A stretch of DNA of 50,938 nt from Bacteroidaceae bacterium (GTDB lineage: Bacteria; Bacteroidota; Bacteroidia; Bacteroidales; Bacteroidaceae): assembly GCA_017448965.1 (NCBI GenBank), contig JAFSKK010000065.1, positions 1 through 50,938 on the forward strand, given 5' to 3'. The notes under the pieces were generated by a model. It saw nothing but the letters and a program-made list of their open reading frames with translations. It was not told the DNA's origin and made no database searches. Made by a program: the position numbers and the translations under genes. This document shows, in pieces, positions 1 through 50,938 of this stretch; position 1 is the first letter of the stretch, and every line of letters begins with the position of its first letter.

Positions 1-87
1 GCGTCGCAAAAGATTGTCTTGCGGGACGACAATGTCATACAAGCCACTATATTCACTCAATGCAAACTCGTGTTCCTGAGACAGCAT
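1..87 (-). CDS. Transposase, N-terminal 29 residues only (partial)
   Basis: An open frame runs from ATG at 85-87 to the left window edge and starts MLSQEHEFALSEYSGLYDIV. The 'SxYSGLYDIVVPQDNLLRR' type of start is familiar from IS1182-family DDE transposases, which begin with a short segment around 'LYD-I-P-DN-LR'. The catalytic part is outside the window, so intactness cannot be judged. The gene starts about 120 bp inside the terminal repeat, as expected for the 5' end of an IS. The family assignment rests on these 29 residues alone. Confidence 0.65.
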   Translation of the reverse strand, partial: MLSQEHEFALSEYSGLYDIVVPQDNLLRR

Positions 88-209
88 AACCTTTACGTTT
101 TATGCCATAAAGGTACAAAAAAATCTGCACATAGCCAAATTATTTAGTGACTATGTGCAGAGATGAAGTGTCAAAAAGATGCTAACGGGACTTTTTCAGT
201 GCCCTCCCG
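1..209 (-). mobile_element. End of an insertion sequence (IS1182-like), cut by the window edge
   Basis: The outer end is a 22-bp sequence at 188-209 (on the minus strand it begins CGGGAGGGCACTG). The same 22 bases occur in opposite orientation at 50796-50817. Inside this end lies a hairpin with perfect 11-bp arms, TCTGCACATAG (124-134) and CTATGTGCAGA (151-161), then a -7-like TACCTTTA, then the start of a transposase gene that reads out of the window to the left. A subterminal hairpin ahead of the transposase start is a plausible place for transcription or transposition control; that is inference. Confidence 0.75.
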
Positions 210-252
210 TTGTCACAGACCTCTTTTATATATATAATTATGTGTAAGTTTT

Positions 253-2418
253 TTACTCCTCGTTGAGAATCTTCATGATTTCGCAACAGGCCTTAGCAAC
301 AGAGGTGCCAGGACCGAAGATGGCGGCTACACCTGCCTTGTAGAGGAAGTCATAGTCTTGTGCTGGGATGACACCACCAGCAATGACGAGGATGTCCTCA
401 CGACCCAGTTTCTTCAGCTCTTCGATCACCTGTGGCACAAGGGTCTTGTGACCTGCGGCAAGAGAGGAAACGCCAAGTACATCGACATCGTTCTCTACTG
501 CCTGACGGGCAGACTCGGCTGGGGTTTGGAAAAGAGGACCCATGTCCACGTCCATGCCGCAGTCGGCATAACCTGTTGCACACACCTTGGCACCACGGTC
601 GTGGCCGTCCTGTCCCATCTTGGCAATCATGATGCGAGGACGGCGACCATTTGCCTGAGCAAACTTCTCAGTTGCAGCGCAAGCCTCTTCGAAGGCCTTG
701 TCGCTCTTGGATTCTGAACTATACACGTTGCTGATTGTTCTGATAATTGCTTTATAACGACCTACGACAGCCTCGCAAGCGTCGGAGATTTCGCCAAGTG
801 TACAACGCAAGCCTGCTGCTTTCACAGCGAGGTCGAGGAGGTTGTTCTCGCTCTTCTTGCCATCCTTGAACTCTTGTACACACTTGGTGATTTCAGCCAA
901 TGCTGCCTGGCAAGCGGCTTCATCGCGGTTTGCCTTGAGTTCCTTGAGGGCAGCTTCCTGCTGCAGACGAACTGCTGTGTTATCGACTTCGAGGATGTCG
1001 AGTGGGTCTTCATGCTCAAGACGGTACTTGTTGGTGCCCACGATGGTCTGAGTGCCAGAGTCGATACGTGCCTGAGTACGTGCTGCAGCTTCCTCAATAC
1101 GCATCTTTGGCAGACCTGTTTCGATAGCCTTTGCCATACCGCCAAGTTTCTCGATTTCCTGAATGTGTTCCCAAGCCTTGTGAACCAACTCGTTGGTCAG
1201 CGTCTCCACGTAGTAAGAACCTGCCCAAGGGTCAATCTGCTTGCACACCTTCGTCTCGTTCTGGATGTAAATCTGTGTGTTACGAGCGATACGGGCAGAG
1301 AAGTCGGTTGGCAGGGCGATAGCCTCGTCGAGCGCGTTGGTGTGGAGTGACTGAGTGTGACCCAGCACGGCTGCCATTGCCTCGATACAGGTACGACCCA
1401 CATTGTTGAAGGGGTCTTGCTCGGTGAGTGACCAACCTGAGGTCTGAGAGTGAGTGCGGAGTGCGAGTGACTTCGGATTCTTGGCACCGAAACTCTTCAC
1501 AATCTTTGCCCACAACAGACGGCCTGCGCGCATCTTGGCAATCTCCATGAAGTGGTTCATGCCAATAGCCCAGAAGAAAGAGAGGCGAGGAGCAAAAGCA
1601 TCCACGTCGATACCTGCGTTCACACCCGTGCGGAGGTAGTCCATACCGTCGGCAAGTGTGTAAGCCAACTCGATGTCGGCAGTGGCACCTGCTTCCTGCA
1701 TGTGGTAGCCAGAGATGGAGATGCTATTGAACTTAGGCATCTTCTGGGATGTGTATTCGAAGATATCAGCGATAATCTTCATGGAGAATGCTGGTGGATA
1801 TATATATGTATTACGCACCATGAACTCCTTGAGGATATCATTCTGGATGGTACCAGCCATCTCTTCGAGTTTCGCACCCTGTTCCAGACCTGCGTTGATG
1901 TAGAAGGCGAGGATAGGGAGCACGGCACCGTTCATGGTCATGGAGACAGACATCTTGCTCAATGGGATGCCATCGAAGAGCACCTTCATGTTCTCCAAAG
2001 AACAGATAGACACACCAGCCTTACCCACGTCACCTACCACACGAGCGTTGTCGGGGTCGTAACCACGGTGAGTTGGGAGGTCGAATGCCACTGAAAGTCC
2101 CTTCTGACCAGAAGCGAGGTTTCTTCTGTAGAATGCGTTGGATTCTTCTGCCGTGGAGAAACCTGCGTACTGACGGATGGTCCAAGGACGGAAGGGGTAC
2201 ATCATCGAGTAAGGACCACGGAGATAAGGAGGAATACCGGCAGTGAAGTCGAGGTGCTCCATGCCTTCGAGGTCTTCCTTGGTATAAACGGGCTGAATGT
2301 CAATCTGCTCAGGAGTTCTCCAATTTGCGCTGATGCCATTCTCTTTCTGCCACTGCTGACCATTCTTCTGCTGAATGCCAGCGTAGATATCTATATCATT
2401 AAAATTCTTGCGTGCCAT
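253..2418 (-). CDS. mutB: Methylmalonyl-CoA mutase, large (alpha) subunit
   Basis: Catalyses the adenosylcobalamin-dependent interconversion of (R)-methylmalonyl-CoA and succinyl-CoA, the key carbon rearrangement of the succinate-propionate route common in Bacteroidales. The 721-aa length is normal. The N-terminal two thirds is the substrate-binding TIM barrel (for example [11 protein letters not shown] near residue 63 and [10 protein letters not shown] near 112). The C-terminal cobalamin-binding domain carries the DGHDRG motif with the cobalt-ligand His near residue 605. It follows mutA with a 2-nt gap, so the two subunits are surely co-transcribed and probably translationally coupled. No epimerase, decarboxylase or meaB chaperone gene is next to it. 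The stop is followed by an A/T-rich stretch and then the IS end, with no clear terminator. Confidence 0.97.
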
Positions 2419-2420
2419 AA

Positions 2421-4268
2421 TTAGATTCCGAGTTTAGCATTGTACGCCTTGAGCGTTTCGAGCTGGTTTGACTTAACATGAATGAAATTCTCGATGCCAG
2501 CAGCCTTGAGGTCTTCGGAGCAAGCGGGTGCACCTGCCACCACATACATGGCGCGACCGTTGAGGTACTGGAATGCTGGGATAGCGTACTCTGCGTACTC
2601 ATCGTCAGAAGAGCAGATGACCACGATGTCGGCACCAGCTGCAAGAGCGGCATCAACACCTTCCTCGACGGTCTTGAAGCCGAGGTTGTCCATCACCTTG
2701 TAACCTGCTGCAGCGAGGAAGTTGCAGGAGAACTGCGCACGTGCCTGACGCATGGCGAGGTTGCCGATGGTGAGCATGAACGCGATAGGCTGCTTGGCTG
2801 CCTTTTCGGAAGAGAGACGCAAAGACTCGAACTCAGAAGCCAGACGCTCCTTGTTGAGGGCTGGCAGTTCGCCGTCCTCATGGCATGAGCAGCAGCAAGC
2901 CATTGGGGTCTTGCCTTCTGATACTTCTGTGAAGTTGGGGAATTGGTTGGTTCCGAGGATGAACTCCTTACGCTTAGCAGCATCGGCATGACGCTTGTCG
3001 TTCGATGCGTTCACAGCCTTCACGATGTTGCCGTTGAGGGCTTCTGCCAAGAAACCGCCAGCGTTCTCCACTTCGAGGAATAGTTTCCAGCCTTCCTTGG
3101 CAATGGCATCAGTCAGATGCTCGATGGTGTAAGAACCGCCAGCCACATCGACGAGTTTGTCAAAGTGTGCCTCTTCCTTCAGCAGCAACTGCTGGTTGCG
3201 GGCGATGCGCTCGGCAAAGTCGGTGGGCACTTCGTATGGTTTGTCGAATGGAGTCACTACAATAGAATCCACATTGGCGATGGCTGCCGACATAGCTTCT
3301 GTCTGAGAGCGGAGCAAGTTCACGTATGAGTCAAACAACGTCTGGTTGTACTCTGAAGTGAAGGCGCACACGTGCATCTGGCAAGCGCAGTCGCACTTAG
3401 GCTCATACTGCTTCACGATCTGTGCCCAAAGCATACGGGCTGCACGGAATTTCGCAATCTCCATGAAGTAGTTCTCGCTCACGCCCATGTTGAACTTGAT
3501 GCGCTTGGCTGCTTCTGTAGCCTCCACACCAGCCTCGGTGAGGATGTTCAGATATTCAGCACCCCAAGCGAGGGCATAGCCGAGTTCCTGATAGATGTAA
3601 GCACCGGCATTGTTGAGTGCCACTGTGTTGACGTTGATGCACTTGTAGCCCGGAAGTTCAGCCAACGCTTCAATCAACGGTTTGGCATATTCGAGCACGG
3701 GAGTTACATCCTTACCCTTGCAAAGCACCTTGCTGATGGGGTCGAAGTTGATAGAACCCTTCAATTCTGCCAGCGGGTAGTTCTTCTCCTTGAAATACTC
3801 AACAAGCACCTGAGCCAGTTCCACGCAATGACGTTGGCAAGTCTTGAAGTTCAGTTCCACATACTGAGGCAGGATGCCATCGAGCAGGGTGGCGATGAAC
3901 TCCTTGTTCACGCTCTTGCCTGGCACCTTGAAACCGAGTGAGTCAACGCCTTTGTTCAGGATGTCGAGTGCCTTGGCGTTCGCAGCCTTCGCATCTTCAG
4001 CGTTAATCTCCTGGCGCACGAACCAGAGGTTGTTGTCTTTCTTGTTACCACGGATGAATGGGAATTCTCCAGGGAGAGAATCGACTGCCTTGAGGTCAGC
4101 CAAGTCCTCACGGCGATAGAAAGGCTGCACGTTGAAGCCTTCGTTGGTTCTCCAAACCAATCTCTTCTGGAAGTCAGCACCCTTGAGGTCCACCTCAATC
4201 TTGTCCAACCACTCTTGTGTGGTAGGCGCCTGAAACTCCGAGAAGAGTTTTTCTTTCATGTTAGCCAT
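2421..4268 (-). CDS. mutA: Methylmalonyl-CoA mutase, small (beta) subunit
   Basis: Non-catalytic partner of MutB in the heterodimeric enzyme. The 615 aa align by eye with the TIM-barrel and B12-like fold of the large subunit ([12 protein letters not shown]; a degenerate cobalamin-type domain near the end, [18 protein letters not shown]), but the DxHxxG cobalt motif is missing, as usual for this subunit. It is the first gene of the mutA-mutB operon, with a clear -33/-7 promoter about 85 bp upstream of the ATG. Oddity: between the two domains there is a short cysteine cluster, [12 protein letters not shown] at about residues 456-467, that could bind a metal or form disulphides. I do not know it as a conserved feature of the family. 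Confidence 0.95.
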
Positions 4269-4357
4269 AAAATATCAATTAAAAAAGTGTTGAAAAGTGT
4301 TTCGCATTATATATGTTAAAGTTCACGTGTATGTGGGCATGCGCGTGAAAAAGTCCA

Positions 4358-4390
4358 CAAAGGTACATCTTTTTTTTATCACCAACAAAG
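4358..4390 (-). promoter_or_regulatory. Promoter of mutA-mutB (Bacteroidetes -33/-7 type)
   Basis: On the minus strand CTTTG (4386-4390) is followed after about 20 nt by TACCTTTG (4358-4365), an exact match to the Bacteroidetes consensus TTTG...TAnnTTTG. The transcript should start near 4351, giving a leader of about 80 nt. Confidence 0.8.
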
Positions 4391-4531
4391 AAAAGACCTT
4401 TTTTCCTCTAAAAATAATTGTTTATGAAAAATAAGTCCCCATTTTGTAGCGAAACTTCCGTCGGACTTTTTCCACTACAGGCATGGTGGAAGTGTCGTAT
4501 TCGCCTCCCCCTCACCGCCGTAACAGAAGTC

Positions 4532-4614
4532 GTTCATAACTTATGAATATTTGTTCATAACTTATGAATAATTATCCGTAAGTTATGAATAATTATCCGT
4601 AACTTATGAACAAC
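4532..4614. repeat. Palindrome array A (tandem 20-25-bp units)
   Basis: Four consecutive copies of a palindrome of the form TTCATAAsTTATGAA, or its variant CCGTAAsTTATGAA, separated by ATATTTG or TAATTATCCG spacers. The axis base s is C, C, G, C in order. Array B at 20267-20352, read on the opposite strand, has the same sequence at 79 of 83 positions, with only the four axis bases changed. The array starts 15 bp downstream of the ruvC stop. Function unknown; it could be a protein-binding array, a 3' RNA structure, or a small non-coding mobile repeat. Confidence 0.9.
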
Positions 4615-4629
4615 TTGTTGCTTTCCGAG

Positions 4630-5205
4630 CTATTTATGCACTTTGTCCTCATTTTTCTTGACAAAGTCTTTCCATGAGCTGAATTTGTGTTCCACTTCGG
4701 GCTTACCCATCTGGATGAAGTGGCAGTAGGCGGCGCCGAGAGCATCGGTGGCATCGAGTTGCACGTCCATGTCCTCCTTCGAGATGTGGAGCATCCGCTG
4801 GAGCATGCCTGCCACTTGCTCCTTGGAGGCGGAGCCATTGCCTGTGATGGCCATCTTGATTTTGCGGGGTTCGTATTCGGTGATGGGGATGTCGCGCATG
4901 ATGGCGGCTGTGATAGCCACTCCTTGGGCGCGTCCGAGTTTGAGCATTGACTGCACGTTCTTGCCGTAGAAGGGGGCTTCGATGGCCATTTCGTCGGGGT
5001 GGTAGGAGTCGATGATGCTGGTGATGCGCTCGAATATCTTGCCGAGACGGAGGTAGTGGCTGGCGTATTTCTTGAGCTCGATGACGCCCATCGCCAGGAG
5101 TTCGGCCTTGTTGCCCACCACACGCAGCACGCCATAGCCCATCAGGTTGGTGCCTGGGTCTATTCCGAGGATGATTTTCTCTATGTGGGGGTTCTGTCTC
5201 GTCAT
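4630..5205 (-). CDS. ruvC: Holliday junction resolvase RuvC
   Basis: Endonuclease that cuts Holliday junctions at the end of recombination, working with RuvAB. The 191-aa length is typical. The acidic catalytic residues are visible: D in [12 protein letters not shown] near the N-terminus, E in [11 protein letters not shown], and the C-terminal pair in [18 protein letters not shown] chose the ATG at 5203-5205 ([16 protein letters not shown]). The frame stays open further upstream, but that would run back through the tRNA terminator and the tRNA-Thr gene. There is no strong -7 element directly upstream, so ruvC may be expressed by read-through from the tRNA promoter or from a weak one. Confidence 0.96.
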
Positions 5206-5220
5206 GCGTGTGATAGGATA

Positions 5221-5250
5221 AAAAAAGGGTGTACCTCTGGGCACACCCTT
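5221..5250 (-). terminator. Rho-independent terminator after tRNA-Thr
   Basis: Perfect 8-bp arms AAGGGTGT (5225-5232) and ACACCCTT (5243-5250) with a 10-nt loop. On the minus strand the stem is followed by a run of T. It lies between the tRNA 3' end and the ruvC start codon. Confidence 0.85.
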
Positions 5251-5259
5251 GCTTTCTTG

Positions 5260-5332
<73 letters not shown>

Positions 5333-5375
5333 GTTGCTGATGGCAAAAAGAAGGTGTCTTTTTGTTAAAAGCGCT

Positions 5376-5407
5376 GCAAAGGTAATACTTTTTTTTGTGA
5401 TGACAAC
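5376..5407 (-). promoter_or_regulatory. Promoter of tRNA-Thr
   Basis: Minus-strand TACCTTTGC (5376-5384) with a TTG-containing -33 region (5405-5407) about 20 nt upstream. Predicted start near 5370, some 38 nt before the mature tRNA. Confidence 0.7.
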
Positions 5408-5487
5408 AACTTTTTGTTAAATGTTTCATAAATTTGTGCCTCAATAATGAAAAATGCGCTTTAGAGGCGACAAAAACTATGTTTGAA

Positions 5488-6459
5488 ATGGGAAAAAACA
5501 AGAAATCTTGGTCGATTTTGGCCACTTGTCTTGTGCTCATCTCGGCGATGGTCGGGTTGAGCAACCTGTGGGCTTGTGTAGGATGTGGCGACTCGCTTCC
5601 TGCCGAGGTGAATGGCGGCGCTTTTGCCCCGTCGAGCAGTGAGGAAAGGAATGCCCAGTATGCGGCTCAGGAGCAGGAGGAGGCCTCCTTTGTGGAAGCA
5701 CGTGCCGAGGCTAATGAGGAGACTGCGGAAATCAACGAGAGCGAGTTCTCGCAGGAATTGCAGGACAATCTGGAACAGCCCGCCTCTTTGGGTAATGCCA
5801 AGGAGACGCTGATCTACAAGACCCAGTTCCTGATTTCGTACAATACGGCGAGGCTTTGCCCCAACTACGTGTGCTGGAGTTTGGATGCGAACCGTGCGTA
5901 TGGAAAGGTGCAGCGAACCAACAACTTTCATGGCGACCCATCCATGAGGGAGGAAATCCGCGTGGAGCATTTCGACTACAATGGCTCAGGGTATGACCGT
6001 GGGCACATGTGTCCTGCTGGCGACAACAAGAACACGGCGAAGGCGATGGATGAGTCTTTCTGCATGACCAACATGTGTCCGCAGAATCATGACCTCAACA
6101 CGGGTGCCTGGAACGATCTTGAGATGCAATGCCGTTCGTGGGCGAAGAATTATGGCACGTTGTACATTTGTTGCGGCCCCATCTTCGACTCCGATACCCC
6201 CAAGGCCTTCGGCCAGCGCCGCAACATACGGATTGCTGTTCCCGACCGCTTTTTCAAGGTGATTCTCACCCTCGGGCGCGTGCCGAAGGCCATCGGTTTC
6301 ATCTACCCCAACAAGCCCTGCAACGGCGACATGCGCCAGTATGCCGTCCCTGTGGACAGGGTTGAGAAAGAGACGGGCATCGACTTCTTTCATCGCTTGG
6401 AAGATAAGTTGGAGAAGGAACTGGAGCGGGATTGTAGTCCTGCCGCTTGGGGAATTTGA
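5488..6459 (+). CDS. Secreted DNA/RNA non-specific endonuclease (NUC1 / EndoG family)
   Basis: Predicted extracytoplasmic nuclease of the beta-beta-alpha-Me superfamily. The catalytic DRGH motif is at residues 170-173 (YDRGHMCPAGDN), with His173 as general base, followed by the metal-binding region of NMCPQNHDLNTGAWNDLE. The 323 aa begin with a hydrophobic segment (SILATCLVLISAMVGL) and LWAC, which could be a lipobox with Cys30 as the anchored residue; a tryptophan at -2 is unusual, so plain secretion is possible. A Glu/Ala-rich linker (about 45-100) separates anchor and enzyme. Start chosen at MGKNKKS because it gives a proper signal sequence; in-frame ATGs at 5434 and 5479 are alternatives. 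Likely roles are nutrient scavenging from DNA or biofilm DNA cleavage (inference). It is followed by pyrK across a five-heptad repeat. Confidence 0.9.
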   Translation: MGKNKKSWSILATCLVLISAMVGLSNLWACVGCGDSLPAEVNGGAFAPSSSEERNAQYAAQEQEEASFVEARAEANEETAEINESEFSQELQDNLEQPASLGNAKETLIYKTQFLISYNTARLCPNYVCWSLDANRAYGKVQRTNNFHGDPSMREEIRVEHFDYNGSGYDRGHMCPAGDNKNTAKAMDESFCMTNMCPQNHDLNTGAWNDLEMQCRSWAKNYGTLYICCGPIFDSDTPKAFGQRRNIRIAVPDRFFKVILTLGRVPKAIGFIYPNKPCNGDMRQYAVPVDRVEKETGIDFFHRLEDKLEKELERDCSPAAWGI

Positions 6460-6465
6460 GGTAAG

Positions 6466-6500
6466 TTGAAAATTGAAAGTTGAAAATTGAAAACTGAAAG
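6466..6500 (+). repeat. Five-heptad tandem repeat upstream of pyrK
   Basis: Exactly five 7-mers: TTGAAAA, TTGAAAG, TTGAAAA, TTGAAAA, CTGAAAG. The module ends 2 nt before the pyrK ATG and starts 6 nt after the nuclease stop. Each unit contains TGA, so it closes all three frames. It belongs to the stop-to-start repeat class described in the findings. Confidence 0.9.
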
Positions 6501-6502
6501 AT

Positions 6503-7279
6503 ATGAAGAAATACGTAAAGGATTTGACGGTGAAGGCGGTGGAATTTCCGCATGAGTTGTACGTGCTGTTGAAACTCACGGATAAGGAAACTTTGCCAGA
6601 AACAGTACCTGGTCAGTTTGTGGAAGTGAAGGTGGAGGGAAGTCCTCGGACGTTCTTGCGCCGACCCATCTCCATCAACTTCGTGGACAGGGAAAAAAAT
6701 GAATTGTGGCTGCTCATCAAGAAGGTGGGTGAGGGTACACACAAGTTGGCTGAGTTGAAGGTGGGCGACACCCTGAATCTGGTGTTCCCCTTGGGTAATG
6801 GTTTTTCGCCTGTTCAGAAGGAGGACGAGAAGGTGCTGCTGGTGGGAGGTGGCGTTGGTGTGGCTCCCTTGCTCGATTATGGGCAGTATCTGAAGGCGCA
6901 TGGTGCCAACCCTGTGTTTCTGCTGGGTGCCAGGAGCAAGAGTGACCTTTTGGAACAGGAACTCTTCAAGGCCATCGCGCCTGTCTATGTGACGACGGAA
7001 GACGGCTCTGAGGGCGAACGTGGCTTTGTGACGCAACACACATTATTAAATAAAGAGCACTTCGACCGCATCTCCGTGTGTGGCCCCAAACCCATGATGG
7101 TGAGTGTGGCAAGGTATGCGAAGGCAACGAACACCCCTTGTGAGGTGAGTCTTGAGAACATGATGGCTTGCGGCTTGGGTGCCTGCCTCTGTTGTGTGGA
7201 GAAGACTGTGAAGGGCAACGTGTGCGTGTGCAAGGAAGGCCCCGTGTTTGACATTAACGATTTAACTTGGAACATTTAA
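6503..7279 (+). CDS. pyrK: Dihydroorotate dehydrogenase B, electron transfer subunit
   Basis: Flavin and iron-sulphur subunit that passes electrons from PyrD to NAD+ in class 1B dihydroorotate dehydrogenase (pyrimidine synthesis). The 258 aa show an FAD-binding barrel (RTFLRRPISINF near residue 50), an NAD-binding half (LLVGGGVGVAPLLDYGQ near 112), and a C-terminal cysteine cluster for the [2Fe-2S] centre (MMACGLGACLCCVEKT followed by VCVCKEGPVF). It lies 3 nt upstream of pyrD in the usual pyrK-pyrD pair. Confidence 0.96.
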   Translation: MKKYVKDLTVKAVEFPHELYVLLKLTDKETLPETVPGQFVEVKVEGSPRTFLRRPISINFVDREKNELWLLIKKVGEGTHKLAELKVGDTLNLVFPLGNGFSPVQKEDEKVLLVGGGVGVAPLLDYGQYLKAHGANPVFLLGARSKSDLLEQELFKAIAPVYVTTEDGSEGERGFVTQHTLLNKEHFDRISVCGPKPMMVSVARYAKATNTPCEVSLENMMACGLGACLCCVEKTVKGNVCVCKEGPVFDINDLTWNI

Positions 7280-7282
7280 GGT

Positions 7283-8194
7283 ATGGCAGATTTAAGGACA
7301 AAAATAGCGGGTCTTGAGATGAAGAACCCCGTGATGACGGCATCGGGCACGTTTGGTTATGGTGTGGAATTTGCCGACTTCGTGAATCTGGAAGAGATTG
7401 GCGGCATCATCGTGAAGGGCACCACGCTCCATCCTCGCGAGGGAAATGACTATCCACGCATGGTGGAGACAGCCAGCGGTATGCTGAATTGTGTAGGTTT
7501 GCAGAACAAGGGTGTTGACTACTTCTGCAAGCACATCTATCCTGAACTCAAGAACATCAAGACGAATTTTCTTGTCAACGTGAGCGGCTCGTCGCCTGAA
7601 GATTATGCCGAATGTGCTGCACGTGTGAATGAACTTGACGGGATTCCTGCCATCGAACTGAACATCTCTTGCCCCAACGTGAAGCAGGGCGGTATGGCTT
7701 TTGGCGTGACAACTGAAGGTGCTGCCGCTGTGGTGAAGGCTGTTCGTGAGGCTTGTCATAAGACTTTGATTGTCAAACTATCGCCCAATGTTACTTCAAT
7801 CTCTGATATAGCATTGGCTGTGCAGGATGCGGGAGCCGATGCCGTCTCGCTCATCAACACGCTGATGGGGATGGTCATCGACATTGAGAAGCGTAAGCCT
7901 GTGTTGAGCATCGCCACGGGAGGCATGTCGGGGCCAGCTGTGAAGCCCGTTGCCGTCCGTTGTGTGTGGCAGGTGGCCAAGGCTGTCCAGATTCCCGTGG
8001 TGGGCTTGGGCGGCATCATGAATGCTGAGGATGCCATCGAGTTCCTTCTGGCAGGAGCATCGGCTGTGGAGATCGGTACGGCCAACTTCATCGACCCTGC
8101 TGTGACCCTGAAAGTGGTGAAGGGCATCGACGAATGGCTTGACCGTCATGGGTGCAAGTCAGTAAGCGAAATCATCGGACAACTGGATGCATGA
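7283..8194 (+). CDS. pyrD: Dihydroorotate dehydrogenase B, catalytic subunit
   Basis: Oxidises dihydroorotate to orotate using FMN, the fourth step of UMP synthesis; class 1B because it is paired with PyrK. 303 aa. It starts with [17 protein letters not shown] (FMN phosphate and substrate region), and the catalytic base is Cys130 in [13 protein letters not shown], as in class 1 enzymes. Later FMN-binding motifs are [11 protein letters not shown] and [28 protein letters not shown] (split here by eye into its two halves). Its stop codon overlaps the start of the next gene as ATGA, so the helicase gene is translationally coupled to it. Confidence 0.97.
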
Positions 8195-11034
8195 GTGAAG
8201 GGAAGCGTGTCCGTTTCGTGGTGCAGCGCATAGAGGAACCTTACATCTATGCGCTTGCAGGAGATGTGCCATCGGGGGAACTCTTTCGGGTGGATGTCTC
8301 GACGAATCAGCACACGCTCCAAGCTTCGCAGATGCTGAAGGAGGGCATGCAGTTCAACGCCCTCTCCTTCACGATAGATGCCGAGGGTGTCTATCATCCC
8401 CAGTATATCGTGATAGAGCCTGATTTCCTGCTCGACACAACGAGTGTGACTGGTTGCATCAAGGGGTGGGGCGAATCGGCTTTCAACCATTTCATTGCGA
8501 AGTTCAAGCCTTTGGAAAACACGAAATACACGTTGTTGGGCGACTTTGCCAATCAGTTTCTCGACGATGCCTTCAACTCGCCCGATGCCGACTATCTCAC
8601 CTCGATGCGCAAGGTGTTTGCCGAGCGTGCCATCGACATCTGCGCCTGTCAGGGCATCAATGCCTCTTTCTTCGAGGAGACGAAGCGGCAGTTCGCCCAC
8701 ATTCAGCAGGTGGTGAAGGAACTCTACCAGCAGCCTTTCATGCATAGCGGCAAGGTGGACATCCACATCGAGCCTTCTTTCTTCTGCGAGGCGCTGGGCT
8801 TGCAAGGACGTATGGACTGTCTGATTGACCTCGACGACGAAGGCAAGAAGTTCCTCATCGAGTTGAAGTCGGGCAAATGGGATGAGTATCGCAACCGCTC
8901 GAAGGAGGAGCACCTCATGCAGATGCTGCTCTACAAGGAAATCCTCTTCTACAACATGGATGTGCCGCAAACGGATGTGATGGGCAACCTGCTCTATTCC
9001 AAATATCCACATTTGCAGGAACAAAGCAGTTTCCCAGAGATGGTGTTTCGAGCCATGAACATCCGCAACAGCATTGTGGCGATGGAAATGGGGCTGCTGC
9101 AAGGGGAAGCACGTCAATGGGTGCCTCGTCTCACTCCTGAAGCCTTGAGGCGCAATCCGAATTGTAGCGAGAAGTTCTGGACAGTATGGTGCATGCCCGA
9201 AATCAAACCTGTGACCGATGCCTTGCACGGGATGGACGAACTGACGGCTGAATACTTCCAGACTTTCCTCCAATTTATTGAGCGGGAACAATATGACAGC
9301 AAGATGCCAGACACACGTCCTGATTCTACACGCACACTCTCCTCGTTGTGGAATGCCGACTTGCAGACGAAAATGGACAATGGCGACATCTTCCTAAATC
9401 TCATCATCGTTGACTTGAAATGGAAGGATGGGGTGGTGGCCGTCTGTCTCGAACCTTCCAACGATACTGACAACATTCCCAACTTTCGAATAGGGGATTC
9501 CGTTATTCTGTATAAACGAAACGCCGAAACTGATTCGGCCATTACCCAACAGGTGGTGCGTTGTGGAGTGGAGTCATACGAAGGTGAACGCATCTGGCTG
9601 AGACTGAAGAACCCTCAACGCAGCAAGGGTGTGTTCAGTCGAGAGGATCTGTATGCCATCGAGCACGACCATGTGGATGCCAACTACCGAAGCCTCTATA
9701 GTGGTTTGTTCTCCCTGCTGACCTGCAAGAAGGCTCGTCGCGACTTGCTGCTCTGTCAACGGAAGCCCACCTCCGACGATATGTTCCTTCTGATGGGACC
9801 TCCTGGAACAGGAAAAACGTCTGTGGCGCTGAAACGGATGGTGGAGGAGCATTTGGAACAGCAGCACAATATCCTCTTGCTCGCCTACACCAATCGTGCT
9901 GTGGATGAGATTTGCGAGATGCTTGGCACCATAGACCCTCAAGTGGATTATATCCGTATGGGACGTGAACTCTCATGTGCCCCTCAGTTTCAGGAACATC
10001 TCCTCATTCGTGCCGTTGCACCCCTCACCACTCGTCAACAAGTGCGGGAGATGCTGGAGGGGAAACGTGTCTTTGTCAGTACCGTTGCCTCGATGAATAG
10101 TCATACAGCACTCCTTCGACTCAAGCACTTTCAGGTGGCCATCTTCGACGAGGCCTCCCAACTGCTCGAACCTCAAATCATGGGCATCCTCACTTCTTCG
10201 GCCATCGACAAGTTCATCATGATAGGCGACCACAAGCAACTGCCTGCTGTTGTGGTGCAGGACGAGGGTAAGTCGGCTGTCACATCTCCCTTGCTTCATG
10301 CCATCGGTTTGACCAATTGCCGCAATTCCTTCTTTGAGCGTCTTTATGAGCAGAACCGAGAGAATGCAGATGTGGTGGCCATGCTTGATCATCAGGGGCG
10401 CATGCATCCAAGCATCGCAGATTTTGCGTCTGCCGCATTTTACGAAGGGCGTCTGCTTCCTGTCGGATTGCCGCATCAGAAGGAACCCTTGGCTTATGCT
10501 GTTTATGACCATGAAGACCCTGTGGAGAGTTTGGTGGCCACCCGTCGTTGTGCCTTCATCAATGTTCCATGTCCATTGCCAGAAGAACGGACACCTAAGG
10601 CCAATATGCTGGAAGCACGAATGATTGCCCAACTCATCAGGGCTGTTGTTTCGTTGCATGAGAAGAACGGAAAATCTTTCGAACCTGCCCGTCAAGTGGG
10701 TGTCATTGTGCCTTTCCGACGACAGATTTCTCTTGTCCGTTCTGAAATTGCCAAAGTGCTGCCAAAAGTGGCTCAAGAGTTGGTGATAGATACTGTGGAG
10801 CGCTATCAAGGTTCCCAGCGCGACATCATCATCTATGGTACCACCATCACCCAACCCTACGAACTCGAAATCCTCTCCAATCTCGTTGAAATGCCTTCGG
10901 GTATAGTTGACCGCAAACTCAATGTGGCCATCACACGTGCCCGTAAGCAACTCTTCATTTTGGGCAATCAAAAACTGCTGACACAGAATGCACTGTATCA
11001 GCAGTTAATAGAGTATTGTCGTTCCTCACTCTAA
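8191..11034 (+). CDS. Dna2-like protein: PD-(D/E)XK nuclease domain plus superfamily 1 helicase
   Basis: 947 aa. The N-terminal half carries a PD-(D/E)XK nuclease signature: Asp209 in [11 protein letters not shown] and Glu224-x-Lys226 in [10 protein letters not shown], followed by a Q/Y motif ([10 protein letters not shown]). The C-terminal half is an SF1B-type helicase of the Dna2/NAM7/Upf1 group: Walker A GPPGTGKT at 536-543, Walker B IFDEASQ at 651-657, GDHKQLPA, the RMHPSIADF motif, and [11 protein letters not shown] with [11 protein letters not shown] at the end. The Fe-S cysteines of eukaryotic Dna2 are not evident. Probable role in processing replication or repair flaps (inference). 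I start at ATG 8191, which overlaps the pyrD stop (ATGA); an in-frame ATG at 8152 lies inside pyrD. Confidence 0.88.
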
Positions 11035-11063
11035 ACTCTCAACTTTCAATTTTCAACTTTATT
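11029..11063. repeat. Five-heptad repeat spanning two convergent stop codons
   Basis: Five 7-mers on the plus strand: CTCTAAA, CTCTCAA, CTTTCAA, TTTTCAA, CTTTATT. The TAA of the helicase gene (11032-11034) is inside the first unit and the stop of the ettA-like gene (11059-11061, minus strand) is inside the last. Reverse-complemented, the core reads TTGAAAA, TTGAAAG, TTGAGAG, the same family as the repeat before pyrK. Confidence 0.88.
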
Positions 11064-12756
11064 CATCCATCAGCTTACGGTAGCGGATGCGTTTAGGCTC
11101 TTCAAGCCCAAGACGCTTGGCTTTGTTCACTTCGTAATCGGTATAAGAGCCTTCGAAGTAGAAGACGTTGCCATCACCCTCGAAAGCAAGGATGTGGGTG
11201 CAGATGCGGTCGAGGAACCAGCGGTCGTGACTGATGACAACGGCACAACCTGCGAAGTTCTCCAAACCTTCTTCAAGCGCTCGAAGGGTGTTCACGTCGA
11301 TGTCGTTGGTGGGCTCGTCGAGCAAGAGCACGTTGCCTTCCTGTTTCAGAGCAAGAGCCAATTGCAAGCGGTTTCTCTCACCACCTGAGAGCACACCACA
11401 GAGTTTCTCTTGGTCGGCTCCGCTGAAATTGAACTTGCTCAGGTAGGCACGCACATTCACATCGCGTCCACCCATGCGGATGGTCTCGTTGCCGCCACTT
11501 ACCACTTGATATACCGTCTGAGCTGGGTCGATGTCCTTGTGTTGTTGGTCAACGTATGCGAGTTTGACGGTTTCGCCCACTTCGAATGTGCCAGCATCAG
11601 CCTTGTCAAGTCCCATGATGAGGCGGAAGAGGGTAGTCTTACCAGCACCGTTTGGACCAATGACTCCCACGATGCCGTTAGGAGGCAAGTTGAAGTTGAG
11701 GTCGGTATAGAGCACCTTTTCGCCAAAGGATTTTGCTACATGCAGAGCTTCGATGACCTTGTTGCCGAGACGTGAGCCGTTGGGGATGAAGATTTCGAGT
11801 TTCTCTTCCTTCTCCTTCTGTTCCTCGTTGAGCATGCGGTCGTAGGAATTCAAACGAGCCTTTCCCTTTGCTTGACGTGCCTTCGGAGCCATGCGCACCC
11901 ATTCGAGCTCTCGTTCGAGTGCCTTACGACGTTTCGAGGCCGTCTTTTCTTCCTGTGCCATACGTTTCGACTTCTGGTCGAGCCAACTGGAGTAGTTGCC
12001 CTTCCAAGGGATGCATTCGCCACGATCGAGTTCGAGAATCCACTCTGATACGTCATCGAGGAAGTAGCGGTCGTGGGTGACTGCGATGACTGTTCCAGCA
12101 TACTGCTGTAGGTGCTGTTCGAGCCAGTCGATACTCTCGGCATCAAGGTGGTTGGTCGGCTCATCGAGCAGAAGCACATCGGGCTGTTGCAGAAGCAGAC
12201 GGCAGAGTGCGACACGACGACGTTCACCTCCTGATAGGTTCTTCACGCTCCAGTCGGCAGGAGGGCAATGAAGCGCATCCATCGCGCGGTCAAGTTTGGA
12301 GTCGATGTTCCAAGCGTCAGTTGCATCGATGATGTCCTGCAGTTCCGCTTGGCGACTCATCAGCTTCTCCATCTTGTCGGGGTCCTCATAGACTTCGGGT
12401 AAACCGAAGTCCGCGTTGATTTTGTCGTATTCGGCCAAGGCATCGTAGATGTGTTGTACTCCTTCCATCACGTTCTCCTTCACGGTCTTCTCTTCGTTCA
12501 GTGGCGGATCCTGTGGCAAGTAGCCCACCGAGTATCCTGGTGCCCAAACCACTTGTCCCTGATACTGCTGGTCAATGCCGGCAATGATCTTCATCAAGGT
12601 GGACTTGCCCGCTCCGTTCAAACCCACGATGCCAATCTTGGCACCATAGAAGAACGAGAGGTAGATGTTCTTGAGCACTTGTTTTTGATTCTGTTGGATG
12701 GTCTTGCTCACTCCGACCATCGAGAATATCACTTTCTTGTCGTCAACTGTTGGCAT
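11059..12756 (-). CDS. ettA: ABC-F ATPase, EttA-like (energy-dependent translational throttle)
   Basis: Soluble twin-ATPase of the ABC-F family that binds the ribosomal E site and gates the first elongation step according to ATP/ADP. 565 aa, close to E. coli EttA (555 aa). Two nucleotide-binding domains are complete: Walker A GLNGAGKST near residue 45 and GPNGAGKTT near 365, signatures LSGGERRR and LSGGERNR, and Walker B LLLDEPTNHLD and LLLDEPTNDID. The inter-domain linker with basic/coiled-coil character (SKRRKALERELEWVRMAPKARQ) is the arm region that contacts the ribosome. There is no membrane partner. It lies downstream of nadE in the same direction, separated by a repeat module. Confidence 0.93.
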   Translation of the reverse strand: MPTVDDKKVIFSMVGVSKTIQQNQKQVLKNIYLSFFYGAKIGIVGLNGAGKSTLMKIIAGIDQQYQGQVVWAPGYSVGYLPQDPPLNEEKTVKENVMEGVQHIYDALAEYDKINADFGLPEVYEDPDKMEKLMSRQAELQDIIDATDAWNIDSKLDRAMDALHCPPADWSVKNLSGGERRRVALCRLLLQQPDVLLLDEPTNHLDAESIDWLEQHLQQYAGTVIAVTHDRYFLDDVSEWILELDRGECIPWKGNYSSWLDQKSKRMAQEEKTASKRRKALERELEWVRMAPKARQAKGKARLNSYDRMLNEEQKEKEEKLEIFIPNGSRLGNKVIEALHVAKSFGEKVLYTDLNFNLPPNGIVGVIGPNGAGKTTLFRLIMGLDKADAGTFEVGETVKLAYVDQQHKDIDPAQTVYQVVSGGNETIRMGGRDVNVRAYLSKFNFSGADQEKLCGVLSGGERNRLQLALALKQEGNVLLLDEPTNDIDVNTLRALEEGLENFAGCAVVISHDRWFLDRICTHILAFEGDGNVFYFEGSYTDYEVNKAKRLGLEEPKRIRYRKLMDE

Positions 12757-12762
12757 CTTGAG

Positions 12763-12798
12763 ATTTACTATTTAACGATTTACGATTTACCATTTAAC
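12763..12798. repeat. Five-unit repeat (7-8-7-7-7) between nadE and ettA
   Basis: Plus-strand units: ATTTACT, ATTTAACG, ATTTACG, ATTTACC, ATTTAAC. On the coding (minus) strand every unit contains TAA. The nadE stop codon (12794-12796) is inside the last unit and the ettA start (12754-12756) follows 6 nt after the module. The 7-8-7-7-7 layout is shared with 14774-14809 on the other side of nadE. Confidence 0.85.
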
Positions 12799-14767
12799 TT
12801 TCAAGGTCGGCCAACCAATCGGCACTGCTGGCATCGCTCGGCATGCGCCAGTCGCCACGAGGTGAGAGGGAAACGGAACCGACTTTCGGACCATCGGGCA
12901 GGCAACTGCGCTTGAACTGCTGGGTGAAGAAACGTCGGCAGAAGGTATGGAGCCATTTGCGGATGGTGTCTTCGTCGTAGGTGCCGCGTTCCATGCTGAG
13001 GATGCCGTCGTCGGCTGTAGGTGCGGCTTGCTTGATGAAGGCTTGCTGTGCCAAGTAGAGTATCTTGGCAGGACGGAAACCGAGGCGCAGGAAGTGGTAG
13101 AGGAAGAAGTCGTGAAGCTCGTAGGGTCCAACGAGGTCTTCGGTCTTCTGCTGGATGGTGCCGTCTGCAGCAGCGGGTGTGAGTTCAGGTGAGATGGGGG
13201 TGTCGATGATGTCGAGCAGGGTCTCTTTCGATGCCTCATCCACACTGGTCAAAGCCACCCACTTAACAAGGTATTTGACGAGGGTTTTGGGGATGGAAGT
13301 GTTGACACCGTAGTTGGACATGTGGTCAGCATTGTAGGTACACCATCCGAGGGCAAGTTCGCTGAGGTCACCCGTACCGACTACGAAACCGTTGCACTGG
13401 TTGGCTACGTCCATGAGTATCTGGGTTCGCTCACGTGCTTGGCTATTTTCGTAAGTGACGTCGTGGTTATTGAGGTCGTGACCTATATCGAGGAAGTGAC
13501 GGATGCAGGCTTCCTTGATGCTGATTTCCTTGATGGTGATATCGAGCGACTGCATGAGGGAGAGTGCGTTGTTGTAAGTACGGTCGGTTGTGCCGAAGCC
13601 TGGCATGGTGATGCCGATGACTTCTTTACGGGGGCGCTGGAGCATATCCATTGTCTTGACACACACGAGTAGGGCAAGTGTGGAGTCAAGTCCGCCACTG
13701 ATGCCTACGACGATGCTGCGGGCACCGGTGTGGACGATGCGCTTGGCGAGTGCGGAGGTCTGAATGGCGAAGATTTCTTCGCATCGTTCGTTGAGTGCTG
13801 CACCACCAGGCACGAAGGGGTGAGGGTTAATCCAACGGGTGAGTTCGAATGTGTAAGCGGGATTGACGGTTTGGCACTGGATATCTACCCGATGGGCACT
13901 GTTGGCAAGTCGCACATTTTCACAGAATGTGGTGTTGTGGCGTCGCTCGGTGAGGAGTCGTTCGGTGTCTATCTCGGTGATGACCATTTGCTCGTCGAGG
14001 CTGAACCGTTTGCTGCGGGCGATGAGCGTGCCGTTTTCGTAGATGAGCGCATTGCCTGCAAAGACAAGGTCTTGGGTGCTTTCGCCAAATCCGCAGGAAC
14101 TGTAGACGTAGCCAGCGATGCATCGGGCGCTTTGCTGACCGATGAGGGAGAGCAAGTATTGGTGCTTGCCGATGAGTTCGTTGCTGGCACTGAGGTTGAA
14201 GATGATTTCAGCCCCCTTCAAAGCGAGTTCGCTGCTCGGAGGTATGGGTGCCCAAAGGTCTTCGCAAATTTCGATGCCAAAGGTGGTCTTCTGGGTATGG
14301 AAGAGGAGGTCGCGGCCGAAGGTGACGGTCTGTGCACAGAGGTGTATCTGTGTGTCGTCGATGGCTGTTGATGGGGCAAACCAACGCTGCTCGTAGAATT
14401 CTTTGTAATTGGGCAGATAAGTCTTGGGCACCACACCAAGTATCTTGCCACCCTGCACGACGATGGCGCAGTTCATCAGCAACGAATCTACCATAACGGG
14501 CATGCCGACGATAGAGATGATTTGCAATGAACGGGTGAAGTCGAGCAGTTTGAACAAGCTCTCTTCGCACTTCTCAAGCAGTAATTGCTGTCCGAAGAGG
14601 TCTTGACAGGTGTAGCCGCTGATGCAGAGTTCGGGGAACACGATGATTTCAACACCTTTACCCTCAGCCTGAATGATGAGGCTTTCGATTTGTTGAATGT
14701 TGTAGGTGCAGTCGGCCACTTTCAAAGAAGGAATGGCGGATGCTACTTTGACAAAACCGTAATTCAT
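12794..14767 (-). CDS. nadE: Glutamine-dependent NAD+ synthetase
   Basis: Last step of NAD synthesis: amidation of deamido-NAD+ with ATP, using ammonia channelled from glutamine. The 657-aa two-domain form is present. The N-terminal nitrilase-like glutaminase has the catalytic Glu in IIVFPELCISGY, the Lys in GVVPKTYLPNYKEFYE, and the Cys in FGIEICEDLWAP. The C-terminal synthetase has the PP-loop GISGGLDSTLAL near residue 353 and GTGDLSELALGWCTY. It lies 51 nt downstream of the GH2 gene stop and is flanked on both sides by ATTTACG-type five-unit repeats. Confidence 0.97.
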   Translation of the reverse strand: MNYGFVKVASAIPSLKVADCTYNIQQIESLIIQAEGKGVEIIVFPELCISGYTCQDLFGQQLLLEKCEESLFKLLDFTRSLQIISIVGMPVMVDSLLMNCAIVVQGGKILGVVPKTYLPNYKEFYEQRWFAPSTAIDDTQIHLCAQTVTFGRDLLFHTQKTTFGIEICEDLWAPIPPSSELALKGAEIIFNLSASNELIGKHQYLLSLIGQQSARCIAGYVYSSCGFGESTQDLVFAGNALIYENGTLIARSKRFSLDEQMVITEIDTERLLTERRHNTTFCENVRLANSAHRVDIQCQTVNPAYTFELTRWINPHPFVPGGAALNERCEEIFAIQTSALAKRIVHTGARSIVVGISGGLDSTLALLVCVKTMDMLQRPRKEVIGITMPGFGTTDRTYNNALSLMQSLDITIKEISIKEACIRHFLDIGHDLNNHDVTYENSQARERTQILMDVANQCNGFVVGTGDLSELALGWCTYNADHMSNYGVNTSIPKTLVKYLVKWVALTSVDEASKETLLDIIDTPISPELTPAAADGTIQQKTEDLVGPYELHDFFLYHFLRLGFRPAKILYLAQQAFIKQAAPTADDGILSMERGTYDEDTIRKWLHTFCRRFFTQQFKRSCLPDGPKVGSVSLSPRGDWRMPSDASSADWLADLES

Positions 14768-14773
14768 AAGATT

Positions 14774-14809
14774 ATTTACTATTTGACGATTTACTTTTTA
14801 CTATTTTTC
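14774..14809. repeat. Five-unit repeat (7-8-7-7-7) upstream of nadE
   Basis: Plus-strand units: ATTTACT, ATTTGACG, ATTTACT, TTTTACT, ATTTTTC. It fills the space between the GH2 stop (14818-14820) and the nadE start (14765-14767). It has the same unit layout as 12763-12798, but the units are more degraded. Confidence 0.75.
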
Positions 14810-14817
14810 GGCAGAAC

Positions 14818-17334
14818 TTATTGGGCATCAATGGTGGCGGTGGCAGGTGTCAACCCTTTGCCTGTCACTTTCACGGTAGCAGTACCTTGCTTGCCGTTAC
14901 TCTGGATGCCGATGACGAGTTGGCCGTGGAAGACTTTCATCGTAGGCTTAGTGAAGACTTCGAGACTGGTGGCATCACCATTGCAGATGCCTTTGAAGAG
15001 GGCAGCACCCGAGACGCTGACATTGATTTGATGGTTGGCGTCGGGCACGAGGTTGCCGTCTTTATCGAGGATGTTGACGGTGATGAAGGTCATATCCTCA
15101 CCATTGGCCTTGAGGGGCTTGATTTCGGCACCGAGGTCGCCTGTGAGTTGAATCTGCGAGGCAGCACCAGCGGTCTTGACGGTTTGAGTGCCCACTTGCT
15201 TGCCTTGTTCATCATATACCACCACTTTGATTTCGCCTGGTTCGTACTTGACATTGTTCCAGCGGAGACGGTAGCGGTCAAGACGTTCTGCTGGATTTTT
15301 GGTGATTTTTCCTTGGCTCTTGCCGTTCACGAAAAGTTCGGCTGTGGGGTAGTTGGTATAGCAGAAAACGGGAGTGACTTCTCCTTCTCTGCCAGGGAAT
15401 GTCCAGTGTGGCAAAAGATGAATGGTCTTGTCCTGCTGGTTCCAGTGGGAGCGGTAGAGGTAGTAGCGGTCTTTGGGAAGACCTGCCAAGTCAAAGATAC
15501 CGAAGTAGGAGGAACGGCTTGGCCAGTATTCATCGTAAGGAGTAGGTTCGCCAAGATAGTCGAAGCCTGTCCAGACAAACTCACCAATCACCCAAGGCTC
15601 ATCGTCTTGCAGGAACCAGTCGTCTTCGGGCAGGTTGCTCCATGAGCATGCGGTCAGATCATAACTAGAGCATTGACCATCATCGTAGGCGATGCCTTTC
15701 TGTTCTGTGAGTGGGAATTTATAAACGCCACGGGAGGAAATGGTGGAAGCGGTTTCGCTACCCAGCACATATCCTTGACCGAGGCTCTCGTATGCTTTCT
15801 TGTAGAGGTGTGTACGATAGTTCATGCCCGGCACATCGGCCACATCGGCAAAACCGCTCTTGATGGCAGCCTCGATGCGATCCATTCCATTGGTGATGGG
15901 GCGGGTGGTGTCGAACTTGCGGACTTGGTCTTGCAGATGACGCAGCATCTTGGCGCCTTCGGCCGACCATTGTTCGGGAATTTCGTTGCCGACGCTCCAC
16001 ATCACCACGCTGGGATGCAGACGGTTGGCGCGTACCAGGTTCTCGATGTCGCGGTCGCTCCACTCCTTGAAGAATCGGGCATAACCGTTCTTGCATTTGG
16101 GATAAACCCACATGTCGAAACTCTCAGCCATCACCATCATGCCGAGGGAATCGTACACTTCCATCTGCATCTGGCTGGGCGAGTTGTGGGAGGTGCGGAT
16201 GGCATCGCATCCCATGCTCTTTAGCAGTTCCACCTGACGGATGAGGGCACTCTTGTTGACAGCGGCACCCAACATGCCAAGGTCGTGGTGCAGACAAACA
16301 CCCTTGAACTTGCGAGTTTGTCCGTTCAGTTGGAAACCTCCTTCGGCAGAGCACTTTACGGTACGGAAACCGATTTTCTTCGTCTGTTTGTCGAGAATGC
16401 GGTCAGGTGCGCCATCGCGGATGGTGTAGAGCGTCACTTGCAGGTTGTAGAGTTTGGGATTCTCTGGCGACCAAGGGGTCACGTTTTCGATATTGCCGAA
16501 AATCTGAGCGATGCCATTTTCATCTGCTTTTGCCAAGAAGGTTTGTTGCTTGCCCATGTCGTTTTTGATGGTGAACTCGAAGGCATATCGTGCTTTGGGT
16601 TGCATGCCAGCCACCTGCGCCTTGAACTCCATCGCACAACCGTACAGTTGGTTGGGGCGGACGGTTGGGGCAAAACCACCTTGAACGAGCGACAAAATGT
16701 TGGCTTCGATGCTCCATTGTTCAATGGCCACCTTAGGAGTCTGAATCAAGGTGACAGGACGATATAAGCCTGCACCAGGATACCATCGGCTGCTCTCTTC
16801 CACATTCTGCAAGTGAACAGCCAAAGTGTTGGGTGAGCCGTCCTTGTTGACGAAAGGCGTGATGTCCACATTGAAACTGCTGTAGCCATATTTCCATTCG
16901 CCTGCTTTCTGACCATTCACATACACCACAGGTTCAGACATGGCTCCATCGAAGTTGAGCAAGGCGCGAGGGCAGTCTTTATCTACCGTGAAGGTGGTGC
17001 GGTACCAACCTTCTCCAATCCAAGGCAGGGAACCCGAACGTCCTGTTTTTTCGGTGGCTTCCTTTTCACCATTCTGCTCGATGGCAACGGTTTGTTTGTC
17101 AATCTCTTTGTCGAAAGGTCCGCTGATTGCCCAGTCGTGAGGCACTTGTACGGTTTGCCACTTTTTGTCGTTGTAGCCAACCTGAGCAGGTGCGGTGGCA
17201 TCAAGCCCTTCTCCACGCGAGAACTTCCAGCCGTCGCGCAGCACGGTCTCTTTCCGCTGAGCCACAACAGTCATTGCTGTGGTCATCAATCCGATGTACA
17301 GCAGACCTCTGAGGATGTTTCGATAGATAGTCAT
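14818..17334 (-). CDS. Secreted glycoside hydrolase family 2 (probable beta-galactosidase)
   Basis: 838 aa with a signal peptide (GLLYIGLMTTAMTVVAQ). Order: sugar-binding jelly roll (about 45-220, with VPHDWAISGPFD and GAMSEPVVYVNGQ), Ig-like domain, TIM barrel (about 320-620), a DUF4982-like segment (WNNVKYEPGEIKVVVYD), and a C-terminal Ig-like domain. The acid/base is Glu451 in WSVGNEIPEQ; the likely nucleophile is Glu585 in WVIGEFVWTGFDY, followed by the PSRSSYFG motif common in Bacteroidetes GH2 beta-galactosidases. It probably acts in the periplasm on oligosaccharides released by surface enzymes. It follows the GH43 gene with a 19-bp gap, so both are co-expressed. Exact sugar specificity cannot be read from sequence. 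Confidence 0.92.
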   Translation of the reverse strand: MTIYRNILRGLLYIGLMTTAMTVVAQRKETVLRDGWKFSRGEGLDATAPAQVGYNDKKWQTVQVPHDWAISGPFDKEIDKQTVAIEQNGEKEATEKTGRSGSLPWIGEGWYRTTFTVDKDCPRALLNFDGAMSEPVVYVNGQKAGEWKYGYSSFNVDITPFVNKDGSPNTLAVHLQNVEESSRWYPGAGLYRPVTLIQTPKVAIEQWSIEANILSLVQGGFAPTVRPNQLYGCAMEFKAQVAGMQPKARYAFEFTIKNDMGKQQTFLAKADENGIAQIFGNIENVTPWSPENPKLYNLQVTLYTIRDGAPDRILDKQTKKIGFRTVKCSAEGGFQLNGQTRKFKGVCLHHDLGMLGAAVNKSALIRQVELLKSMGCDAIRTSHNSPSQMQMEVYDSLGMMVMAESFDMWVYPKCKNGYARFFKEWSDRDIENLVRANRLHPSVVMWSVGNEIPEQWSAEGAKMLRHLQDQVRKFDTTRPITNGMDRIEAAIKSGFADVADVPGMNYRTHLYKKAYESLGQGYVLGSETASTISSRGVYKFPLTEQKGIAYDDGQCSSYDLTACSWSNLPEDDWFLQDDEPWVIGEFVWTGFDYLGEPTPYDEYWPSRSSYFGIFDLAGLPKDRYYLYRSHWNQQDKTIHLLPHWTFPGREGEVTPVFCYTNYPTAELFVNGKSQGKITKNPAERLDRYRLRWNNVKYEPGEIKVVVYDEQGKQVGTQTVKTAGAASQIQLTGDLGAEIKPLKANGEDMTFITVNILDKDGNLVPDANHQINVSVSGAALFKGICNGDATSLEVFTKPTMKVFHGQLVIGIQSNGKQGTATVKVTGKGLTPATATIDAQ

Positions 17335-17353
17335 ATTAATGAATAGGTGTTAG

Positions 17354-20221
17354 TTATTTTTTCTGATAAATGATGTAGTCTTTGAGTTTCACCCACGATG
17401 CATTCTCATTATAGGTGGTTTGGTAGGCACCCACTTTCAGCGTGGGGCTGTTCACTTCGATGGGCGAGCCGGGCATGTTGTTCCAAGTCTTTCCGTCCTT
17501 GCTGGTGCGGGCAAAGAGTTGGTTGCCGCGACGCTCGAACTGGATGATAGGGTCGAAGTCGTAACCCTTATAATTGGGGAACTGAGGACGCCCATGACCA
17601 CTCAACATGGTGAACATATTGCCACAATTGTAGAGAGGGAATGCGCCCAACTGATAGTAGGTTGCCCCATCAGCGATGAGGATGCCGCCTTCGTTGAAGC
17701 CTGTCACGTTGTGCTGTTTTAATCCCTCCATATCAGCAACAGTTGCCATCACCACAAAGTCTCCAGTCACTTCTTGATAGATTTCACCTCCGTTTGCTAA
17801 TGGGGCGTTGTTGAAGTCGCCCGATTTTGTGGAAAGCGTGAACTCATCTTTCTTCTCAAAAGTGGGCTTCATGTTGGGTGAAAGGGTGAACTTGCTGTCG
17901 GGGTCAATTTCCTCGAAGTCATCGTCGCCGAGGGAAGGAATATCTTTCTGTTTATTAAATGCTTCGTAAAGGAACTTAACAGCATCTTCGGAGAGAGATT
18001 GTGGATAGATGCCCAAATAGTTGAGATAGCCCATAAAGTTGTTGGCTCCTGAACCATCAGCACCAATGGTGATGTGGCCGTCGGGACGTGTCATCAGAAA
18101 GTTGTTCTTCTCCTTGATGAGTTCCCCATTCAAATACACTTTTTCCATCCATCCGTCGAAAGTAATCACCCAGAACTGCCACTTTCCTTCACCTTCTTTT
18201 ATTTCCTTAGTTGCACCGCTGCTCTCGAAGGAGCCATTGTGGTTGATGAGTCCTGTTGATGGGTCAGTACCCAAACGGAACTCAGTGGTGGCGAGGTCTG
18301 CTCTGGAAGGTGACAATGAAACAAGCGTCGAAACAGGACCGACCTTCGTGCTGAGCACCCTAGCGGCAATGGTGTAGGGGGCATTGTAGCGATAAAATTG
18401 TGGCAGAGGTTTCTCGCTCACCAGTTGTTGAGTACCATTGAAGAAAAGTCCCCATTTGCCATCTTTCACACGTGCACGGATGGGCTTGTTAGCCTTAAAT
18501 ATCATAGAAGGCTTACTCTCTCCATCGCATTCTACTTCTGTCACATCAAATGGTTTATTGGGATTCTTTTCAGCCAATTGGTCAACAAACAGGACAAATG
18601 CCGAGTGAGGAAGATCTCTTTCGTTGGCCTCCACATCTTTCTTGTGCATGCCTGGATAACCGTCGTTGCTTTCCACATTCGTGTCGGGAAGGGTTGGCGC
18701 TTTCGCCCACACTTTCACGTTCCAGATGGCAGGCATGTGGCCGTTCTTCTGTGTGTCGGTGATGGTGATGCGCACATACTGTGCCTTCACGGTTCCCTTG
18801 TCAATCATGGGAGAACCCTGCATGGTGTTGTTCGTGCGGTCGGCGTAGAGTGTCCAGTTTTTGCCATCTAAAGAGGTCTCAATCTTATACTGATAGAAGA
18901 AGGTGGCATATTCGAATTGTGTCCACACCTCATTGAACTTCATGGGTTTGCCGAGGTCAATCTGCAACCATTCTTCATGCGCAGTAGAGGGTTTTCTGCT
19001 GTCCCAATTGCACTTTTGTGCCTTCCACAAAGTTGCGTTATTGTCATCCACAGCATATTCGGGCTTAAACCACTCGTCGTAGTAAGAAGAGGCAGTCACT
19101 TTGGCTCCGTATGCGAGATTCTTGTATTTCGAGGCTCCTTTGAAGAGGTCCACGTTCTGAGCATTGTGTGTGGGAACAATCGGAATGATGTTTCCCTGTG
19201 CATCAAATTTCAGTTCGTCGATGCACACCTGACGGTTGAATCCGTGGATGGATTTCGGATTGTTGTGGCGATGATAGACGATGTAATATTTCCCATCGAT
19301 GTCGATGATGGAGTGATGACCAGGCCCATGAACGGTTTCATCCTCGTTGGTGGTGAGGAGTTCGCCTTTATACTCGAAGGGACCCATTGGCCCTACGGTG
19401 GAAGTGGCGTACTGCACACGATAAGTGTCTGTGTGGCAAGAGCCGCTGGAGTAGGTGAAGTAATAAATGCCGTTACGTTTGAACACGAAAGGTGCCTCGA
19501 AGATGTCTTTCAATTCTGTGTTGGGAATCAGCCGTTTCTCCGCGAAGAACTCATCGGCAGCGATGGGGAAGGGACGGTTCTCGTTCCATCGACGGGCATC
19601 TTTCGCCACATTCTCCTTCAAAGCAGACACGTCGAAATCGCCATCCTTGAGTTTCGCCACACCACAACCAAAGCCTTTGTAGATGCCCCAAGTGGTGAAG
19701 TAGAGATATTGACTCTTGTCATCATCCACAAACAGTTGCGGGTCAAGAGTAATCACATTGTGCACATATCGATCGGGCACCATCACGGCGTCTTCTTTTC
19801 CAAGAATGTTGTGCCAAGGGCCGATGGGGGAGTCGCTTTCACCGATGTTGATGTTGCAAGGTTCGCAATAGAAGTAGCGGTATTTTCCGTTGGGCATCAG
19901 CACCACATCGGGTGCCCACACCACTTCGGTGGTCGGCCAGTTCATCACGATGTTCTTCCAGTTGACGAAATCCTTGCTCACCCACACTTGTGCAGGGCCG
20001 TATCCGTTGCCCGTCCCGTCGGTGGTGGCATACAGATAATACGTATCGCCAAACTTTCGGATGGTGGGGTCGGCGAAATAACCTGGGATGAAAGGGTTTG
20101 CATTCCCCGGCTCATTCCAAGCGGTGCCCGCAACGGGCGATGGTGTGTACTCTCTCGGTCGCTGCTGGGCAGACAGGGTGGTCGAAGCCATCAGCAGGAG
20201 TGGTAAAACAATTCTTTTCAT
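17354..20221 (-). CDS. Secreted multidomain glycoside hydrolase family 43
   Basis: 955 aa. Signal peptide MKRIVLPLLLMASTTLSAQ; I start at ATG 20219-20221, though upstream in-frame ATGs exist. Order: five-bladed GH43 catalytic domain (about 30-370) with the Asp of PGYFADPTIRKFGDTYYLY and later EAPFVFKRNGIYYFTYS; an F5/8 type C (CBM32-like) carbohydrate-binding domain (about 365-505, NLAYGAKVTASSYYDEW); a LamG/concanavalin-like domain (about 610-740); and a C-terminal DUF1349-like beta sandwich (about 780-955). Family members cleave arabinose, xylose or galactose side chains, and the galactosidase partner suggests a galactan- or arabinogalactan-type target (inference). There is no SusC/SusD pair or regulator next to it, so this is not a full polysaccharide utilisation locus. 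Confidence 0.9.
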   Translation of the reverse strand: MKRIVLPLLLMASTTLSAQQRPREYTPSPVAGTAWNEPGNANPFIPGYFADPTIRKFGDTYYLYATTDGTGNGYGPAQVWVSKDFVNWKNIVMNWPTTEVVWAPDVVLMPNGKYRYFYCEPCNINIGESDSPIGPWHNILGKEDAVMVPDRYVHNVITLDPQLFVDDDKSQYLYFTTWGIYKGFGCGVAKLKDGDFDVSALKENVAKDARRWNENRPFPIAADEFFAEKRLIPNTELKDIFEAPFVFKRNGIYYFTYSSGSCHTDTYRVQYATSTVGPMGPFEYKGELLTTNEDETVHGPGHHSIIDIDGKYYIVYHRHNNPKSIHGFNRQVCIDELKFDAQGNIIPIVPTHNAQNVDLFKGASKYKNLAYGAKVTASSYYDEWFKPEYAVDDNNATLWKAQKCNWDSRKPSTAHEEWLQIDLGKPMKFNEVWTQFEYATFFYQYKIETSLDGKNWTLYADRTNNTMQGSPMIDKGTVKAQYVRITITDTQKNGHMPAIWNVKVWAKAPTLPDTNVESNDGYPGMHKKDVEANERDLPHSAFVLFVDQLAEKNPNKPFDVTEVECDGESKPSMIFKANKPIRARVKDGKWGLFFNGTQQLVSEKPLPQFYRYNAPYTIAARVLSTKVGPVSTLVSLSPSRADLATTEFRLGTDPSTGLINHNGSFESSGATKEIKEGEGKWQFWVITFDGWMEKVYLNGELIKEKNNFLMTRPDGHITIGADGSGANNFMGYLNYLGIYPQSLSEDAVKFLYEAFNKQKDIPSLGDDDFEEIDPDSKFTLSPNMKPTFEKKDEFTLSTKSGDFNNAPLANGGEIYQEVTGDFVVMATVADMEGLKQHNVTGFNEGGILIADGATYYQLGAFPLYNCGNMFTMLSGHGRPQFPNYKGYDFDPIIQFERRGNQLFARTSKDGKTWNNMPGSPIEVNSPTLKVGAYQTTYNENASWVKLKDYIIYQKK

Positions 20222-20266
20222 TTCCATTTTCATATAAACTAATCTAAACAAATCTTCTTCTTTTCC

Positions 20267-20352
20267 GTTGTTCATAACTTACGGATAATTATTCATAAGT
20301 TACGGATAATTATTCATAACTTATGAACAAATATTCATAACTTATGAACAAC
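20267..20352. repeat. Palindrome array B (inverted near-copy of array A)
   Basis: Four palindrome units on the plus strand with axis bases C, G, C, C, e.g. TTCATAACTTATGAA. The reverse complement matches array A (4532-4614) at every position except the four axes, where each base is swapped G for C or C for G. It lies between mltG (stop 20426) and the GH43 start (20221). The downstream 70 bp are G/C-rich and contain ACCGTC/GACAGT-type words. Confidence 0.9.
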
Positions 20353-20425
20353 TTCTCTACTGTCGTTACCGTCTTTTCGGTAGTGGAAGTGCCGTAAGTC
20401 CGTTACTGTCGGTGGGGAAAATACG

Positions 20426-21472
20426 TTAGCGGCGTATTCCTCTCTCATTCAGCGCACGGATGTAGCGAGCGGCATTGCGTTGGTGTTCGCCGTAAGTTAC
20501 GGCAAAGTTGTGTGTGCCCGAGAAGTCTTCCTTGGCGCACATATAGAGGTAGTCGTTTTTGGCGTGATTGAGCACCGCATCCAGCCCTGCAATGCTGGGC
20601 ACCCGGATGGGGCCAGGAGGCAGACCCGTGTGGCGGTAGGTGTTGTAGGGCGATTCCACTGCCAGATGCTCGTTCAGCACTCTGCGGATGGAGAAGTCGC
20701 CCACAGCGTAAATCACGGTGGGGTCGCTTTGTAGCGCCATTCCTCGGCGCAATCTGTTCAGGTAGAGGGCGGCAATGGTGGGCTTCTCGCCGTCGTTGGC
20801 TGTTTCGCTGTCCACGATGGAGGCCAACGTGATGACCCCTTCTTTCGTCATTTCCATTCCGGCATACGCACTCACTTCCTTCAGCTTCTGCATGCGTTTC
20901 TCGTTCCAGAAACGTTGGTTCTCTTTCTGCATGCGTTCCATGAGTTTCTCGATGCTCACGTCCCAATACACTTCATACGTGTTGGGGATGAACAATCCTG
21001 GCAGCGTTTCCTGGGTGTACCCCAACGCCTTGATGTTCTCTTCGTTGGCAAGGTATTGGGAGATGCTGGCAGAGTCGGCCATCAGCTGATGAGCCAATCG
21101 GCCCGCCATCATGTTCACCGTCCTCACAGAGGGCACCACCAGCATGATGGGCTTCTCGTTGTGGTTGCGGATGTCGCGTATGAAGTTCAGCATGGTCAGG
21201 TCGGATCTCACCTCGTAGCGTCCTGTGCGGATGCGGTCTTTCAGTTTCAGCAGTCTTGCATAGAGGTCGAACACCTGCATGCTCTGTGGCTTTGCCTGCT
21301 GTTCCACTTTCAGGCGGATGGAATCCACATCGTCATCGTCATCAATATAAATATAGGTGGTCTCCTCCAAGTCGAAGCCGCTCCAGTACACCCGCCAAGC
21401 TGCCACACATGTAGCCGCTATAAAGATGCACAGCACCCACCAAATCCAAACGTTCTTCTTGTTTTTTGCCAT
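20426..21472 (-). CDS. mltG: Endolytic murein transglycosylase MltG (YceG-like)
   Basis: Membrane-anchored lytic transglycosylase that cuts nascent peptidoglycan strands and sets glycan length. 348 aa: one N-terminal membrane helix (VWIWWVLCIFIAATCVAAW), a LysM-like region, then the YceG catalytic domain with TLPGLFIPNTYEVYW, ALYLNRLRRGMALQSDPTVIYA, and the C-terminal PPGPIRVPSIAGLDA. Oddity: the position of the catalytic glutamate in E. coli (ASIVEKET) reads ASIVDSETA here, with Asp221 in place of Glu; a Glu follows two residues later. The gene has its own promoter just upstream. Confidence 0.93.
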   Translation of the reverse strand: MAKNKKNVWIWWVLCIFIAATCVAAWRVYWSGFDLEETTYIYIDDDDDVDSIRLKVEQQAKPQSMQVFDLYARLLKLKDRIRTGRYEVRSDLTMLNFIRDIRNHNEKPIMLVVPSVRTVNMMAGRLAHQLMADSASISQYLANEENIKALGYTQETLPGLFIPNTYEVYWDVSIEKLMERMQKENQRFWNEKRMQKLKEVSAYAGMEMTKEGVITLASIVDSETANDGEKPTIAALYLNRLRRGMALQSDPTVIYAVGDFSIRRVLNEHLAVESPYNTYRHTGLPPGPIRVPSIAGLDAVLNHAKNDYLYMCAKEDFSGTHNFAVTYGEHQRNAARYIRALNERGIRR

Positions 21473-21491
21473 ATATTATATTAATAATGTG

Positions 21492-21500
21492 GCAAAGGTA
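21492..21500 (-). promoter_or_regulatory. -7 element of the mltG promoter
   Basis: Minus-strand TACCTTTGC, an exact -7 match about 20 nt before the mltG ATG, so the leader would be very short. No convincing TTTG at -33 was found. Confidence 0.6.
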
Positions 21501-21591
21501 AGAAATCTTGCTGACATGATAAAGTGAATCGTGAAGTAAAAAATGTTTTTTTTACAAAAATCAACTAATGATGAAAAAAAGTAAAAAAAAA

Positions 21592-21626
21592 TTTGGCTGT
21601 TTTTTTTTTTTTTTCTATACCTTTGC
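21592..21626 (+). promoter_or_regulatory. Promoter with a 15-T tract in its spacer (secreted cluster)
   Basis: TTTG (21592-21595) and TACCTTTGC (21618-21626) are 22 nt apart. The spacer contains an uninterrupted run of 15 T (21600-21614). Homopolymers of this length slip readily, so the spacing, and hence promoter strength, could vary between cells. Predicted start near 21633, about 17 nt before the ATG of the first gene. Confidence 0.75.
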
Positions 21627-21649
21627 ATTTTCTAACGAAAACAATAACC

Positions 21650-22003
21650 ATGGAAAAGAAAATGATGAATATGAAATTGATTTTTACACTCATGATGCTT
21701 CTATGTGGTATTGTTCACATACAAGCTCAAAGCGCAGACAACGACAAGAAAGTCAAGCGTATCTTGTTTGATCGCGAGCAAGTGACAGTTGTTTATGCTG
21801 ATGGCACCCAAGAGGAAGCTGACAATGGGATTGTCGTGAAAAAGGAAGGCAAAACCACATCCATCAAGGGCATCAAAGGCAAAAAGTCCAAGAACAGCGA
21901 ATTGTATGACTTGCAAGGTCGCAAACTGACTGCTGCGCCCCAACGCAAGGGCGTGTACATCAAGCGAGAAGGAAAACAGGTTCGAAAAATCGTCAAAAAG
22001 TAA
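21650..22003 (+). CDS. Small secreted protein with surface-sorting-like C-terminal tail
   Basis: 117 aa of unknown function. A signal peptide (LIFTLMMLLCGIVHIQAQ) leads to a short basic body with VTVVYADGTQEEA, a motif echoed in the next gene (IKIVFADGSTKVY). The C-terminus SELYDLQGRKLTAAP...KGVYIKREGK has the shape of the tails of cell-surface proteins in this order (compare the proteins ending at 26013 and 33449), which resemble type IX secretion sorting domains. The protein is little more than signal peptide plus tail, so it is unusual. Start chosen at ATG 21650 after the promoter; ATG 21671 (MKLIF) is an alternative. It lies 5 nt before the hydrolase gene. Confidence 0.75.
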   Translation: MEKKMMNMKLIFTLMMLLCGIVHIQAQSADNDKKVKRILFDREQVTVVYADGTQEEADNGIVVKKEGKTTSIKGIKGKKSKNSELYDLQGRKLTAAPQRKGVYIKREGKQVRKIVKK

Positions 22004-22008
22004 CAGCT

Positions 22009-23877
22009 ATGAAGAAAATTCTACTTACACTCTTTGTTCTTTTGACGACTTTTGCTGCTGAGGCAAAAATCATCAAGATAGTCTTTGCTGATGGTTCGAC
22101 GAAAGTCTACACCAGCAGTCAGCTCTCTGCCATCGATTTTAGTGAAGAGGGTTATGTGACGGTGACTGGTTACGACGGACAAATCCTTCTGGAAAGTGAA
22201 GGTGCGCTGGATATGCTGACCATTGACGAGGATGAGGCGGTTTATGAACAGAAGTCAGATGTTTTACTGTTTGATATGGACGTGGATGGTATGCCCATTA
22301 AACTGAATGATAAGCGTCCCGTCACCAGGCTCAACTACTTCTATCCTTCCACCGATCCTTTTGGTGAACCCATATCGCTGAGCGGCACCATCATCATCCC
22401 CGACGAGATTTGGAACGGCGAAAAAAGTAGCGAAGGCATCATGCTGTTCAATCACTACACCGTCTTCCACCGCGATGAGGCTCCCACTCGAGGATATGCT
22501 CCGCTGGAAAGCATGTTTATGGCTAATCCTTTGAAACCCAATTATATCGTCGTGGAGAGCGATTTCTATGGATTTGGCTCAACGGTACGCTTTCCGCAGG
22601 CTTTCCTGCAAGGCACCAACAACGCTCGTGCCAGCCTTGACGGTCTGTTGGCTGCACGTCGCATTCTTGAAGAGATGGGCATCGATTACGGCCCGCTCTG
22701 CTTCAATTTAGGCTATTCGAGTGGTGGTTTCGACGCACTTGCCACCCAGAAATTGCGCGACATGGAATATGCTGACCGGGTATCCTTCGATAAGACCTTT
22801 GCCGGTGGTGGTCCATACGACCTTGCTGAATGTTATCGTCAGTATGTGACCATCGACTCTACTGCCTACAATGCGGTGCCCCTATTGCTGATGGTCTCGA
22901 CCAAGGAGACGCAAAGGATGGATATAGAATACACCGATGTGTTCCAACCTGGTATTGCTAATCGCATAGACAAACTCATCCACTCCAAGAACTTTTCTTC
23001 GTGGCCTGTATGCGACAGCGTGGGACGAGAGAAAAAGGTGCACGAGATTCTTACACCTGAGTATTGCGACCTCAATAAGGAGGGATGCCAAACAATTCTC
23101 TCCATATTCCACGACTTGAGCATCGCAACCGGTTGGGTGCCAGATCCTTCGCAGCGACTCTTCATCTACCACTCACGTGGCGATGACTACGTGCCTGTTC
23201 AGTCGGCTCGTGGCATTGTTAAATTCTTACAGAACAATGGCTTCGAAGCCAGCATCGTGCCCGGTAAGACCAATCTCCAAACCAACTTCCTGGTGCGCGA
23301 CATGGGGCATCTCACGGCTACTGTCGTCTATCTTATTCAGAGCTTGGCTGCCATCGAGGCTTGGCCCGAAATGTACACAAACGGTCAGCTGAACCCTATC
23401 TATGCTTCTATCATCAGTGGAGAACTTGACCTCGTTGCCACCATGCGCCGTCTGGACGCGATGGGCATCGACTGCCGCGCCATTATCAAGGAGGTTTTGG
23501 CACAACTGTCTAAACAGGGCGATGAGGAAGCCGGCAACGTTGAGTTCAATCCTATGACTATAATGGTGCTGATGAGTCAAGCATGCGAGAAGATGGGCAT
23601 CACTTTTGAAGAACTCAACGAAATGTGCTACGACAGCGGTATCGACTTGAATGCGTTCATCACAGACCTGATTGCCTACTTCAGCGAAGAGACTGAAAAT
23701 GCTGAGAATGATGAAGTTGAAAATGTCGAAGGTGACCAGAGTGAAGACGCTGAGGATAACAAAATTGAAGCAGCTTCCAACAGGGCTGCAGCACGACTCC
23801 TTAACATCGTGGAGCACCCAACGATGACACCAGCTGAACGATACGAACAGCAACTTCGCCAATGGCTCGACAAGTAA
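22009..23877 (+). CDS. Secreted alpha/beta hydrolase (lipase/esterase-like)
   Basis: 622 aa with signal peptide (ILLTLFVLLTTFAAEA). After a beta-rich N-terminal segment containing IKIVFADGSTKVYTSSQL, an alpha/beta-hydrolase domain follows. The nucleophile elbow is GYSSGG (Ser237), the acid is probably Asp392 or Asp393 in YHSRGDDYVPVQSA, and the base is His434 in DMGHLTA. The layout resembles secretory lipases and feruloyl-type esterases with a long lid region. The C-terminal about 80 residues are very acidic (ETENAENDEVENVEGD) with no sorting tail. Substrate unknown. It is the middle gene of a three-gene secreted cluster. Confidence 0.8.
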   Translation: MKKILLTLFVLLTTFAAEAKIIKIVFADGSTKVYTSSQLSAIDFSEEGYVTVTGYDGQILLESEGALDMLTIDEDEAVYEQKSDVLLFDMDVDGMPIKLNDKRPVTRLNYFYPSTDPFGEPISLSGTIIIPDEIWNGEKSSEGIMLFNHYTVFHRDEAPTRGYAPLESMFMANPLKPNYIVVESDFYGFGSTVRFPQAFLQGTNNARASLDGLLAARRILEEMGIDYGPLCFNLGYSSGGFDALATQKLRDMEYADRVSFDKTFAGGGPYDLAECYRQYVTIDSTAYNAVPLLLMVSTKETQRMDIEYTDVFQPGIANRIDKLIHSKNFSSWPVCDSVGREKKVHEILTPEYCDLNKEGCQTILSIFHDLSIATGWVPDPSQRLFIYHSRGDDYVPVQSARGIVKFLQNNGFEASIVPGKTNLQTNFLVRDMGHLTATVVYLIQSLAAIEAWPEMYTNGQLNPIYASIISGELDLVATMRRLDAMGIDCRAIIKEVLAQLSKQGDEEAGNVEFNPMTIMVLMSQACEKMGITFEELNEMCYDSGIDLNAFITDLIAYFSEETENAENDEVENVEGDQSEDAEDNKIEAASNRAAARLLNIVEHPTMTPAERYEQQLRQWLDK

Positions 23878-23922
23878 AAGCACAACGGATACTTTATTTA
23901 TTTACCTCAAAATTTAGCAATT

Positions 23923-26013
23923 ATGAAAACAAAACTACTATCGGTATTAGCCCTGTTCCTGATGGTTTCTACAGGGGCTAAGTCGCAGGAAGTCGCGACA
24001 GACGTGAACTACGCGGTGACGAAAATCTCCAATCCCGAACATGGTGAACGAGAAATCGACGGCCTTGTAGAGGGTGGAGACAGAGAAAACAGCTACACTT
24101 GGCGCTTGGCCATGAGGGGTGACGAGATTTACATCGCCACCGCCAGAAACATCGCCAGCGCACTGGTCAACATGTATGGCTCAGCCTTTGCCGAAGCAGG
24201 AATCTCACTCGATACCTTCTGGGCAATGATTAATGCCATCTCCAACGGCGACATCTACCGCAACGACGTGAGTGAGGGTGCTAACATCATCTCTTACAAC
24301 CGCAAAACAGGCGAGTTCAAGGTGGTCTATACAGCTGATCTAGGAGATTATTTCCGCATGGCTGTCACCTTTGGCGACGATGTTTATTTTGGCTCCTATT
24401 CTGCCAATCCAGCCAATCCACAGTACATCCTGAAACTGGATGCTGAGGGCAACTTCACGAAAGTGTTCGAAACCATGAATTCTGTATCGCTTCGTGCCAA
24501 CTGTGAATACGACGGTCATCTGTTCTTTGCCGGTGCCGACGACAGGGAAATCGTGGAGGGTGAAGGAACACCTGCCAAGATGGCCATCCTGAAAAAGAGC
24601 AACGAAGATGATACCGTGTGGGATCGTGTGGCCGACTACAAGGACTTTGGCCTCATTCCTTACGACCCCATCATGAGCAGCTGGGCAGGATGCCCCATTT
24701 GGGAACTGGCTGTACACAATGGCTACATCTATGCCACCGCACCCAGCTACCGTGGTTTCGTCATCTTCAAGGGACGTCCTGCACAGGCTGGTGAATCAGC
24801 TAACGAGTATGGCTGGCATTGGGAAGAAGTGGCAGGCACGAACAATGGCATCAACAACCCTGGATTGAGCGACATCACAGGTGGAGAACCTGGAACTATG
24901 AGGTCTCTCATTGGCTCAGTCTATGAGTTCAATGGTGAATTGTATGCTTACAATTTCGACCACTCTTTCGGTGGCGAGGCTGCTGCTTTCGCAGGTGTGT
25001 TCCAGCAACTTGCGGGTAAGGATGTGAAATCTTCTGACTATCTGGAATACATGTACAACTCATTGCACAATCCGCAGAAAGTGTGGAAGCTGGATGATGA
25101 AACAGGCAAATTCGTTGAGTGCAAAAACTTCACCAAACTCATGGAGGGAACGACCAACGAGTACGTGTGGCGTATGGGCGAATATGACGGTCAGCTCTAC
25201 ATCTCCACGATGGATGCAGGCATCTTCTACGGCTATCTCACACAGCTCACCAACGGAAGTCTCCTCAAGATGAGCCCAGAAGAAATCCGTACAAAAATTG
25301 GTTATGTGAATGCGGTCATCAAGTTGCTTGCTGACGAAAAGAAGGGCACATCGGCTGCTGACCTGAAGCAGAAACTTGCGCTCGTGGAGGTGCTTCTCAA
25401 ATCATTCACGATTGAAAAGGAGAATGCTGATGGACAGGTTGAAAAGATGATTGATTTCCAAAAACTTGTTCCTGTTGTGAAGACCATGATTGATATGTAT
25501 CTGGCTACCCTGCCAGGTGAAGACCTTAGCTCGAAAGCCATTCTGCTGGCGATGACCAAGGTGAAAGAGGGTCTGCAGGAAGTTGCTGATAAGATTGACA
25601 TTGAAGGTATGGAGAAATATCTGTACATCAACAACAGAGTGAAGAATGACGAGTGGGGCTTCGACCTTGTACGCACCTCCGATGGTGAGAATTTCGAAGT
25701 CATCACACGCAATGGCTTCAACGACAAGTACAACTACGGTTGTCCTTCGTTCCTTGCAACAGAAGAAGGTCTCTACATCGGTACTTGTAACCCATTCTAT
25801 GGAGGACAGTTGTACCTGCTGACCAACAACGACTCAAAACTTGATCCCGAGTATGATGCGAGCCGCATAGAAGAGACTACGACAGGCATCGCAAAACCCG
25901 CAGGTGCAGGTGCTGCCGCCACTTATTATGATTTGCAGGGCCGTCGTCTCAAGAGCAAACCCGCACAGAAGGGTGTTTACATTCAAGGCAATAAGAAAAT
26001 CATGGTGAAGTAA
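23923..26013 (+). CDS. Secreted/surface protein of unknown function with sorting-like tail
   Basis: 696 aa. Signal peptide (LLSVLALFLMVSTGAKSQE). Repeated segments of the type YTWRLAMRGDEIYIATAR, YKVWRMGEYDGQLYIST and GCPSFLATEEGLYIGTCNPF suggest a beta-propeller-like fold, interrupted by a helical insertion around residues 450-560. The C-terminus YYDLQGRRLKSKP...KGVYIQGNKKIMVK matches the surface-sorting tail type seen in the first gene of the cluster. I do not recognise an enzyme motif. It is followed by a strong terminator, so it is the last gene of the unit that starts at 21650. Confidence 0.75.
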   Translation: MKTKLLSVLALFLMVSTGAKSQEVATDVNYAVTKISNPEHGEREIDGLVEGGDRENSYTWRLAMRGDEIYIATARNIASALVNMYGSAFAEAGISLDTFWAMINAISNGDIYRNDVSEGANIISYNRKTGEFKVVYTADLGDYFRMAVTFGDDVYFGSYSANPANPQYILKLDAEGNFTKVFETMNSVSLRANCEYDGHLFFAGADDREIVEGEGTPAKMAILKKSNEDDTVWDRVADYKDFGLIPYDPIMSSWAGCPIWELAVHNGYIYATAPSYRGFVIFKGRPAQAGESANEYGWHWEEVAGTNNGINNPGLSDITGGEPGTMRSLIGSVYEFNGELYAYNFDHSFGGEAAAFAGVFQQLAGKDVKSSDYLEYMYNSLHNPQKVWKLDDETGKFVECKNFTKLMEGTTNEYVWRMGEYDGQLYISTMDAGIFYGYLTQLTNGSLLKMSPEEIRTKIGYVNAVIKLLADEKKGTSAADLKQKLALVEVLLKSFTIEKENADGQVEKMIDFQKLVPVVKTMIDMYLATLPGEDLSSKAILLAMTKVKEGLQEVADKIDIEGMEKYLYINNRVKNDEWGFDLVRTSDGENFEVITRNGFNDKYNYGCPSFLATEEGLYIGTCNPFYGGQLYLLTNNDSKLDPEYDASRIEETTTGIAKPAGAGAAATYYDLQGRRLKSKPAQKGVYIQGNKKIMVK

Positions 26014-26082
26014 TTTCTCGTATGTTCTTCGTTAATGGGCGGAACCATTTGTAATGTTCCTCCAATAACGGTTTGATATTGT

Positions 26083-26121
26083 AAGTGTCCCAAGGTCAAT
26101 ACGACTTCGGGACACTTTTTT
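26083..26121 (+). terminator. Rho-independent terminator of the secreted cluster
   Basis: Arms AAGTGTCCC (26083-26091) and GGGACACTT (26109-26117) with a 17-nt loop, followed by a T run. Confidence 0.9.
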
Positions 26122-26215
26122 ATCTGACTTTTCGAGAAAACTCAGATAATCTTTTCGTGTTTTTGGAAAGTTTCGTAACTTTACACCCGAATTCATTTAT
26201 TTAACAGAAAAAGTA

Positions 26216-26755
26216 ATGGAAAATTTCAGAGATTTGGTGCAGAAGCGCCGTAGTGTGCGCAAGTTCACCGACGAGGATATTAAGGCAGAAGACCTCCAGA
26301 CAATTCTTCGTGCTGCATTGATGTCTCCCACCAGCAAAGGCACTCGTGCTTGGCATTTTGTGGTGGTGGACGATCCTGTCTTGTTAGAGAAGATTTCTCT
26401 CTGCCGTCCTATGGGGAGCCAATTTATTGCAGGTGCCAAGGTGGCCGTCGTGGTGTTGGGCGACAGGGAAGTGACGGATGCTTGGTGTGAGGATGCTTCA
26501 TTGGCTGCTGTCACCATGCAGTATCAGGCTACAGACCTTGGTTTGGGCTCCTGTTGGTGCCAGATTCGTAACCGCTTCATGGAGAACGGCGAACCATCAG
26601 ATAATGTGCTCCGTTTCCTGCTTCGCTATCCAGAAAACCTGACGGCTGAATGTGTCATTGGCCTCGGCTATCCTGCCATCGAACGCAAACCACAGGATGA
26701 GGATAAATTGAAGTGGGAGAATGTGCATGTGGGGCCTTTTCCAGAGGAGGATTGA
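26216..26755 (+). CDS. Nitroreductase-family flavoprotein
   Basis: 179 aa. The N-terminal FMN-binding motif QKRRSVRKF and the ILRAALMSPTSKGTRAWHFVV stretch are typical of the small nitroreductase-fold oxidoreductases (split here into recognised blocks). The end contains CVIGLGYPAIERKP. Family members use FMN and NAD(P)H to reduce nitro compounds, quinones or enones; the native substrate cannot be inferred. It probably starts an operon with DUF2520, kdsC and maf; the only promoter-like element is a weak TAACTTTAC at 26176. The stop codon lies inside the first unit of an octamer repeat. Confidence 0.9.
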   Translation: MENFRDLVQKRRSVRKFTDEDIKAEDLQTILRAALMSPTSKGTRAWHFVVVDDPVLLEKISLCRPMGSQFIAGAKVAVVVLGDREVTDAWCEDASLAAVTMQYQATDLGLGSCWCQIRNRFMENGEPSDNVLRFLLRYPENLTAECVIGLGYPAIERKPQDEDKLKWENVHVGPFPEED

Positions 26756-26781
26756 AGAATTGAAAAATTGAAGAGTTGAAG
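26752..26781 (+). repeat. Octamer tandem repeat between nitroreductase and DUF2520 genes
   Basis: Units TTGAAGAA, TTGAAAAA, TTGAAGAG, TTGAAG. The first unit contains the stop codon of the upstream gene (26753-26755) and the array ends 5 nt before the next ATG (26787). Confidence 0.88.
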
Positions 26782-26786
26782 TTGTT

Positions 26787-27560
26787 ATGAAAATAGTGTT
26801 GATAGGGGCGGGCAATCTTGCCACCAATTTGGGTAAGGCGCTGTTTCATGCAGGACATGAAATCGTGCAGGTGTATAGCCGCACGGAGGAATCTGCCAAG
26901 ACTTTGGCGTCGGTGCTGAAATGCCCTTACACCACTCAGACAGAAAACGTGGTGAGGAAAGCGGATGTGTTTGTGGTTGCGGTGAAAGATGCCGCACTTC
27001 AAACGTTAGCATCCTCTTTGCAAGTTAGTCGCGAAGGACAGTTGTTCGTTCATACGGCAGGCAGTATGTCGATGGATGTTTTGTCTTTTGAACGGCGAGG
27101 TGTGTTCTATCCGATGCAAACTTTCTCTAAAAATAAAGAGGTGGATTTCAGTGTGATACCTTGTTTTGTTGAAGCGGTAAATGAAAATGATATTCAACTG
27201 CTGAAGAAACTTGCGTTAACCATCTCTGACACCGTTTACGAACTCGACAGTGAGAATCGCAAGTACCTCCATCTGGCAGCTGTCTTCTGTTGCAACTTTG
27301 CAAACCATTGCTTTGCGTTGAGTGCCGATCTGCTGAAAGAACACGGCAACATACCCTTCCATGTGATGCTCCCTCTGATTGACGAGACGGCAGGCAAACT
27401 CCATTCGCTTTTGCCCCGGGAGGCACAGACAGGCCCTGCTGTACGTTGGGATACCAATGTGATGGACAAGCATCTGCAACTGCTCTCTGATACACCTGAG
27501 ATACAAAAAATATACGAATTACTGAGTAAAAGCATACACGAGGAAGAGTTGAAGAATTGA
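26787..27560 (+). CDS. Rossmann-fold oxidoreductase with DUF2520 domain
   Basis: 257 aa. The N-terminal NAD(P)-binding motif is GAGNLATNLGKALFHAGH, followed by a dehydrogenase-like first half (VFVVAVKDAAL, LFVHTAGSMSM) resembling 6-phosphogluconate or ketopantoate reductases. The C-terminal helical half (CCNFANHCFALSADLL) is the DUF2520 type. The biochemical role of this family is not established to my knowledge. Its last residues, EELKN, are encoded by the octamer repeat, which also supplies the stop codon. It lies upstream of kdsC-like and maf genes in the same direction. Confidence 0.88.
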   Translation: MKIVLIGAGNLATNLGKALFHAGHEIVQVYSRTEESAKTLASVLKCPYTTQTENVVRKADVFVVAVKDAALQTLASSLQVSREGQLFVHTAGSMSMDVLSFERRGVFYPMQTFSKNKEVDFSVIPCFVEAVNENDIQLLKKLALTISDTVYELDSENRKYLHLAAVFCCNFANHCFALSADLLKEHGNIPFHVMLPLIDETAGKLHSLLPREAQTGPAVRWDTNVMDKHLQLLSDTPEIQKIYELLSKSIHEEELKN

Positions 27561-27564
27561 AGAA
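27549..27564 (+). repeat. Two octamer units overlapping the DUF2520 stop codon
   Basis: TTGAAGAA twice in a row. The stop TGA (27558-27560) lies in the second unit. Confidence 0.75.
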
Positions 27565-27587
27565 CCTTTAAGAGTCAATAGAAGAAT

Positions 27588-28106
27588 ATGATTAATTACG
27601 ACCTTACAAAAATACGCGCTGTCTTCTTCGACGTGGATGGTGTCCTCTCTTGCGAAACCATTCCGCAGCATCCGAATGGCGACCCGATGCGAACCGTCAA
27701 TATCAAGGATGGTTATGCGATGCAGCATGCGGTAAAGTGCGGCTTGATTCTTGCCATCATCACAGGTGGCAGAACGGAAGCTGTGCGCATTCGTTATGAA
27801 GGATTGGGATTGAAAGATGTCATTCTTGGTGCCGCTGTGAAGATTAAGACCTACAATGAATTGAAAGAGAAGTACAATCTTAAGGATGAGGAGATTGTAT
27901 ATGTGGGTGACGATATTCCCGACTACGAAGTGCTTCAAACCTGCGGACTTCCTTGCTGTCCTTCTGATGCGGCACCTGAAATCAAGGCCATCTGCACCTA
28001 TGTCTCCCACAAAGATGGAGGTAAGGGATGCGTTCGCGACATTCTCGAACAAATTTTAAAAGCACAAGACTTATGGATGCACAACAGCACGGCCTTCGGT
28101 TGGTAG
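27588..28106 (+). CDS. kdsC: HAD phosphatase, KdsC-like (KDO 8-phosphate phosphatase)
   Basis: 172 aa of the compact C0-type HAD superfamily. The catalytic motif is FFDVDGVLS (nucleophile Asp, then Asp), motif II is AIITGGRTE, and the last motif is [12 protein letters not shown]. Size and motifs fit KdsC, which dephosphorylates 3-deoxy-D-manno-octulosonate 8-phosphate for lipopolysaccharide core synthesis; a related sugar phosphatase is possible. The last 34 nt overlap the start of maf, so translation of the two is coupled. Confidence 0.85.
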
Positions 28107-28678
28107 AAGGCTACAAGGTGATATTGGCCAGCAATTCGCCTCGACGCAAGGAGTTGCTGGGAGGACTGGGCATTCCTTTCGAGGTGCGCACGTTGAGTGG
28201 TATCGACGAGAGTTACCCCGACACCCTTTGTGGTGAGGAAATCCCCATGTATATCTCAGGCAAGAAAGCCGAGGCTTATCAGCAGTCGATGGCCGACGAT
28301 GAGATGATCATCACGGCAGACACCATCGTCTATGACAACGGGCAAGTGCTTGGCAAACCCAAGGATAGGGAAGAGGCTATTCAGATGCTGCGCCAACTCT
28401 CAGGACATGCCCACGAAGTCATCACAGGCGTGTCGATTGTGACGAAGGAAAAGACCTCCCAATTTGCCTCCACCTCAAAGGTGTTTTTCGCTTCCTTAAC
28501 TGACGAAGAAATAATCTATTATGTAGATCATTATCAACCTTTCGACAAGGCTGGTGCCTATGGTGTTCAGGAATGGATTGGCTATGTGGCGGTCACCCGC
28601 ATCGAAGGCTCCTACTTCAACGTGATGGGCTTGCCCATCCAACGGCTCTACACAGAACTGAAATCATTCTCTTTCTGA
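28073..28678 (+). CDS. maf: Maf-family nucleotide pyrophosphatase
   Basis: 201 aa. The hallmark N-terminal motif [14 protein letters not shown] is present, with later conserved blocks [24 protein letters not shown] and [10 protein letters not shown]. Maf proteins hydrolyse (modified) nucleoside triphosphates such as dTTP/UTP and are a nucleotide-pool cleaning or septation-linked function. I start at ATG 28073, inside the end of kdsC, because it gives the expected short leader before the motif. Confidence 0.93.
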
Positions 28679-28714
28679 AAATTCAGATTACTCAGAATAC
28701 TCAGAATACTCTGA
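28679..28714 (+). repeat. Nonamer tandem repeat between maf and the Lrp-type gene
   Basis: Four 9-mers: AAATTCAGA, TTACTCAGA, ATACTCAGA, ATACTCTGA, starting directly after the maf stop codon. Similar in position to the 7/8-mer junction repeats but with a different word. Confidence 0.75.
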
Positions 28715-28736
28715 TAACTCCCGACAAAACGATCAC

Positions 28737-29210
28737 ATGGAAACTTATATTCACGAATTAGACGAAACTGACTTGCAGATTCTTCGTATTTTGCAAGACA
28801 ACAGCCGCTTGACCACCAAAGAACTGGCACAGCAGATTCACCTGTCCGTCACACCCACCTATGAGCGTCAGCGCCGCCTCGAACGCATGGGCTATATCAA
28901 GGGTTATGTGGCTGTGTTGGATGCCAACAAACTCGAACGTGGCTTTATGGTCTTCTGCAGCGTGTCGATGAAGCAAATCAACAAAAAAATCGCTTACGAT
29001 TTTTGTGAAACCGTTGGCGGATGGCCTGAAGTGACTGAGTGTTACAATATCTCTGGTGATGGTGACTACCTGCTGAAAGTCTGTGTGAGCAGCATGCAGC
29101 GCTATCAGCAGTTCATTCTCGACAAACTCGGCGATTTTCCCTACATTTCGAAAGTCAGTTCCTGCTTTGTGATGGACACCCTCAAGCTCACCTACGGATT
29201 CACCGTCTGA
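28737..29210 (+). CDS. Lrp/AsnC-family transcriptional regulator
   Basis: 157 aa. N-terminal winged helix-turn-helix (LDETDLQILRILQDNSRLTT, then LAQQIHLSVTPTYERQRRLE), and a C-terminal RAM ligand-binding domain (VTECYNISGDGDYLLKV). Family members are octameric feast/famine regulators sensing amino acids; the ligand here is unknown. The 3' end overlaps the convergent DUF3298-type gene by 19 bp. Confidence 0.93.
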   Translation: METYIHELDETDLQILRILQDNSRLTTKELAQQIHLSVTPTYERQRRLERMGYIKGYVAVLDANKLERGFMVFCSVSMKQINKKIAYDFCETVGGWPEVTECYNISGDGDYLLKVCVSSMQRYQQFILDKLGDFPYISKVSSCFVMDTLKLTYGFTV

Positions 29211-30013
29211 ATGGCCATCACCTCTTTGGCTTCGTCGTAACTCAGGCAGATGGTACAGGTGCCGTATGCATAGGGTGCGATGTCGTATTCGTTGTAGTGG
29301 AACTCGATGCTGTCCTCACGCAACGCGAAGTTGTGGCTGATGACCATATCGCCCATATCCAGAAAGCCTTTTGCTTGGAGTTCTGCCAATGATTTCGCAT
29401 GGGTGCTTTCCATCAGCTTGTTCAGCAGCAGTTCCTTGAGCCCTCGTTGTTTTTCGAGCGGGAAGATGGCCTCCAAAGAGATGAACTCCCCAGTAGTGGC
29501 ATCGAATCGTAGAATAGTGGTTTCTTTACTGGGATGCGCACCTCCTGTGAAGGCTTCCTCCATGAGTCGGTAGTTGATCACATTTTCCATTCCATATTCA
29601 GCGCGTCCTGTCAGGTGGTCATAGTACACCTCGACGATTTCATCGCCGTGAAACTCAGCTTTCACGTCTTCAATATATTGTGCAACTGCCTCATCTACGG
29701 ACATCTCGCTTGGTTGGTTCAGGATAATCTCTTTCAGCTGGTCGTTGATGAGCCTGCAAGCCTTCTCGTTCATTGCGTTGTTCGATTTCATGAACTGCAT
29801 GTCCACCTTCACATCCATTTCGCGTTTCGGCTCCTCGTGCAGGGTGGGTTTCCCATCTTCAGAGGGTTGGGGTGTCTCTTGCAGGTGCTCCAATTTTTCC
29901 ACGTTGTAGAACTCCAAATCGTTCCAACGTGCGTTCGACTGACATGCCGTCAGCAGGAAAGTAATGCTTGCTCCTAAAAACAGTAATGTGCAATATATGC
30001 GGTGTCTTTTCAT
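29192..30013 (-). CDS. Lipoprotein with DUF3298-type (RsiV-like) domain
   Basis: 273 aa. Signal peptide with lipobox FLLTAC (Cys about 24). The C-terminal half (YRLMEEAFTGGAHPSKETTILRFDATTG) has the AFTGGAHP-type block of DUF3298/DUF4163 proteins, the fold of the RsiV anti-sigma extracytoplasmic domain and related lysozyme-binding proteins. Role unknown. Start chosen at ATG 30011-30013, which gives the proper signal peptide; the frame is open upstream across its own promoter. It is convergent with, and overlaps, the Lrp-type gene. Confidence 0.82.
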   Translation of the reverse strand: MKRHRIYCTLLFLGASITFLLTACQSNARWNDLEFYNVEKLEHLQETPQPSEDGKPTLHEEPKREMDVKVDMQFMKSNNAMNEKACRLINDQLKEIILNQPSEMSVDEAVAQYIEDVKAEFHGDEIVEVYYDHLTGRAEYGMENVINYRLMEEAFTGGAHPSKETTILRFDATTGEFISLEAIFPLEKQRGLKELLLNKLMESTHAKSLAELQAKGFLDMGDMVISHNFALREDSIEFHYNEYDIAPYAYGTCTICLSYDEAKEVMAIQTVNP

Positions 30014-30035
30014 CGTCCTTTTGTCAAATTCGGGC

Positions 30036-30095
30036 GCAAAGTTACGATTTTTTCTCCTTATCATGTGTGTTATCCGACAATAATATCTAATTTTG
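30036..30095. promoter_or_regulatory. Divergent promoters for the DUF3298 lipoprotein and zinc-ribbon genes
   Basis: Minus-strand -7 TAACTTTGC at 30036-30044 serves the lipoprotein; plus-strand -7 TAATTTTG at 30088-30095 serves the zinc-ribbon gene, with a predicted start near 30102. Confidence 0.6.
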
Positions 30096-30132
30096 CCGCA
30101 GAAAACAACAAAGATTTATTTTTTTTACGAAA

Positions 30133-31161
30133 ATGTCATTAGTTAAATGTCCGGAATGCGGCCAAGACATCAGCGACAAGGCCGCATCATGTCCACATTG
30201 TGGATGTAAACAAAAAACTTCCAGCAAATCGGCTACGGCCACGATTGTGATTCTTTCGTTGGTGATTGTTGCGCTGGCGGGTGCCGGTGTGTCGTATATG
30301 TTCTTGAGAGGTGGAGACGATAGCGATGAACGTGCTGCCTACGAACGTATTGTCCGTTTGCAGAACGAGAACCAGCTCGACTCCTTGGCAGATGCATTGG
30401 AAGACTATTTCGATATCTACGATTCGGATGCCAGCCACTATCTGCAGTTGAAGGATTTGCGAGAAAAATTCTTCACAGAACGTGCTGACTGGCAGGCGGC
30501 TCAGGGCATCATGTCTGTCGATGCAATTCGCCATTTTCTGGATGTGCATCCCGATGGTGTTTACCTCAAGCAAGCCAACCATTTGATGGATTCACTCTCT
30601 TTTCGTGCTGCTTCTGAGGCAGATACCCGCGATGCTTACGAACAGTATCTTGCGCAGTTCCCAGAGGGAGCCTATTTGAAAGAAGCGCGTGAATTGATGG
30701 AGGACTTGGACAATGTGGCCATCACCGTCGAAGAAAAGGCCGCAGTTCAAGAGGCTGTTTCTGCTCACTTTGATGCTTTGGCTACCAATGACCGTGCTGG
30801 TGTGGCCGCCACTTTGGCTGAAACCATCAACTCTTATCTTGGGAAGAACGCTCCAGAGATGGAGGACATCTATGCGTATATGCGCTCGATGCACTCCACA
30901 TCACGTGCAATTGTGTTCTTGGTGAAAAATCCCGTTGTCACCAAGATGGAAATGACTGGAAGTGTGCTGTACAATATGCAGTTTGTCCTCGACGAAGAAA
31001 CTTATTCGCGTTCTGCCCGTCCTGCTAGAACAGAGGGTGATGCAACCGCTGGTGGCGATGCTGACGCAGAAGGGCCAAAGCCTGAGGATGTGAAGCATTT
31101 CACGGGTGTGGCTGTGCTTAACGAGAACAAGCGGATTGTGTCGCTGGTGCTCAGACAATGA
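30133..31161 (+). CDS. Zinc-ribbon membrane protein with helical repeat region
   Basis: 342 aa. Starts with a zinc ribbon (CPECGQDISDKAASCPHCGC, residues 6-25), then one membrane helix (ATIVILSLVIVALAGAGVSYMFL, about 35-57), then a periplasmic helical region with repeats of the kind DSLADALEDYFDIY and YEQYLAQFPEGAYLKEARELM that look TPR-like, and a C-terminal part with a low-complexity Glu/Asp/Ala segment near 300-320. This places a cytoplasmic metal site before a transmembrane segment and an extracytoplasmic scaffold. No enzymatic motif; function unknown. It has its own promoter. Confidence 0.78.
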   Translation: MSLVKCPECGQDISDKAASCPHCGCKQKTSSKSATATIVILSLVIVALAGAGVSYMFLRGGDDSDERAAYERIVRLQNENQLDSLADALEDYFDIYDSDASHYLQLKDLREKFFTERADWQAAQGIMSVDAIRHFLDVHPDGVYLKQANHLMDSLSFRAASEADTRDAYEQYLAQFPEGAYLKEARELMEDLDNVAITVEEKAAVQEAVSAHFDALATNDRAGVAATLAETINSYLGKNAPEMEDIYAYMRSMHSTSRAIVFLVKNPVVTKMEMTGSVLYNMQFVLDEETYSRSARPARTEGDATAGGDADAEGPKPEDVKHFTGVAVLNENKRIVSLVLRQ

Positions 31162-31210
31162 TAGTTGAAGCGGCAAAATGTTAAAAGTTAGGCATTTGAC
31201 AGTCTTTCCT

Positions 31211-31242
31211 TTTGTCGTTTGTCCTTTTCTTTTTATCTTTGC
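31211..31242 (+). promoter_or_regulatory. Promoter of the 706-aa secreted protein gene
   Basis: TTTG (31211-31214), 19 nt, then TATCTTTG (31234-31241): a near-ideal -33/-7 pair. Predicted start near 31249 and an A/T-rich leader of about 80 nt. Confidence 0.8.
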
Positions 31243-31328
31243 CGAGAATTCGTATATATTAGAAGAATCAAAAATTCTATAATTTATACATTACTAACTC
31301 AATTTTTAACTAACTAAATTTTAACTTT

Positions 31329-33449
31329 ATGAGAAAATTTTACTCACTTGTGTTGTCAGCGCTTGTGGCTATGCCTTTGGCAGTCAATGCCCAGACAATG
31401 ACAGAAGAAAATGAGACGCTCGCCAACTATAAAGATGGCTACCGTCTAGAAACAGATGTGAATTTCGTGGGTTCAGCCGTGAATGGTGAGCCAATCACAC
31501 CTGCTACAGGTTTGCAGTTTAACGGTCAGACTGACTATAAAATCAATGGTACTGCCCTTGACAAGGTAACTAATACAGGTTTGGAATTCCTAGCAGTCCA
31601 CACGATGAAGAATAATATCGGATGGAGTGAGGGTAAAGCTCTTTCTTCAAGTTCCAATGAACGATGGATATCTATTTCTAATTTGCGTGTCGGCCAAATC
31701 CTTGTTTTTGAAGTTTCAGATGCCAGTCGTTTCATGGTGAATTCTGGTGGTGTGGATAAAAACACGGCTAACTGGGACGATGTTCCTGTTGATCCGCTGA
31801 TTGCTCAACCTATTTCGGATGAGATTCATAAGTTGCAGGAGCTTGCTGCTGGTCAAGAACAGGGAGGAGAAGAGAGTCAGGAAGGTGGTGACGCTCAAGA
31901 GGGCGGTGCTGATTCCTTCGTTTATTATGAGGTGATTAATGAAGGTCCTCTTTATATTAATTTCAAAGGTGGAAAGGTGAATGGAACAGCTACTCCAAAC
32001 TACCTTTCTCGTTTCCAAATTTGGTCGCCTAATGGTGAAGATGAAGTTGTTGCCGCTCCAACATTTGAAGTTGCTGAGACAAATGGAAGCGCTCGTGAAA
32101 TTATCTTCAAGACAAGTCCTTCAACCTACGGAAATCCTGTATATGTGTTCTATTCTGTTGATGGTGAAATGCCAATTGCCTTGACGGAAGAAGGTCTGTT
32201 GGATGTAGAGAACACTTTCGGCAGCCTTGACGATATTCCTGATGGTTATATAGGCGATGGTATGCCTTCAGAGTCGGGTGTTTATGTGCATGTGGATGCC
32301 AACGATGATGAATCCAGCGATGGTGTGGAGGACAATATCGTGACCGTGAAGGCAGTGGCCGTATCTTCTACAGGTGTGATTTCTGAAATCGTTGACCTTA
32401 AGGTGGATGTAAGCTATATCCAACTGAACGCTCCAACTCTCACGCTGGTTGGTTTCGAGGGAACACAGCGTTTGTACAAGATTAACTGGACAAGCAATGT
32501 GGGTAAAGATGTTGAATATACTGTTACCTATGAAGCTGATGGTGGTTCTGCTGTGGAAACAGCTGTCGGAGAGGTCATTAGTTGCTCTGAGAAAGTGATT
32601 GTGACCGTTTCTGCTGGTTCTGCATACGAAGATGGTGTTTGCGAACAAGAAGCTGATGTGCCAGGCATCGAGTTTAGGCGTAAGTTCAATCCTGGTACTA
32701 ATGAGCAGCAAGAACCTCTTCACGATTGGGATTTCCAGAACCTCACAGAGGAAGTATCTTCCATGATTAACGGGCAAGTGATTGACCACTATGCTATTCT
32801 TGGTGATAATGGAGAGGAGCTCGAAACCTTTACGATTGAGCAGTATGAAAATAATGAATATCCAGAAGGTGCAGAATTGAAACCAATCCAGAAGTATTTC
32901 GGTTGGGATGCGCTTGATTCTCGTGATGGAGGTCGTTTCTGGAGAACAGAAATTGTAACGTATGTTTTAGATGGAGAAGGTATTCCAACTACGACTCGTG
33001 AAAGTGCTGTGTATGCAGATGAACAAACAGGTCTCTTCCATGATTTAGTGGTTGATAACTCACATCCAAGTTATTCCACTATAGCTATTTACGCTGCCCC
33101 AGGTAATAATAAGGGACTTTACTTCATGAGCAGAGGTACCATCAATGTTCAGCCTGTGCAGTATGGTGAATATGTGGTTCTGAACACGAATGGTGGCACG
33201 ACCGTAACGAAGTCAGAGGCTTCTGCCAAGGGTTGCGAACTCTCAATTGGTCAAAGTGTCTATGTTTACAACATCGACATCTACACTTACGATGAACTGC
33301 CTGAGGTGCCAGAAGAACTGGATGCAGTAGAAGGCATCGCTGCCAAGACTGCTAAGTCTCGTGGTACGTACAACGTTGCAGGTCAGCGTGTCAATGCCGG
33401 CTACAAGGGCTTCGTTATCAAGAACGGCCGCGTGGTTTACCAGAAGTAA
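31329..33449 (+). CDS. Large secreted protein with sorting-like C-terminal tail
   Basis: 706 aa. Signal peptide (LVLSALVAMPLAVNAQ). Beta-rich body: a block with GNPVYVFYSVDGEMP resembles the chitobiase/hexosaminidase C-terminal (CHB_HEX_C) Ig-like domain; a low-complexity Gly/Glu/Gln loop lies at about 175-195 (QEQGGEESQEGGDAQEGG). The C-terminus GTYNVAGQRVNAGYKGFVIKNGRVVYQK (positions about 679-706) has the tail shape of surface proteins of this order. No catalytic motif recognised; probably an adhesin or surface scaffold (inference). It is monocistronic, with its own promoter and terminator. The body is somewhat richer in A/T than its neighbours. Confidence 0.75.
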   Translation: MRKFYSLVLSALVAMPLAVNAQTMTEENETLANYKDGYRLETDVNFVGSAVNGEPITPATGLQFNGQTDYKINGTALDKVTNTGLEFLAVHTMKNNIGWSEGKALSSSSNERWISISNLRVGQILVFEVSDASRFMVNSGGVDKNTANWDDVPVDPLIAQPISDEIHKLQELAAGQEQGGEESQEGGDAQEGGADSFVYYEVINEGPLYINFKGGKVNGTATPNYLSRFQIWSPNGEDEVVAAPTFEVAETNGSAREIIFKTSPSTYGNPVYVFYSVDGEMPIALTEEGLLDVENTFGSLDDIPDGYIGDGMPSESGVYVHVDANDDESSDGVEDNIVTVKAVAVSSTGVISEIVDLKVDVSYIQLNAPTLTLVGFEGTQRLYKINWTSNVGKDVEYTVTYEADGGSAVETAVGEVISCSEKVIVTVSAGSAYEDGVCEQEADVPGIEFRRKFNPGTNEQQEPLHDWDFQNLTEEVSSMINGQVIDHYAILGDNGEELETFTIEQYENNEYPEGAELKPIQKYFGWDALDSRDGGRFWRTEIVTYVLDGEGIPTTTRESAVYADEQTGLFHDLVVDNSHPSYSTIAIYAAPGNNKGLYFMSRGTINVQPVQYGEYVVLNTNGGTTVTKSEASAKGCELSIGQSVYVYNIDIYTYDELPEVPEELDAVEGIAAKTAKSRGTYNVAGQRVNAGYKGFVIKNGRVVYQK

Positions 33450-33488
33450 AAACTATCTGCCAAGTTCGCTTGGCAATCGACTGAAAAT

Positions 33489-33524
33489 GAGTGATGAGTT
33501 TCTGCGGAGACTCATCACTTTTTT
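33489..33524 (+). terminator. Rho-independent terminator of the 706-aa protein gene
   Basis: Arms AGTGATGAGT and ACTCATCACT with a 10-nt loop, then T6. Confidence 0.92.
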
Positions 33525-33547
33525 GTGCTCCAACAGGAGCGTCGTAG

Positions 33548-33616
33548 CCGTAATTACGTTTACGCCACTAACGTAATTACGGTAACGTCGTTGAGGTAAT
33601 TACGGCAACGTCGTTG
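33548..33616. repeat. Palindromic tandem repeat C (GTAATTAC core)
   Basis: Two 23-bp units, 33571-33593 and 33594-33616, differ at two positions (ACGTAATTACGGTAACG... versus AGGTAATTACGGCAACG...), and a partial third unit with CCGTAATTACG starts at 33548. The core GTAATTAC is palindromic. It lies between two facing terminators, so it is outside any transcribed gene. Confidence 0.85.
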
Positions 33617-33662
33617 CTGTATAGGTGGTTGTTTCGTGCCCGTCGCGATGACTATGACACAC

Positions 33663-33688
33663 AAAAAAAGCCTCCATTGAGGAGGCTT
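33663..33688 (-). terminator. Rho-independent terminator of the DUF4738 gene
   Basis: Arms AAGCCTCC (33668-33675) and GGAGGCTT (33681-33688) with a 5-nt loop. On the minus strand the stem runs into T7. Confidence 0.92.
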
Positions 33689-33715
33689 CCGATGTGGTTG
33701 TTATGTCGTTGTTGT

Positions 33716-34306
33716 TTAGATGGTTCCGTCTTCACCTGGGTCGATGTTCAATCCTGGGCGTAGGGGCTCCGTTTCCAGATTTTCTGCTTTCTTGAATGAG
33801 TAGGAACCGTCGGTGGCCACTTTCAATTCAAGTGGGTAGGACATATCTGACGTTTCGTCTGGGTCGCCTACCGTCACGATGAAGTAGAAAGCGGAACGGT
33901 CTTCTTCGCCTTTGATGAAATTGTAGTTCACACCCACCATTGTGGAGGTCTTCAGGACATTGGCAGGCACATACTCGTGGAAGTTGCTTTTGTAGAAAGT
34001 CTTGTTGAACACATGGGTGCTGTCGCGACGGATGTCGATGCGCACACGGCTCTCGTGGTATTCGAGGCCTTGTGGATTGATGAGCACAGGCATCGTGTCG
34101 ACGGATTCGAACGCGCAGGTGTAGTGGTAGAGTGCGCCTCCCACCTTGATGGTGTCCTTGATGGTGTAGTTGCGCAGCGTGATGACGCCTGTCGTGGGGT
34201 CTGTGTCTTCCACCACGCGTTCCGTTGGTGCTGGCTTTGGAGTGTTGTCACATGCCACAGTCATCAATGCGAGGAGTGCTGCAGCTGCTGTTTTCAAAGT
34301 TCTCAT
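33716..34306 (-). CDS. DUF4738-family lipoprotein
   Basis: 196 aa. Signal peptide with lipobox LMTVAC (Cys near 19), then a beta-rich domain (ITLRNYTIKDTIKVGGALYHY, SRVRIDIRRDSTHVFNKTFY) of the DUF4738 type found in Bacteroidales. Function unknown. Monocistronic, with its own promoter and terminator, divergent from map. Confidence 0.8.
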   Translation of the reverse strand: MRTLKTAAAALLALMTVACDNTPKPAPTERVVEDTDPTTGVITLRNYTIKDTIKVGGALYHYTCAFESVDTMPVLINPQGLEYHESRVRIDIRRDSTHVFNKTFYKSNFHEYVPANVLKTSTMVGVNYNFIKGEEDRSAFYFIVTVGDPDETSDMSYPLELKVATDGSYSFKKAENLETEPLRPGLNIDPGEDGTI

Positions 34307-34339
34307 AGGTATGGGGTGTTATTTTTTGTTATTTATGAT

Positions 34340-34380
34340 GCAAAGATAAGTATTTTTATATTCATAATTCCTACCTTTGC
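34340..34380. promoter_or_regulatory. Divergent promoters for the DUF4738 gene and map
   Basis: Minus-strand TATCTTTGC (34340-34348) faces the DUF4738 gene. Plus-strand TACCTTTGC (34372-34380) faces map, giving a leader of about 25 nt. Confidence 0.75.
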
Positions 34381-34410
34381 ATGAAATTTTATTGAAACAA
34401 ATTTGAAGAC

Positions 34411-35274
34411 ATGGGATTGTTGAAGAAGAATCCACGGAATTGGCACGTGAAGAGTGGTCAACCACTCACGGAAATGGACAAGAGGATTCTGTATTTTCAG
34501 AACAAGGGACATCTCGTTCCAACTCGCGATTTAATCAAGACTCCTGAACAGATAGAGGGCATCCGCAAGGCGGGTGTGCTCAACACCGCTGTGCTCGACC
34601 TTGTGGCAGAGAAGATTCATGAAGGTATGTCAACGCTGGAGATTGACAAACTGGTGTATGACTTCACCACCAAACACGGTGGCATTCCTGCTCCGCTCAA
34701 CTATGAGGGCTTCCCCAAGAGTTGCTGCACCAGCATCAACGAGGTGGTGTGTCACGGCATCCCCTGCGAGGAAGACGTGTTGGAAGAGGGCGATATCATC
34801 AATGTGGATTGCACCACCATTCTGGATGGCTACTTTGCCGATGCCAGCCGTATGTTCATCATCGGCCGCACCACGCCTGAACGTGAACGCCTGGTGCAAG
34901 TGGCCAAGGAATGTATGGAGATTGGTGCTGAGGCTTGCAAACCTTACACGTTTGTGGGCGATTCTGCAGCAGCCATCACCAAGCATGCGCACAAGAATGG
35001 TTGCACGGTGGTTCGTGACCTCTGCGGACATGGTGTGGGCAATGCGTTCCACGAAGACCCTGACATGGAGCATTATGGAAAGAAAGGTACAGGCATGCTG
35101 CTGGTGCCAGGTATGGTGTTCACCATCGAACCGATGATTAACGCAGGCGGTTGGCAGGTGTTTGTCGATAGTGATGATGACTGGACAGTGGTGACCGACG
35201 ACTACAGCGACTCGGCACAATGGGAACATACCTATGTGATGACGGAAGAAGGATTGGAAACACTCACATATTAA
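34411..35274 (+). CDS. map: Methionine aminopeptidase, type I
   Basis: Removes the initiator methionine from nascent proteins. 287 aa with an N-terminal extension of about 40 residues before the catalytic fold (LIKTPEQIEGIRKAGVLNT). Metal ligands and active site can be seen: HGIP, NVDCTTILDGYFADAS (two Asp), GHGVGNAFHEDP (His), FTIEPMIN (Glu), and WEHTYVMTEEG (Glu). The extension is shorter than a SEC-C zinc motif and has no cysteines. It is followed by tsaD after 6 nt in a run of translation-linked genes. Confidence 0.97.
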   Translation: MGLLKKNPRNWHVKSGQPLTEMDKRILYFQNKGHLVPTRDLIKTPEQIEGIRKAGVLNTAVLDLVAEKIHEGMSTLEIDKLVYDFTTKHGGIPAPLNYEGFPKSCCTSINEVVCHGIPCEEDVLEEGDIINVDCTTILDGYFADASRMFIIGRTTPERERLVQVAKECMEIGAEACKPYTFVGDSAAAITKHAHKNGCTVVRDLCGHGVGNAFHEDPDMEHYGKKGTGMLLVPGMVFTIEPMINAGGWQVFVDSDDDWTVVTDDYSDSAQWEHTYVMTEEGLETLTY

Positions 35275-35280
35275 ATATAT

Positions 35281-36297
35281 ATGTATATTTTGGCGATAGA
35301 AAGTTCGTGTGACGACACGAGTGCGGCAGTCTTGAAAGACGGTATTTTGTTGAGCAATGTGACCGCCTCGCAAGCCGTGCATGAGGAATATGGTGGGGTG
35401 GTGCCTGAATTGGCGAGCCGTGCTCATCAGCAAAACATCGTGCCTGTGGTGGATGCAGCCATCAAGCGGGCAGGTATCACGAAGGAAGACCTCAATGCTG
35501 TTGCCTTCACAAGAGGGCCGGGTTTGATGGGAAGCCTTTTGGTGGGTGTGAGTTTTGCCAAGGGCTTTGCAAGAAGTCTCGGCATTCCGATGATTGACGT
35601 GAACCACCTGCAAGGTCATGTGTTGGCTCATTTCATCCGTGAGAGTGAAGATGATCACGATCAGCCGACTTTCCCATATCTGTGTTTGCTCGTCAGTGGC
35701 GGCAATAGCCAGATTGTGAAGGTGAACTCCTATAAGGATATGGAGATATTGGGACAAACCATTGACGATGCGGCTGGTGAGGCGATTGACAAGTGTTCCA
35801 AAGTGATGGGGCTTGGCTATCCAGGTGGTCCTATCATCGACAAGTTGGCGCGTCAAGGAAATCCAGAGGCATTCGAGTTTTCGAAACCAGACATTGCAGG
35901 TTACGATTACAGTTTCTCAGGCTTGAAGACTTCGTTCCTCTATCATCTGAGAGATTGGTTAAAGGACGACCCTGACTTCATCGAGCACCACAAAGAAGAC
36001 TTAGCGGCATCGTTGGAGAAAACGATTGTTGATATCCTTATGAAGAAACTCCGCAAGGCGGTGAAGGACACGGGCATCAAGCAGGTGGCTGTGGCTGGTG
36101 GTGTGAGTGCTAACAACGGACTTCGTAACGCATTCCGCGATCATGCGAGGCGCTACAAATGGAAGATTTTCATTCCAAAGTTCTCCTACACGACTGACAA
36201 TGCGGCTATGATTGGCATTACGGGCTACTTCAAGTATCTCGACAAAGACTTTGCATCCATTGATTTACCTGCCTACGCACGAGTGGAAAAGTTGTAG
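35281..36297 (+). CDS. tsaD: tRNA threonylcarbamoyladenosine synthase subunit TsaD
   Basis: Transfers the threonylcarbamoyl group to A37 of tRNAs that read ANN codons, with TsaB and TsaE. 338 aa, ASKHA fold: N-terminal AIESSCDDTSAAVL, metal ligands His109 and His113 in VNHLQGHVLAHF, LCLLVSGGNSQIV, and the C-terminal SYTTDNAAMIGI. The stop codon TAG (36295-36297) sits in the first unit of an octamer repeat. Confidence 0.97.
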   Translation: MYILAIESSCDDTSAAVLKDGILLSNVTASQAVHEEYGGVVPELASRAHQQNIVPVVDAAIKRAGITKEDLNAVAFTRGPGLMGSLLVGVSFAKGFARSLGIPMIDVNHLQGHVLAHFIRESEDDHDQPTFPYLCLLVSGGNSQIVKVNSYKDMEILGQTIDDAAGEAIDKCSKVMGLGYPGGPIIDKLARQGNPEAFEFSKPDIAGYDYSFSGLKTSFLYHLRDWLKDDPDFIEHHKEDLAASLEKTIVDILMKKLRKAVKDTGIKQVAVAGGVSANNGLRNAFRDHARRYKWKIFIPKFSYTTDNAAMIGITGYFKYLDKDFASIDLPAYARVEKL

Positions 36298-36315
36298 AAT
36301 TGATAAATTGAAGTG
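36292..36315 (+). repeat. Three-octamer repeat between tsaD and rsmE
   Basis: TTGTAGAA, TTGATAAA, TTGAAGTG: three 8-mers filling the gap exactly. The tsaD stop lies in the first unit and the rsmE ATG (36316) directly follows the last. Confidence 0.85.
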
Positions 36316-37059
36316 ATGAAAGAGGTTCGTTTCTTCTATGTTCCTAACGCTTCGAGCGTGAATGAGTTGCCAGAAGAGGAGGCTCAGCATGCTGTGCGTG
36401 TGCTCCGTATGGAGATGGGCGACGAGATGATGCTGATGGATGGACAAGGCACTTTCTATCGTGCCGTTGTGACCGAAGCGACCAAGAAGCGTTGCTTTTT
36501 CCGCATAGAAGAAAACTTACCACAGAAACGGCAATGGCAGCCTCATCTTCATCTGGCTATGGCGCCTACGAAGAATATGGACAGGACGGAGTGGTTCGCA
36601 GAAAAGGCGACGGAGATAGGGTTTGACGAACTGAGCTTCTTGCGTTGCCGATGGTCAGCACGGACGGTCGTCAAGACAGAACGCATAGAGAAGATACTTG
36701 TTTCTGCGATGAAGCAAAGCCATAAGGCATGGAAACCTGTCCTGAATGAGATGACGGATTTCAAGGTCTTCTTGCAAGAGATAGAGGAAAGGGAGAAGGC
36801 GAGTGGAAAGACGATGCAGAAGTTCATCTGTCATTGTTACGAAGAGGAAGGATTGGGCGAGAAAGTGGCGTTGAAGGATGCTGTCAAGAGTGGGGAAGAC
36901 GTGTTGGTATTGGTGGGTCCCGAGGGTGATTTCTCCATTGACGAAGTGAAGCTGGCAGAGTCGAAAGGCTTTCAAAGCGTGACACTTGGCAAGAGCCGAC
37001 TGAGAACAGAAACGGCGGCTCTGGTGGCGGTGCATATTATTAACTTAATCAATCAATAA
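36316..37059 (+). CDS. rsmE: 16S rRNA m3U1498 methyltransferase RsmE
   Basis: 247 aa SPOUT-class methyltransferase that methylates U1498 of 16S rRNA. PUA-like N-terminal domain (FFYVPNASSVNELPEEEAQH, VLRMEMGDEMMLMDG) and a C-terminal knot domain with LVLVGPEGDFSIDEVKLAES and SVTLGKSRLRTETAALVA. ATG at 36316 is chosen; a GTG directly before it is not needed. It lies 4 nt before the DUF4836 gene. Confidence 0.95.
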   Translation: MKEVRFFYVPNASSVNELPEEEAQHAVRVLRMEMGDEMMLMDGQGTFYRAVVTEATKKRCFFRIEENLPQKRQWQPHLHLAMAPTKNMDRTEWFAEKATEIGFDELSFLRCRWSARTVVKTERIEKILVSAMKQSHKAWKPVLNEMTDFKVFLQEIEEREKASGKTMQKFICHCYEEEGLGEKVALKDAVKSGEDVLVLVGPEGDFSIDEVKLAESKGFQSVTLGKSRLRTETAALVAVHIINLINQ

Positions 37060-37063
37060 CATC

Positions 37064-38548
37064 ATGAAAAAGTTTCATTTAATTGCAGCGGTGGTGCTGG
37101 CAGTCTTAGCGTTGAGCTCTTGTACCAACACGGATTACAAGAATGTGATACCTGCTAACGCACCATTGGTGATGGAAGTCGATATACGCTCGATTGCAGA
37201 AAAGAGCGAGTTTCAGCAATCGAAAGGTATGCAAGAGTTGGAGAAAAGTCTCTCGGCTGTTGTTGCTGCCAAGGACATGGAGAAGGTGAAAGGATACATC
37301 GAAGATCCCATGTCAATGGGTATTGACTTTAGTATGCCTGTCTATGCGTTTATGGTGGACATGCAGACGTTGGGCTTGACCATGAAGGTGGATGATGAGG
37401 ATGCCGTGAAAGATTTCCTGTTGTTGCTCAACAAGCAAGGTATGGCTTCAAAGCCTCAAGAGAAGAACAATTTGATTTGTGGCACCTTGTTGGATGACGT
37501 GTCTTATACATACGATGGTACTACATTCCTTTTGTTGGCATCGCTGGAGAAAAGTGGTGGTGCCAAAATGTCAAAATTGGCGCAACGGTTGATGGATCAG
37601 AAGAGGGAAGACAGTTTCTTCTATGTGAAAGATGTTTGGAAAACTGAACTGTATGGTCCTGTGAAATGCTATGCCTGCGGTGGCAATTTGCCCAAGGAGG
37701 TGATGACTCCATTGCTGGAGCTCTTCCCTAAGAACATCAAACCTTCAGACGTGGACGTTGTGGCTGACCTCAACTTTGAGAAAGGAACGGCAACCCTCAC
37801 TACGGCTTTGATTGCTAAGACTGATGAGGCGCAGAAGTTGATTGATGAGGCGAACGAGAACATGAGCAAGATAGAAGGCCGTTATCTTGACAAGGTGTCT
37901 GACAATGCTGTGATTTGGATGGGTGCAGGCGTGAAAGGAAAGTGGTTGCTGGAGAAAATCAAGGCGAACAAGACGCTGAACGGTTTGCTGTTTGCTTCAG
38001 AACGGGCAGTTGATGCGGGGCAGATGCTCCAAGCAATTGATGGAGATGTCTCTTTGGAACTTTCCGCTTCAGAAGTGAACCCAAACGATGTGGAATACAT
38101 GATGTATGCAAAGTTGGATAACTCGAAATTCCTTGCCGATGTGAATGACTGGAAACAGAGCCACAAAGAGTTTGGCATCGACATGAAAGATAAAGGAAAC
38201 AACCAATATCTACTCACATTGGATGGACAGACATACGAATGGGGCGTTCAGGATGATGACCTCTATTGGGGAACTGTTCAGGCATTCAATCATTCGAAGG
38301 AATCGACAGGCGCCTTTTTGAGGCCATACGAGAAAGCAATTAAGAAAAGTCAAGTGTTCTTCATTCTTGATTTGGATGCGTTAGGAAGAGAGGCTGGAAT
38401 GAGCACTGTGGGTTTGGCCTCACAGGTGTATGGGCATTATCTCCACATCAACCGCATCATTGTGCAATCATGGTCAGCAAACGGAATGGCTCTGACCATA
38501 GTGCAGGAGAACCAGGACGAGAACTTCTTGAAACAAATACTTCAATGA
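37064..38548 (+). CDS. DUF4836-family lipoprotein
   Basis: 494 aa. Signal peptide with lipobox LALSSC (Cys about 20). The start of the mature part (NVIPANAPLVMEVDIRSIAEKS) and the later LSASEVNPNDVEYMMYAKLDN are typical of DUF4836, a Bacteroidales family related in layout to the DUF3352-type paired-domain lipoproteins. Function unknown. Its TGA overlaps the ATG of the ABC ATPase gene (ATGA), suggesting that the three genes work together. Confidence 0.85.
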   Translation: MKKFHLIAAVVLAVLALSSCTNTDYKNVIPANAPLVMEVDIRSIAEKSEFQQSKGMQELEKSLSAVVAAKDMEKVKGYIEDPMSMGIDFSMPVYAFMVDMQTLGLTMKVDDEDAVKDFLLLLNKQGMASKPQEKNNLICGTLLDDVSYTYDGTTFLLLASLEKSGGAKMSKLAQRLMDQKREDSFFYVKDVWKTELYGPVKCYACGGNLPKEVMTPLLELFPKNIKPSDVDVVADLNFEKGTATLTTALIAKTDEAQKLIDEANENMSKIEGRYLDKVSDNAVIWMGAGVKGKWLLEKIKANKTLNGLLFASERAVDAGQMLQAIDGDVSLELSASEVNPNDVEYMMYAKLDNSKFLADVNDWKQSHKEFGIDMKDKGNNQYLLTLDGQTYEWGVQDDDLYWGTVQAFNHSKESTGAFLRPYEKAIKKSQVFFILDLDALGREAGMSTVGLASQVYGHYLHINRIIVQSWSANGMALTIVQENQDENFLKQILQ

Positions 38549-39189
38549 ATAAGATAGAACTGATTCATACGCTGCCTAACGTGTTTCAGAGTCGTACAGA
38601 TATTGTGAGCGACATCTGGAATCAGGACGTAACTTTTGAGAAGGGCAAGAAATATCTGGTGGAAGCCAATTCGGGCACGGGCAAATCGTCGTTGTGCAGT
38701 TATATTTATGGGTATCGCCACGACTATCAGGGGCAGATACTCTTTGATGGCGAGGACATCCGCAGATATGCGGTGGCAAAGTGGACGGACATCCGCAAGA
38801 ATCACTTTGCCCTGTTGTGGCAAGAGTTACGCATGTTCCCAGAACTGACTGCTTGGGAGAATGTGGAAATCAAGAATAAACTGACGGGGTATCAGACAAA
38901 AGAGCAGATTCTTGAATGGTTTGATATGCTGGGCATCACAGATAAACTGGATGCCAAGATGGGACGCATGTCGTTTGGTCAACAGCAACGTGTCGCATTG
39001 ATTCGTGCCTTGTGTCAGCCTTTCGATTTCCTGTTTGTCGATGAACCTATCAGCCACTTGGACGACACCAACTCGGCCATCATGGGACGCATCATGACTG
39101 CTGAGGCTGACAAACAGGGTGCGGGCATCATCGCTACGAGTATTGGCAAGCATATCGATTTGGAGTATGAAAGAGTGTTTAACCTATAA
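38545..39189 (+). CDS. ABC transporter ATP-binding protein (LolD/MacB-like)
   Basis: 214 aa. Walker A EANSGTGKSSL, Q-loop LLWQELRMFPELTAWENV, signature MSFGQQQRVALIRAL, Walker B FLFVDEPISHLDD. The signature is FGQQQ rather than SGGQQ, which is a mild deviation. Size and sequence fit the LolD/FtsE/MacB ATPases that drive FtsX-type permeases rather than substrate pumps. Start by the ATGA overlap with DUF4836. It is directly followed by the permease. Confidence 0.92.
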   Translation: MNKIELIHTLPNVFQSRTDIVSDIWNQDVTFEKGKKYLVEANSGTGKSSLCSYIYGYRHDYQGQILFDGEDIRRYAVAKWTDIRKNHFALLWQELRMFPELTAWENVEIKNKLTGYQTKEQILEWFDMLGITDKLDAKMGRMSFGQQQRVALIRALCQPFDFLFVDEPISHLDDTNSAIMGRIMTAEADKQGAGIIATSIGKHIDLEYERVFNL

Positions 39190-40401
39190 ATGGTGATGAA
39201 GATGAAACTGGTTTGGAAACTTTTAAGACAGCACATCAGCATCCCGCAGTTTTTGGGGTTCTTCTTTGCCAATCTGGTGGGTGTGGTCATCATACTGCTG
39301 GGTGTGCAGTTCTACAACGACTATAAGGCACTTGACAATGAGGATAGTTTCATGAAGGCTGACTATCTGATTGTCAACAAGAAGATAGGTGCACTTTCAG
39401 GCTTGACGGGCAAGAGCAATGCTTTCACCCGTGCAGAAATTGAGGAACTGAAGAATGAGGACTTTGTGGAACGCATCGGTGCTTTCACGCCCAGTTCCTT
39501 CAATGTGAAAGCTCGCTTTGATGTGGAGGGTTTTGTGAACTTCTCCACAGAGATGTTCTTCGAGAGTGTGCCAGATGAGTTTGTCGATGTGAAGAGTGAT
39601 GCGTGGGATTATCAGGAGGGGAGCAACGAAATTCCCATCATCCTGCCTAAGAACTACCTTGACCTCTATAACTTCGGTTATGCACAAGGAAAGGGATTGC
39701 CCAAACTCAGCGAGGGCATCTTGGGCGCGATGAAACTGAATGTTCAGATTGCGGGCAATGGAAATAATGATAGTTTTGACGGCCGCATTGTCGGCTTCTC
39801 ATCACGCCTCAACACGATTCTGGTGCCTGAGAAATTCATGCAATGGGCGAATCAGCAATATGCTGACGGTGAGGCTGTAAAAGAACCGACGCGACTGATT
39901 ATGGAGGTTAACAATCCTACCGATGACCGCATCACCAGTTATTTGCAGGAACGTGATTATGAGACGGACGAAGACAAACTGGATGCCTCAAAGACCACTT
40001 TCATTCTGCGTGTTATTGTCAGCATCGTGATGGTGGTGGGTATGGTCATCAGCATTCTTTCTATTTACATCTTGATGTTGAGCGTGTTCCTTCTTGTGCA
40101 GAAGAACAGCACCAAGCTGGAGAACCTCTTGCTCATTGGCTTTTCGCCTGCCAAAGTTTCCTTCCCATATCAGGCATTGACGGTGGGGTTGAACGTGCTG
40201 GTGTTCGTTTTGGCGGTAGTCATCATGTTGCTGGTGAGAGGCATCTATTTGGAGATGTTCGAGAACTTCTTCCCCGACCTTCAGGTGCCAGGCATTTGGC
40301 AGGCATTGGTTGTGGGCATGGGCTTGCTGGTCATAGTAAGCATCTTCAACATCATTGCTGTGTATGGTAAGGTGATGAGCATTTGGAAAAGAAAGGATTG
40401 A
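39190..40401 (+). CDS. ABC transporter permease, FtsX/MacB-like
   Basis: 403 aa. One N-terminal membrane helix (FLGFFFANLVGVVIILLGVQF), an extracytoplasmic domain of about 220 residues, then three C-terminal helices (VSIVMVVGMVISILSIYILML, LNVLVFVLAVVIMLLV and VVGMGLLVIVSIFNIIAVY). This 1+3 topology is that of FtsX/LolCE/MacB permeases, which act mechanically on periplasmic partners. The stop codon of the ATPase gene directly precedes its ATG. The likely partner is the DUF4836 lipoprotein encoded just upstream (inference). Confidence 0.9.
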   Translation: MVMKMKLVWKLLRQHISIPQFLGFFFANLVGVVIILLGVQFYNDYKALDNEDSFMKADYLIVNKKIGALSGLTGKSNAFTRAEIEELKNEDFVERIGAFTPSSFNVKARFDVEGFVNFSTEMFFESVPDEFVDVKSDAWDYQEGSNEIPIILPKNYLDLYNFGYAQGKGLPKLSEGILGAMKLNVQIAGNGNNDSFDGRIVGFSSRLNTILVPEKFMQWANQQYADGEAVKEPTRLIMEVNNPTDDRITSYLQERDYETDEDKLDASKTTFILRVIVSIVMVVGMVISILSIYILMLSVFLLVQKNSTKLENLLLIGFSPAKVSFPYQALTVGLNVLVFVLAVVIMLLVRGIYLEMFENFFPDLQVPGIWQALVVGMGLLVIVSIFNIIAVYGKVMSIWKRKD

Positions 40402-40421
40402 AGAATTGAAGAATTGAAGTT
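40398..40421 (+). repeat. Three-octamer repeat between the ABC permease and kinase genes
   Basis: TTGAAGAA, TTGAAGAA, TTGAAGTT. The permease stop TGA (40399-40401) lies in the first unit and the next ATG (40423) follows the last by one base. Confidence 0.88.
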
Positions 40422-40422
40422 T

Positions 40423-42006
40423 ATGGATAGAATCATTCATCTCTATAAGGGTTTGACAGGCGCAGAGCCTCAAAGCATCATTCCGTTGGCAGGTGCTGGC
40501 AGCAATCGACGGTATTTCCGCGTCTATGGCGGCGAAGAACTCTTGACTCTTGCTCCTTGCTCCTTGCCCCTTAATTCTCTCATCGCTGTCATCGGAACCA
40601 ATCAGGAAGAGAATGATGCCTTTGTTTATCTGTCCCGCTTCTTTCGGACAAACGATTTGCCTGTGCCTTCTGTGCTGGCTGTTTCAGAAGATCAAATGGT
40701 GTATCTGCAGGAGGATTGTGGCGAGGTTTCTCTGTATTCCTTCATGGCTCAACATCGACAGGAGGATGGCACGTTGGATGCCGAAGCCCTTACAACTTTG
40801 CGACAAACCATTCAGGTGTTGCCAAGTTTTCAGTTCTCAACTGTTGATAAAGATGAAGCAGAGGAGATTTTTGCCCATTGCTATCCACAACGCGAGATGG
40901 ATAGAACCAGTGTTATGTTCGACCTCAACTATTTCAAGTATTGCTTTCTGAAATTGGTGGGTGTTGAGTTTAACGAGTTCAAGTTACAACAGGATTTTGA
41001 ACGCTTGGCGGATGATTTGTTGATGGAGAAGGAGAACACTTTCCTCTATCGAGACTTCCAATCGCGTAACGTGATGCTGAAGGAAGGAAAGCCTTATCTC
41101 ATCGACTTTCAGGGTGGTCGCAAAGGACCTATCTACTACGATGTGGCGTCATTCCTTTGGCAGTCGTCGGCAAAGTTCTCTGACGAGCTGCGCAATTTGC
41201 TGATTGATGAATATCTCGCGGCTTTGCAGTCCTATAAGAAGATTGCTAAAGAAGTCTTCTTGCAACGTCTCCACCTCTTCGTGCTTTTCCGCATTTTGCA
41301 GGTGCTTGGCGCATACGGCTACAGAGGCTTGTGGGAAAAGAAGGTTTATTTTGCCAATAGCATTCCATTGGCCATCAATAACTTGCAAAAGGAACTCTCA
41401 TTGGCCACATGTGATGCTTATCCTTTCCTAAAGGGGGTCTGCCAATCTCTCATCGCGTGGAATGCTGAGAAAGAAAAGATTTGGGCAACCGAAGCAGCCA
41501 AGAAAGCCAAAGTGGCTGCCTATCTGCAAAACGACAAGACATACATTCCGAATGGTTTTCTCCCCACAGAAGGGGGGATGTCCGCAGGACAGAGGGGGTC
41601 TTCTCTTCTTGTTCGTGTTTTCTCTTTCTCTTTCAAGAAGGGGATACCAGAAGATGAAAGCGGAAATGGTGGCGGCTATGTGTTTGATTGTCGCAGCACT
41701 CACAATCCTGGACGTTATGACGAATACAAACCTCTCACGGGTTTAGATCAACCAGTCATCGATTTTCTTGAAGCAGATGGCGAGATTCTCACCTTCCTTG
41801 AGAGCGTGTACAAAATCGTCGATTTCCACGTCGCCCGTTTTAAGGAGCGCGGCTTTGCCAACATGCAGATTAGTTTTGGCTGTACAGGTGGTCGCCATCG
41901 TTCTGTCTATAGTGCTCAGCACGTTGCAGAACACATCCACGAGAAGTTTGGCGTGGAAGTACGTATTTGCCACAGAGAACAAAATATCACACAAGAACTC
42001 AAATAA
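40423..42006 (+). CDS. Fusion of an AmgK-type sugar kinase and a RapZ C-terminal domain
   Basis: 527 aa. Residues about 1-370 are an aminoglycoside-phosphotransferase-like kinase of the AmgK type (N-acetylmuramate/N-acetylglucosamine 1-kinase): AGSNRRYFRV near the N-terminus, catalytic Asp211 in LYRDFQSRNVML and metal-binding Asp228 in LIDFQGG. Residues about 398-527 are a RapZ-C domain (KKGIPEDESGNGGGYVFDCR, THNPGRYDEYK, then SFGCTGGRHRSVY), the part of E. coli RapZ that binds glucosamine-6-phosphate. The next gene encodes a MurU-like enzyme, the usual AmgK partner. This suggests an amino-sugar salvage kinase regulated by GlcN6P (inference). Two repeat-derived segments lie inside: a five-heptad module (40540-40574) near residue 45 and a G-rich palindrome (41560-41600) in the linker. 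The catalytic residues are intact. Confidence 0.85.
   Translation: MDRIIHLYKGLTGAEPQSIIPLAGAGSNRRYFRVYGGEELLTLAPCSLPLNSLIAVIGTNQEENDAFVYLSRFFRTNDLPVPSVLAVSEDQMVYLQEDCGEVSLYSFMAQHRQEDGTLDAEALTTLRQTIQVLPSFQFSTVDKDEAEEIFAHCYPQREMDRTSVMFDLNYFKYCFLKLVGVEFNEFKLQQDFERLADDLLMEKENTFLYRDFQSRNVMLKEGKPYLIDFQGGRKGPIYYDVASFLWQSSAKFSDELRNLLIDEYLAALQSYKKIAKEVFLQRLHLFVLFRILQVLGAYGYRGLWEKKVYFANSIPLAINNLQKELSLATCDAYPFLKGVCQSLIAWNAEKEKIWATEAAKKAKVAAYLQNDKTYIPNGFLPTEGGMSAGQRGSSLLVRVFSFSFKKGIPEDESGNGGGYVFDCRSTHNPGRYDEYKPLTGLDQPVIDFLEADGEILTFLESVYKIVDFHVARFKERGFANMQISFGCTGGRHRSVYSAQHVAEHIHEKFGVEVRICHREQNITQELK
40540..40574 (+). repeat. Five-heptad repeat inside the kinase coding region
   Basis: Five 7-mers: CTCTTGA, CTCTTGC, TCCTTGC, TCCTTGC, CCCTTAA. 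They encode LLTLAPCSLPLN in a loop between AGSNRRYFRV and SLIAVIGTN. As far as I remember, related kinases have a much shorter loop here. The module has the same length and unit number as the one before pyrK. Confidence 0.8.
41560..41600 (+). repeat. G-rich palindromic insert in the kinase/RapZ linker
   Basis: CTCCCCACAGAAGGGGGGATG followed by the palindrome TGTCCGCAGGACA and AGAGGGGGTC. It encodes PTEGGMSAGQRGS in the inter-domain linker. Composition differs sharply from the surrounding gene. It resembles G/C-rich intergenic repeats seen in other Bacteroidetes, but no second copy was noticed in this window. Confidence 0.5.
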
Positions 42007-42720
42007 ATGAACGCACTTATATTCGCAGCAGGTCTTGGCACCCGCCTCAAACCTCTTACCGACACGATGCCTAAAGCAATGGTGCCTGTCAACGGCAGGC
42101 CTCTCGTGCAGATTCTCATAGAGAAGCTGAAAGGCATTGGCGTAAACGAAATAGTGATTAATGTCCATCACTTTGCTCAGCAAATCATCGATTTTGTGGA
42201 AGCCAACAACAGCTTCGGCATCAATATCAAGTTCAGCGATGAAACTGGTATGTTGCTCGAGACGGGTGGAGGGCTGAAAAAGGCTGTCCGTCTCTTTTCA
42301 GACGAACAGCCTATTCTTGTTCACAATGTGGATATCCTCAGCAATGCTGACCTTTTTTCTCTCTACAACAATGCTGAGACAACCACTCTTCTTGTCTCCC
42401 AACGTGACACCCAGCGTTACCTTCTTTTTGATGACACCAATCGTCTCATCGGTTGGAAGAACATTGCCACGGGTGAGTATAAGTCACCTTTCCCTGATAT
42501 AAAAGAACGTCCTTCGCGTGGGTTGGCTTTCTCTGGCATTCAGGTCTTCCATCCCTCTCTGTTGCCTCTGATGGATTCTTGGCAAGGCAAATTCTCTATC
42601 ATCGATTTCTACCTTTCCATTTGCGACAAGGTGGAAATCAAAGGCTGCTTCGACCCACAACTGCAGTTGCTTGATGTGGGCAAATTAGACTCCATTGCTA
42701 AAGCCGAAGCCTTTTTGTAG
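42007..42720 (+). CDS. MurU-like sugar-1-phosphate nucleotidyltransferase
   Basis: 237 aa. The GT-A-type nucleotidyltransferase signature FAAGLGTRLKPLTDTMPKAM is at the N-terminus, with VHNVDILSN (metal Asp) in the middle. In the AmgK-MurU pathway the MurU enzyme uses the sugar 1-phosphate made by AmgK to form UDP-MurNAc, bypassing de novo synthesis. Position directly after the kinase stop (no gap) supports that role; other NDP-sugars are possible. It is the last gene of the plus-strand run, convergent with the STAS gene, with only 28 bp between and no obvious terminator. Confidence 0.87.
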   Translation: MNALIFAAGLGTRLKPLTDTMPKAMVPVNGRPLVQILIEKLKGIGVNEIVINVHHFAQQIIDFVEANNSFGINIKFSDETGMLLETGGGLKKAVRLFSDEQPILVHNVDILSNADLFSLYNNAETTTLLVSQRDTQRYLLFDDTNRLIGWKNIATGEYKSPFPDIKERPSRGLAFSGIQVFHPSLLPLMDSWQGKFSIIDFYLSICDKVEIKGCFDPQLQLLDVGKLDSIAKAEAFL

Positions 42721-42748
42721 CCGTAGAGGAGGAGTTCTAGAAGTGGCT

Positions 42749-43054
42749 CTATTTGAACTCGAATAGATTGATGAAGCCAGTCATGGTGAACACCTGTCGG
42801 AGGTCGTTGCTCAACTCACGGATATAGACGTGATGGCCATTAGCCTTTGTGCTTTTGAGAATGCTGAGGAAGATGCGGAGACCACTTGATGAGATATACT
42901 CCAGCTTTGAGCAGTCGAGGATGATGTCATGATCGGTGTTGTCGATGAGTGGCTTCACATCAAGTTGTACTTGTGAGGCTGTTGCTGTGTCGAGACGTCC
43001 TTCGAAGTACATCACATAATCGTTATTCTCTTCTTTTAATGTTGTTTTCATCAT
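42749..43054 (-). CDS. STAS-domain anti-sigma factor antagonist
   Basis: 101 aa, a single STAS domain: VMYFEGRLDTATASQ and IILDCSKLEYISSSGLRIFLS. The expected phosphorylation site is Ser57 in SSSGLR, as in SpoIIAA/RsbV. Its partner is the phosphatase-kinase fusion encoded just upstream, so the two probably form a partner-switching pair in which the kinase domain phosphorylates, and the PP2C domain dephosphorylates, this protein. The output (a sigma factor or another target) is not in the window. Confidence 0.92.
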   Translation of the reverse strand: MMKTTLKEENNDYVMYFEGRLDTATASQVQLDVKPLIDNTDHDIILDCSKLEYISSSGLRIFLSILKSTKANGHHVYIRELSNDLRQVFTMTGFINLFEFK

Positions 43055-43096
43055 AATTGTTATTGATTTTATAGTGAATAATTTAAGTTTGACTTC

Positions 43097-43136
43097 TCTT
43101 TAATTTTTCAATGTCCCCATTTTTCAACTCTTCAAT
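43097..43136 (-). repeat. Five-octamer repeat between the SpoIIE-type and STAS genes
   Basis: Minus-strand 8-mers: TTGAAGAG, TTGAAAAA, TGGGGACA, TTGAAAAA, TTAAAGAG. The stop codon of the SpoIIE gene (43124-43126) lies in the second unit, and its last residues (EELKS) are encoded by the repeat. Confidence 0.78.
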
Positions 43137-45520
43137 TCTTCCATTCGAGGCAATTTTTTGCGGAGCGTAAGGACATTCATGTTATTCTTGCGTTCATAGT
43201 TTACACTGTCCATGAGTTGTGTGATGAGGTGGATGCCGAGTCCTCCGATGGGGCGTTCCTCTGCCGATAGTGTGGTGTCGACTGAACGGTGAGTTGTGGG
43301 GTCGAACGGCATGCCATTATCGCTGACGGTGACCTTTAAGCGCTTGTCGTCTGCTTCTGCCACGATGTGGATGTCTCCCTTGGTGTCTGGAGGATAAGCA
43401 TAGTTCATGACATTGACCACTGCCTCTTCAAGCGCAAGGTTCAGTTGCATGGTGGTGGCAGGATCGAAGCCTAAAGATTCACAAACTGTGTCAACAAACT
43501 CTGAGAGTAGTGGCACCTGCTCAACATCATTGTTCAGCGTGATTTTCTGATGGAATCGCACTGTGTTTTGCACTTGGGAGTAGCGGATGGCGAGCATGGT
43601 CAAGTCATCGCTTTGTTCAGCGTCGCCGGCGAAAGTTTGGACTGCGTCAGTCATGTGGTCAATGATTTTCTGGGAGGTGGCGAAGAGGATAACATCCATC
43701 ATTCTTTCCTCGCCAAACAGTTGGTGATCCGCGTTTTCCGCTTCCGTCAATCCGTCCGTATAGAGGAAAATTGTGGTGTTGGTGTCCACCATTGTTTCTT
43801 GGAGTGCGAATTTCCATCCACCCATCACACCAACGGGGAGATTGTTGTCGCAAGGTAAGAACTCTTTCTGCTTCGTGCCGTCTTTCTCTGTGAGAAGGAG
43901 GGGAGGGTTGTGCCCCGCATTGCAGTAGCGTAGTTTCCCTGTTGGCAAATCCAGCACTCCAACAAAAAGTGTGACGAACATGTTTTGTTCATTGTTCTCA
44001 GCCATGCGGTCGTTCATCTGTGTGATGATACGTTCAGGGTGGTGCTCATGTGCAGAAAGCGTGCGGAACAGAGAGCGTATCACCGCCATGACCAACGATG
44101 CAGGCACTCCTTTGCCTGACACATCACCGATGCAGAAGAAGAGTTTTTCGTCGCGGATATAAAAGTCGAAAAGGTCGCCGCCCACCTCTTTGGCAGAGGT
44201 CAGTTGCCCATAGATGTCGATGTCGTCCCGGTCAGGGTAGGGTGGGAATGTTTTGGGAAGCATGGCCCGCTGAATATTGCTTGCCACTTTCAGCTCACCC
44301 TCAATGCGACCTTTCTGTTCGTTCACGCGTTTCAGTTCCTCCATCTGCTGAATTAGCGATTGCTGCATGGTGCAGAAAGAGTTGCGCAGTCGTTGCATCT
44401 CATCTTCTGTGTGTATCTCAGGCAGTGTGGCTTGCAGATTTCCGTTTGCCACTTCGTCAACTGCTTGTGTGAAAAGGGTCAATGGCTGTGAAAGGCGCTT
44501 CACTCCCTTGTACAGGATGAAAGTGAGTATCAACAGCATCAGCAGGATGAGTGTCCCTACGAGGATCCCTGCTTGAGTGGCCGTTTTGAAGAAATCTTCA
44601 GCACTACAAACGATGGCCATTGACCACTGTGTATGCTTCACGGGCTTGTAGAATATGAATGCCTTCCCGAGTTTTGGTGACTTCATGGGTTCCATGTCCA
44701 TCTTTCCAGCCACCATCTCCTTGCCGATTTGTGCCATTTTGGTATCTCCCACCTTTTCTGCGAACGAAAAGATGGTCTCATTCAGCACCACATCCTGTTT
44801 AGGATGGGTGATGAAGGTTCCGTTGCGTGACAACACAAAACTGTAAGAATGGTCGTAGTACTTGAGCGAATCCATCAGTTGCGACAACCACTCAAGCGAC
44901 ACATCTGCTGTCACCACCGCATAGACATTGCCCGCATCGTCGAGCAACGGATAACTATAGGTGACCATTGTGATTTCGCCACCGCCTGTGTCGCAATATG
45001 GCTCACTCCAGTAGCCTTGCTTCAGATTTCGTGGTGTTTGATACCACTCTTTGTTAGGATAGTCATAGGCACTGTTGCCTAATTGTTTCTCGTGTATGAC
45101 CGTGGTTGGGTCACCATCCGCCGACGATGTGTCGCGATAACTATAGGGAGAGAACCAACGCCCCTGATCTGGATAAAAATTCGGTTCAAAAGCGATGGCT
45201 GAACCGACAATCATGGGGTTGGTTTCCACCATTTCACGGGTGATGCGATACATCTCCTCGTGGGGAGCATGGATGTTCTTTTTGATTTCGTTGACGTTGT
45301 TCTTGACGGCTGTTTCCACCGCAATGAACACACCGTCAATGTGTTGCTCGGCATTTTCCAGCGCATAGCTGGCTCTCAGTTTCTCCTCACGGAGAATGCC
45401 CTCGCGCACAACGATATTCATCACCATCGCTGTCACCAATAAAATGATGGTGGCAGTCACGATGACCCAAAGGCTGAGGCGAGCAGAGAAAGACCTTATC
45501 ACCCGAAATCTGTGTTTCAT
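43124..45520 (-). CDS. Membrane sensor with Cache, HAMP, SpoIIE phosphatase and anti-sigma kinase domains
   Basis: 798 aa. N-terminal helix (LWVIVTATIILLVTAMVMNIVV), extracytoplasmic dCache-type domain (about 45-325, with RWFSPYSYRD and YWSEPYCDTGGGE), second helix (ILVGTLILLMLLILTFILY), HAMP and coiled coil (about 345-425), PP2C/SpoIIE phosphatase (about 430-640; metal sites GGDLFDF near 446 and IGDVSGKGVPASLVMA), and a C-terminal GHKL ATPase of the RsbW/SpoIIAB type (NLALEEAVVNVMNYAY near 697; PIGGLGIHLI near 765). One protein thus carries both opposing activities for the STAS partner. The extracellular ligand is unknown. Confidence 0.93.
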   Translation of the reverse strand: MKHRFRVIRSFSARLSLWVIVTATIILLVTAMVMNIVVREGILREEKLRASYALENAEQHIDGVFIAVETAVKNNVNEIKKNIHAPHEEMYRITREMVETNPMIVGSAIAFEPNFYPDQGRWFSPYSYRDTSSADGDPTTVIHEKQLGNSAYDYPNKEWYQTPRNLKQGYWSEPYCDTGGGEITMVTYSYPLLDDAGNVYAVVTADVSLEWLSQLMDSLKYYDHSYSFVLSRNGTFITHPKQDVVLNETIFSFAEKVGDTKMAQIGKEMVAGKMDMEPMKSPKLGKAFIFYKPVKHTQWSMAIVCSAEDFFKTATQAGILVGTLILLMLLILTFILYKGVKRLSQPLTLFTQAVDEVANGNLQATLPEIHTEDEMQRLRNSFCTMQQSLIQQMEELKRVNEQKGRIEGELKVASNIQRAMLPKTFPPYPDRDDIDIYGQLTSAKEVGGDLFDFYIRDEKLFFCIGDVSGKGVPASLVMAVIRSLFRTLSAHEHHPERIITQMNDRMAENNEQNMFVTLFVGVLDLPTGKLRYCNAGHNPPLLLTEKDGTKQKEFLPCDNNLPVGVMGGWKFALQETMVDTNTTIFLYTDGLTEAENADHQLFGEERMMDVILFATSQKIIDHMTDAVQTFAGDAEQSDDLTMLAIRYSQVQNTVRFHQKITLNNDVEQVPLLSEFVDTVCESLGFDPATTMQLNLALEEAVVNVMNYAYPPDTKGDIHIVAEADDKRLKVTVSDNGMPFDPTTHRSVDTTLSAEERPIGGLGIHLITQLMDSVNYERKNNMNVLTLRKKLPRMEELKS

Positions 45521-45545
45521 GTTCTCAATGATGTGTGATTCTGTT

Positions 45546-45554
45546 GCAAAAGTA
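45546..45554 (-). promoter_or_regulatory. -7 element of the SpoIIE-type gene
   Basis: Minus-strand TACTTTTGC, a TAnnTTTG match about 25 nt before the ATG. No clear -33 element was recognised. Confidence 0.55.
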
Positions 45555-45827
45555 CGACTTATTTTGAAGAAACGGAAGAAAATGACGTTTTTTTTTATCT
45601 CTATAACCTCTAAAGACTTTACGTTATGCTTTCTTGCGATGATTACTTTTCACATTCATCCTCATCCATGTCCATTGGGGTTGAGTCGCCAGACGCAATC
45701 TCTCTAGTTACTTTTACGCGTTGCCGCAAACACGTTCAACAGGGAAAAGTTCTTCTGTTTCAGAGTGCAAAGTTGTGATTTTTTTTCGGCATTGTCATGA
45801 GTTTTCGTTTTTATGTGGGTAAAAAGT

Positions 45828-45857
45828 TGAGTTTTGGAAAAAAATGACTACCTTTGC
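45828..45857 (+). promoter_or_regulatory. Promoter and (TA)n leader of guaA
   Basis: TTG (45828-45830) and TACCTTTGC (45849-45857), 18 nt apart. The transcript would begin near 45864. The last 14 bases before the ATG are a pure TA repeat, so the ribosome-binding region has no Shine-Dalgarno sequence. Confidence 0.7.
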
Positions 45858-45896
45858 ATCACACAAGAGAATTCACACATATTTATATATATATAT

Positions 45897-47504
45897 ATGC
45901 AGAAAATTATCATTTTGGACTTTGGTTCGCAAACCACGCAGCTGATAGGCCGTCGTGTGCGTGAGTTGAACACGTTTTGCGAAATCATGCCTTACAACAA
46001 GTTTCCGCAGAATGACCCCGATGTGATTGGTGTGATTCTGTCGGGTTCTCCTTATAGCGTCTATGAGGAGCGCGCCTTCAAGCTTGACTTTGCGCAGATT
46101 CGTGGCAAGTACCCGATTCTCGGCATCTGTTATGGTGCCCAGTTGATGGCACACACGTTTGGAGGCAAAGTGGAGCCAGAGGGCACTCGCGAGTATGGAC
46201 GTGCCAATCTTGAATATATGGAAGAGGGCAACCCGCTTTTGAAGGGCTTTGCCGAGAACAGCCAAGTATGGATGTCGCACGGCGACACCATCACGAAACT
46301 GCCTGATGGCTTCCGCTGCATCGCCTCGACAGCCACCGTCAAGTATGCAGCCTATGCTGCCAACGACGAGAAGATTTGGGGTGTGCAATATCATCCTGAA
46401 GTGTTCCACTCCATCGATGGCACACAACTTCTGAAGAACTTTGTGGTGGATATCTGTGGCGGCAAACAGAATTGGTCGCCAGCTTCGTTCGTTGATCAGA
46501 CGGTAGCAGAACTTCGAGAACAAGTGGGCGACGACAAGGTGATTCTCGGTCTTTCTGGCGGTGTCGATTCTTCTGTGGCAGCAGTGTTGCTCAACCGTGC
46601 CATCGGCAAGAACCTCACTTGTATCTTCGTCAACAACGGACTCCTTCGCAAGAACGAGTTCACTGATGTGCTTCGCGACTATGAGTGCCTTGGCCTCAAC
46701 GTGGTGGGTGTCGATGCTTCGCAGAAGTTCTATACAGAACTGGCAGGTGTGTCCGAACCTGAAAAGAAGCGCAAGATTATTGGTGCTGGCTTCATCGACG
46801 TGTTCGAAGCCGAAGCCAAGAAGATTGAGGGTGCGAAGTGGCTTGCTCAGGGAACCATCTATCCCGACCGCATCGAATCACTGAACATTACGGGCAAAGT
46901 AATAAAGTCTCATCATAATGTGGGTGGTCTTCCTGAAAAGATGGGTCTCAAGCTTTGCGAACCGCTGAAGTGGCTCTTCAAGGACGAAGTGCGCCGTGTG
47001 GGTCGTCAACTTCAGATGCCCGAACATCTCATCACACGCCATCCGTTCCCGGGTCCAGGTTTGGCTGTTCGCATTCTTGGCGATATTACGCCAGAGAAGG
47101 TGCGTGTGTTGCAAGATGCCGATGACATCTTCATTCGTGGTCTTCGCAATTGGAAAGTGAAACTCTCAGGTGAAGAGGCACGCAAGGTGCTTGCAGCTGG
47201 TGTGCCAGCCGACATGAAGGATGGTGAAATAGAGGTGTCTCTCTACGATCAGATTTGGCAAGCCGGTGCCATTCTCCTTTCCGACGTGAAGAGTGTCGGT
47301 GTGATGGGCGATGAGCGCACTTACGAGAACCCCGTTGCTCTCCGTGCAGTCACTTCAGCCGATGCAATGACGGCCGACTGGGCAAAACTCCCATACGAGT
47401 TCTTGGCCGAGGTGAGCAACCAAATCATCCGCAACGTCAAGGGCGTTAACCGTGTTTGCTACGACGTGTCGTCCAAACCGCCAGCAACCATCGAATGGGA
47501 ATAA
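45897..47504 (+). CDS. guaA: GMP synthase (glutamine-hydrolysing)
   Basis: Converts XMP to GMP with ATP and glutamine. 535 aa: class I amidotransferase domain (Cys78 in GICYGAQ, His and Glu in YHPEVFHS), ATP-pyrophosphatase domain with PP-loop LSGGVDSSV near residue 219, and the C-terminal dimerisation domain ([15 protein letters not shown], ending [11 protein letters not shown]). I start at ATG 45897 ([12 protein letters not shown]), which fits the family N-terminus; the frame is open upstream across the promoter. Confidence 0.98.
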
Positions 47505-47551
47505 ACATGAAAAATAGAAGAAATAGAAAACGAAAAATTAAAGTTTCCAAT

Positions 47552-48352
47552 ATGAAAAAGTCATTATTTCTATTTGTGTTGGCTGTTTTGCTGACGATGG
47601 CCAGTTGCACTTCTTACAAGAATGTTCCATACCTCCAGAATAGTGAGAATGTGGATCTCTCGCCTGCAACGATGCTCTACGATGCCAAAATCATGCCCAA
47701 GGATCAGTTGGTCATCAGTGTGAACTATCCTGTCGACCCTGAAGCTGTCAAGATGTTCAACTTGACCATGCAGGCGGACAACACCGTCAATGCAACAGCT
47801 ACGCGATTCAGCTCTCAGACGCAGTTGCAGAACTATCTGGTGGACAACGAGGGCTATATCAATTATCCTATTCTGGGTCGCCTGAAAGTGCTCGGATTGA
47901 CCAAAACGGAACTTGAGACACTGATTGCTTCCAAAATCCAGGGTGCCTATACGAAGGATTTCCCGTTGGTACATGTGCAGATGTCTAACTATAAAGTCTC
48001 TGTGCTGGGTGAAGTGGCTCGTCCTGGTCAATATACTGCCACCACAGGCAAGGTGAACATTTTTGAGGCTTTGGCAATGGCTGGTGACCTCACCATCTGG
48101 GGACAGCGTGACTGCGTGAAAATTATTCGCGAAAGTGCACAGGGCGAGAAGAAAATTGTGGCTCTCAACCTGAACGATGCCAACATCATCAACTCTCCTT
48201 ACTATCAATTGCAGCAGAACGACATCGTCTATGTGACGCCCAACAAGGCCAAGTCGAAAAACTCTGGCATTGGTTCTGAAACAAGTCTGTGGTTCACATC
48301 CACCAGCATCCTTGTTTCGTTGGCTTCTCTGCTCTACAACATTCTCCGATAG
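47552..48352 (+). CDS. Polysaccharide export outer-membrane lipoprotein (Wza/BexD-like)
   Basis: 266 aa. Signal peptide with lipobox LTMASC (Cys about 17), a Poly_export domain (IMPKDQLVISVNYPVDPEA, about 45-145), a SLBB-type domain (VSVLGEVARPGQYTATTGKVNIFEALAMAG split over about 160-195), and a C-terminal helix (WFTSTSILVSLASLLYNIL) that could cross the outer membrane as in Wza. Such proteins form the outer-membrane channel for capsule or exopolysaccharide. No Wzc-type kinase or glycosyltransferase follows, so it is an orphan here. Start at ATG 47552; upstream ATGs would break the signal peptide. A terminator follows. Confidence 0.88.
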   Translation: MKKSLFLFVLAVLLTMASCTSYKNVPYLQNSENVDLSPATMLYDAKIMPKDQLVISVNYPVDPEAVKMFNLTMQADNTVNATATRFSSQTQLQNYLVDNEGYINYPILGRLKVLGLTKTELETLIASKIQGAYTKDFPLVHVQMSNYKVSVLGEVARPGQYTATTGKVNIFEALAMAGDLTIWGQRDCVKIIRESAQGEKKIVALNLNDANIINSPYYQLQQNDIVYVTPNKAKSKNSGIGSETSLWFTSTSILVSLASLLYNILR

Positions 48353-48389
48353 GCAGTCGACGGATAACGTATAGAAGATTTTGTATCAT

Positions 48390-48434
48390 ATCCTCTGTAG
48401 TGACAAATCTAGTGTTGCTATGGAGGATTTTTTT
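48390..48434 (+). terminator. Terminator-like hairpin after the export lipoprotein gene
   Basis: ATCCTC (48390-48395) pairs with GAGGAT (48423-48428), with an inner TAG/CTA pairing, followed by T6. The loop is long, so the call is tentative. Confidence 0.55.
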
Positions 48435-48478
48435 GATTCTGTTGACAAAGTTGAGGGATAGAGTATCAAGTCAGGCTG

Positions 48479-48532
48479 TTGTGTTAACACAATGTGAAAA
48501 ATTTAAGAATCTCCCTTAATTGGTGTTAACAC
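48479..48532. promoter_or_regulatory. Paired palindromic operator candidate upstream of htrA
   Basis: GTGTTAACAC occurs twice (48481-48490, extended to a 14-bp palindrome TTGTGTTAACACAA, and 48523-48532), centre to centre 42 bp, i.e. four helical turns. This is the arrangement expected for cooperative binding of a dimeric regulator on one DNA face (inference). Confidence 0.5.
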
Positions 48533-48586
48533 TTGGAGGGGATTTGTTAAACTACATCAAAGAAAGGGAAAAATAGCGGAAAAATG

Positions 48587-48618
48587 TTTTGTCATAACGG
48601 CAAATAGTCGTTATTTTG
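48587..48618 (+). promoter_or_regulatory. Promoter candidate of htrA
   Basis: TTTTG (about 48587-48591) and TTATTTTGTG (about 48609-48618) are spaced about as in -33/-7 promoters, but the -7 match is imperfect. Confidence 0.4.
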
Positions 48619-48735
48619 TGCCCGAAATAGGAGGATGTAACTTCTCAAGACGCATAGCATCGGAAGAGAATCATTCCAATGATGAGTGGAACATAAACAT
48701 AACAAAAAGATAACCAAAAGAATAGTTAGAAGACT

Positions 48736-50268
48736 ATGAAGCAGACTACAAAAAGATTTTATGGCACACTCGTATGTGTTGCCTTTTTCTCGGGATTGAC
48801 AGGTGCTTTTGCCTATTCTCTCTCTCAAAAATCAGTTGGTTCACTTTTGCCTGTGGCTGAAAAGACAGAGCCCACAACAGAAAACACAGGCTTGATGCAA
48901 CTCTCAAACGTGACGGCCCCAACCGTGCAGCCCGTTGACTTGACCGAAGCGGCCGAGAAGGCTTGCAACGCTGTGGTGTATATCAAAGTTGTACAGAAAG
49001 GTAAGACACAAACCATAGAATATCGAGACCCTTTTGAGGATTTCTTTGGAGACTTCTTCGGTCGTGGCGGCGGTACACAGCGTCGGCAGGTGGAGACCCC
49101 AAAACGTGAGGCTGCTGGTTCAGGGGTCATCATCTCGGACGACGGTTATATCGTGACGAACAATCACGTGGTGGAGAATGCTGATGAAATTACCGTCACG
49201 CTGAACGATAACCGTGAGTTTACGGCACGTGTCATCGGGTTGGATGCGGACACAGACCTGGCGCTCCTGAAGATTGAAGCCAAAGGACTTCCAACAATCG
49301 TTATTGGTGACTCCGACCAACTGAAGGTGGGCGAGTGGGTACTTGCAGTAGGCAATCCCTTCAACCTCACTTCAACGGTGACGGCTGGCATTGTGTCGGC
49401 AAAGGCACGTAATTTGGGTGCACACAAGAATGGCATTGAGTCATTCATCCAGACGGATGCTGCCATCAATGCGGGCAATTCAGGTGGTGCTCTGGTGAAC
49501 ACTCGTGGTGAGTTGGTGGGCATCAATGCCATGCTGTATTCGCAGACAGGCTCTTTCACAGGATACGGTTTCGCGATTCCTACCACAATTATGAAGAAAG
49601 TGGTGGCCGATCTGCAGGCTTATGGAACGGTTCAGCGTGCCATGCTTGGTGTGAGTGGTTTGACGTTGCGCGACTATGTGGACAATCAAAAGTCGAAGGA
49701 TGATAAGTTTACAGCTGATTTTGGAACAGTTGACGGTGTGTATGTGGCTGAAGTGGTGGATGACGGAGCCGCAGCAGAGGCTGGCATCAAGAGTGGCGAT
49801 ATTATTGTGTCTGTCGATGGAAAGAAGATTACGAAGATGTCTGAGTTGCAGGAATCCACTACCAAATATCATCCTGGCGACAAAGCTGAGATTGGGTATA
49901 TCCGCGACAAGAAGCAGAAGTTCACGACCATCACCTTCCGCAACGCAAAGGGTAGTACGAGTGTGATCAAGACACAGAAAGTGGATGCGTTGGGCGCTGA
50001 ATTCAAGGAACTGACCGACAGCCAAAAGAAGACGCTAAACCTCTCGTATGGTGTCCAAGTGACCAACTTGAAGTCTGGCTATTTGAGGGATGCTGGTGTA
50101 CCAGAAGGATTTATCATTCTGAAGGCGAACAACCAGAGTATAAAATCCTCAGCAGATATGGAATCCGTCTTCAGATCTGCGCAGGCAAGCGATGAACAGA
50201 CACTCTTTATATGGGGTAAGACTCCTGCCGGAAGAACTATGTCATTTGCAGTATACTTGGGTGAATAA
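48736..50268 (+). CDS. htrA: Periplasmic serine protease DegP/HtrA-like
   Basis: 510 aa. N-terminal signal/anchor (GTLVCVAFFSGLTGAFAYSL), a trypsin-like protease domain with the triad His144 (NNHVVENA), Asp174 (DADTDLALLKI) and Ser249 (NAGNSGGAL), and two PDZ domains (about 300-390, VVDDGAAAEAGIKSGDIIVSV, and about 420-505, YLRDAGVPEGFIILKANN). Envelope protein quality control: degrades or refolds misfolded periplasmic proteins. A Phe/Gly-rich loop (PFEDFFGDFFGRGGG, about 95-110) is the LA-loop region of DegP. Possible control by the paired palindromes upstream. Ends with a strong terminator. Confidence 0.96.
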   Translation: MKQTTKRFYGTLVCVAFFSGLTGAFAYSLSQKSVGSLLPVAEKTEPTTENTGLMQLSNVTAPTVQPVDLTEAAEKACNAVVYIKVVQKGKTQTIEYRDPFEDFFGDFFGRGGGTQRRQVETPKREAAGSGVIISDDGYIVTNNHVVENADEITVTLNDNREFTARVIGLDADTDLALLKIEAKGLPTIVIGDSDQLKVGEWVLAVGNPFNLTSTVTAGIVSAKARNLGAHKNGIESFIQTDAAINAGNSGGALVNTRGELVGINAMLYSQTGSFTGYGFAIPTTIMKKVVADLQAYGTVQRAMLGVSGLTLRDYVDNQKSKDDKFTADFGTVDGVYVAEVVDDGAAAEAGIKSGDIIVSVDGKKITKMSELQESTTKYHPGDKAEIGYIRDKKQKFTTITFRNAKGSTSVIKTQKVDALGAEFKELTDSQKKTLNLSYGVQVTNLKSGYLRDAGVPEGFIILKANNQSIKSSADMESVFRSAQASDEQTLFIWGKTPAGRTMSFAVYLGE

Positions 50269-50287
50269 CAGGGGTGGAATGTTAAAA

Positions 50288-50334
50288 AACAAGGGATTTG
50301 AGAATTTTTTTTTCAAATCCCTTGTTTTTATTTA
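50288..50334 (+). terminator. Rho-independent terminator of htrA
   Basis: 14-bp perfect arms AACAAGGGATTTGA (50288-50301) and TCAAATCCCTTGTT (50313-50326), then a T-rich tail. Confidence 0.95.
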
Positions 50335-50353
50335 TATTATGTGTTACCTTTGC
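50322..50353 (+). promoter_or_regulatory. Promoter of the structured RNA candidate
   Basis: TTG (50322-50324), about 20 nt, then TACCTTTGC (50345-50353). Predicted start near 50360. The -33 element lies within the end of the htrA terminator, a compact arrangement. Confidence 0.75.
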
Positions 50354-50358
50354 TAACA

Positions 50359-50690
50359 GAAAAGAAAGAAGACGGTCAACTTCGAGAGAGAAGGATCTCT
50401 GAAAAGAGGAAAGAATCGTCTGATTTTATACATATAGCCGGGGTACAGGATCGATCGGGATACTCATCAAATTATACATTGAAACCGAGATGATTTTACC
50501 GTTTAATGGCGGGCCACAACCCAGAAGTCGCCATGTCATCGAATATGGAGGTTCGGCCTCTGGAAACCATAGAGTCGGTGGATTACAAAGGACGGTAAAT
50601 ACTCAAATCTTATCACGTCGGAGTTTCATCACATCTCCTCCCGGCTTTTATAAAGGGTGAGCCTATCTTCATATAGGTTCACCCTTTGCA
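50359..50690 (+). ncRNA. Structured small RNA candidate (6S-like rod; family not certain)
   Basis: No open frame. After a 5' hairpin closed by AGACG/CGTCT (about 50370-50421), distant segments pair to make a long rod: AGCCGGG (near 50435) with CCCGGCT (near 50640), GATACTC with GAGTTTC (one mismatch), CCGA with TCGG, and TTTACCGT (near 50495) with ACGGTAAA (near 50592). Inside are the small hairpins GGCG/CGCC and ATGG-GGTT/AACCAT. A hairpin with 9-bp arms AAAGGGTGA (50652-50660) and TCACCCTTT (50679-50687) ends the unit. A rod of about 210 nt with open bubbles recalls 6S RNA, which in Bacteroidales was first described as the Bacteroidales-1 motif. I cannot confirm this by sequence memory. RNase P, tmRNA and SRP RNA signatures are absent. 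Confidence 0.6.
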
Positions 50691-50691
50691 A

Positions 50692-50778
50692 GGAAAGTTG
50701 CCGGAGTGGTCGATCGGGCCGCACTCGAAATGCGGTGAACGGGTAACTGTTCCGGGGGTTCGAATCCCTCACTTTCCG
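50692..50778 (+). tRNA. tRNA-Ser (anticodon CGA)
   Basis: 87 nt class II tRNA. Acceptor GGAAAGT pairs with ACTTTCC, discriminator G. Anticodon arm CCGCA / CTCGAAA / TGCGG gives anticodon CGA (UCG codons). The long variable arm (GAACGGGTAACTGTTC) is typical of Ser. T arm GGGGG TTCGAAT CCCTC. CCA is not encoded. It lies directly behind the hairpin that ends the RNA candidate, so the two may share a transcript. Confidence 0.97.
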
Positions 50779-50795
50779 CAAAAGGGGTAGTCAAG

Positions 50796-50938
50796 CGGGA
50801 GGGCACTGAAAAAGTCCTCAAGATATGAAGACTTCTCTATTATTAACAAAAAAGCAGATTGCACATAGCCGTTACACACGGATTAGCAATCTACTTTTCA
50901 TTATGCCCTTTTATGCCCTTTTATGCCCTTTCATGTCA
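50796..50938 (+). mobile_element. End of a second IS1182-like element, cut by the window edge
   Basis: The 22-bp terminal sequence of the left element recurs at 50796-50817 in opposite orientation. As on the left, a subterminal hairpin follows (AGATTGC at 50856-50862 with GCAATCT at 50886-50892), and the word GCACATAG is shared. A 10-mer TTATGCCCTT is repeated three times (50901-50930). An ATG at 50933 could be the transposase start, about 137 bp inside the end, but only two codons are visible. The copy is clearly diverged from the left one. Confidence 0.65.

Follow-up and report, generated by a model that had tools for sequence, protein, structure and literature searches.

The short tandem arrays that fill many gaps between genes in this DNA are probably arms, in part left over from otherwise lost copies, of a family of small elements that resemble intervening sequences (IVS) and sit at stop-start junctions. 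The window, i.e., the whole stretch of 50,938 nucleotides analysed here, was studied together with 450 kb of its own genome, a rumen Bacteroidales genome that is 85.6% complete, and with related genomes. A full element consists of an array of 7–10-nt units, a core, a PF05635 (S23/IVP) gene for a four-helix-bundle protein, a core, and the first array again in inverted form. It is seated where one gene stops and the next one, transcribed in the same direction, starts. Gene-less copies retain array-core-array, and further loss would leave a single arm, as in the window.

Inverted arrays around IVP genes

Many arrays were found as arms of compact elements with the order array, core, inverted array. 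Some cores carried a gene that matched the profile of the PF05635, S23/23S_rRNA_IVP family (IVP gene); gene-less copies were those without a PF05635 gene. Inverted-repeat flanks were detected at 55/70 IVP genes in the genus compared with 6/518 control genes (4/218 and 2/300 in the two sets), and periodic arms on both sides at 45/70 IVP genes compared with 2/218 and 1/300 controls. Among the observations that count against the arrays being arms of such elements, strong inverted flanks were missing at 15/70 IVP genes, and the arms of four genus elements matched in the direct, not the inverted, unit.

The period was the same in both arms of 51/51 elements, which used 36 different units. The inverted unit agreed within one mismatch between the arms in 43/51 elements. 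For period-7 pairs the figure was 35/40, compared with 12% when the 5′ unit of one element was set against the 3′ unit of another. Units were 7–10 nt overall, with period 7 in 45 of the 57 periodic 5′ arms, and complete elements were 100–490 nt long. The type C core was identical to the leader plus the start codon in six IVP genes. RNA folding of one gene-less copy each of types A, B, and C gave strong stems (z = −12.5, −8.3, and −6.5). The dN/dS ratio was 0.04–0.16 in 10/12 computable IVP pairs, and the IVP protein is under purifying selection. Both neighbours were on the IVP strand in all 54 scored elements, compared with 204/321 genes at large, and both scored as protein genes in 54/55 elements, i.e., outside the 23S rRNA gene.

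We compared filled and empty sites of the element in 70 pairs, at which no regular target-site duplication was found. An 8-nt repeat was present at one junction in two related species (G013 and G003). ATGA junctions had a repeat of 4 nt, which gene integrity alone would demand. An Rfam search of 99 kb at gathering scores (L036, L049, L035, L039, and L044) detected only FopS and a tRNA. IVP genes on cyanobacterial plasmids had the same array-arm design. Further points against the arm reading are that, in a phylum sample, only 10/30 IVP genes had an inverted repeat score of at least 14 and only 6/30 reached z ≤ −3 for flank pairing, and that a Treponema IVP locus carried heptamers in the same direction.

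We propose, by analogy with 23S rRNA intervening sequences, that the arms would pair into a long stem in the polycistronic RNA and that RNase III would cut this stem and so set the IVP message free. Arm length may change by slippage, and copying of one arm to the other could keep the arms alike. The element would survive at gene junctions because neither neighbour is broken there, and it may be mobile.

Arrays of the window and their ties to complete elements

The repeat sequences reported in the first-pass annotation of the window were checked directly and are present at the positions it gave. Tandem Repeats Finder (TRF) recovered six of its seven arrays at a score of at least 30 and identified two further 7-mer arrays (12762–12796 and 14773–14806). 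The arrays are summarized in Table 1. The annotation had described modules of exactly five units, which is no rule, as copy numbers ranged from 2.8 to 4.9 in the six TRF-listed arrays. Stop codons were inside a repeat unit, as it had proposed, for the nitroreductase, DUF2520, tsaD, permease, SpoIIE-type, and helicase genes, whereas that of ettA is at the array edge.

Table 1 Tandem arrays in the window, with TRF intervals, periods, and scores.
Array	Coordinates	Strand	TRF interval	Period	Score	Context
7-mer, TTGAAAA	6466..6499	+	6466-6499	7	54	Between two plus-strand genes (stop 6459, start 6503); unpaired, no core found
7-mer, TTGAAAA/GTTGAAA type read on minus strand	11028..11060	−	11028-11058	7	34	Between convergent helicase (stop end 11034) and ettA; unpaired
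7-mer, GTAAATC type	12762..12796	−	12762-12796			Fills gap of two minus-strand genes; unpaired (taken as 12775-12796 in the partner count)
7-mer, GTAAATA type	14773..14806	−	14773-14806			Between two minus-strand genes
8-mer, TTGAARAA	26751..26786	+	26751-26781	8	48	Nitroreductase stop inside (end 26755); 3′ end is TTGAAGTT
8-mer	27543..27579	+	27543-27564	8	37	DUF2520 stop inside (end 27560); continues into CCTTTAAGAGTCAAT
9-mer, TCAGAATAC type	28674..28720	+				Follows stop at 28678; unpaired
Degenerate 8-mer stretch	36292..36315	+	No entry at score ≥30			tsaD stop inside (end 36297)
8-mer	40393..40421	+	40393-40419	8	47	Permease stop inside (end 40401); ends in TTGAAGTT right before next ATG
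Degenerate 8-mer	43097..43146	−	43119-43146	8	35	Stop of SpoIIE-type gene (43124, minus strand) within repeat unit

The sequence TTGAAGTT, common to the window arrays at 26751 and 40397, is also where the arm borders on the core in complete type C elements. The arrays at 26751..26786 and 40393..40421 are each likely a one-armed remnant of an element. A second recurrent core reads GAACCTTTAGCTCGACGTTAGTCAAT in G005, and the sequence CCTTTAAGAGTCAAT that follows the 27543 array is a shorter version of it. Elements in the own genome have 7-mer arms (L036, 2207–2675) or 8-mer arms (L049, 9205–9733), and the arms of the latter consist of TTGAARAA, the unit of the window. No inverted partner was found within 600 nt of any window array, and no IVP reading frame was found in the window; thus, the tie to the elements runs through unit, border, and core only. 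It was absent for the arrays at 6466, 11028, 12762, and 14773. RNA folding of two single window arrays gave no stem.

Distribution of arrays among spacers and species

We counted arrays in the 450-kb sample using home-made gene calls; two of the 20 extra stretches in this sample (C40 and C2) were chosen for known TTGAARAATTGAA hits. Intergenic runs with periods of 7, 8, and 9 numbered 15, 15, and 14, compared with 0, 1, and 1 summed over five shuffles, and other periods gave none (5 and 6) or one each (10 and 11). The repeat periodicity is therefore far above that of shuffled intergenic sequence, the comparison that the first-pass annotation had suggested. The enrichment at stop/start junctions that it expected was borne out for co-directional genes: co-directional spacers held 36 arrays in 25.1 kb, and convergent and divergent spacers together held 6 in 16.6 kb (with each base treated as a trial, the odds ratio is 4.0 and p = 4e-4; 12 of the 54 arrays were excluded, of which 9 lay within called genes and 3 at the end of a stretch). 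Spacers of convergent genes held 3/54 arrays. An inverted partner was present within 600 nt for 31/64 arrays in the sample, and 33/64 were unpaired. The bare 9-mer core CCATGCGGC had 11 matches, 5 of which adjoin arrays, and it matched coding DNA too.

The genome contains 138 copies of TTGAARAATTGAA, compared with 0 for the reversed control. Bursts of this sequence were lineage-specific: three species had 138, 116, and 64 copies, and the other 22 genus mates searched had 0–21. The copy number of units is changeable, as had been supposed: orthologous spacers were 48 and 62 nt long in L054 and L057 and 29 and 43 nt long in L100 and L098, each difference corresponding to two 7-nt units. These changes were observed in unpaired arrays. 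In L052, L055, L063, and L071, the same junction has no spacer and the genes overlap at ATGA instead.

Alternative explanations

Arrays of this kind could arise by plain replication slippage with no element involved. A duplication of 7–8 bp frameshifts a gene but does no harm at a stop-start junction, so simple repeats would accumulate there, the first copy retaining the stop and the last copy retaining the start. Stop codons within units, sister-species spacers that differ by two whole units, an 8-mer in G002 that spans the stop and an apparent TTG start, and the many unpaired arrays all agree with this explanation. However, one unit and one arm-core border recur at many loci of the genome, arm pairs always share their period, and slippage alone does not yield inverted twin arrays that enclose conserved cores and an IVP gene. 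We consider plain slippage unlikely. The first-pass annotation had read the units as translational punctuation or spacers, with unit number tuning the coupling of neighbouring genes. This fits the enrichment between co-directional genes and the array ends that are often right before a start codon, but units vary among species and elements, orthologous junctions use the ATGA overlap in other species, and complete elements of 100–490 nt would be odd spacers. A stop in each unit, also claimed, is not general, since GATGTAC in L057 has no stop codon; with 36 kinds of unit in 51 elements and units lacking a stop, a device that stops translation in three frames is not the common theme. Punctuation is not supported as the primary nature of the arrays, which in many cases form the arms of an inverted element and often enclose an IVP gene, and we regard it as a very unlikely explanation. 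The arrays may affect gene coupling as a secondary role.

It is highly improbable that the gene-less copies serve as hairpin terminators or attenuators that selection maintains at gene ends. The stems of the folded copies and the seat directly after stops are in line with terminators, but few arrays lie between convergent genes, although terminators would be expected to abound there, the same junction is empty in many relatives, and the IVP gene is left unexplained. REPIN- or MITE-like copies that a trans-acting transposase (Y1/RAYT or another) moves would match the inverted ends, the dispersal, and the lineage-specific TTGAARAATTGAA bursts, and terminal inverted repeats of the MITE type are present in the elements. 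PF01797 (Y1 transposase) scored above the cut-off in 14/45 genomes but had 0 matches in the own genome at its 85.6% completeness, in a transposase search that covered Y1, and REPIN/RAYT was rejected on this ground. Moreover, the filled-empty pairs had no regular duplication and the arm letters vary among elements, and copies of this kind are extremely improbable here.

Relation to known repeats and intervening sequences

The 23S rRNA IVS of Coxiella burnetii contains an S23 gene, a 28-bp inverted stem, and heptamers of variable number, and is excised by RNase III, according to the available part of PMC4990558. The same part describes decay of the ORF, judges that the protein is probably not made, and says that no function is known for S23/IVP proteins. 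As far as this description goes, the elements here share with the Coxiella IVS the PF05635/S23 family, the inverted stem around the gene, and the adjoining heptamers of varying number. In contrast to rRNA IVS, they lie between protein genes; unlike those of Coxiella, they have long arms built as tandem arrays, with 36 different units among them, and their IVP protein is under purifying selection.

The first-pass annotation knew of no named system of this kind. This holds in part, but stop-containing intergenic heptamers had already been described as TAACTGA repeats, which are intergenic in Beggiatoaceae, cyanobacteria, and some Bacteroidetes and were read as translational regulatory sites (PMC4679880, available sections). 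Like the present arrays, they are direct heptamers that contain stops, lie close to starts, and in some cases overlap the stop upstream. The arrays here differ in their units, their inverted pairing, and their association with cores and IVP genes; the terms S23, four helix, and intervening do not occur in that paper. The list of 81 runs for the own sample included no TAACTGA array. The cyanobacterial csR4 heptamer ATTGCGAATTG, with 79 + 26 copies in Nostoc PCC 7120 in the accessible text of PMC2408588, is the arm heptamer of three Nostoc plasmid IVP loci (L277, L282, and L287). Unlike the arrays here, csR repeats are not linked to IVP in that text.

Tandem 7-nt units occur in the spacers here, as in STRR/LSSR, and 8- and 9-nt units occur too. 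The csR-type repeats of cyanobacteria also go by the name STRR. It is possible, if doubtful, that most bacterial heptamer-type intergenic repeats (cyanobacterial STRR, TAACTGA, and long simple repeats) belong, as arms or remnants, to a single class of element that has been overlooked. Its members would be free-living 23S rRNA IVS that insert stop-to-start on the transcribed strand, fold in RNA, and are excised by RNase III, with a conserved S23/IVP protein serving the element. Heptamer arrays in bacterial spacers have so far been reported without a carrier, and a literature search outside preprints and most subscription journals found no paper joining IVP genes with tandem-repeat arms. The link to IVP would make the arrays structural arms in which the letters are free and complementarity is kept, and the protein would belong to the element. 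If true, it would account for the clustering of 7–10-nt units at stop-start junctions and give a model for intervening sequences outside ribosomal RNA, and many polycistronic messages in Bacteroidota and cyanobacteria would be expected to contain cut sites.

The Avd protein of diversity-generating retroelements has a fold related to that of the IVP protein (PMC10053308, in its available part), and the bAvd profile gave a weak match, below the cut-off, in 2/4 IVP proteins. A reverse transcriptase was rejected as the partner of the Avd-like protein, since match counts were uncorrelated in 45 genomes (Spearman 0.05, p = 0.76); in these genome-level counts, an RVT_1 match was missing in 20/36 genomes with a PF05635 match. 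Unlike Avd, IVP gene counts are not tied to reverse transcriptase counts here. BrickBuilt, a MITE of Porphyromonas gingivalis, has 23-nt units in the middle and small inverted ends, as described in the accessible portion of PMC4596501. It resembles the present elements in having intergenic tandem repeats within a small Bacteroidales element; unlike in BrickBuilt, the units here are 7–10 nt long, form the arms, and include no 23-nt unit. Separate 23-nt arrays are also present in the own sample.

Tandem arrays in intergenic spacers

The source genome comprises 3.03 Mb in 74 contigs, of which the window is C15, and is 85.6% complete. Array statistics were calculated for the window and 20 further stretches (450,223 bases in total), of which 11 lay end-to-end on contig C13, seven came from C11, and one each came from C40 and C2, the last two chosen for hits already found in a genome-wide search for TTGAARAATTGAA. 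Gene calling relied on a simple in-house hexamer approach; thus, start positions are approximate. In this sample, 15, 15, and 14 spacer runs were detected at periods 7, 8, and 9, and five dinucleotide shuffles summed gave 0, 1, and 1. Periods 5 and 6 gave no spacer runs, and periods 10 and 11 gave one each. Coding DNA, in about seven times more sequence than the spacers, contained 8, 0, and 1 runs at periods 7, 8, and 9. Genome-wide, TTGAARAATTGAA was present in 138 copies and its reversed control in none.

Among 54 arrays detected at the same threshold, 36 were located between co-directional genes, three between convergent genes, three between divergent genes, nine inside gene calls, and three at stretch ends; the density per base in co-directional spacers was four times that elsewhere among spacers. 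The first-pass annotation had described 7- and 8-bp repeats at stop-start junctions of the window, several of exactly five units, as possible translational punctuation or spacing devices. The arrays are indeed present there and the observation is sound in substance; five units is no rule.

Many arrays form the arms of elements with a core

Inspection of whole spacers showed that many arrays are paired with an inverted copy, the two enclosing a core. Three types, A to C, recur in the own-genome sample (Table). A de novo search of 117 loci identified 55 inverted pairs, with some loci counted repeatedly and a few pairs clearly unrelated, such as A-rich 10-mers; the period was 7 in 21 pairs, 8 in 20, 9 in seven, 10 in five, and 6 and 11 in one each. 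The arms around the type C core varied by species (TTGAARAA, GAATTAG, ATAATAG, ATTTACC, GATGTAC, and ACAATTA). The core is kept, the letters of the arms are free, and their complementarity is kept. Inverted A-rich 10-mer arrays (AAAAACAAGT type) were also observed beside CTTCG-rich hairpins before and after an argG-like gene in L150 and L152; in L150 they lie at both ends of the gene.

Coordinates of elements, arrays and other features in the window and other loci (L); gene-less copies were counted from the hit list of the own-genome sample
Feature	Location	Unit, core or frame	Remark
Type A		AGTGAAA; core ATTTGCTACCGC...GCGGTAGCAAAT	8 gene-less copies, one weak with a different core
Type B		GTTAAAGRA	9 gene-less copies
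Type C		TTGAARAA; core with GCCATGCGGCG	7 gene-less copies
Type A copy with IVP gene	L036 2207-2675	122-codon frame	PF05635 match
Type C copy with IVP gene	L049 9205-9733	120-codon frame	PF05635 match in two separate searches
Unpaired arrays	window 26751, 40397	end in TTGAAGTT	arm-core border
Array	window 27548	continues into GAACCTTTAAGAGTCAAT	shortened second core, known in L001 and G005
Arrays	window 6466, 11028, 12762, 14773		no border or core link to the family found
21-nt tandem family	window 4532-4610, 20271-20351; L035 10319; L043 10632; L044 10512	TTCATAACTTATGAATAATTA	palindrome per unit; separate; in several spacers of the genome
23-nt tandem arrays	window 33549-33616; L049 18985-19092; L036 8664-8745; L045 14060-14144; L050 2876-2917		several unlike sequences
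FopS	L049 16300-16369		Rfam match, Bacteroidetes small RNA family, RF04319

An IVP gene within some elements

One type A and one type C copy carry a gene of the S23/23S_rRNA_IVP family (PF05635; IVP gene). Of 45 genomes of the genus, 36 had PF05635 matches (34 above the cut-off, at most eight matches each), and 14 control genomes had none. Seven matches fell in the source genome itself, two of which, in longer frames (221 and 226 codons), barely passed. From a total of 135 matches in the genome-by-genome listing, we assembled a set of 70 distinct IVP genes, each bordered on both sides by 100 nt or more. They came from 30 loci returned by the PF05635 search, 40 short regions chosen from the hit list blind to the flanks (three own-genome ones first), and four regions fetched earlier; duplicates were removed.

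The 150-nt flanks reached an inverted repeat score of at least 14 in 55/70 IVP genes, 4/218 control genes of 80-200 codons, and 2/300 other genes. An inverted repeat plus a periodic arm in each flank was found in 45/70 versus 2/218 and 1/300. Among the four control hits inspected is a gene present in two species and flanked by two elements, of type A or another kind. The score was below 14 for 15/70 IVP genes, including those of L186, L187, L197, L210, L211, and L217. Two periodic arms were present at 51 loci, and their periods agreed without exception; the units matched within one mismatch when inverted in 43 and directly in four, and 36 different arm units were represented. The IVP gene of L194 (G011:C25) is surrounded and overlapped by several repeated inverted 8-mer blocks of the GAATACAG and TCTTGTCT types.

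The dN/dS of the IVP protein was 0.04-0.16 in 10 of 12 computable pairs (three of 15 were saturated); the other two pairs, which are 98% identical, gave 0.27 and 0.49. The one protein searched against the PDB resembles 2rld.

In all 54 scored elements (one of 55 was unscorable upstream), the IVP gene and both neighbours lie on one strand; among genes at large, 204/321 have two co-directional neighbours. Relative to the upstream stop, the left arm starts at -26 to +40 nt, apart from one element at 179, and the right arm ends 0-31 nt ahead of the next ATG in 50/55, with five larger distances. At negative offsets the arm reaches back into the last part of the upstream gene, as had been noticed in the first-pass annotation.

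Gene-less copies

On the opposite strand, the type C core reads GGGCTGACGCGATGTG...AACTCGCCGCATGGC, and such a leader immediately precedes the start codon of 6/70 IVP genes (L185, L209, L222, L223, L226, and L243); L193, flagged by script as a seventh, was unconvincing. The CCATGCGG/CCGCATGG motif, with one mismatch allowed at one place, occurs within 90 nt of 13/70 IVP genes, and the gene is reversed relative to it in L049, L202, L216, L219, L228, L231, and L238. In L185, a gene-less copy with the same beginning lies behind an IVP gene that has the type C leader. We read the gene-less copies as probable internal deletions of IVP elements. For types A and B, where the match to IVP-bearing copies is confined to the outer letters (L036, L203, and L205; L176 and L183), this step is less sure. 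One gene-less copy of each type was folded as RNA, giving z = -12.5 (A), -8.3 (B), and -6.5 (C); a G022 element gave z = -2.7.

Junction states among relatives

We compared the nitroreductase-DUF2520 junction among 56 relatives; by DUF2520 protein identity (up to 91%), the nearest named ones are assemblies of rumen Bacteroidaceae/Prevotellaceae. The states seen include the following. The genes overlap by ATGA in L052, L055, L063, and L071 and are 1-2 nt apart in L062 and L067. An 8-mer TTGAARAA array occupies the junction in L051, L053, and L059. In L054 and L057 it is filled by 7-mers of GTTTAG type whose unit includes the stop TAG, and in L091, L098, and L100 by further 7-mers. The spacers of L054 and L057 differ by 14 nt, as do those of L100 and L098. 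Thus, arrays appear, vanish, and switch unit at a fixed place.

Stop-to-start gaps were also compared at two element-rich loci (regions up to 20 kb), each in 20 of 42 matching genus mates. At junction L036 12868/12908, the genes overlap by ATGA in four species (G049, G015, G006, and G005); in others the gap is occupied by a GTTTAGA array, by an ATTTACC element, or by an element with ATAATAG arms and a core. At L049 10801/10917, G056 has a full element and G006 a 14-nt stub; at L036 12321/12476, G047 retains a single arm with half a type A core. The stub and the single arm are as expected of decay.

At L049 14143/14248 in G002 and G010 (L131 and L134), alignment with the ATG/GTG starts of relatives suggests that an 8-mer array extends across the stop as well as a TTG start codon. 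A recurrent spacer insert, GACCCTC...AGTAGAAT(C)CTCCCCAC...CATTCTACTC...GGGGAGGGGGTCT, was seen at L049 junctions (L118, L133, L116, and L130) and L036 junctions (L143 and L144).

Origin of the arrays in the window

No inverted partner was located within 600 nt of any of the eight arrays detected in the window, a search for IVP frames there was negative, and two of the arrays showed no stem when folded as RNA. Among 36 TTGAARAA-like arrays in own-genome loci, 18 were flagged as paired and 18 as unpaired. The arm-core border terminates 13/18 paired and 7/18 unpaired arrays; this flag is crude, and several other unpaired arrays are chance matches in coding DNA. Of the seven, two are arms of the L049 IVP element and two lie in the window. 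This border and the second core are two sequence links that tie some window arrays to the family. The four arrays with neither link may be plain slippage products. The best reading is that IVS-like elements, resembling 23S rRNA intervening sequences, reside between protein genes, and that the window holds mostly their left-over arms.

Distribution and comparison with published systems

PF05635 was above the cut-off in 183/247 Bacteroidota genomes, with at most 16 matches each. In the 30 best-scoring phylum loci, the inverted repeat score was at least 14 in 10, and many gave the impression, by eye, of degenerate 7- or 8-nt arms. Flank-pairing z was -3 or lower in 6/30 of these loci, 41/70 of the genus set, and 12/300 controls, all taken from the home genus. 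A tblastn search of plasmids with one IVP protein returned 30 records, 13 of them from Nostoc; 15 loci were fetched, 14 were measurable, and z was -3 or lower in 11. Clean inverted heptamers occur on plasmids, such as AATTCGT/ACGAATT in L285 and L289. In Treponema L276, heptamers run in the same direction on both sides of the IVP gene. Support for the element architecture and for its association with IVP genes is good within the genus and on plasmids of cyanobacteria and weaker across the phylum.

No paper joining IVP genes to tandem-repeat arms was found in the literature searched. The 23S rRNA IVS of Coxiella measures 428 nt (444 nt according to an older report); it carries an S23 gene, has an inverted stem of 28 bp and a variable number of tandem GACAGAT heptamers, and is excised by RNase III, and the authors consider that the S23 protein is probably not made (PMC4990558). 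For our elements, RNA excision, the mode of movement, and the role of the protein are inferred. Elsewhere, TAACTGA heptamers near starts, some overlapping stops, were interpreted as regulatory sites (PMC4679880). ATTGCGAATTG is listed as a Nostoc repeat with 79 + 26 copies (PMC2408588), and its heptamer also builds the arms of L277, L282, and L287. The 23-nt tandem arrays share the unit length of the BrickBuilt minisatellite (PMC4596501).
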